Below are positions 1 through 45,346 of a stretch of 45,346 bases of DNA, piece by piece. A program made the position numbers and the translations under genes. The first letter of the stretch is position 1; every line of letters starts with the position of its first letter. This DNA comes from Ectocarpus siliculosus (Eukaryota > Sar > Phaeophyceae > Ectocarpales > Ectocarpaceae), in NCBI GenBank assembly GCA_000310025.1, contig FN649742.1, forward strand, positions 2,910,341 through 2,955,686. The letters run 5' to 3'. Under the pieces are notes generated by a model. It saw only the letters and a program-made list of their open reading frames with translations. It was not told the DNA's origin and did no database searches.

Positions 1-635
1 TTTTTCACTTCCAGTTGGTGGTGGGGCCAAAGGGGGGGGAGTTTTTGGGGTTTCGGTTCCTTTTTTTGCCCACCCCTGGCCCCAGGGGTGTTCAGGTAGG
101 TACGTATCCCGTGGAAGGGCAGGCCATTCAGCAGGGGGGGGGGGGGGGGGGGAGGGAGGAACGTAAGGAGTTGTTCCAAAAGATCATAAACCGGATCGCC
201 TTCGCGAGAAATTAAGCTTGTGAGGAAGTAGAACAGGGAGGGGGTACGCAGACCCTATCCCTAACTCAACTTCCCCGAATGATTGCATGCTTTATCCAAC
301 ATGTTTGTTTGATCGAAAATCCCGCGAAGGCTACCGTATAAACCTGGCACGGAAAAAAATACAGCCACCCCCCTCTGGTCGTGATTTTCGGCAGCCTAGC
401 GGCCAGGCGACCGACCGGGAGGCCGGCTGGGCAAATAACCTGTGTTGTCAGCCACTATTTACACATACATGGCGCTACTGACTGATTCGATGTCCCTTAC
501 TCCCCACGATTTATCTACGCCATGAACGCACGAGGGCGCCGGCAAGACCCGGAAAGATGCCCCCCGACGGGACCGACCAAAAGAGGACGACCAGCTTCTG
601 GTTCATTTCTAGCGAATCCCCGGAGGGCATATCGC

Positions 636-716
636 CCCGTCCCGGCATTGTAGGGATGCGAGGTCAATGGCCTGACGACCACGGCATGCCCTTACATGAG
701 TACACCCCCCTCAACG
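636..716 (-). repeat. Isolated copy of the 95-bp block (solo-end-like)
   Basis: The minus strand reads GTGTACTCATGT, then GCATGCCGTGGTCGT, CCATTGACCTCGCATCCCTA and GCCGGGACGG, a diverged version of the terminal block found at 30,836 and 45,320, without the interior. It lies in the kinase intron left of exon 936-776. Confidence 0.65.
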
Positions 717-775
717 GGACCAACCCCAACCCCTCCGGGTGCTTCCTCCCTTCCTTTCCACTCCTACTGCTGTAC

Positions 776-3700
776 CTGTGCACGATGTCCTGAGAGTGGA
801 GGTATTCGACGGCGGTGAGAACTCGGAACAGGAGCTCCTGCGCGAGGTCTTCGGCGTAGACGCCCTTCTCCACGATGCGGTCGAACAGATCGCCCCCGCT
901 GACGAGATCCATCACCAGGTACACTGCTTGATCCGTCTGGAAGAAACAGGAACAGAGGACCGGCGGGCGCAGCCACCGATGGGGTGATTTTATTGCCGGT
1001 ATACGGGAATGGAGTCAAAAATGACAACACGGAAAGGTCGAAAGCCCCAGCATCGCTCTACAGTAGCTCTAGCTGCAGCTGAGGCCTGCTGCGCAGAACG
1101 CTGCCAGCGCTGGCCAAAAAGAAATGTGTCGAGCCCAGAGGGGCGTTGAACACCCCCGATAACTGTCCGAGTGGGTGTCGATGAGACAAACCAAGCAGCG
1201 CATCGCCGTCGGGACATGGACAACAGGAACCATCAGCCAGGCAGGCGGCGCGTGATTGTACTCATAAATCAGTCGATGGCCATGGGGCGCCATTGAAAAC
1301 AGAAACAGCGACGCCCCCCACCTCCGTCTCTCTCCCTGCACAACACCCCTCCGTCCGCTTCATTTCTAACCTCCCTCCCTCGACCAGCAGCACCCTTCCC
1401 TTGCCTGAAAGATGTCCTCGAGCTTGATGATGTACTCGTGGTCCACGCGCTTGAGCATCTCGGCCTCCTGCACCAGCTCCTTGGGCGTCAGCCCCGGCGT
1501 CAGTGCGAACTTGCGAGTCTCGATGACCTTAACCGCAACCTCCTTCCCCGTCGTCCGGTTGATCGCCCGCCGCACCTCCCCGCTGGTCCCGTGCCCGATC
1601 ATCTCTCGGACGTCGTAGAAGTCCTGGCGAGCACAGACAGCAGCACCGGGGAAGCGATCAGGTATATCATGAGCCAAAGGTAGCAGGCAAAACGATTAGA
1701 GTCCTGGGATGGGCCGCCTTGGTCGGTCGCAAACACGCCCGCGGGCAAAGCCGCCACACCAACCACTTATACTCAGATGCAAGGTTTAGCAGCGAAGGAG
1801 GACTACTGCTGTACCGGACACGCAGAGAGAGAAAATTCCGTTCTAGCACCCTAGGTGCCACCCCTCAACCGGAACACCGCTGCTGTCACGAAAACTGGAA
1901 TGGCTGGAGGCATACATGAACATACTCAAGAAAGTGCTGGAGAGAAAAACAACGCGTGCGAACGACACAATCTCGGGACAAAAAAGATATTCTTGCCGGG
2001 TGTCCCGCGCGGCTGTATTTCCATCAGGTAATTACGCTTGGCTGCACCACTTGGGTCGGTTCCGTTGCATGCTCGCATCCCGCGGCTCTCTTCCGCAAAG
2101 CGTTGACGAAAATAACACACATCATCGCCAACAAGTTAGTAAAAAAAACACCTCGCCACAGAACCTCCACGGCTTGCCCCCCCCCCCCAGCCATCAACCT
2201 CATTGACACTCCCTGAGGAAGGCATACAGTATTCTGCGGAAGCTGAGCGTTGGCGCGCTAGTATGCTAGGATAAAATTCTGTGTCATCCTCGCTGCCTTC
2301 TCCTCCTCTTCCACAAACAACGCCTGCCTGCATTTCCGTCCTCACCTCCACCTTGCGAGCCCCTCCGAACATTCCCGCCACGCCACTCGCGCTACTCCGC
2401 AGCACCGGAGAGCTCACCCCCGGGACAGTGCCGGCCCGCAGCGTCTCGGCGACGGTCAGGCTCCCGGCACGCCCATGGGACGCGCCCCTATTTCTGCGGT
2501 GGTGCAAGTTGTTCCGTTTGTTGGAGATGCGGATCGATGGTGGTGGCGGATGTGTAGTGGGTGGGTCCAAGGGTTAGCCCAAGAAGGAGCAATTCGATGC
2601 CGAGGGGAGGGCGAGGGACATCAGCGGATGTTTCCAAAAACACGAATAAAAATAGCCGAAAAGCGGGGTCGATGGTGGTATTCTAGACGAATTACGCGGG
2701 TTTCGCGCGCACGCGGCAGGCTATCCCTACGCGCACTGCTGTCACGGCGACAGCACCGCCAGATATTTCGTTGCCTCGCTGGGAGTTGAAGTCGATCACC
2801 AACTCGCGTACCTCGGAACTGGCGACAACAAACAGCTCGGTTTTGCAAGGCACAATCTCGTCGAGACCATCCCCGCACAGTGGAATTTAGTGCACGCGCG
2901 TGCACAGCCGAAAATTAGCAGTCCTTACACACGTTCTGATCCAGGACCTATACCAAGAAGCTCACAGGGTAACAGCGATCAAACACTAAACATGTAATGC
3001 CCTTTACAAGAACGCCCGCCCGCCCGCGATAAACAGACTAAACGACCGCGTGAAAATCACTACCGACACCAAACCAAACCAAACCAAACCAACCCACCCG
3101 GACCGCCTCTTACGCTCACGCGCGCACACACCTGTTGAGGTTGACGAAGGTGAAGGTCGATGCCTCCAGCAGCTCCGGATCGTCTTCCTCGCGACCCGAT
3201 TCCCCACCCCCCTTCTCCGCCTCACCCTTATCTTCGCCGTTCGCCACGCCGGCGGCGGCGGCAGCGGCGGCGGCCTTCTTCTTGAAGGGGTTGAGCAGTG
3301 AGATCTCGTCGCCGCTATGAAGCAACCGCCGCTGTCCCCGCACGAGCTTCATGCGTTGGTTGATCCAGGTCCCGTTTGCGCTCATGTCCTCCACGTACAC
3401 CTGGGGTACCAGATTGGGGCGGCGCGGGGATGAAACGGACGGGCAGAGGGGGAGAGATAACGTTCGCGACGATGGAGAGGGGTCAAAGGACACAGTGGTG
3501 TTGGCAGCAGCGCATCATAAAACGTTTGGAAGTAGCAAAACCTCAGCACCAGCACCAGCAAGAACAGAGATTTTACTAGTACAGCATATCGTATACCGCA
3601 CTTCCAGTGTACCGCACTGCCAGTATTTCAGGGTAAACAGCGAACTGACAGGGACCAGCAGATGGCTGCGGACGAGTAGAATTTCAGAACGGTAACAAAT

Positions 3701-4290
3701 AGCTGCACCACAAAAAATGCTGACCTCCGTTCCTCCCAGATGACCCGACAGGTGCTCGCAGTAGATCCGGCAGTGCTTGCTGCTTATTCTCCGGTCCGCT
3801 ACCTGGACCTCGCACATCTGGTCGAACGAGAGGCGCCCATCGAGTCAACCGAAGGGCCGATTTGAGCGAAACCACAAGCACAGCAAAAATGTACGAGTAG
3901 ATCAGGTTGCATTGCATCATACAAGAGCGGCAGTTTCGAACCGCACAACAATTGCACCGCGAAACCGCGTAAATTACTTCCGCGCCTCCGCTCAAAACGC
4001 CTTCGGTGCATCGCTTCCAGCAACAGTTGCGCAAGACTGCCATGAGTACCAGCATAATGCATGCTTACACAAAAGCATAGTACAAGCTTTCACCTTGCCC
4101 CTTCCCAGCGTGACTTCGTTCAGCGCGCGACCCTGTGTTTGCTCCGGTCGCGGCATCAACGATATCGCGGGGCCCCCCGACAGCCTCATCAGCCGACCCC
4201 AAGGAACCGGCTCTGCTGCGCGATTCGAATCCTCGCCATCTTCGGCGCCAGCGTCCACCACGGGCTCCACCTGAGTGTACTCGTCCAAAT
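776..4290 (-). CDS. FHA-domain Ser/Thr protein kinase, Chk2/Rad53-like (partial)
   Basis: Six exons on the minus strand join in frame: 4290-4094, 3817-3725, 3400-3132, 2493-2346, 1623-1405 and 936-776. The first three build an FHA phosphopeptide-binding domain: it begins PWGRLMRL, continues through LGRGK and RRISSKHCRIY, and ends VEDMSANGTWINQ. An alanine run and an acidic/Gly linker follow, then exon 4 of unknown fold. Exons 5-6 give the kinase N-lobe: glycine loop GHGTSGEV, VAVKVIE with the ATP lysine, an alphaC Glu (ELVQEAEMLKR), hinge YLVMDLVSGGDLFD, ending at QDIVHR. FHA followed by this kinase type, and the segment TRKFALTPG, are characteristic of Chk2/Rad53 DNA-damage checkpoint kinases. 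The HRD Asp, DFG and APE motifs are missing because the gene continues beyond the left edge. The first exon may not hold the start; I found no certain initiator. The exon 5-6 junction uses a GC donor (CAG|GCAAGG). Family confidence is high, exact exon ends moderate. Confidence 0.87.
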
Positions 4291-4294
4291 CTGG

Positions 4295-7005
4295 GGTGGG
4301 TGGGGCGGGGCATGCGGGGCAAGCGAGAGGCGCCCGGGATTGGCTGCATGGATGCAACAACATGGTTTGTTCCCCGCCAAGGGCAGCTAATACTGCATGT
4401 AACCAACTCAGCATACAGATCATCTCGAACGCTCATCAACCCGTAAACAAGGCACCACGAAGCTCCATGACAGCGAAGCCAACAACAAGAATCGCCCATC
4501 GCAGTAACCTTCCGGAAGGAGAAAATCACACGTCAAGAGAACAGATAAGGAAGGAGGGTGTGTATGTGTGAGGTTGGTGAGGTTCTACAATTGGAATCGC
4601 CCGCGCCAACCGGCTCGCCACTGAAAAACGTGTAAGTGTGTTCGTTTCTTTTATTATTGGAATCGGCCGCCGTGCTGATCGGCTCACCATTGAAAAGGGC
4701 CAGTCTTGAGGGCGGAACAATGCAAAAAACGCAACACATGACCCGTTTTCTAGACCGCTGCCCCCCCGCGAGAGGAGGGCAAGGAGGAGGGCGGAGACTG
4801 CTGTGCTGTTTCATTATGAGCATCTACCCGACCGACGAGGAGAAACAAGTAATTCTCTAACGGCACACAAAAACCAAACACGCCTTCTAGTCGGCGTGCG
4901 AGCATCTGTTGACGAATCCACGCGGTTGTGTGTTGTTGGGAGCGAAGAGAGAGAGATATGGGTCAGACGAATTTGCGGATTCAACAACTTCAGAAGGAAG
5001 GAGGGAGAGAAAACTACACGGTTGACATGACCTGCAGCAGTGGTTTAGAAGCTGTAGGGCCGAGACCGCTGACCCTTCTCCGACGTTGAACCAGCATCAA
5101 GCGTTTGAACTGCCGGTGGACAACTTCTAGACCACGCAGGGTGAGCATGTGTCGGCCCGACTAGGGCAAACAACAGCTTGAGTCCTGCCACGCCGCTACA
5201 GCAGGGAGGCGCATCACAAACCCTAGTACCAGCCATACCCGTAGAGCTAGTTGAGCATTCTTCCAGAAATAAGCCCATGAGTGAATTATTGATGGTGAGT
5301 ATCTCAGACGCAGGTCAGGCTTTACGTTGATGGATAGGAGAGATTCACTCTGTAAAGAGAGCTATGCATATGACTACGAGCAACCTCGGACAGTGTTCTG
5401 TCACCCCGCCAAAACAACCAAACTGCCATCTTTCGCATGCGCATATTTATTTCAACCTGACAGCAGGGTATTTCGGTACCTACGTGATTACAATGATCAC
5501 ATCGTTGTTTTCCTACGGACGCATCTTACCTAGACCACTCTCTTCCTGAGTCTGGGTAAACTCCTGCTGGCTGTCTCCTCCGGCACCGAAATCCCAGCCG
5601 CGCCCCGACATGGCTCGAAGCTCGGCCCTGTCCGCCCGCTGGATTCAAATTGTTTTCCCCTTGTTCCGAAGGCAGCGTTTGATGCCCCGGCCAGCCGACC
5701 CAGCCCAGCTGTTAACTCCCCCCCGCCGGCGCAGCTGTAAGACAGCTGTAAGACCTTGTAGAATTCCACACAGCCGCACGTAACGTAGGCACCCGGTCAC
5801 TACGACGAAGCTCGCTGATGGCGGCGTGCTACCGTGCTACCCAAAGGAGAGGCAGGCTGGCCGCAACCAACCCTGGAAAATTGGGCGCCGCACAAGCGCA
5901 GACAGCTTCCGTGCGCGCGAGTGCTGACTCCCTTTCCAAGCAAACCGCTGCGGCTGTCCAAGGCTTCAGCGTGTGGGGAAACCCAAACACTGCGGTGTTG
6001 ATTGCAATCTCCACTGGCGTGGGATCACAACGCCAAACTGACACACGACACAGAGCAGTCAGTGTGCTGTGCAGGGCAGAGCAGAGAGTTCGCGCCGGGG
6101 GCTCCGCGGAATCAATACAATTTGTAGCCATACCAGTCGTAGTACAGCAAGGAAACCACTACCAGAAAGACTACCCATTCGAGATATACCCACAGCAGTC
6201 GAACGGGATGTGGTGTTGTTTTGAACGCGGCTCTATTGGTGTTAAGGCCCACGGCCTGCTGTCTGCGCCAGTCTGTGGTGCTGCTCACGCCACCACCCCA
6301 ACAGCAAGTTTAGAAGATGCAGTACGAGTACAATACGTCCAGTGTGGCCGCTGTTCTAGTGTGTGTGGGGCTTCCTGTGCTTTTTGGGTACCATAATCGA
6401 CAAGTGGAAACTGCTCCAACGGCTCAAAGCGTGCACTGGCGAAGGAGGCTGCAACATGCAACCTGCGGTGTGGCCGTCACGTGCGGCTACAAGTGGGTCA
6501 TTAGGGACGCGCGGACAGGTGATACTGAGAGGGTTCATTCAGGCTGGACACTGTTTTATAAATACGTCATGAATGACACGACGATTAAATGACATCAGCT
6601 CGAACGAATAGGAGGCAAACTCGGTGGCCATTTTTGTTGTGCACTTACGTAGATATGCAACATGTTATCCCCCAGGGCACAGCAGAAACACTACACTACA
6701 AAGCACTATTACATACTGACGTTGGGACGGTTAGCAATTCACGGCTGCTTCGCAAGTTCGATGTCACACACATATTATTTTGTCATGTGTACAACGGCTG
6801 GACGGCTCTCTCTGCGAATTCGCGTGAGTGCGGAGGAACTCTGGGGCGAATCGAATTCTGAGAGGGCTACTGCTGTAAACATCTCTTTAGTTCTACATCA
6901 TACTCCATCGTATGGATGTCTGTTTCACAATACCTCTACATGTGACACCATTGCTTTGACCTTTGAACGCCAATTGCCAACAATTTTCCCCGCTTCTCGG
7001 ACAAC
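4295..7005. other. Spacer between the kinase gene and the lipid-kinase-like gene
   Basis: No convincing exon was seen. It should hold the 5' part of the kinase gene on the minus strand and the N-terminal membrane exons of the plus-strand gene, but I could not recognise either. The 192-codon open frame at 5818-6396 overlaps a dispersed repeat. Confidence 0.4.
6167..6214 (+). repeat. Dispersed repeat, CCATTCGAGATATACCCACA family
   Basis: Related copies lie at about 34,043-34,140, 38,341-38,440 and 38,785-38,835. The two longest also share a downstream GGAAACCGGCTGG.TACTG-type block. An open frame across this copy is not considered a gene. Confidence 0.55.
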
Positions 7006-7010
7006 AACAG

Positions 7011-7586
7011 TGGTGGCGATATTAAGTATCGCCTGCGCCAGCTTCCTAGCACTGCATCGGTTGAGGCGTCGCTTGAAAAGCGTGGACAAGCTATATATCC
7101 TGCTGCTTGGACCCTTGCTCCGGCCACAGGAGATTCGCGGGCAGCTGCCAGGCGGGTTCTGGTTCGTGGTTGGATCCACCGCGGCGGTGGCGCTGTTCTC
7201 GAAAGACGTGGCCCTCCAGAGGTAGAAAGAAGAAGGGTCAAAGCTTGAGGAACAGCAGTTCCACGTCCGCCGACGGCTGCGCGATAGCTAGCTGCCTTGG
7301 GGCCGCTTAGTCTAGGTCGCGTCCTCAGTGCCCTGTGTTGCAAGTTGCGGTTGTCAATTACATTGCTTACGGGCAGCGGTGTTGTTACCTTTCGCTCGTC
7401 AAAACCGAATGGGTTCACCATGCCTTCCTTCCTTCAACCCCCTTGCCGTCGTGTTGTTGCGTACGTGTCAACCGTTCACAAGTTGCGCTCGGCCAACCTC
7501 TCGCGTAGTGCTAATCAGATGTCGTGCCATACCACTCCCTTTGGTTCTCTCTTCCTCCGTCGTTTCGACCACCCCCCTTCCCTCCG

Positions 7587-7617
<31 letters not shown>

Positions 7618-8483
7618 CACACACTCTCGAAGTCTTCTTACTTCTCTATTTCTCCCCCCCCCGTTTTCCACTCCACTCGGGCCGACGTGTGTGCACGCCT
7701 CCCAAAAGCATTCTTCACCTCTCGTTGGGAGATCCTGTTGCTTCGGTGGTGGGCATAAAGAAGGGCGAGGGAAACCGAATACTGCCGGGAGGGAAATCCT
7801 TGGCGGTGAGACACGCCGCGGTGTGTATACGGGTAGGGATACTTATAGCCGCTGGCCGGACCAATGTCCATCCTACCGAATGTTGGCCGCAAGCCAGCTT
7901 GATTCACCTGTCGGCCATTCTAAGCCCCGACCACGGGGGATGTTCGTGAACTACCCGTAGGTTTCCGGTCTGTTTTCTCGATGTACAGTTTCAACTCACT
8001 GATGTTGCCACGAGTAACGTTGTTGATGCAGCTGCGCCCGCCCTCCGCACCTCTCACGCTCCGTCCGCGTCAATATTCCATCATTGCACGGGCTATTCGG
8101 GAACGACATCAACCAATTCGTGCCAAAAGGGGTCCTTAGCTGCATTCCTGGCGTGCTCGCTGTCGACCCTGCTGCTCTTCGGGTGCTGCTGTCGCCCACC
8201 TGGCGACGAGGGGCGTGATTCCGACCACGTTGGCGACAGCGATCTTCTCAGCAGTTTGATCTTCGGCCACTTCAGCGCGTGTACTGCCGTTGGGCGGGGC
8301 GGTCGAGATAGCGGTGGTAGTGGGACGCCGCTGTTGCTGTGGTTTGCGTTGTTGGGCGGAGTGAGCGGGGCCGTCGGAGAGCTTCTCCCCCTAGGGGTGG
8401 ACGACAACCTTTCCATGCCAATAGTATCAGGGCTGACGTTCCTCGCGTTGAGAAAGTGTAGTACCTTCGATGGACCGGGATAA
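7011..8483 (+). CDS. CTP-dependent lipid/prenol kinase-like membrane protein (DGK1/VTE5/SEC59 type), C-terminal part
   Basis: Two stretches fit the C-terminal half of the CTP_transf_1/DGK1-like kinases, which phosphorylate diacylglycerol, phytol or dolichol with CTP in membranes. About 7011-7221 encodes a hydrophobic helix, then LLRPQEIRGQLPGGFWF and LFSKDVAL, matching the family pattern R..E..LPG..WF..G followed by F.KDVA. About 8032-8483 encodes QKGSLAAFLACSL, a hydrophilic loop, then a membrane helix with GAVGELLPLGVDDNLSMPI and a TAA at 8481-8483; an E...DDN signature near the C-terminus is typical. Between them, 7248-7300 reads TSADGCAIASCLGAA, resembling the family's ADxxAS segment, but it ends at an in-frame stop and its link to 7221 would need an implausible 28-nt intron. 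The N-terminal membrane exons were not found. It could be a working gene with unresolved exons or a decaying copy. Family confidence is moderate, structure low. Confidence 0.5.
7587..7614. repeat. (TC)n microsatellite
   Basis: About 14 TC units in a pyrimidine-rich stretch (7,565-7,680) inside the putative lipid-kinase gene region. Confidence 0.9.
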
Positions 8484-9335
8484 TCACAGGGGACATGTAA
8501 GAATCGCGTGGGTTTGATGACGGCAACTTCTTCCGTGGTGAACAGCCGTCAACTTTGCTCTGTGATTGTATGACGACAGTCCTTCCAGTGGTGTAGCGCC
8601 ACCAACTTTGCTGGGCGGGGCTGAGAGTGCCGCACGCAGACCACCCTGAGGTGCACACACGAGGGGTGCTGGGTTCCGCATCTAGCTGGATTCAGACGTT
8701 TTGGTGGGAGTAGGAATCAGCCGGGGCGCGTTGTGTAGGTGCTGCCGTCCGGAGTGTCACTGACGTGCTGATCTCACCGAGTCAGCACAAATCGAAAGGC
8801 TGCCTAGAGGTTGACGGTCACTCGCCCGCAAGCTGGAGTTTTCAGAGCAAAGCTACTACTTCGGACGGAGGCAGAATCTTACGGGCCTCTGTGTCTCACT
8901 CGGTCGTGGTTACGAGCTTACGTTGCGAGCTTATGACCGCCTGACCTATCTCGTTGCGCCACCCGGGAGTTGGTGAAACGGAGATCGCTACTTTCAATTG
9001 AATGTGTGATGAGTGACTCATGAGATACAACTCATGCACGCGTACCCTATGCGTTCTTATTGGTGTGCGTGTATCAAACAAGACGAGACAGAAGAGCCCG
9101 GCGGTCTCTACGGTACTCCCCCCTCCCTCCTCCGCCCGCGCGCTCCCGCCTTTCCCCGCCGAATGCCGGGGGGCGCGAACACGCAAGGCACCGGCAACCT
9201 TTCATTCCACTCCTAGTAGTACAGAACAAACACGATGATTGTGGTCGTGGCGGGCCAAACACGGGGGCAAAAACGGCTGCCACGCAAACAGGAGACGTTG
9301 GCGTCGTATCGAAGCATCGCTAGCTCTCTCGGTGG
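8484..9335. other. Spacer between convergent gene ends
   Basis: Lies between the stop of the lipid-kinase-like frame and the stop of gene A. It must hold both 3' UTRs. No other feature was recognised. Confidence 0.5.
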
Positions 9336-12300
9336 TTACACCCCGCAGGGAGTACCGGTGGTGGTGATGCCACCGTCGAGGAGGAGCATCTGCCCGCACA
9401 TTTGGATGGAGGACGGGCTGACAAGGTACACCACGCCGTGTGCCATCTCCCAGGGCTCCGCAAAACGGCCGAGAGGGGTGCGGTCCACCATGGGGTCGCC
9501 CTTCTCCGGCTTGCTGTCGGGGTTAGGACAAGAGGAGGGCGTTGGTCGGAACGAACAGGCGCGATCAGGACACAAGGATCATCAGGGTGAGGAGTTACGG
9601 TTTTCCGCGACATTTTTACTTCTGTAACACAAGAACAGCGTTCTTGCTAATGCGAGCAAAATAGTTTGTTTGCTGTGCGCAAAAGAGCGTCAGGCTCCGT
9701 GTTTTGCTTATCTGCTGCGAAACTGATCGATTCCCCGGGTCACAACCTGCGCTTAAGAACGACCGACGACGCTCAAGAGAAAATGGTAAACTTGGATCAA
9801 GCTTCAGCCTCATGATTTGCCCACGTTCAAGAAAATTCATCATTCGACGGCAACCGCAAGAAAATGATCTGCGCATATTACACCGGGGGAGTGGCGGCGG
9901 GGAAAATGTGGTTCCTTACCCCCACGCTTTGGTGCACATGTCAGTCAAGACGATGGTGGGGCCGATGGTATTACAGTTGATGTCGTGCTTGGACCACTCC
10001 GCGCTCATCACCTTGATTCCACACGCGCGATGCGAAGAGCACAATCGAAGCCAGTGGGGGGACGTCCAGAAATTGTGCTGATGATTTCAACGCCACGTTT
10101 GTTTGCTGCTTCCCTGTAAATCCTGTGCCTCACGCTGCCTCATGTATCACAAACACGTGCGATACGACACCTTAGTGCTGTGCGAAACGGTTTAGATTGT
10201 CGTGGCACTATACCCGGCTCACTTTTGTGAGACCATTGATGGCCGCCTTGCTGGTGCAGTACGCAGCGTGGTCGTGCAGTGCGAAGCGAGACGCTGTACT
10301 TGAGGTGTTGACGATCTTTCCTCCCTTGCCGCGCGCGATCATCCTCTTGGCGCACTCCTGGGCCATGATGAAGGGCGCCCTAACGTTCACCTTCACGAAA
10401 CGACCCACACACAAAAGAACGAACGTGAAGGTCCCTGTTGTATCCTACCTACCAGTGTACGCGTGAGTGTGGGTTCAGGCATGAACATCATAGGGAAGAT
10501 CCTCTCACAAAGCAACAGGAAGTTCCTCGAGTACGGGCAAGAGATAGCCATTGTAGAGCATGCACCTTCTGCACAAAGGGTCTGACTAAAGCCTTGCCAT
10601 GTCTGTCTTGGCATATCGTAGCACTAGATGCTTGTTCATGCGGCTCTCTGGGCGAAAACAAGTGTAAACAACTTAGGTATCACGCAGGAAGGGTCCTTCA
10701 CGGCTACTGTTTCCGGTCCCTCTCCTATTTCTTACGTTCATGGTCCAGTCCCAGTCCTCGATGGTGGCCTCGAGAATGGGGGCTATAGTGGCCACGCCAG
10801 CTGCAACGAAGCGCGGACGAGGATAGCGCAGCACAGTTGGGGGCAAGTGGAACAGCACAATATCAACGCCAAGCGAGGAAGGGTCCATCTATGCCTCGCC
10901 AACAGCCCACAGCTTAACATCTACCGCAAACCAAGCAAAACAAGTTGTTCCATTTTCTTTGCGCTACAAGTATCCGAGTGCGGCCAGTGGCTAAGCCCAC
11001 CTCCCATGCTATTCACATAGAGCGACCACCTGTTGGAGGACAACCAACTGGTGCATTCCGATCAATCGGTGAAGCTCACCGTTGTTGACGAGGATGTCCG
11101 CGCAACCGCCCGCCCAGTCATTTGCTTCGACGGCTGCTCGCCTGATGTCGTCCGTGCTGGACAGATCGATTGGAATGAAGTGGGTCTTGTCGACCGGCAG
11201 TTTCTTCTCCTCGAGAACAGGAAGGAGGCCGTCGAACTTTGACCGGCTCCTCGCGAGAACAGCGACGGAAGCACCTGCTCGGAGCTGGGGAAATCCCCGA
11301 GCCACGACGTATGAGGGGGTCAGACGTACACCAAAAACACAGGCAAGCAGTAGGAGGGATATATTGCTTGCGAAGAATAGGAGCTTCACTGTCTGTCGCG
11401 TTTTTTTATGAGCGGTCGGGTATTCTGCATTCGGTCTTAGACCACAAGCACAACCAAGCTGGCAAAGTCACCAACTGTAGTCCGTTGTTTTTCAAACAAA
11501 CTTGTTCGCTCATGGGTAGATCGGAAAATGGTGTCACCAATGGCGTTCAGTTGGAATGGTAATACATCAGTGTACGTACACGAAATCCCGGCTCACCGAG
11601 TGTGTCTGACACTACTACTTGTACACCAGTTTAATAGCTTCTGCATCTAGCAATGGGAAGCGGGGCGCGTGCTTATGGTGCGTGGTTTACATAATGTAAA
11701 TGTAAAATAGCGGCACCCTTGAACAGTTTCAACGCTCTCAAACGGTTGTCGCGATAGTTCATTGGTCGAGCTTTTTTTACCTAGACACGACAGACACAAT
11801 ACGAGCAATGATGTCACGCATTTTACATTCGTCTACGCCGTCTAGCGCCGCTATATACACCAGAAAACTTGACGACAGAGTGAGCCGACGACGATGAACG
11901 TTCTTGTTATGCCGCCTTACTCGAAGATAGCCAACGCGCCAGAGCGTAGCGTTGAACAGGTACACATATTGCTCCCTAGCTTTGTCGGTGTCCGATGAGT
12001 TGAACACGCAAATCATGATGAAACGAGAACACATCATCACCAGAACTCTGCTGCCTGCCGTGTCTGCATTATCTGTATTCACGTAAGATGGCTCCTTCGT
12101 CATGGACAACCGTAGTCTTGTACTACGACGACCCCTCTCACCAGTGCCTCGGTGATACTCGCACCAATGCCCGCGCTACCTCCTGTCACGATAGCCGCCT
12201 TGTCGGCTAGCATGTCGCACCTCCACGGGAACGGAGGTTCTTCCGGGGGCGCTCGGCCAGCCACCCCCCGACTTGAGAGCACCCGAAGTGGCCCGCGCAA

Positions 12301-12336
12301 AAAAATCTGCATCGGAGCCCGACCTATGATGGCCAT
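9336..12336 (-). CDS. Short-chain dehydrogenase/reductase A (L-xylulose reductase-like), with N-terminal extension
   Basis: Six exons, 12336-12142, 11284-11080, 10800-10736, 10390-10223, 10011-9920 and 9513-9336, give a 300-aa classical SDR with stop TAA at 9336-9338. Cofactor motif TGGSAGIG is in exon 1. NNAG is split by a phase-1 intron (exons 2/3). The catalytic Asn lies in VNVRAPF (about N157), Ser about 186, and YxxxK as YCTSK (Y199, K203). The C-terminus has GPTIVLTDM, PLGRFAEPWE and a final DGG. ARSRSK after beta-strand 2, without an acidic residue, suggests NADP(H). The closest family I recognise is L-xylulose reductase and related sugar/polyol SDRs; the substrate is unknown. The extension before FPWRCDML is rich in Arg, Leu and Ser with no acidic residue in its first 30 positions, like a mitochondrial or plastid presequence. 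ATG 12336 is chosen because the homologous ATG is kept in copy A'; an in-frame ATG at 12396 is an alternative. All junctions keep frame. Confidence 0.88.
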
Positions 12337-13293
12337 GTTGCGGAAGGCCACAGAAAAACACCAAACCCTAGCCGGGGCCCCTATGTACAACCTCACGCAG
12401 CTTATGCCCGCTCCCCTTTAGTACCGGACAGAGGTGATTCTTGAAGGTGGTCGTATGCATGGACAGCAGCGGCGAACTTCCACACGCGCCGCTTGCATTC
12501 GTGGGGTTTCGAACTGACTCTATCTTGACAGTGGCGGGGGGGGGGGTATGAACTCCTGACGCTAGATCCAGAACTTGTTGGCTGCTGGACTGGAGCAGGG
12601 ATGCACGAGCTCGTGCAACAACGACGGCAATAGGAGAGACTATAGGCAGTCCGTGCGCGTGGGTGGGTGCCTGCCAGCGTTTGCGCGGCTTTCCATCCAG
12701 GCTTCAACCGCGAGAAACGCGGTGTTCCTCTCCTGCACCCACTGCTGTGCGTGGTGTGCATGGTAAGAGCAAAGTGTTCGTTCTGAAGAAGGGACCGGTA
12801 TTATGTGGTGGTCCGTTGCAACACCGCAACACCGAACGTCGAAATGTGGAATCCACCATTTGCGGGAGCTGATTAGCGGAGCAAGGTGCGAACTGCGAAC
12901 TGCGAACTGCGAAAAAGTGATAGGGTAGAACCTGTTGGGTTTACTTGTTGAATATGTTCCCGCTCGGGGTGGTCTATGTGGCAGTTGTGCCGCACCGGCG
13001 GCTGATGTATGGGGCCAATGTACAGGCAGTATGCATATCTTCGATCTTCGAGGACACCAGGCGCCGCGCGGTAAGACTACTCTGTACATCTTGTGCATGA
13101 CCCTCGTCCTGCTCACTCCTGGTAAGAATTTCAACATATGCCCACCCATTTCAAGACGACCCCCGGATGGGTAGCAGTTCTTCTGATGTATGATGTTATA
13201 TATATACTTACAGGATGGTCGTCGTGACGTGACACATTTCTTGTTATTAGTATGGAAAAAAATAAAAAAAAAATGGCTGTGATAATTTTTTTC

Positions 13294-13912
13294 GTACAGC
13301 GGTATGGACCAGACGCCGACTGTACATAGAAGTTGGCGAGTGTCGACTGAGTTGTGTTGTGACGGCATCTTCCACGCACTTCTGCCAGTGCTGGTTTGTT
13401 GATTGGAGTCTTGTAGGTCGAGATACAGCAGTGGGATTCTCGGGTTGTGGAGGCAAAAGTGAACCAGAGCAAAAAATTTCATGCATAGCCATAGCTCGAT
13501 TACTGCTGCTGTGTTTTTGCTACAGCAGTATGGACTAGACGCCGAACGACGTCCGCGTGCTACAAGTACCGCAACGACCTAACGGGATGGGATACTTCCT
13601 GCCACGGCGAACCATAGTACAATGCGATGCAAACATCCGTTCGTGTGTCGCGCGGCTGCCACATGTGTCGACGACAGGTACACGTAGAGCTCTCGCCATG
13701 TTGTCGTTACCGCGCAGGAGGACCCCTCGGAGATGTTCCACATGGTGCTACAACGACAGCAGTACTACTGTACATAGATGTCGTAGGAGAGTGGAGTTGT
13801 GCTGTCACGGCATCTCCCACGCACTCTCCTACCGGTGCTTGTGTCGATTGGAGTCTTGTAGGCCGAAATACAAGAGTGGGTTGGACTCTCGGGTTGTGGA
13901 AGCAAACCTGCC
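13294..13912 (+). repeat. Pair of imperfect direct repeats of about 160 bp
   Basis: About 13,294-13,452 and 13,745-13,912 share ACTGTACATAGA, a GTTGTG..GTCACGGCATCT.CCACGCACT segment, GATTGGAGTCTTGTAGG and TCTCGGGTTGTGGA. They lie in the spacer between genes B and A; no gene was recognised in them. Confidence 0.6.
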
Positions 13913-14100
13913 TGCAACAACAGAGAAGGCGGTGTTCTATTTACTATAATAGAGTATCCCGCTCAACTTTTTTTTTTTTTCGCGGCATGTCGTCGCATAT
14001 TTCTATGCCACTGCCGAAAAAGACCGCTGGATCTTTTGCGCAGTAAATCTTTTGCATTTATCATTTTACACTGAACGACGCAGGACGGGTCGACCTTCAT

Positions 14101-14160
14101 CGTTGTTGTTGTTGCTGTTGTCTCCACATTAAAAACCGTTCCGACGTCCTCCTCGATACT
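14101..14160 (-). repeat. (AAC)n-tailed short element, copy 1
   Basis: On the plus strand (GTT)n, interrupted by GCT, runs into TCTCCACATTAAAAACCGTT. Read on the minus strand this is a unique 3' end followed by an (AAC)n tail, as in SINE/LINE-type retroelements. It is the shortest of five copies. Confidence 0.5.
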
Positions 14161-16486
14161 TGTGGACTACCTGTTGGAAATTGTGGGAATCCCTTCATTC
14201 TGAGAGAGAACCATAGGTCGCCATCCGGCCTTTTCTTTTTTTGTATGCACTTTTCTTCTTGTGAAGTCTTGACGTTGTGCGCTTGCCATCGTCGCCGCGT
14301 AAGTGTTTGTGTCTTCAAACCTTCTCAGCCGGCCTTCAAACTTCTTGTTGATAAGTCTCCGTGTGGTAACTTCTCCGCGCATGAGTCATATGCAGCTATG
14401 ACCTGCGCTTTGACTTTCACGATGGGTATTTTACCTCCCCGTCTTGCGTTGGTGAGTACCTGCGGCGATATATATACAGAAGGATCGCTCCACGACGCAA
14501 ACGTCGACGTCTCCGTTCTTTTTTTGTTCCCTTCGCACTCCATCCTTGCCGCGGTTTTCACCCCGAGTTCGAACGTGGGGTGCAATTTCCTCTCTTCGTA
14601 CCTTCCTCGTCGGCCTTCTCCGTCGTTGTGTACATAATGTGTACCTCCATTTTTCGGCTTTTCGATTCCGACAGACAACACTACGGACTGACATGTTCCG
14701 TTCACCCCCGACGGGACCGCGCGCTCGTCGAGTGCCGAAATTCTTCATCACTTCCTTGCCTCTCCCAACACCGCGTGCCTTCTTCCCGCCTTTACAAATC
14801 CTCTCCCCTTCTTCTCCTTCTTTCCGTCCTCCCGGACATTCACCACCATCCGTCCTGGATGTTGGCCCACAGCCCCATTGGGGGGCGGGGGGCCAATCCT
14901 TAACCCTTGTTCATACTAATGTCAGTGCGGTTGCCTTTTCAGCAACAATACTTTGAATTTTCGGACCTGGGAGCAGTGTGGCATTAAAAAACTACGAAGC
15001 TCCTCTAGCATGTCTATGCATATATTTTGCACAGCCTGACTACCAAACTGCCTTGTTGGGCCTGTTAACCACAGGGCGCGATATATCGTTGTAGATATGT
15101 ATGTGGTGCTCAGCTGCGACCCACCCGTAGAAACAGCAGTCAGTTTCCGCAACTGCTGAGAATCCATCGTTGCTACAACAGCAGAAAAAATGAAAAAAAT
15201 TCGGTCCGGATTCTTTGTTCATCTTTGGTCGTGGAGACAAGTTCTTATGTTCTGCAGAATGGAACGAACCGTACTCCGAAGTGGATGGTTTGATATGTTG
15301 TGCGGGGGAGTACGAAAGTACTTCATGATACATGTATTCAGCAAGCAAGCATAGCTTGGGGATAGACACCCAAAAGAGTGAAGATTCGGGGAAGGATCTT
15401 TTGTACTGAGGTCACAACTCGTGATGTGAAGACAAAACACCAGCGACGGCAAAGTGTGTGATCTTGCACACAATGCGTCTATAGTAACGATGCGGACCTC
15501 CAATCCTAAACGCAGTCGTGATCTTGAAGAGAGGAAGGGGGGTAGCTGTGCTTCGAAAGTTCTCTAGCCTCGCTTAGTGAAGCCCGCGTGGAATTTTGAC
15601 TGCTCGTTTAGCGGACGGACGAAGTAGTCCTCTTACTCGTCATGTACGACACTACTAGCCGAATCAACTGCTGCTGTACATTGTCGATCGGGCTTTGCAC
15701 GGGTCTCGCTCCTTGCACGGTGTAACACGGCTCATCAGTCTCACAGTCGGTTAAAGAACTAGCTGAGCGTGTGAATACATCTTGGTTCTCCCACCTCACA
15801 CTGGCATTTGGTTGTTAGACCATCGAGAGATACGTGACAGCAAAAGAGAGAACGGTCTCAACGTCGCACTCCGTCTGAACAACATACATGCCGTCCAGAT
15901 CAAATGCAAAGGAAAAAGTCGTCCTTGTTGTCACGCCGGAAACCGTCGCCACGCCAGGAACAACACCGAAACGAAAAAGAAGTAGGAAATCGTGTGGCCC
16001 TGGATACGGGCGTGAGCTCGAGTTTCATCTCCACAGAAGCTAGAGCAGTAGAGCGTTTTGCAACCTGAGTTGTTCAAATGCCTTTCGGAGGACCATGTTC
16101 CGCTCGCTCCTACCCTTCTACCATCTGCCCCTGCTGGGCACGTACACACCAAGCCGATAGATGAGCAATCAATCTGCAAACAAACAACGCATGACCTCTG
16201 ACCACGCCTGTGCGTTTGGGAACAAACACAAGCGACGCCTAGAGACCCCCATGTCCCACACAAGAGACGTCGAGTTAAGGGAAACACCCAACGCACTTTA
16301 GGCTACACGATGGCACCGCAACGACCACAACAGATAGCGGCTCATGTACACAATTCCATAGCGAGCGCAATTCTATTCAACACCGCTGCGAGACAAATTA
16401 AGCATCTACGGACCACCAAATGTTTGTAAGACACATCTAAGAGGCACAATCCCTTCCTCTGATGTCGACAGCGTCGGTTCGGGCGA

Positions 16487-19400
16487 CTACGTTCCGCAGG
16501 GTGTACCGGTGGTGGTGATGCCACCGTCGAGGAGGAGCATTTGTCCGCACATCTGGCTGGAGGACGGGCTGACAAGGTACACCACGCCGTGTGCCATCTC
16601 CCAGGGCTCAGCGAAGCGGCCGAGAGGGGTGCGGTCGATCATGGGGTCGCCCTTCTCCGGCTCGCTGCGAGAAAGCATTATGATGAAGCACGTAGCAAGA
16701 CAAGAGGGGACGCGGAGGGGGGAGCGTGGGGGACGAATACGTGAGAGCGAAGACGAAAAAAGGTGCATCACCATCCACAAGGCGAATACGGAGAACGCAG
16801 AGGGACCCGACTTAGCCAGTTTTTCAACTCCTGCACACACGGGTGGATAACTTCTTCAACACCTATGACTGGTCTACACGCAATGTTGGATGTCATGTCT
16901 TTCGTAAACTTTACGTAAAAAGCAGCGTGGTCATTCATGTATGAAGAGCGTGCGGTAAGCAAGTTGCTGTGGCAGTATCTCTTAGCTCCGAACTCGCACT
17001 CGGGGTGGTATATGCAACTGTCGTCAGCCTGTGTGCGTTGGCGGATAGCACGATGGTGCGTCTTGCAAAGGTTTCCCCAGTGCCACTCCTTCTGCAGCGC
17101 GATTTCTCACTCGTCTCTCCTCTCACCCAGCGTGTCAGGCGAACCAATCACACGCAAACAACGGAGAGCTCAACATTACGTTGACACCGTCTTGTCGTTG
17201 TGGTGTGCAGTACACAGATACCGTTGTATACACGAGAGAGGGGCGGGGGCAGGTTACGGCGACTCACCCCCACGCCTTGGCGCCCATGTCGGTCAAGACG
17301 ATGGTGGGTCCGACGGTGTTGCAGTTGATGTCGTACTTGGACCACTCGGCGCTCATCACCTTGACCCCCAGTAACCAAACACAGCAAAAGGACGTACCGA
17401 GGGGGTGAGAAAAGAGGAAGGCGATGATGTGTGCAGGCACGCATCGTTTTGACTACAAGCAACCATTTACTGCACTCCGGCGTACACAGTTTATTTCATC
17501 AACTCATGCGTACCCATCTCAGCAGTAGTGGTTCAGCATAAAACAGCCAGAATGAAAAGAGCAGACCGAGGCCTATGAGCAGCATGCGGCGCCATTCTTG
17601 TATACGAAGATCTCGCTCCAGCACACCGTGCTCCGTCAACTTTATAAAGTGAGGCCACGACAACCAAAAACGAAGCTCCCCTCAAACACGAATAGAACCT
17701 CTACAGGCGCAAGGATCGATACTAAATGTCTCGAAACGGACAGATTGGATACAGTTTCACGAACCATATCGTCCATGACTACTTCTGCTACGGTGCCTGT
17801 TTCTCTCCATTTGATCTGCAGATACATTTCTACATGAAAACGCTGCACACCTACTGAGTACGGAGCGCTCTCGCGAAACACACCGAACGTGCTACACACC
17901 AAGGCCACATACCAGGCCATCACGAATAAATCGTACACGGGCACCTTACCTGTTGGGTATCTAGAAATGCCTCGTTGGATGCCCACTTCCCCTCCTGTTT
18001 CTCTCTAGCTTTCACTGTGGTCAATCCATGTCTGGCTCACCTTAGTGAGGCCTTGGATGGCGGCCTTGCTGGTGCAGTACGCCGCGTGGTCGTGCAGCGC
18101 GAAGAGGGACGCCGTGCTCGAGGTGCTGACGATCTTTCCTCCCTGGCCGCGCGCGATCATCCTCTTGGCGCATTCCTGGGCCATGATGAAGGGTGCCCTG
18201 ACGTTCACCTGATGCACAAGAGAAAAGTGGGGAAAACAGTCAGATTGTCTCCTGCCACACTTCATGTTTTACCAATAGACTGTGAAAGAACACCTCCCTG
18301 GGAATCATTTTTCAGGTCTTCCGACATCGGTTTTGTTAACAAACTTCCCACTCTAGCCCCCGCAACTCTTCTCTGGGACTCCTTTGAATAGACCCAAGCC
18401 TGAACAATGGCAGGAAAACCAACACCGTGAGAATACGAAGCCCCCCCCCTGGTGAGGCTGTACCAAAACGTGAAGAACTGAACCGCCCCAAGCACAGCGG
18501 TATGTTCGAGCCTTTCAATAGTGCCATCCTCAACCGCCGTCTCATGAGCAACCACCGACCTTCGACGTTCGAGAGCTTATCACGCTGTGCGAGGGTTGGA
18601 TGCTGGATGTATCACACCAATCGCAACATGAAAAAACTCAATAGGCCCTTCTGTCACAGGTATTTTGATCCCAGTTTACTCACGTTCATGGTCCAGTCCC
18701 AGTCTTCCACGGATGCTTCAAGGATTGGCGCGATGGTGGCCACACCAGCTGGAAAACGACCGCGCACGGGGGGGGGGGGGGGTTAGCATCGTGAACAAAA
18801 AATCATCCGTGTCAGGTGTCACGCAACCAAAGAAACATGAGTGATACATGGTTCCGTAGACAGGCCATGAAAACTAAAGAGGATCCAAGAGGTATTTTTC
18901 ACGCTGTTGCGAGGTAGAAACTTGACAGCCCTCTGTGTATAAGCTTGCCCTAGTCCGTCAGATTTCGACTGAGGAATCGTTTGTCTCAGAAACTGTGCGG
19001 GATATTCCTAGATCCAGTCTTCGGGATACGATGAATTTGGCGAGCACGACGAGAAATTGGATATTGAAAATTGTCGCTCGAAAGCAAGCGAAAGGTAGAA
19101 GATGACGGTGGTTCTGAAGGGCGAAATCAAATCCTGCACATGCGCTGAGTTTAAAGAATCCAAGCGTTGGATCTGTCCAACGTTCAATTCAAGTGCCCCT
19201 AGGTGTCAACTCTGAATTTCAAACGGGCTTTACTATTTTGTACTCTGTTGTTATTATCGCGAGAAGGGCGAGCCGTCCCTTTTCCCCGTCGACCGCGAAG
19301 TCAAAACCGTCAACGCTCACGAATCAATCGTTTCCCACAGAATATTGCAGAGGCGGTCTCAGTCTAGAGAGAATTGAACTGCCTACTGTACTATAGATAT

Positions 19401-20567
19401 TTAGCATGCTTACAAGGCTAACCGCAGACCACCGGGGCAGACCATGCTCCACATCAGGGTACCTACAGCAGTACCTCTCCAGTGTCATGTGGGAGGTTCA
19501 AGTTCAACCCTTATCCTCGGAAAATGCTGGGGGAGGCGGCAGGGAAGCCAAACACAACGAAATGCCAACATGGGTGTGAATTTGTGCGTGTGTGAGCGGG
19601 CGACCACTCCACCCAACTAGTCTAGTCCGTTACTCTGCTGTAAATATTTAGTAATGTTGTAGATCAACCTGCTATTATACAAGACAAGTAATGCATAGCA
19701 GACATGTGCATTCGCATATGCATATATATATGTACGAGGTTCACCATTACATACATCAACCACCGGGGCGACCGGCTTATTCCGGGAAATTTGGACACGG
19801 ATTTTTTTCCTGAGGAAAAGCCCGGATTCTTGGTCCACGCTGAAGTTTAAAATACTGTGGGCGAGCGTCGGATGGAATGAGAAATCAGACCGGCGCCGCC
19901 ACTCGTTGTTTTCGCGGGAAAAAGAAAAAAAAGTTGTACATATGCGCGCAGCAGACGGGAGGAGGAACCTAAAAGAAGCTTCGGAAGAACATCAGCCATG
20001 ATGGTGCTCATCCCTGCATCGCACCTGAGGCCACTACGGCCCCGCAATGAGCTACCCACATCGGGTTGTCCTTTGCATGATAGTGACAAAGTGTGGCTAG
20101 CACTCGGGTGGCGGGCGGATGGACTGCTCAGCCGTTGCTTGTCTCGAGCTCTTCGCGTGGCTCGGAAAAAGAGCGGCACGTGCCCAGAACAACAACACTA
20201 TCGAGCCCTCCCCAAAGGCGTGGTAGATTTAGACCGTGACGGTGAGCAGCATTCCGGGGGGATTCTACCCATGTCCTTACTGCGGGCCCTGAGCTGCGGC
20301 GTGGTCGATCCGCGCATTGCTGCCCATGGGGGCTGTGATTTGTATGATTGACTCACCGTTGTTGACCAGGATATCCGCACAGCCGCCGGCCCACTCGTTG
20401 GCCTCCACCGCTGCCTGCCGGATGGCATCCGTGCTCGACAGGTCGATGGAGATGAAGGTGGTCTTGTCGACCGGCAGCTTCCTCTCCTCCAGGAGGGGGA
20501 CGAGCTTGTCGTACTTGGAGCGGCTCCTCGCAAGCACCGCCACGGAAGCCCCAGCCTGGAGCTGTGC

Positions 20568-20622
<55 letters not shown>

Positions 20623-21166
20623 ACACACAGATAGGAACATGCGGTAGAGGAAGGAGGAAAACACGCAATGCTTAGAGTAGAACTCCCTCGACTGGACGAG
20701 GGTTCCACGTTCCACAACTCCCAAAGTTTGTTCGGATCGGCGTGGAACTCATGTACTACTCGGAGCATTATATTTATTTGATATTGCCCACCTCTATGGA
20801 ATTTCGCCTTTGTTTTGCTAAGGATCCATATTCAAAAAGGCATAAAACTCGATCTATCTCTACCCGATTTCTAGGAAGTTGGTGAGGACGTACGTTGTTA
20901 CTGGATGGGAAAAGTCACACGGGTTCGAGTCCTGGTGCTGTAAGTTTTTGTTTCCTGCCGTGCGCTTCATCTATTTTGTTAATCTCCCCGATTTTTCACC
21001 GAAAATCGGGCCAAAAATCAGTCCGCTGCCTCTTTCTCACCAAGGCAATTGTGATCGCGGCCCCGATGCCCGCGCTTCCGCCCGTGACAATGGCCGTCTT
21101 GCCTGCGAGCATGTCGCTCCGCCACGGGAAAGCCGGCTCCGCGGGTGCTGCTCTTCCAGTAGGCAT
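16487..21166 (-). CDS. Short-chain dehydrogenase/reductase B (L-xylulose reductase-like), no presequence
   Basis: Exons 21166-21041, 20561-20357, 18748-18684, 18208-18041, 17359-17268 and 16664-16487 total 834 nt (277 aa, stop TAG at 16487-16489). The protein starts MPTGRAAPAEPAFPWRSDML, so the enzyme core begins almost at once and a cytosolic location is likely. TGGSAGIG is at residues 28-35, NNAG at 109-112, and the catalytic set is N134, S163, Y176 and K180. GPTIVLTDMGAKAWG and PLGRFAEPWEMAHG follow the L-xylulose reductase-type C-terminal pattern. ARSRSK points to NADP(H). Exon lengths and phases equal those of gene A apart from exon 1, so A and B are old paralogs. A long (GA)n tract sits just inside intron 1 beside the exon 2 acceptor. 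On the coding strand it is a (CT)n polypyrimidine run. Structure confidence is high; the substrate is not deducible. Confidence 0.88.
20573..20629. repeat. (GA)n microsatellite followed by (AC)5 in intron 1 of B
   Basis: About 23 GA units run to 20,619, followed by ACACACACAC. On the coding strand it is (GT)n(CT)n directly before the exon 2 acceptor. Gene B' has only a short degenerate GA stretch at the same place (39,855-39,890). Confidence 0.9.
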
Positions 21167-21689
21167 GGTGTTTGGTACAGACGAGGCTTAAAGGACTTGG
21201 TTAGAAGAGAAGGAGAGGGAAGGGAGGCAGGGAGGAGTGAGTGTGGGAGGTGTGGGGTCTTGTTGTTTCTCGGATCGCGCGCATACAACCCGGGACATTG
21301 GGGAGCGGGCCAATACGGAAGATTAGTTGGTGGGTGATTTCAAAACAACACAACAGCAGCAGGCACAACACCCCGACAGGCCGACACTTCGGCGGAACTT
21401 CTTATTTTGTCGGGAAAACTGAGTCGAGAGGCCGGCACATTACATGCATAATAAAGTGCCATATCATAGACATAAAGAATGGTTGTTGCACTGCATGCGT
21501 ATAGTGTCAACTTACGTACGTACGTGATGTATACCCAAGGTCCACCAGGGCAGTGTTGATCGACCAGTCAGCCTATTTCATTTTTCTTGCTGCATCGGTA
21601 CATACAGCAGTAGAGACACAACACACGCATGAATGATTCTTCGCAGGATATCTTCGTCACAGACACACCAAAAGTGGCGCCGTTCTTAT

Positions 21690-22140
21690 TGCGTGCCACC
21701 AACTTGGTTCCACACAGAATGCGTTCGACGAAAATGTCTACTCTGTAGGTTTGTGGTCACTGGATGTCTCACGAACTTCGTGCAGCAACGACGACATGTA
21801 TCGAACCTCAAGGTGCCCTCGTCACACCCTGTCATGAGTGCATGCACTTTTGGACGGCTCACGTTTGCTTTTAGTGTTGTTTTGATGTTGTGGCGGCCAC
21901 GTGTGTGTGCTCTTCTTGCTGCGTGTACACAAAATTGGTACCGCCTGCATTTTGTTCGCGCCACGCAGCATGCGTTGCGACGGAATTCCTACAGAGTTGA
22001 GGCCACCACATGTCGAACGAACTTTGTTGCAGCAAAGACAGCGTGTACTGCACCCTTGCGTGCTATCGTCACGCCCTGTCATGGATGCACCTCACGACGG
22101 TTCACGTTTGGTTTTGGTGTTGCGACCACATGCATGCGTG
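21690..22140 (+). repeat. Two diverged tandem units of about 240 bp
   Basis: Both units contain ATGCGTT.CGACG, ACATGT.TCGAAC, CGTCAC.CCCTGTCATG, and CACGTTTG.TTTT followed by a GTGTTG or GTGTTGT. No protein family was recognised in either strand. Confidence 0.5.
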
Positions 22141-22243
22141 CGGCACCGATCACGAATGAATGAATAGTATATTATAGACTATCCGTCTACGGCATGTCGC
22201 TCTGCAACCCCGACTTCACTCCTTCCTGTCCTATCTACTGCTG

Positions 22244-22680
22244 TACTGTAGTGTACAATAACACCCAGTTTCGAACCGGCGTACAGATGCTGCCTGCAGC
22301 ATGACCTTGTTGTAAACCCGCATAGAATTCACCCACGATTACAACCTCGAACATCACGTCTGTCTGCCCACACCCTTGCTGCGGTATTCATGACAATCTA
22401 CTTTCTTCATACAATCTCCTCACAAAGAACAACTAACTGGCTCTATACAGCATTGCACGCCCGCCGGCCCTCTGTAAATACTTCGTGATACTTGTAGTGT
22501 ACAACAACACGCAGCTTCGAACCGGTGTAGGGATATTGCCTGTAGAGTCCTTGCTAGAAACCCGAATGGAGTCCACCTACATTTATTTATGTGCAACCTC
22601 GAACATACATACATGGCGTCTGCTCACGTCTGCTCCGCGGTAATCATCATGACGATCTCCTGACAAAACACAATTTATTT
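22244..22680 (+). repeat. Two diverged direct repeats of about 190 bp
   Basis: About 22,244-22,440 and 22,492-22,680 share GTAGTGTACAA.AACAC, TTCGAACCGG.GTA, AACCTCGAACAT and TGACGATCTCCT-like blocks. They lie in the spacer beyond gene B. Confidence 0.5.
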
Positions 22681-22882
22681 ACATTCACTGCCGCTGGCTC
22701 CGCTGGTTCCACAGCACTGTACGCCGGCCTTCAATCTGCCTTATTCGTAACTGTTCCTGCGCAGAGTCTGCATTATCCGTATTACTGCTGTTCTGTGACT
22801 ACAATGTATAGTCTACTGCTTGACAGCATCCTCCGTGCGACAGCGGCTGAAGATTCTCTGAGACGGATCCTATTCGATAAAA

Positions 22883-22926
22883 TTAGACCATCTGATCAGT
22901 CAACGTTGACTGATCAGATGATCTAA
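22883..22926. repeat. 44-bp near-perfect palindrome
   Basis: Two 22-bp arms meet at CAAC|GTTG with a single mismatch (arm core ATCTGATCAGTCAAC). The symmetry leaves no loop, so it could extrude as a cruciform or fold as a hairpin in RNA. Confidence 0.85.
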
Positions 22927-23552
22927 TAGATCCATCACGTACGTACGTACATACATGTAAATCATGTGCTAATAACCTATCTACTCGCCACAACAAGTAA
23001 AATATTTGAATTCCCCGCTGTTGGCACTACAACACGTTCCGTAACCCCCGCCTATACTATGTACACCAGACCACCCGTTGCTTCTTCTTCTTCTTCTTCT
23101 GCCGTTCCACCTGTTGTTGTATCTTCTGCCGTCCTAAATACATCCATTATCGACCCACATTTTCATCCAAAAGTAAGTAGACTTGACATCCATTGTTCAC
23201 TGTATGGCTCTGAAACACTGCCCGCCGGCCTTCAATGCGCGTATAGAAGACTTCGCGTCTGCGATATTTTGCATCAGATCCTTCGACATCTATCATCACA
23301 AATATCACACTGTCCAGACCTGGTGCTGCTGTAGACCAATCATGCCATGTAGGCTACATACATACCGAAACTCCGGAGTTTTCAGTTTTCCCCCCGGGGA
23401 GGGGATCATTTTTTTTTCTGAAACCAACCCCCCCGGGGGGGAATCGACGTACCGCGGAGGGTTAGTGTTTTTTTTTTCCAACGCTACCCCGGGGAGTTGT
23501 GCAACATAATGATGGTCCACACACCACACACATAGAGAGTGGCGAAACTGAG

Positions 23553-23900
23553 NNNNNNNNNNNNNNNNNNNNNNNNNNNNNNNNNNNNNNNNNNNNNNNN
23601 NNNNNNNNNNNNNNNNNNNNNNNNNNNNNNNNNNNNNNNNNNNNNNNNNNNNNNNNNNNNNNNNNNNNNNNNNNNNNNNNNNNNNNNNNNNNNNNNNNNN
23701 NNNNNNNNNNNNNNNNNNNNNNNNNNNNNNNNNNNNNNNNNNNNNNNNNNNNNNNNNNNNNNNNNNNNNNNNNNNNNNNNNNNNNNNNNNNNNNNNNNNN
23801 NNNNNNNNNNNNNNNNNNNNNNNNNNNNNNNNNNNNNNNNNNNNNNNNNNNNNNNNNNNNNNNNNNNNNNNNNNNNNNNNNNNNNNNNNNNNNNNNNNNN
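23553..23900. other. Assembly gap (348 N)
   Basis: Runs of N. The bases on both sides are the same sequence, CACCACACACA.AGAGAGTGG followed by CGAAACTGAG, so the gap lies in a tandem or duplicated repeat that the assembly could not span. Confidence 0.98.
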
Positions 23901-24699
23901 CACCACACACACAGAGAGTGGCGAAACTGAGAGGGATAAGGTTTTCGAGCAAGAGTTCAACAAGCAGAGGGAGGAGTAACGTAAGAGCAACGAAGGCGAA
24001 GAGAAAAAAGACAGCAAGAGGTACCATTGCCTAAGCTCATGCACAAGAATTCGCAGTTTGTCCGCAGGAATAAGCTATTTTTATGGTTCGGTTCTACCTT
24101 GAGTTGTGAGATCCAAAAATGAATACGATTATTTTTTCCCTTTGTGCACAAGGTTTCGTCAGCATGCTTGGTACGTTTCAGCTGACTCCAGGGACGATAA
24201 ATGCAAGAAATAGACAAGAAAACGAAAGCGTTTCACCCATAAAACAACGGCGAGGGCCAAGTGACAAACGGTTGTGGTGAGAACGCGTAGCTATCCCGGG
24301 AGACCCTGATGAAGACTCACTTTGTTCTTGTTCTCTTTCGTGTTATCTCTCAACACAGCAGTACACTTGCTGTTCCTAGCTCCGAAGATAGACTGAACGG
24401 AAGGGGGCACGGGCCGCTCCTTGCTGAGAGGGGGGATGCAATGGCTATATCCCCTGTTTAGCAATCATCCACAGAAGAAGTTGCAGTTCCCGCCAGATCT
24501 ACATAATATCTTGCCTGCCGTTAAGGTCCTTGTACTCAAATCTCATAGCACTAGCCCACCCTGGAGGTTCGTATATGCAGATACATGGAAACCCCAAGAT
24601 ATGACCAGGTCAAATCTAAAATTCGAAGATGAATCAAAGATGCGAAACTCCACAACTCAGCAATTCACCCTCCCACACACCTCTACATTAGATGGGCAA

Positions 24700-25155
24700 A
24701 GACCATCGCCGTGACACGAATGTGAAAGTGCTAACGAAAACGGTTCAAAGGACAAGAAGACTAAAAACAGAAATAGAAGCCCGAACGGAAAAAGAAACGA
24801 AAATACCAAAACCGAACGAAAAGGCGATACGCCTAAACTCAAACGCCAAAAGGAAAACCCAGTCGTCGGAATGACGAAGTCAAAGACGCAGAAAATCGAA
24901 TATTAAAACGACGTACCAAACGAACGGTGAAAAACCGAACGCCACAGAGACAAAACACAAGGGGCCGTAGTACCAACCAACTGCCCAAATCGCGGCTATG
25001 TAAAAGAAAAACCAATAACTATAACGAAACGACGTACCAAACGACATCAGGTCGATCGTCCTTAAGACGGGAAAAAGGGGTCGTAACAAAACGAAACGCA
25101 ACACCTACGTAAATGCCCCAAAAAGCTCAAACACGGACGGACGAAGTTCCCAAAC
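24700..25155 (+). other. T-depleted, A/C-rich block at the duplication breakpoint
   Basis: About 450 bp with very few T on the plus strand and recurring ACGAAA, CCAAACGA and AACGACGTACCAAACGA words. It joins directly to the truncated end of A'. No gene was recognised. Confidence 0.6.
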
Positions 25156-25477
25156 AAAACAAAAGAACGAACGTGAAGGTCCCTGTTGTATCCTACCAGT
25201 GTACGCGTGAGTGTGGGTTCAGGCATGAACATCATAGGGAAGATCCTCTCACAAAGCAACAGGAAGTTCCTCGAGTACGGGCAAGAGATAGCCATTGTAG
25301 AGCATGCACCTTCTGCACAGAGGGTCTGACTAAAGTCTTGCCATGTCTGTCTTGGCATATCGTAGCACTAGATGCTTGTTCTTGCGGCTCTCTGGGCGAA
25401 AACAAGTAAACAACTTAGGTATCACGCTGGAAGGGTCCTTCACGGCTACTGTTTCCGGCCCCTCTCCTATTTCTTAC

Positions 25478-26392
25478 GTTCATGGTCCAGTCCCAGTCCT
25501 CGATGGTGGCCTCGAGAATGGGGGCTATAGTGGCCACGCCAGCTGCAACAAAGCGCGGACGAGGATAGCGCAGCACAGTTGTGGGCAAGTGGAACAGCAC
25601 AATATCAACGCCAAGCGAGGAAGGGTCCATCTATGCCTCGCCAACAGCCCACAGCTTAACATCTACCGCAAACCAAGCAAAACAAGTTGTTCCATTTTCT
25701 TTGTGCCATCCGAGTGCGGCCAGTGGCTAAGCCCACCTCCCATGCTATTCACATAGAGCGACCACCTGTTGGAGGACAACCAACTGGTGCATTCCGATCA
25801 ATCGGTGAAGCTCACCGTTGTTGACGAGGATGTCCGCGCAACCGCCCGCCCAGTCATTTGCTTCGACGGCTGCTCGCCTGATGTCGTCCGTGCTGGACAG
25901 ATCGATTGGAATGAAGTGGGTCTTGTCGACCGGCAGTTTCTTCTCCTCGAGAACAGGAAGGAGGCCGTCGAACTTTGACCGGCTCCTCGCGAGAACAGCG
26001 ACGGAAGCACCTGCTCGGAGCTGGGGAAATCCCCGAGCGGCGACGTATGAGGGGGTCAGACGTACAGCAGGAATACAGGCAAGCAGGATGAGGGATATGT
26101 TGCTTGCGAAGAATAGGAGCTTCACTGTCTGTCGCGTTTTTTTTATGAGCGGTCGGGTATTCTGCACTCGGTCTTAGACCACAAGCACAGCCAAGCTGGC
26201 AAAGTCACCAACTGCAGTCCATTGCTGGCGACGTTGCTTTTCAAACGAACTTGTTCGCTCACGGGTAGATCGGAAAATGGTGTCACCAATGGCGTTCAGT
26301 TGGAATGGTAATACATCAGTGTACACGAAATCCTGGCTCAGTGGGAAGCGGGGCGCGTGCTTATCGATGCTTGGTGTCCATAATTTTGTTGC

Positions 26393-26431
<39 letters not shown>

Positions 26432-27205
26432 CTTCACATTAAAAACCGTTCCGGTCTCCACCCAGTACCTTCTAATGTCCGTACTATAACAGTCCAACTG
26501 ACGCGGACGCCTTTTGTGGTCAGAAACCAACTGCCCCCCATAGGGGGGGGGTACACCTTTCTAGTGGAAATGTAAACTAGCGGCACCCTTGAACAGTTTC
26601 AACGCTCTCAAACGGTTGTCGCGATAGGTTAGCTAGACTATGTACTGTAGGGCACGACACAAAACGAGTAATGATGTCACGCATTTTACATTCGTCTACC
26701 CCGTCTAGCGCCGCCACACACCAGACAACTTGACGACAGAAGATGAGCCGACGACGATGAACGCTCTTGCTGTGCCGCCTTGCTCGGATATAGCCAACGC
26801 CCCAGAGCGTAGCGTTGAACAGGTGCATATTGCTCCCTAGCTTTGTCGGTGTCCCATGAGTTGAACACGCACATCATGACGAAACGAAAAGACATTCATT
26901 CGCCAGCATCATCGTCTGCAGCCGTGTCCGCCTATCTTCTGTATTCACGTAAGATGACTCCTTCGTACTGGGCAACCGTAGTCTTGTACTACGACGACCC
27001 CTCTCACCAGTGCCTCGGTGATACTCGCACCAATGCCCGATCTACCTCCTGTCACGATAGCCGCCTTGCCGGCTAGCATGTCGCACCTCCACGGGAACGG
27101 AGGTTCTTCCCGGGGCGCTCGGCCAGTAGCCATCCCCCGACTTGAGAGCACCCGAAGTGGCCCGCGCAAAAAAATCTGCATCGGAGCCCGACCTATGGTG
27201 GCCAT
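25478..27205 (-). pseudogene. Truncated SDR copy A' (exons 1-3 only)
   Basis: Exons 27205-27008, 26020-25816 and 25542-25478 are near copies of exons 1-3 of gene A and are fully open, with the same presequence-like start (MATIGRAPMQIFLRGPLRVL) and TGGRSGIG and NNAG motifs. Exon 1 carries one extra codon relative to A. Homology with gene A continues into intron 3 and stops near 25,155, about 15-20 nt before the position where exon 4 should begin. Beyond it lies a T-poor, A-rich stretch with no exon 4, 5 or 6, and the 348-base gap further on is too short to hold all three with introns. The catalytic Asn, Ser, Tyr and Lys are therefore absent and no active enzyme can be made from this copy alone. 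The reading frames are intact, so the loss is recent or the transcript has another use. Confidence 0.82.
26385..26560 (-). mobile_element. (AAC)n-tailed short element, copy 2, in intron 1 of A'
   Basis: (GTT)n at 26387-26431 is followed by CTTCACATTAAAAACCGTTC and related downstream sequence. Intron 1 of gene A has no equivalent between the matching flanks (11,690-11,710), so roughly 170 bp were inserted in A' or lost from A. Confidence 0.6.
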
Positions 27206-28310
27206 GTTGCGGAAGACCACAGAAAAACACCCAAACCCCAGCCGGCCCCTATGTACAACCCCACGCAGCTATGTGCCCGCTCCCCTTTTGTACCGGAGAG
27301 AAGTGATTCTTGAAGGTGGTCGTATGCAAGGACAGCAGCGGCGAACTTCCACACGCGCCGCTTGCATGCGTGGGGTTTCGAACTGACTCTATCTCGACAG
27401 TGGCGGGGGGGAAGGTATGAACCCCTGACGGTAGATCCAGAACTTGTTGGCTGCTGGACTGGAGCAGGGATACACGAGCTCGTGCAACAACGACGGCAAT
27501 AGGAGAGACTAGGCAGCCCGTGCGCGTGGATGGGTGCCTGCCGCCGTTTGCCCGGCTTTCCATCCAGGCTTCAACCGCGAAGAAACGCGGTGTTCCTCTC
27601 CTGCACCCACAGCAGTGCGTGGTGTGCATGGTAAGAGCAAAGTGTTCGTTCTGAAGAAGGGGCCGGTGTGTGGTGGTCCGTTTGCAGCACCGAACGTCGA
27701 AATGTGGAATTCACAAGTCAAGTTGGGGAGCGAGGTGCGAAGTGCAAAGGGCGAAGTGCAAAGTACGAAGGGCTAGGGTAGAACCTTGGTTGGGTTTACA
27801 TTTTGATTATGTTCCCGCTCGGGTTATCCTACGTGGCAGTTGTGCCGCACTGGCGGCTGATGTATGAGGTTGATGTATCTTCGATCTTCGACGACTACTC
27901 TGTACATCTTGTGCATGACCCTCGTCCTGCTCACTCCTAGTAAGACTTCCAACACACGCACACCCATTTGAAGACGACCCCCGGATGGGTCCGATGGGTA
28001 GCAGTTCTGGAATGTGTGCTACAAAAGTAGATGTCAACGAAGTAGCAGATTTTGCTACTTACAGTAAATGCATATGGATGATACATGTACACAGATAGAT
28101 ACTGTTGTAGATACAATTTGCTACTTGTAAGAGATACAAGAGAGATGATGCATCTTGGGACCCGGGAGCAGTGCGGCACATACTACAAAGAAAATAATCT
28201 GAGCTCCTTGCCAGTGACTTGACTTCAGTAAAATAAGTGTCCCCAAAAACACGTGGGAAAAACACGTGGGAACACTTTTCATACTGAACCCGAGTCAGTA
28301 AATTTATCCA

Positions 28311-28443
28311 GTTGTTGTTCTGTTGTTGTTGTTGATGTTGTTGTTGTCTTCACATTAAAAACCGTTCCGATCTCTCTCTACCCAGTACCTTCGTATGTCC
28401 GTACTGATCCAACACTCGACGCGGTCGATTCCCGTGGTCACAG
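28311..28443 (-). repeat. (AAC)n-tailed short element, copy 3
   Basis: (GTT)n with one GAT interruption, followed by CTTCACATTAAAAACCGTTC, CCCAGTACCTTCGTATGTCC and GTGGTCACAGG. It shares the full layout of copy 2. Confidence 0.55.
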
Positions 28444-28492
28444 GTTAACTTACCCTAAAAAGGTACACACTCAAATAAACTGGCCCCGAGGG

Positions 28493-28590
28493 GTTGTTGT
28501 TGTTGTTGTTGTTGTTGTTTTCTTCACATTAAACTCGTGTCAGTTGCTAATCCCAAAATCTAGCAAAGACTCGGCCCGTGGTCACAAAAA
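28493..28590 (-). repeat. (AAC)n-tailed short element, copy 4 (second subtype)
   Basis: (GTT)n, CTTCACATTAAACT, then CCCAAAATCTAGCAAAGAC and GTGGTCACAAAA. It shares the tail and first 15 bases with copies 1-3 but has a different body, which it shares with copy 5. Confidence 0.55.
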
Positions 28591-30594
28591 TGCTAGAGCC
28601 ATCAGAAGATCTAAAGAACACGCACACTATTAGCAAGAAAAGGGTATACACAAGCCCGAGGAGGTACACCTCCAATCAATCCCTGCAGCACGTTTGCGTG
28701 CTCACAACAACTGAACTACACGCCCACACACTACAATTCGAATACAGCAGCGGCATCACCCCCCTTGTCCCGCACTTCACCAAAATGAATGTTTGTCGAC
28801 TACAGCGTACTGCTGTCTGTACCAAATAACACCATGGTGTATGGTACACAACAAGCTCCGCAAGTCAATAGAAATCAACGACAGATAGATATTCTGGAGT
28901 CTTCCACTCCCTCTGCGCGCTATGCGAGGTATCAACTGAGACTAGGAGTCACTATCATCATGGGCCGGAGAGAAAGAGGTACATCCCTTGGTTCAATCTT
29001 GGTACTTCACAACGCAAGCAGAGACAAGGCCATCTGGCACAGAAAAAGAAGAGAGAAAAAGAGAAAAAAGAGAAAAAATAAAATAAAAAGGAGACAGTAC
29101 ATGTATGAAAAAGAGAAAATCAAATGAAAATAAGGTGAAAAAGAGCGAGGGCAAAAAGGGACCAGGCCGATAATAACAAGAATAAGAGGCAGAAACAGGC
29201 ACACGGTGGAGAGACCACTAACGAACAAGCAAATACCAGGCGGTGTACAGCTTTAAGACCTAGCTAGCTAGGGGGCACGCGGGTTGGGAGATAGATGTGT
29301 ACAGCAAGTCAGAGGCCCAGGAGAGGCATCACACAGCATATAATATCACACATCGTACCACCTCAGCCAAGCATGATAGACCAACAGTTCTCACGTGCGT
29401 TGCACACAGCGGAGCCTAGGTAGGGTGACTGCTGTGCCGTAAATAGGCAGTTGAGTGTTGTGTCCCCAAAGTGTCCCCATTTGGGCTTCCAGCACTAGGT
29501 AGGAGGGTTAACCACCGGGAGGGGAGATGTCTCATTGTATGGTGCTCAGCGGAGAGCCGTGGAAACAGCACTGTCCGCAAGTAGCTCCTAAAATCATTGC
29601 TACAGCAGCAGTAATTCGTGCCGGATTCTAAACTTATCTTTGGTGGTGGAAATAGATTAGTTATTTGTGTTTTGGTGAACAGAAGGAACCGTGCTCGAAG
29701 TTGATGGTTTGATATGCTGTGCCGGGGGAACGTACATTCTCCTAACTTTATCTAGTTGTATCTTGGGGTTAGGCACGCAAGGGTGAGTGTACATTGTGTA
29801 TCGGACTTTGCACGGGTCTCGCTCCTTGCACAGTGGAACACGGCTCAGCAGTCTCACGGTCGGTATCACACCACTAGCTGAGCGTGTGAACACATCTTGG
29901 TTCTTCCACTTCACAATCACTGGCATTTGGTTGTTCATCTCGACCATCGAGAGATACGCGACAGCAAAAGAGAGAACGGTCTCAACGTCGCACTCCGTCG
30001 AAATACATGCTGTCCTGATCCAATGCAAAGGGAAAAAAAGTCGTCCTTGGTGTCACGCCGGAAAACCGCCGTCACGTCAGGAACAACAACGCCGAAACGA
30101 AAAAGGAAGATAGATATCGTGTGGCCCTGGATACGGGGGTGAGCTCAAGTTTCATCACCACACGACCTAGAGCAGTGGATCGTGTTGCAACCTGAGTCGT
30201 TCAAATACCTTTCGGAGGATATTGTTCCGCTCGCTCCTGTCCTTCTACCATCTGCCCCTGATGGGAACGTACACACCAGCCGGCAAATGAGCAATCTGCA
30301 AGCATTCACACGCATGGTCTCTGACCACGCCTGTGCGTTTGCGAACATACACAAAGCGACGCCTAGAGCGCACGCCAAACACACGATACGTCAAGTTCCC
30401 CATGTCTCTCACGCAAGGGAAACACCCAACGCACTTCAGGCCACACGATGTACACACTTCAACAGCGAGCGCAATTCTATTCAGCACCGCTGTGAGACAA
30501 ACAAAGCATCTACGGACCACCCACCAAACGTTAGTAAGACACATCTAAGAGGCACAACCCCTTCCTCTGATATCGACAGCGTCGGATTGGGCGA

Positions 30595-33500
30595 TTACGT
30601 TCCGCAGGGAGTACCGGTGGTGGTGATGCCACCGTCGAGGAGGAGCATCTGTCCGCACATCTGGCTGGAGGACGGGCTGACAAGGTACACCACGCCGTGT
30701 GCCATCTCCCAGGGCTCAGCGAAGCGGCCGAGAGGGGTGCGGTCGATCATGGGGTCGCCCTTCGTCGGGTCGCTGCGACAAAGGATAGCAATGAAATGAA
30801 GCACTTAGATAAACAGAGGTTACGCGCAGGGCGGGGGTGTACTCGTAGTCGTGCATGCCGTAGTCGTTCGACCATTGACCTCGCATCCCTACAAAGCCGG
30901 GACGGAGCACGCCGGGTTCTCACCGGACCAGGCTCTCACATCACCAAGCGCGAATCGCCGTGAGTATTCGGCGAGTCGCATGAAGGGTACGCTGCATCCT
31001 GCTAAGGGTGTTCGGCATCTTGTGCTTACTTCCTTGCGTACGGATGACAGCTGCGTATGACTTGATTTATTTTCTGGTGCTTTCACTTCCAGAGACAGTT
31101 ATAAGCACTGTGTAACTGCCTCGAGGATGCTTGACCATTTTAACACAAACGTGGTGCGATCATTCCCCTTGCGCGAGTGAGGCTTCTCGACCCCGCACAA
31201 CATGATCTACTCGACCACCATTGTGGTTACCGCCAAAAAAAAACGAAGGTACAAACAAAACGGTAACCTGGTTGCCGAGGTCACGGAAGTGAATTGACTT
31301 CTTTTACAACGTCGTTGCCAAGCGACGAAAACCCAATCCCGACGGCAAACACCGAGGCGGGTGAAGGGGGGGGGGGGGTGTAACTCATATTCCTGCATGC
31401 CGTAGTCGTTCGACCATTGACCTCCCATCCCTACAAAGCCGGGACGGACCACGCCGGGTTCTCACCGGACCAGGGGGGGGGGGGGGGTGGAGAAAACGTT
31501 TGGAGCCAACACGAAAAAAGGTGAATCACCATCGAAAAGGCGAATACGGAAAACGCAGAGGGACCCAACGTTCTGCTTTTCATGCGATAAGCAAGTTGCC
31601 GTGGCAGTAGAGCTCCGAACTCGCACTCGGGGTGGGATATGCAACTGTCGGCAGCCTGTGTGCATTGGCGGATAGCACGATGGTGCGTCTTGCAAAGGTT
31701 TCCCCAGCGCCACTCGTTCTGCATTGTAATTTCTCACTTGTCCCTCTCCTCTCACCCAGCGTGTCAGGCGAAACCAATCACACGCAAACAGTAGAGAGAT
31801 CAACATTACGTTGCTGAGGAAGAAAAGGCGGGACACAAGTGTGGCACACCGTAAGTCGTTGTGGTGTGCAGCACACAGGTACCGTTGTAAACACGAGAGG
31901 GGGGAAGGGGGGGGGGGTACGGCGACTCACCCCCACGCCTTGGCGCCCATGTCGGTCAAGACGATGGTGGGGCCGACGGTGTTGCAGTTGATGTCGTGCT
32001 TGGACCACTCCGCGCTCATCACCTTGACCCCCAAGCAACAAAACAAGACGAAAAGGACGGACCGACGGGGTGAGAAAAGAGAAAGGTGATGGTGTATGCA
32101 GGCCAGTTTACAAAGTGTGGCCACAACCAAAAAACGAAACTCCTCTCAAATACGAGTAGAACCTCCACAGGCGCAAGGATAAGACACCATCTCAAACCGA
32201 CAGATTGGATACAACTTCCACGACCCATATCGCCCATGGCTCTTTCTGCTCCTGCTGTGCCCCTTAGGCTGAGTCTTACGGCTTGATTTTTTCCGGATTG
32301 GATTTTGGGGGGGGGGTCCTTTTCTGAGCCAAAAATAATTATTTGGGCGTCTTACGGGTAGGAAAATGTCAATTTCCAACAGTCCAAAAATCCAACAGCG
32401 ATTCCGGCCGGCCTGTTAGAAAATTGGCCCATTTTCCAACGGCGATCCTGTTGGAATATCGTTGTTAGAAATGGGGGGGGGGGGGGGTACCCCCTGGTCA
32501 CACCCCGATCGTACAAGAGCGAGAAACGACACCGTCTGCTGGCCAAACAGAGGCCAGTATCATGAGGTCATGCACAAACCTCTGAAGGTCTCTGAAATTC
32601 AGGGCGTTCTGCGTCGTGTTGGTCGCACACGAGCCGAAAACGTCAACCCTGCCACATTGCTCTGCTAACGTTCTTGCCGTTCGGCCGAAAAGAGCCGTTT
32701 TTTCGCCTGCTTCATGTGCGACCAGTTGAAAACGCACGCCAGAGAGAGGCCTTAAGCCGTCGACATCCACAAACTGCAGCCAATGGCGTGTGGTCATACT
32801 CGTACCCTCTGCTCGGTCACCAGAAACAGAGCGTATTGTGCAGTTTTGATTGTACACGGCTTGCAAACGTGAACCAAAGTGTGTTGCGATGTTGAATTTT
32901 TGGTCTTTTTTCTTGTTCCACGGCGTGTTTGCTCCGTGTGTCACCCGCTACCAGTCAAAAACGCATGCCAGAGAGAGGCCTTTGGCCGACGACATCCACA
33001 AACAGCAGCCAGTGGCGTGTGGTCATACACGTACCCCTTGCTCGTGTCCCAGAAACAGAGCTCATTGTCCAGTTTTGATTGAATACCGCCTGCAAACGTG
33101 AACTGAGGTGTGTTTCGGTGTTGCCTTTTTTGGACGTCGCCTTTTTTTTCTGCTGCTTGCTCCGAGTCGAGTGTGATCAGTGTACAACGCATGCCTTCAG
33201 AGAGAGGCCTTTGGCCGACGACATTCACAAACTGCAGCCGATAACGTGCGACGATACACATGCCCTCTGCAGGCAACCCATAAATAGGGCGCTTGGTGTC
33301 TTGTTGGTCGCACACGAGCCAAAACCGTGTACTGAAGGATGTTGTGATCCACAAGAACATGAATCAGCCTCTTTTTTCCCTTCAGAAAAAAATATCCTAG
33401 AGAAACCGTAAGACGGTCGTTTGGATCTTGATCATTTTTTCCGTGCAGCCCCCCCCCGACTGAGAGAAAAAATCTCAGAAATAATCAAGCAGTAAGACTC

Positions 33501-36500
33501 GGCCTTACTCTCTATTTGATCTGCAGACATTTCTACATGAAAACGCTGCATTCCTGCTGAGTACGGAGTGCTCTCGCCAAGCGCACCAAATGTGCCACAC
33601 ACCAAGCACTCATTCCAGGTGATCATATAATATCGCATCCAACCTGTTGCAATCTAGAAATGCCTCGTTGGATGCCCACCCTCTTCTTTCTTTCTAGCTT
33701 TCACTGCGGTCCATCTTATGTCTGGCGTACCTGAGTGAGGCCGTTGATGGCGGCCTTGCTGGTGCAGTACGCCGCGTGGTCGTGCAGCGCGAAGAGGGAC
33801 GCCGTGCTCGAGACGCTGACGATCTTTCCTCCCTTGCCGCGCGCGATCATCCTCTTGGCGCACTCCTGGGCCATGATGAAGGGTGCCCTGACGTTCACCT
33901 GATGCACAAGAGAAAAGTGGGGAAAACAGTCAGATTGTCTCCTGCCACACTTTTATGTTGTACCAATAGGTTGTGAAAGAACACCTTCCTGGGAATGGTT
34001 TTCCAGGTCTTCCGACATAGGTTTTTAGAAAGTATACATAACCTCACAGAAAGACCACCCGTTCGAGATAATACCACAGCAGTCCAAGGGGATGCGTTGA
34101 ATTCTTTACAGTGATTGATTGATGGGATGAAGAAACCGGCTGGATACTGGGCTTATTTAGGGTCTAGTTGAGCCGATACACTGACATATTATCAGTGATG
34201 CCAGCAGGTGCTAATCACAAAAACACTGTATAGGTATATATAAATACATGAATATCACCAGATATCTCCTCCGTAGTTTCATGCTATCTAGGAGTCAACG
34301 ACAAAAACATCGGTTTTATTCAGTAGAAACTTCCCACTCTACCCCCCGCCCTCACTCCCGCAACTCTTCTCTGGGCCTCCTTTAATTAGACCAAGCCTGA
34401 ACAAGGGCAGGAAAACCAGCACCCTTCACACACAAAACAACAATACGAAAGAGGCCCCCTCGTGAGGCTTGCTTTGCCAAAACGCGAAGAACCTACCCAC
34501 CCCAATCACAGCGAGGTATGTTCGAGCCTTTCCATGGTGCCTTGCTCAACCGCCGCCCATTAACAACCACCGAACTTCGACGTGCGAGAGCTACTGCTGT
34601 ATCACCAATCGCACCATGAAAAAATTCAAAAGGCCATTCTGTCAACAGGTATCTTGATGCTAGTTTACTCACGTTCATAGTCCAGTCCCAGTCTTCCACA
34701 GATGCCTCAAGGATTGGCGCGATGGTGGCCACGCCAGCTGGAAAACGAGCGCGCGGGGGGGGAGGGCGTTAGCATCGTGAACAAAAATGACCAATCATCC
34801 ATGTAACACTGCTTCTTATGAAGCAGCAAGATGCACAATAAGCTGCAAGTCTTTTTGCAACTTTTGGTCGGGAACCCTTGTCGATGTAACTTTTCGTGCA
34901 CGGGACTGGCGGAATGCGGAGGCGTGGTCAATTTTTTTTTTAGCAACGGCGAGAAGCAGGCACACGCCTTTCATATCACACCGCGAAAAACCGGCCAGAA
35001 CGTGCGGGAGAGGATAGTTGCAACCTTTTTTCTCCACACTCACGATACCCCAAGGAATCTAACGTGGTACCAGAAAGATGCCGGATAGAGCTACCTCCCT
35101 CTGGGTGGCAATCCTGTTGCTGTTGCCTCCTTCGAAAACGTTATCGCTGAAAAACCAAACCATGAGCACACAATCCCCGCGAACTTGAACCAACCGCTCT
35201 CTGACGTGGGTATTGTAGGGTCAATCAAAGCTTTACCCCACGGCACCAAGCCTTGGGCATGAACGATAGAGCAGAGAGCTACCTCCCGCCAAGTGGCCTT
35301 GCTAATGTTGTTGCTCTCTCCTTCGGAAAGTTATCGGTGGATAACCAAACCCGTCGCGGTCAAAAACGCCGAACTGGAACTAACCGCTCGCGGCCGTTGA
35401 CGATCGTGCACAGCACAAACTTTTTTCCTGGCGCATTCGGCACCTCACGGTGCCAAACCTTCGCATTGCCCAACAGCCCATGGCATCACCTCCTTCCAGG
35501 TACCATTCATGAGGCAACTCGTTAAGTAGTCGTCGACATATCGGTGATCATGGCCTTCCCACAATCGAAGCTGGAGAGGGTCTACGTGTGTGGTACCGGT
35601 AGCAGCTTGACGTGGATTGACCCAAGTTGCGCCGCGCAACGTTTGTTCGACACCTTCGTGGCGAAAAAAGTTGGATAACCTTTTCTCCAGATTGCAGCGT
35701 TTTGCTCCCATACTGAGCGTACCTGAGGAAAAAGTTGCAAAACTTCAACATTTCTTGCAACCAGCGTTCCCGCTAGGGCCGCAGGCCCTTCGTGCGGCAA
35801 AGCAGCCCCCCGCAGGGGCCCCCCGGGAGGGCGCCCCTCGCGTAGGGGCCTCCTCGGAGGGGTCGCCGGAGGCGGATGTTTTTGACGATTTTCGACGTAT
35901 TTCTTGAAAAATCTTTCAAAAACAGCATCAAATTATCAATTGCTGTGTTGTTCACCTGATTTGAGACATAGTATACCTTGTTTCCCAGCGAAACTGTGAC
36001 AAATGTGTAAGATTGAACGAAGGAAATCTGGGGTTTGTGGCGCGGGATTGAATCGTACAGTGGCAAGGTAGGCAAGAAATTGCAAAGAAGTTTCATCGGA
36101 AGGTTGGATGAGCACGGTGGTGATGAAGTATTGGAGTACAACTTCAGCAGCAGCAGCAAGAAGAGTGCACACCGCAGCTGCTCCTGTGAGACAATGGGGC
36201 GATCTGCCGTAGAGGTCATCGCGTGTGTATTAGGTAAAGGTCAGGGGTGGGCTTCGGCTAGGTGATTGGCCGGAAACCCTCCCGCCCTCCCTTCCGGGTG
36301 TTCGTGAAGGGGACCAGGGGTAGAGAGATTAGGTGCGACAGCCTGCCTAGGTTTATAACAAACAGGTAGCCTTCGCTGACGCTATGGATTCATTGCTAAT
36401 CTATCTTAGACTCTTTTCTTAGATAGAGATGGATTCGTTGGCGTCATATATATATATATAAAAAAAAGTATTTTCGCGCTGTCGACAGGTAGAAACTTGA

Positions 36501-39500
36501 CAGACCACTGTAAATAAGCGTTGGCTTAGGCTGATTCTTTTCAGGATGGGCAGAAATCCGGCTTCTTATGCAGCCAGATTCTTCAGTTTTTTTGGTCGAC
36601 AAAATCCGGCTTCAGCTTTTTGGGTAGCCTCCACCCGAAAAGTTTGGAAGAAATCAGGATGGTGCCCACCCAGATTTCTCATCCCAAAAAGTTCACCGCT
36701 GGGTGAACCCAGACGACAGTATCATCGAGTGCGACCTGAGTTCTGGACGTATCGCTCCCATCAAGGGCTCCCAGCAACCCTACGCCGAAGGGCTTGCTAT
36801 TCTGCACGCTGGCTGTTGATGGTCGCTAGGCACGCGTGCGTAAAAAAAACATATCGCATCACACCAAGCATGGAGACGCCGAAACAGGCCAACTCGCCAC
36901 GAGACAGAAAAAAGAGCCGCTTTTGTCAGAGAGGGGAGGACACCGCAACTGATTTCTCGCTCCCTAGGCCACCGATCGAAGCCAGACTGGTCAGGGCGTG
37001 CTCTCTGTTACTTGCTCTCTGCCGGAGTAGAGTTGCTCAGCAGCTCGTTGATCCAATCATTCGAAATCGTCGTCTGCGTGTAGACAAGCTGTGTGTTGAA
37101 AAAAAATTCCAGGTCTTCAACACAATACTCTATTCTCAAGTGAAGCAGACCAGAAAAAATCACAGTTCAAAAGAGCAACGGGCACCACGCGCATGCTTCT
37201 CTCCGTCGATCGAGCGTACGCGCTGCCGAGCAAATTTACTCCGGCAGAGAGCAAGGAACAGAGAGCACGCCCTGACCAGTCTGGCTTTGATCGGTGGGCT
37301 AGGGAGCGAGAAATCAGTTGCGGTGTCCTCCCCTCTCTGACAAGAAGCGGCTCTTTTTTCTGTCTCGTGGCGGGTTGGCCTGTTTCGGCGTCTCCCATGC
37401 TTGGTGCGATGCGATATGTTTTTTTTACGCACGCGTGCCTAGCGACCATCAACAGCCAGCGTGCAGAATAGCAAGCCCTTCGGCATAGGGTTGCTGGGAG
37501 CCCTTGATGGGAGCGATACGTCAACAAGAACTCAGGTCGCACTCGATGATAATGTCGTCTGGGTTGATCTACACCCACCCCCCAAGAATCCGCCTCAGGA
37601 ATCCGGCTCACTGTAAGAACGGCCGGACTTTTTTCCAGCCGGGTTTTCGCCCATCCTGAAAAGTGAGTTTGTTTGGGAAAGGAATCCAAGTGTATAAGAA
37701 TCAGCCTTAGTCCGTCGTATGTATCGACTGAAAAATTCATTGTCGCAGAAACTGTGTGGGATATATTCCTAGATCCGGTCTTCGGGATATGATGATACAT
37801 ATTGGCGAGCACGACGAGAAATTGGGTTGAAATTATCGCTCGAAAGCAAACTAAGGGTAAGTATATCAGTGGTTCTGAACGGCGAAATCAAATGCTGAAC
37901 ATGTGTTGAATGTTAAGAATCGACGCGTCGGACCTGTCCAACTCTGAATTCAAGGCTTCGTAATTTTTGTATGCGCACATGTACTCTAATAGTTGTTTGC
38001 ATTGCGAGAAGGGCGAGCCGTCCCTTTCCAGACCGGGCAGACCATGCACAACATTTATCAGGGGCACTGCTGCCCTACTGTACCGCTGTAACTGTCCAGC
38101 TGTCCAGTGTCATGTTGGAATTTTATGTTCAACCCATGTCCTCTCGGAAAATGCTCGCGGAGGCGGAAGGGAAGCTGAACACAACGAAAATGCCAACACG
38201 AGTGAGTGTGAAAATTGAAAATTGTGGATATGTGAGGGGGCGACCACTCCACCCCACCTGCCCGTTACTGCTGTACCAACAGCAGTCAGTCATCTTGTGG
38301 TACTGTAGTCCAACCTGCTACAATTAGGGAATAATAAAAACACACACAGAAAGACCACCCATTCGAGATATACCCACAGTCGAACGGGATGTGGTGGAGT
38401 CTTTTCAGTGAGTGGAGGGAAACCGGCTGGGTACTGCTGTGTACTACTTCAGCATTATAATACCGTATAGGACACAAGATAACACACCCCCTTGGCCGAT
38501 TTTCAAAGCTCGATTTCTCAACAGCAGGAAGAGTCACGGCGCCGAAAACGGCAGCGTTGGAATCGTCTCGTCGAGAAATTTTCGAAAATGTATCGTTTTG
38601 TTTGTGCATCCTCTTCGTCGTGGAGTAATCGAGCTTTGGAAATCGGTCCAGGGGGTGTGTTATCTTGTGTCATATACGGTAGTTGTTGTTGTTGTTGTGT
38701 TCACATTAAACTTGCGTCAAATCCCAAAATCTAGCAAAGACGCGGTCCGTTGTCACAAAACATGTGAGGAAAAATAAAAGCAAACACAGAGAGACTACAA
38801 ATACCCATTCGAGATATAACCACCGTCGAACGCATGCCACGTACGTACGAGGTTCACCATAGATCGACCGCCGGGGCGACCGGCTTGTTCCGGGAAATTT
38901 TCCTGCCCGGATTCTTCGTCCACACAAAAAATTTAGAGTTGTACTCTAGGGTGAGCGTGATCGGCGGATGAATGAAAAATCAGGCCAGTTTTTTTCATCA
39001 TCAAATGGAAGCGTGCAATCCTAAATACCTAGCGTCGACGGACAGCGCGCGGGACATGTACAACGCCATGCGCTCAACAGGGTGAGGAGCCAGGAGAAAT
39101 GCTAGCCCTATCCTGCAGAAAATGCAGCTCTCGTGGGCGTGTTTTTGCGTCCATCAAGGGACAGGATTCGCCGCGGCTTGTTGTTTTCGCGGGAAAAAAA
39201 AAGACGTGCGCAAACGACGGAACCTAAAAATGCTTCCGGAAGAAAATCAGCCATGATGCTGCTCATCTCTGCACCACAACTGCTGTCACTACGGTCCCGC
39301 AATGAGCTACCCACATCGGGTTGTCCCTTGCATGATAGTGCTAGAGTGTCGCTTGCTCTCGGGCGGTATGGGCGGGATGGATTCGTGTGTGCTGAACATC
39401 TGTGCTTTTAAGAGCTCTTCGCGTGGCTCGGAAAAGAGCGGCACGTGCCAAGAACAATACTAGAGCAGCCCCTCCCTAAACAGGCGTGGTAGATTTAGAC

Positions 39501-39966
39501 CGTGATGGTGAGCAGCATTCCGAGGGGAGGCACCACGCTTACTCCACCCGTGTCCTTACCGGTGCACAGCAGTGCGGGCCCTGAGCTGCAGCGTGGTAGA
39601 TCCGCACAATTGCTGTGGGGTGTTGTGATTTGTATGATTGACTCACCGTTGTTGACCAGGATATCCGCACAGCCGCCGGCCCACTCGTTGGCCTCCACGG
39701 TCGCCTTCCGGATGGCATCCGTGCTCGACAGGTCGATGGAGATGAAGGTGGTCTTGTCGACCGGCAGCTTCCTCTCCTCCAGGACGGGGACGAGCTTGTC
39801 GTACTTGGAGCGGCTCCTCGCAAGCACCGCCACGGAAGCCCCAGCCTGGAGCTGTGCACGAGAGCGCGCGAGAGAGACAGAGAGAGACAGCCACAGGAAC
39901 ATGCGGTAGGGGGAGAAGGAAGGATTTCACGCGATGCTTGTGTTCCTCGATTGCCGTGATGCAGCC

Positions 39967-40009
<43 letters not shown>

Positions 40010-40286
40010 GCACACAACTCAACACGCACGCGCACCAAGCACCGACACAGCGCGCGCACAGCTATACCCCCGGCCCCCCTGCAGCTGGCCGAAGCCACAA
40101 AAGAACACAACAGCACTACTATGCATTGTAGGCGAAGAAGAAGCCTCCGCTGCCTCTCACCAACGCAATTGTGATCGCCGCGCCGATGCCCGCGCTTCCT
40201 CCCGTGACAATGGCCGTCTTGCCCGCGAGCATGTCGCTCCGCCACGGGAAGGACGGCTCGGCGGGTGCTTCTCTTCCGGCAGGCAT
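30595..40286 (-). CDS. Short-chain dehydrogenase/reductase B' (L-xylulose reductase-like), intron-expanded copy
   Basis: Six exons, 40286-40161, 39851-39647, 34737-34673, 33898-33731, 32022-31931 and 30772-30595, sum to 834 nt and 277 aa, exactly as in gene B, with stop TAA at 30595-30597. The start reads MPAGREAPAEPSFPWRSDML. TGGSAGIG, NNAG, VNVRAPF, YCTSK and the final DGG are all kept, with the same catalytic numbering as gene B. Intron 2 is about 4.9 kb, against 1.6 kb in B, because of at least two insertions. Introns 4 and 5 carry one insertion each. Donors are GT and acceptors AG throughout. Differences from B are mostly conservative (for example DPTKGDPM for EPEKGDPM in exon 6, SVSSTAS for STSSTAS in exon 4). 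Open frames and invariant phases suggest the gene is still under selection despite the insertions. Neighbour on the right is the divergent WD40 gene. Confidence 0.87.
30832..31482 (+). mobile_element. Repeat with about 95-bp direct ends in intron 5 of B' (TRIM-like)
   Basis: A block beginning GTGTACTCGTAGTCGTGCAT and ending with TTCTCACCGGACCAGG occurs at about 30,836-30,930 and again, slightly diverged, at about 31,378-31,470. Each is preceded by a G run and the second is followed by G14. The interior of about 445 bp contains no coding sequence. Intron 5 of gene B lacks the whole insert. Short direct terminal repeats around a non-coding core resemble a terminal-repeat retrotransposon in miniature, but no primer-binding site was identified, so this is tentative. 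Confidence 0.6.
32267..33504. mobile_element. TIR transposable element in intron 4 of B' (PIF/Harbinger-like ends, 1,238 bp)
   Basis: The left end reads GGCTGAGTCTTACGGCTTGA and the right end, on the opposite strand, GGCCGAGTCTTACTGCTTGA, giving imperfect terminal inverted repeats. Both ends are flanked by TTA (32264-32266 and 33505-33507). The paralogous intron of gene B (around 17,790-17,805) runs directly from the left to the right flank without this sequence, so it is an empty site. Subterminal poly-G and CGTCTTACGG blocks also recur in inverted orientation. No transposase frame is visible, so it is non-autonomous. TTA target duplications suggest PIF/Harbinger mobilisation; that is an inference. 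Confidence 0.8.
32690..33355. repeat. Three imperfect tandem units of 229 bp inside the TIR element
   Basis: The anchor AGAGAGAGGC recurs at 32741, 32970 and 33199, exactly 229 bp apart each time. Surrounding sequence (GACATCCACAAAC, CAGCC, GTGTGGTCATAC, CAGTTTTGATTG) is shared by the units. 229 is not a multiple of three, so the frame shifts from unit to unit and the open frames here are not a repeated protein. Confidence 0.8.
34810..36460. mobile_element. Uncharacterised 1.65-kb insertion in intron 2 of B'
   Basis: Aligning intron 2 of B' with that of B, the sequences match up to about 34,805 and again from about 36,460 (GTATTTT.CGCGCTG), and the stretch between is missing from B. It contains a diverged internal duplication (about 35,085-35,165 and 35,272-35,350), a GC-rich hairpin cluster at 35,770-35,880, and a (TA)n run near its right edge. 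No clear terminal repeats or known protein domain were seen. Boundaries are approximate. Confidence 0.55.
36529..37706. mobile_element. Foldback/MITE-like element in intron 2 of B' (1,178 bp)
   Basis: The two halves are near reverse complements over several hundred bases: about 36,541-37,030 pairs with about 37,235-37,660, leaving a loop of about 200 bp. The ends are GGCTGATTCTT on the left and AAGAATCAGCC on the right, flanked by TTA (36526-36528 and 37707-37709). The gene B intron (18,945-18,965) shows the two flanks joined without the element. The right arm has about 35 extra bases between the terminal motif and the TTTTCAGGATGGG block. The long open frames seen on both strands here are mirror images produced by the palindrome, not genes. 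Confidence 0.82.
38682..38762 (-). repeat. (AAC)n-tailed short element, copy 5 (second subtype), in intron 2 of B'
   Basis: (GTT)5, GTTCACATTAAACTTGCGTC, CCCAAAATCTAGCAAAGAC and TTGTCACAAAA. Nearly the same body as copy 4. Confidence 0.55.
39969..40008. repeat. (CTG)13 microsatellite in intron 1 of B'
   Basis: About 13 CTG units; (CAG)n on the coding strand. It lies between exons 1 and 2 of B' and has no counterpart in gene B. Confidence 0.9.
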
Positions 40287-41419
40287 GGTGTTTTGGTACA
40301 GACGAGAGGCTAGAGAGGACTGGAGAAGGAGAGGGAGGGGAGGCAGGGAGGAGTGTGGGAGGTGGGTCTGCTTTTGTCCTCGGATCGCGCGCGCGGACAA
40401 AGAAAAAGGTACAGCGAGAGCGGGCCAATATGGAAGATTAGGATTTGTAGGAGTGGTGGGAGTCGTGCGCAATTTTCACAACAACACAGAGCAGGCACAA
40501 CCCCCAGACGGGCCACCTAGGGCGGCGGCCGCAGCGCGACCACGACGGGGGGGGTGCGAGGCTATACAGACGATGCTAGACATCAGTAATGTCTGACCGG
40601 AAACGACGCGACGGCGAAAACTCGTAATCTCGGGTGAACGCGACAGCTTCGGCGGAATTTCATCGGAAAACTGACATGATTCGAGAGGCCGGCAGGCACG
40701 CGCAGGTGGCATGATGAAAGGTTGTTGTATGATATGCACTGCATGCGTAGTCGACGTACGTGATGTGTACCCAAGGGTACCACGTGAGAACACGGACGGT
40801 TAAGATTGGGCCGTGTTGATCGACCAGTCAGCCTGTCTCATTTTATCTTGCATGGTAGAGTCAACAACACACGCATGTGTATAAATTTTTGCACGACGGC
40901 AGTGAGAGAATATAAGATCGTTCAGCGTGCGGAGAGAAAGATCTTGTGCGGGTGAGTACATGTACACGTACACGAACATGTTTTTGTCTACGGATGTGTA
41001 TGTATGCAGTAGCTCTACATCTCTACATGTAATGTTGTAGTTCTCGTGCTTGCCGTCACCCATTACATGCACCCATCTATCAAATCTGCTCCCTTTTAGA
41101 CAGTTGTACTTTTCTTTCGTTCCTCTTTGCCGCACTCATCATTCATCACCCCTAGTCTCGTCTATATGACTATGTAGACACACACCTATTCTATTCTCTT
41201 CGTAAGCATGTGTGATTGTCTCCTCGCGTTGTGGTTACGGCGGGCGTCCTCTCCGCTCTCACATATCTCTATGCATATTTCTCTCTGCACAGTTGGACGG
41301 ACAGTTGGACGGACAACTGGAGAAACTGCTGTGCTGTGCAAGACATAACGAAGGGGTCAGCGGCCGGTGGCGGCTCAAAAACACACATAGTCTAGACTAA
41401 TTGTCAACTTGTACATCCC
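40287..41419. promoter_or_regulatory. Shared upstream region of divergent B' and WD40 genes
   Basis: About 1.1 kb separates two start codons facing away from each other, so both promoters must lie here. The half next to B' is conserved with the upstream region of B (21,170-21,630), including purine-rich GGAG repeats and a GTGTTGATCGACCAGTCAGC block. No core promoter element could be assigned. Confidence 0.4.
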
Positions 41420-44160
41420 ATGCTCGCAGGCATGATGTCATCATCAGCGGAGTCCAACAAAAGAGAAAGAGGGCAGTCGATCGTCGTGAGGGAGATTCGC
41501 AGTCCAAGTGCAGGCGGCGGTCGCGCTGGAGGGGACATTTCCGAGATTGCATTTTCAGCCGACGGTGCTCATCTCCTCACCGGAGCGAAAAACTTTGCCG
41601 TTCGTATCTGGGGTACGCGCTCCGGCGAGGTGGAGCTGCTCGCACCACCTTTGGTGAGCTTTCCAATCTATTTCACACCGTACAGTTCTTTGTACATATT
41701 TTCATAAGCGGTAGGTAGGTGTGGAGGTGACCGTTGAAAGGGTCCCTATCTCCCCAACGTTCGATTCTGTTGCGTGTGTCCAAGACAAACGGTGGTAGTG
41801 TACTCGAGAGTAAGATGCATTACAGGTATATGTAGTCCTGGGCAAGCAGGTGGAGTATCCATTTGAGAATATCACCCATTATTGTAGAGAATTACGCAAG
41901 GTATCGTCGGAAAGAAATTACTTGGACGAATACTGGGGACAAACTTTACCTTACATCGTGGGTTCGGGGGTGGGATCTGTCACATGTATGCAAGTACTGG
42001 CATAAACATACTTACTGTAGCACCTCAACTGATTTCAATCAGCGTTCGACCTCAACCCCGCACCCCCATCACCCAAAAAATATTGTAGGGCACTTTGTAC
42101 TTTACACTACGTTATCACGAAGAGTCCCTGTCCCCGCTTGCATGCACTGACTACCCAACGTCGATCCCACGACCTGCCTACGTGACACAGCACAGACGAG
42201 GTATCGGTCACGGCCATCATCTCGGCACGGCTTCACCCCCTCCCACGAGGTAGTTCTTGTGATACACGAGCCGCTTCCGTTGCTGACGACGCGCCACCGC
42301 ATCGATCGGTCGCTCGACCTGACGAACAGGCGGGGTCCAACGAAGACGGAGGTTACCACGCTGGGCACTTGAGCTGCGACATCGTCCTGCACCACCCATC
42401 CAGGGGCATGCTCATGGCGGCCGGAGGGGCCACGGGCGGGGTCCTCGTATGGGACTGCTGTGGGCCGAGCACGGGGAGCGACAGCAGCAGCAGCGGCGGC
42501 GGCAGCGGCAGCAGCAGCAGCAAGGAGGGCCTTGGGGCGCGCCCAACCTCGGACCTGCGGAACAACGGCCACGAATACGGGGTCCCGGTGTGTCACCTCG
42601 CCGCTTACCCGGACGGGAGCTTCTTCGTCAGTGCTGACACCACGACGTTGAAGGCACGTAGCTTACCGACTCCTAGTCGGTTGTAGAGGAAGGGGCGCCC
42701 GGACAAAAAAACTGGGAGCGATACCTACTGCTGCATTTTCGTCAGGTAGAGTAGCGAAGTCGTTCGAATGCATGCACCAATATGGTTGTGAACGGCCATC
42801 GATCGTCTGGTAGCCAGTACGACAGGATGGCCAAGCCGTCTGAAAAATGGTGCTAAGCCGCTCGAGGGGGAGTTCAAAACGAAATACAATGGGACCCGAC
42901 GAACTGACCCTCCGCCCCCCCCCCTCTTCCTTCCTAACTCTTGGGGCCGATCTCTCCGCTCGTCTGTGCGCATGTGTGTCTAAATAGAGCCTGACGCGAG
43001 ATGGTAGAGTATTTCGGTGACGTCGAAGGGCCAACCTAATGCATTTACCCCACCGTACTTTGGGAAATTCGTCAACCGAAAGCGTCGCATCATGCATTTG
43101 GAACGCGCCTCTTTGTCTTTTCTGCACAGAGAGAGGTATTTCAGTAAGGCATAGTGGAGTGGCGTGCTCTCTCTGTTCGCGTTCTCGGCTGGCAGTTGAT
43201 CACATCGCACATATGCGTACTAAGCTGTGTTTTCTTTTTCTGCTTCTGTTTCGCGTGTCTCAGTTTTGGTGTGCGAAAGACTTCACCTGCAAGAGGACCA
43301 TCCGGAGCACCTTCGGGGTAAAGATTCTTATGGTGTCCGCAAGAGGAAAGTTCGTCTTCGTCGCGGGGGAGCAAGGCGGTGGCGGCGGTCGTAGGAAGAA
43401 GCAGCGCGCGGTCGTCGCCGTGTGGGACGGTCGCAAGCGCGGCAAGATTTATCCCGGGTTCGGCGGAGAGAGAGACCCCACGCGGCTGCTGACGGGGCAC
43501 GGAAGGCCAATTCGATCTCTCTACACACCACACAACCCAGGTAAGCTTGCCTAAGAGGCACGAGAGTGAGCTGCTCTGTCTGGCGGCTGCGTCTGGAGTA
43601 AGCGGAGCGATATCCAAGAACCTCCTTTTCTTCGAAGCGCTAAAGTTTGAATCATCTGTGCGGTCGAATTGAGCCTAGCGAGTACGGTTGATGCTGGCCG
43701 CAGAGCCGCTCGATGTACAAAGGCGTGTTTCGAGGCGAATCGCTCATTGACCTCTTCTCGTCGCGTGCCTCGGGGTTGCGAATGACTTTCATTGTGGTTC
43801 GGGCGAATCGTGGGGCATCCCTAGCAAGTTTCTTGTGTTTTGGGATCGTAACGGTTTCTGCCAAACCTCTCTTGATACTTGCCAACAGCGCCCCCCCCCC
43901 CAAAAAGCAACATGAGCGATATGCATATATTTAACAGTGCGTGGGAATCACTTCGGTTTTTCTGTTTGTTTGGTCGTTCCCCATAAGATGTCCTGGTTAC
44001 GACGGCGCTCGACGCGACGGTCAAAATTTGGGACGTCCCAACCGGCACGTGCACAAAGACGATCTGGAGCAAAGGGGGGCTGCAATCGCCGCTCTCGAAT
44101 GCGGGTCTGGTGAATCACGGCGCTTGGCTTCTGACGTCTTACGACGATGGATCTCTTCAG
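41420..44160 (+). CDS. WD40-repeat protein (probably continues to the right)
   Basis: Four exons carry WD40 blades. Exon 1, 41420-41653, encodes ISEIAFSADGAHLLTGAKN and VRIWGTRSGEVE. Exon 2, about 42191-42653, contains MLMAAGGATGGVLVWD, a Ser/Gly tract coded by AGC/GGC triplets, and FFVSADTTTLK. Exon 3, 43264-43540, starts FWCAKDF, completing the K(F/I)W blade end, and contains VVAVWDGRKRGK and GHGRPIRSLY. Exon 4, 43988-44160, reads VLVTTALDATVKIWDVPTG and LLTSYDDGSLQ. The exon 2-3 junction needs a GC donor (AAG|GCACGT); exon 3 to 4 is a phase-1 GT-AG intron. Exon 1 ends in phase 0 whereas the visible exon 2 acceptors are phase 1 or 2, so a tiny exon or a different edge is missing. A possible fifth exon begins at 44406 (YYVCVIIDTPP). 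WD40 propellers are protein-binding scaffolds; I cannot name a subfamily. The first ATG at 41420 is provisional; others follow at 41432 and 41435. Confidence 0.8.
42480..42530 (+). repeat. AGC/GGC triplet tract in WD40 exon 2
   Basis: Interrupted AGC and GGC triplets encode a Ser/Gly linker (SSSSGGGSGSSSS) between blades of the WD40 protein. Confidence 0.85.
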
Positions 44161-44761
44161 GTGCGTGCGCGTGTATGTTTCGTTGGCTGTAGCCTCGACC
44201 ATGGCGATGAACGGCTGACCGACGGCAGACAACAGGTCAGGTGAGTTCTAGGTCAAAACCTTCGGAACAAGTAGTAGTCGTTCGTGGTCACCGCAAAACT
44301 TTCGGAACATACATCTCGACGAAGACTGGACTTGCTCGTATTGTACATCTGGCGGGAAAGGCCGCCACACAATCTCTTTGAGCGCACGTGCGTGTAATAT
44401 CCCAGTACTATGTATGTGTCATCATAGATACGCCCCCCGTCGAGAGAGTCATGAGTGTGGGCAGTGCATCGGGTCGGAATGAATGGTCGTCCAACGCCGA
44501 ACACACCATCACGGGTGTGTTGTTTAGTAGCCCCACCCCTTGTATCAGCTTCTTTTGTCCTTGTGTTGCGCGACTCGCGGGTAGAAGCAAACAGGTTGCT
44601 CGGCTGGAGCAACCATAGACACATGGAGGTTATGGTCGTGATGTTTTTCATTATTTCGTTAAAACATTCAACTGCTACCAATGGACTACCGATTAAACTG
44701 CCCTGGTTGGTGCTTGCAATACCATCAACGTTGTTCGCACAACGACTGGAACGACATGAGT

Positions 44762-45346
44762 TTCTGCCCCCCCCCCCCCCCCCCCTTCCCCGCCCCCCCG
44801 GTGTTTGCCATCGGGATTGGGTTTTCGTCGCTTGGCAACGACGTTGTAAAACAAGCCAATTCACTTCGCGAACTCGGCAACCAGGTTATTACCGCTTTTT
44901 TTTTTACCTCTGTTTTTTTTTTGGCGGTAACCACAATGGTGGTCGAGTAGATTATGTTGTGTGGGGTCGAGAACCCTCACTCCGCGCAAGGGGAATGATC
45001 GCACCACGTTGTGTTAAAATGGTAAAGCATCCTCGAGGCAGTTACACAGTGCTTATAACTGTCTCTGGAAGTGAAAGCACCAGAAAATAAATTAAGTCAT
45101 ACGCAGCTGTCATCCGTACGCAAGGAAGTAAGCAGAAGATGCCGAACACCCTCCGCAGGATGCAGCGTACCCTTCATGCGACTCGCCCAATACCTCACGG
45201 CGTTTCGCGCTTGGTGTTGTGAGAGCCTGGTCCGGTGAGAACCCGGCGTGCTCCGCCCCGGCTTTGTAGGGATGCGAGGTCAATGGTCGAACGACTACGG
45301 CATGCACGACTATGAGTACACCCCCCCCCCCCCCCCCCCCCCCCCC
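44762..45346 (-). mobile_element. Second copy of the TRIM-like repeat, inverted, running to the window edge
   Basis: The reverse complement of this stretch matches about 30,832-31,370 closely over more than 500 bp, including the 95-bp block (about 45,225-45,320) and the interior. It ends in poly-C at the right edge and in a C run at 44,766-44,786. The second terminal block seen in the other copy is absent. It lies downstream of the WD40 exons. Confidence 0.75.

Follow-up and report, generated by a model that had tools for sequence, protein, structure and literature searches.

An alternating array of SDR genes in Ectocarpus siliculosus, best read as a two-gene block duplication with a half gene and a mosaic-like gene

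Gene models for the window (the whole 45,346-nt stretch of DNA analysed, from Ectocarpus siliculosus contig FN649742.1) contain four related SDR loci, all on the minus strand and alternating as A, B, A, B, with a presequence at the start of the A type and none in the B type. The initial annotation had recognized this alternation and ascribed it to one segmental duplication. Duplication of a two-gene block is indeed the best reading of the collinear match described below, but a single event is too simple an explanation, as divergence between the copies is uneven and the first A gene looks like a mosaic. The four reductases counted earlier are, as assembled, three enzymes and a catalytically empty half gene. 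The array span given earlier, 10405-40877, was also too short, as exons 4-6 of A1 lie before its start. The gene models are as follows:

9336-12336, minus strand: A1, complete SDR gene of 300 aa with an Arg-rich N-terminal extension, GT-AG gene model
12142-12336, 11080-11284, 10736-10800, 10223-10390, 9920-10011, 9336-9513, minus strand: A1 exons 1-6
10736-12336, minus strand: exons 1-3 of A1 (A-type 5′ half), encoding presequence and cofactor-binding half, dS to B1/B2 about 1.4-1.5
9336-10390, minus strand: B-like 3′ half of A1 (exons 4-6), dS about 0.28-0.35 to B1/B2, with N157, S186, Y199 and K203 in exon 4
16487-21166, minus strand: B1, complete SDR gene of 277 aa without presequence, gene model
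21041-21166, 20357-20561, 18684-18748, 18041-18208, 17268-17359, 16487-16664, minus strand: B1 exons 1-6
25478-27205, minus strand: A2, 5′ half gene with exons 27008-27205, 25816-26020 and 25478-25542 only, 156 codons, open
30595-40286, minus strand: B2, complete SDR gene of 277 aa, gene model
40161-40286, 39647-39851, 34673-34737, 33731-33898, 31931-32022, 30595-30772, minus strand: B2 exons 1-6

A1, B1 and B2 each have six exons, GT-AG introns and identical internal exon lengths (205, 65, 168, and 92 nt). As exon phases are also identical between the A and B types, an older common origin of both, proposed previously, is supported by gene structure. B1 and B2 have 96.2% of core residues in common, and the ratio of synonymous (16/189) to nonsynonymous (13/606) differences between them points to purifying selection (p 2e-4). 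Introns 2-5 of B2 (four of the five) exceed their B1 counterparts in length, and B2 has insertions missing from B1, one of them with TTA on both flanks.

Comparison of the window with itself by blastn defined the two copies of the block, their least diverged part and the sequence between them:

10411-21590, unstranded: block copy 1, beginning at the end of A1 intron 3 and reaching into the region upstream of B1, collinear with 25159-40851
25159-40851, unstranded: block copy 2, collinear with 10411-21590
10411-11595 (A1) with 25159-26340 (A2), unstranded: low-divergence segment, introns 3, 2 and part of 1, exons 2-3 identical
21591-25158, unstranded: B1-A2 spacer, occupying the expected site of A2 exons 4-6 and containing an N gap

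The match comprises 18 collinear rows that account for 7317 bp of copy 1 (11180 bp), and it is not due to chance because several rows have an E-value of 0. Introns, sequence upstream of A and sequence downstream of B match in one and the same order, in agreement with the earlier claim that introns and spacers of the two copies align. The middle of the A-B spacer (13172-15104 vs. 27990-29540) gave no alignment between the copies, and the blocks have different outer flanks. Genes, introns and spacer are thus collinear, as a single event would predict, whereas the divergence between copies is not uniform.

The left edge of the shared block falls inside gene A, therefore A2 is a half gene as assembled. 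Homology between A1 and A2 stops abruptly at 10411/25159, about 20 bp before exon 4, and the PF00106 match of A2 ends at profile position 106 of 195. No exons 4-6 for A2 were found between B1 and A2 by tblastn with A1, B1 and B2 in a spacer that includes a 348-N gap (23553-23900), which could hide sequence. The sole match in this region (21527-21601, plus strand) was at chance level, with an E-value of 1.0 and a stop, and was rejected. Lacking exons 4-6 as assembled, A2 also lacks the N-S-Y-K catalytic set and most likely yields no working enzyme. The spacer had no blastn match to the rest of the window at E 1e-5. Its apparent AT-richness was dismissed, as the G+C value of 0.396 had counted N; without N it is 0.473 (0.479 for 22001-24000, 0.526 for the window).

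The second departure from a single event is seen within A1. Results showed that dS between A1 and B1 drops from 1.5 in exons 1-3 to 0.35 in exons 4-6, and between A1 and B2 from 1.39 to 0.28, while B1-B2 values are 0.134 and 0.052. Fisher tests on rounded counts gave 2e-7 and 8e-8 between the halves for the two A1-B pairs, and 0.11 for B1-B2. Change points were supported at core codons 109-126 (A1-B1) and 108-131 (A1-B2), with 0 of 2000 permutations in each case, and intron 3, at core codon 120, lies inside both intervals; no change point was detected for B1-B2 (559 of 2000 permutations). As the step in dS coincides with change points spanning this intron, A1 looks like a mosaic with A-type exons 1-3 and B-like exons 4-6, the putative break lying around intron 3. 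With dS at 1.4-1.5 in exons 1-3 and 0.28-0.35 in exons 4-6, no single age fits the A/B split over the length of the gene.

The copies also differ in how far each part has diverged. Noncoding differences between copies 1 and 2 amounted to 25/899 in 10411-11595, 115/1257 in 11651-13172 and 423/3451 in the B half (from 15104 on), the last being about 12%; these counts leave out three short collinear rows (18896, 19239, and 19729), and there is overlap of a few bases between some rows. The first segment is less diverged than the second (p 8e-10) and the B half (1e-20), and the A upstream sequence is itself somewhat below the B half (p 0.003). In coding sequence, no synonymous difference was found between A1 and A2 at 88.5 sites, vs. 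11 at 89.7 sites for exons 1-3 of B1 and B2 (Fisher 0.0007). The low divergence in 10411-11595 suggests later homogenization; the A1 and A2 5′ halves were probably homogenized after the block had formed, or duplicated again.

We consider the following account probable, though by no means assured. The gene models, the collinearity, the truncation as assembled, the dS step and the uneven divergence that it draws on are observed, whereas the order of events and gene conversion as their mechanism, like the cofactor, location and function of the proteins, are inferred. Gene A would first have become a mosaic, B-type sequence taking the place of its exons 4-6, or recombining with them, around intron 3. 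The two-gene block would then have undergone tandem segmental duplication with the left breakpoint inside intron 3 of gene A, so that the left copy retained the whole gene (A1), whereas all that passed to the right copy (A2) was the promoter side with exons 1-3, which encode the presequence and cofactor-binding half and no active-site residue. Afterward, probably through gene conversion, the A1 and A2 5′ halves would have been homogenized between the homology end and about position 11600, and insertions would have lengthened introns of B2. A simple tandem duplication leaves no extra junction sequence, yet 3.6 kb (21591-25158) is unmatched; the account therefore also needs either a subsequent insertion at this place or a deletion from copy 2. 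That two breaks should fall in one intron is a mild coincidence.

Alternatively, one breakpoint might have produced both oddities. The 5′ module (promoter, presequence, and exons 1-3) and the neighboring B gene would have been copied beside an orphan 3′ half, exons 4-6, left from an older gene of B-like type; A1 would then be chimeric from its origin, with A2 surviving as the donor-type module. The same 345-bp intron does hold both the end of A1/A2 homology and the mosaic break (core codons 108-131), phase is kept at all junctions, and GC3 rises at the break from 0.72 to 0.82 in A1, though also slightly in B1 (0.84 to 0.88). The new junction of a plain tandem duplication, however, lies at the left of copy 2 and not of copy 1, so that this reading also requires an insertion in which the old 5′ half was lost, and no leftover B-like exons 1-3 were seen beside copy 1. 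We thus regard this explanation as unlikely.

Noncoding sequence bears on a further alternative, in which repeated single-exon conversion homogenized exons 4, 5, and 6 separately and left the introns untouched. Exons 4-6 of A1 are about 90% identical to those of the B genes, while introns 4 and 5 of A1 showed no clear likeness to B1 or B2 (z -0.2, 0.8, 0.3, and 3.6), none scoring above the best of 100 shuffles; for the highest, intron 5 vs. B2, the score was 39 and the best shuffle 42. As these introns do not align, there is no direct sign that genomic B sequence was transferred. The intron test is weak because even the B1 and B2 introns, which dS shows to be much younger, can be aligned in part only; with such rapid decay a missing match is expected. 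In addition, no tract pattern of A1 sharing was seen by eye at sites where B1 and B2 differ. Separate conversion of each exon is, in our estimation, quite improbable. Across all 14 noncoding comparisons of A1 with B1/B2 (100 shuffles each, 60 for intron 2), z was below 2 in 12. A weak likeness between the A1 and B1 upstream regions (z 4.0; 38 vs. 35 for the best shuffle, above all 100) could be old shared upstream sequence.

A1 might also be a mosaic in appearance only, without any recombination, if exons 4-6 were slow at synonymous sites owing to codon bias, splicing or RNA constraint. GC3 is slightly higher in these exons (0.82-0.90 vs. 0.72-0.85), dS is lower there for B1-B2 as well, and dN between A1 and the B genes is about half (0.045-0.051 vs. 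0.096-0.098), which indicates that some rate difference between the halves exists. Yet the B1-B2 difference is not significant, the A1-B step is four- to fivefold, and fourfold sites differ between A1 and B1 at 34 of 56 positions in exons 1-3 vs. 18 of 71 in exons 4-6. Rate constraint as the whole cause is therefore very unlikely.

An assembly artefact, i.e., a misjoin or uncollapsed haplotype behind the second block or the truncated A2, would find some ground in the N gap, which is 1.26 kb from the A2 break and of doubtful length because its edges share 31 bp with one mismatch, but it has little to recommend it given that the break at 25159 lies within continuous sequence, the B halves are about 12% apart in noncoding sequence, B2 carries insertions of its own and the outer block flanks differ.

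An improbable reading gives A2 a role of its own. A2 and B1 are on one strand with A2 upstream, and the phase at the end of A2 exon 3 is that in which B1 exon 4 starts; joined in silico across 7.3 kb, A2 exons 1-3 and B1 exons 4-6 give 302 in-frame codons including the stop, with no internal stop. It is conceivable, at long odds, that A2 is a spare front end, a read-through transcript being spliced from A2 exons 1-3 to B1 exons 4-6 to give a presequence-bearing enzyme of A1 architecture. In that case a single phase-0 intron would be the point at which the array shuffles targeting/cofactor halves with catalytic halves, at the DNA level in A1 and at the RNA level in A2-B1.

B2 matched PF13561 (167.1 bits) and PF00106 (162.7 bits) far above the cut-offs of 27 and 26.6, as a classical SDR should, and A1 matched NCBIfam SDR models over residues 43-292. 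Among structures, the relatives of B2 were the L-xylulose reductase 4egf (2.7e-53), the sorbitol dehydrogenase 4npc (1.2e-51) and human L-xylulose reductase 1pr9 (1.3e-44); for A1, 4npc came first (2.6e-52), followed by 4egf (4.8e-49) and 1pr9 (3.2e-42). The match to the dicarbonyl/L-xylulose reductase SDRs 4egf and 1pr9 is near full length (184/156 bits for B2, 171/148 bits for A1), though the A-type proteins of the array, unlike these, bear a presequence. That to 4npc spans the whole domain (179 bits for B2, 181 bits for A1, whose best hit it is). The best NCBIfam model, for the GolD/DthD family (NF005309), scored 243 bits for B2 and 237.7 for A1, both below its curated cut-off of 286, so neither is counted as a member. 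These matches place the proteins among the classical SDRs, close to L-xylulose reductase and sorbitol dehydrogenase.

N157, S186, Y199, and K203 of A1 align with N107, S136, Y149, and K153 of 1pr9 (counted from the alignment), and we take these positions to be the catalytic residues. The exon 4 motifs that carry them are likewise present in B1 and B2, and the set is complete in all three proteins. An Arg after strand 2, also common to the alignment with L-xylulose reductase, presumably favors NADP(H), as is usual. A1, B1, and B2 most likely encode functional reductases of NADP(H) type and of the L-xylulose reductase/polyol dehydrogenase kind, the suggested substrate class being read only from bacterial and human relatives. 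A1 is possibly organelle-directed. Compared with the basic, acid-free and amphipathic N-terminus of mitochondrial presequence proteins, the first 28 residues carry a net charge of +5 in A1, +4 in A2, +1 in B1, and 0 in B2, with no acidic residue in A1 and A2, but the helical moment of the A-type N-terminus (0.44) was matched by 373 (A1) and 339 (A2) of 1000 shuffles.

For the earlier suggestion of a lineage-specific expansion of a polyol or sugar pathway, which is a conjecture here, two sequence collections were scanned for a close relative and none was found. In viral contigs one stretch fitted a pattern and none encodes a relative; in genome contigs 16 stretches fitted and three encode a relative, all bacterial and, at 37-38% identity, too distant to polarize the events. 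Among the literature matches listed, judged from titles and the starts of abstracts, no paper on such an SDR array was found. For the brown alga Sargassum, PMC12089773 reports 1,587 tandem duplications in S. thunbergii and 1,733 in S. fusiforme; tandem duplication is common there, as it is present at this array. Otherwise, truncation and conversion accompanying tandem duplication are well known, and the array is ordinary save for the half gene and the mosaic. Its practical consequences are that an annotation trap is corrected, four similar loci being three enzymes and a 5′ half gene as assembled, and that whole-gene trees of A and B would combine two histories. Should relatives prove to share the mosaic, it would offer a usable case of recombination at an intron dividing an SDR into a cofactor/targeting half and a catalytic half.

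Finally, the surrounding sequence was scanned. Rfam at gathering scores and a tRNA search gave no matches. Ten ORFs of the flanks, spacer, and B2 intron 2 were compared with Pfam (E 0.01): the two spacer ORFs and two B2 intron 2 ORFs had no matches, a sigma-70 region 2 match was below its cut-off and judged to be chance, and WD40, Prp19-type WD40, and, in a second kinase ORF, a tyrosine-kinase model were likewise below cut-off. Protein kinase and FHA matches scored above their cut-offs.

Comparison of the window with itself revealed two long series of collinear matches, 10411-21590 vs. 25159-40851, which take in exons and introns as well as sequence upstream of A and downstream of B. With such collinear introns and flanks present, the alternating array and the block duplication proposed in the initial annotation are real. 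The 18 collinear rows account for 7317 bp of copy 1, which is 11180 bp long; no alignment was obtained for the central part of the A-B spacer (13172-15104 vs. 27990-29540), and a large part of the B introns was unaligned between the copies. The four SDR loci are as follows:

9336-12336, minus strand: A1, with presequence
16487-21166, minus strand: B1, without presequence
25478-27205, minus strand: A2, with presequence
30595-40286, minus strand: B2, without presequence

Six-frame translations served to model the exons, whose splice sites were then checked. A1, B1, and B2 each have six exons with open reading frames, and exons 2-6 have the same lengths in all three (205, 65, 168, 92, and 178 nt, the last including the stop), with GT-AG at every modelled intron. 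Since A1 extends to 9336, the array start previously placed at 10405 was too far in and missed the last three A1 exons. Nor were four reductases and one event, as claimed by the initial annotation, borne out: A2 is, as assembled, a half gene with no active site, and noncoding divergence between the copies is uneven.

A2 consists of exons 1-3, which are open and near-identical to those of A1 (exons 2 and 3 are identical). Its homology to A1 ends at 25159, equivalent to A1 10411, some 20 bp away from exon 4 of A1. In tblastn searches with A1, B1, and B2 queries (E up to 1), exons 4-6 were not found between B1 and A2; the single match in this spacer, at 21527-21601 on the plus strand (E 1.0, 40% across 25 residues), contains a stop and is no better than a chance match. 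When the 21 exons of the four loci were all searched at nucleotide level against the spacer and both flanks, short matches alone resulted: the best overall, with E 0.021, spans 17 bp of the right flank, and the best within the spacer has E 0.25. A gap of 348 N, located 1.26 kb from the A2 break, could in principle conceal sequence; it may have arisen in scaffolding or by collapse of a repeat. The gap edges (23522-23931) have 31 bp in common with one mismatch, which makes the true gap length doubtful. The same spacer harbors a perfect 30-bp palindrome at 22890-22919. The catalytic positions N107, S136, Y149, and K153 of human L-xylulose reductase have as their aligned counterparts N157, S186, Y199, and K203 of A1, all of which lie within exon 4 (codons 156-211). 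As A2 is without exons 4-6, it therefore comprises the presequence and the cofactor-binding half, with no active site. Read-through past the exon 3 donor meets a stop after 20 codons in A2, and A1 would do likewise. That A2 serves through splicing as an alternative front end for B1, for which only a matching phase and an open frame speak, seems highly improbable. In exon 1, 6/6 base differences between A1 and A2 alter the protein, and one 3-nt insertion is present in addition, as expected of a relaxed A2, although six changes are too few for proof.

One event without later exchange is expected to give even divergence. Noncoding differences, counted with three short collinear rows omitted and a few bases double-counted at row overlaps, amounted to 25/899 at 10411-11595 (introns 3, 2, and part of 1), 115/1257 at 11651-13172 and 423/3451 in the aligned parts from 15104 onward (p = 8e-10 for the first vs. 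second, 1e-20 for the first vs. third, and 0.003 for the second vs. third). Synonymous differences in exons 1-3 were 0/88.5 for A1-A2 and 11/89.7 for B1-B2 (p = 0.0007). The simplest reading is that the 5′ halves of A underwent conversion afterwards, in a stretch running from the limit of the shared homology to about 11600; a younger second duplication of the A 5′ part may have occurred instead.

We determined dS and dN by the Nei-Gojobori method, counting exon 1 from the common FPWR motif onward. In exons 1-3 and 4-6, respectively, dS was 1.5 and 0.35 for A1-B1, 1.39 and 0.28 for A1-B2, and 0.13 and 0.05 for B1-B2; Fisher tests of this step, on rounded counts, gave 2e-7, 8e-8, and 0.11. When third positions of synonymous codons were tested for a change point, the support intervals were core codons 109-126 (A1-B1) and 108-131 (A1-B2), with intron 3 at 120, and permutations were equally good in 0/2000 cases for both pairs and in 559/2000 for B1-B2. 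Base composition is hardly the cause of the dS step (GC3 in exons 1-3 and 4-6: 0.72 and 0.82 for A1, 0.84 and 0.88 for B1). A1 thus looks like a mosaic, with B-like exons 4-6, the catalytic half, behind A-type exons 1-3. Against this count an A1-B dN roughly doubled in exons 1-3 as well, and A1 introns 4 and 5, which gave no alignment to B introns above the best shuffle; the latter has little weight, because B1-B2 introns align just partly at much lower dS. Since the exon 4-6 dS values are near-equal (0.35 and 0.28) and sites differing between B1 and B2 show no visible tract pattern in their sharing with A1, A1 probably acquired its B-like half before B1 and B2 separated. The mosaic and the half gene deserve mention in the annotation, although such event types are already well known. 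The A1 upstream region (12337-13037) bears a weak likeness to that of B1 (21167-21867; z 4.0, above all 100 shuffles), which was not found between the A1 and B1 introns.

We infer the order of the first steps: an ancient duplication would have given A and B, recombination near intron 3 would have placed a B-like catalytic half in A, and a tandem duplication from within A intron 3 would have produced A1-B1-A2-B2, with A2 truncated at birth or soon after. Thereafter, the 5′ halves of A would have exchanged sequence by conversion, the junction (21591-25158) would have gained or lost sequence, and B2 would have received insertions. The nearest rival, a single breakpoint behind both the A1 chimera and the A2 half gene, is unlikely. 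Insertions and repeats comprise:

36529-37706: insertion in B2 intron 2, TTA on either flank, missing at the matching B1 place
30829-31474: short repeated element in B2 intron 5, not in B1
44773-45346: second, inverted copy of this element, running to the window end
634-710: lone partial terminal repeat of this element
32718-33239: 229-bp tandem repeat, 2.3 copies, B2 intron 4
14102-14143, 26394-26485, 28311-28405, 28493-28533, 38679-38760: similar TTG/GTT-repeat patches, in both block copies

The intron 2 insertion has the ends GGCTGATTCTT / AAGAATCAGCC and inner inverted arms (36706-37048 and 37218-37565, 95%), and resembles a PIF/Harbinger-type non-autonomous element; no Pfam domain was found in the two ORFs tried. 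In the intron 5 element, direct terminal repeats, each about 105 bp long (93%), enclose about 440 bp; its copies are adjoined by runs of G or C with lengths of 15, 19, and 26 (31473-31487, 44767-44785, and 45321-45346). Some TTG/GTT patches also match in their flanks and are perhaps a mobile element bearing a microsatellite.

By sequence, the array proteins are classical SDRs. The nearest solved structures to B2 are L-xylulose reductase 4egf (184 bits), sorbitol dehydrogenase 4npc (179), and human L-xylulose reductase 1pr9 (156), while for A1 4npc (181 bits) precedes 4egf (171) and 1pr9 (148). The top NCBIfam model, GolD/DthD, scored 243 and 237.7 bits, under its cut-off of 286, and B2 and A1 were therefore kept out of that family. 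An Arg after strand 2 favors NADP(H) and suggests this cofactor here. Counts of 16/189 synonymous vs. 13/606 nonsynonymous differences (p = 2e-4) show purifying selection on B1 and B2. A-type proteins have a basic N-terminus with no acidic residue (net charge over residues 1-28: A1 +5, A2 +4, B1 +1, B2 0); its helical moment was reached by 373/1000 (A1) and 339/1000 (A2) shuffles, no better than chance, and a mitochondrial address is therefore no more than suggested. In the title of PMC4022671, mannitol-2-dehydrogenase from Saccharina, a brown alga, is called long-chain; the SDR array therefore need not serve the mannitol cycle, even in a brown alga.

Two regions flank the array:

41396-42686, plus strand: ORFs whose weak WD40-repeat matches fall under the curated cut-off; perhaps a WD40 gene beside the array
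664-3514, minus strand: ORFs matching protein kinase and FHA domains (Pfam PF00069, PF00498)

The latter ORFs perhaps form one CHK2-like gene.
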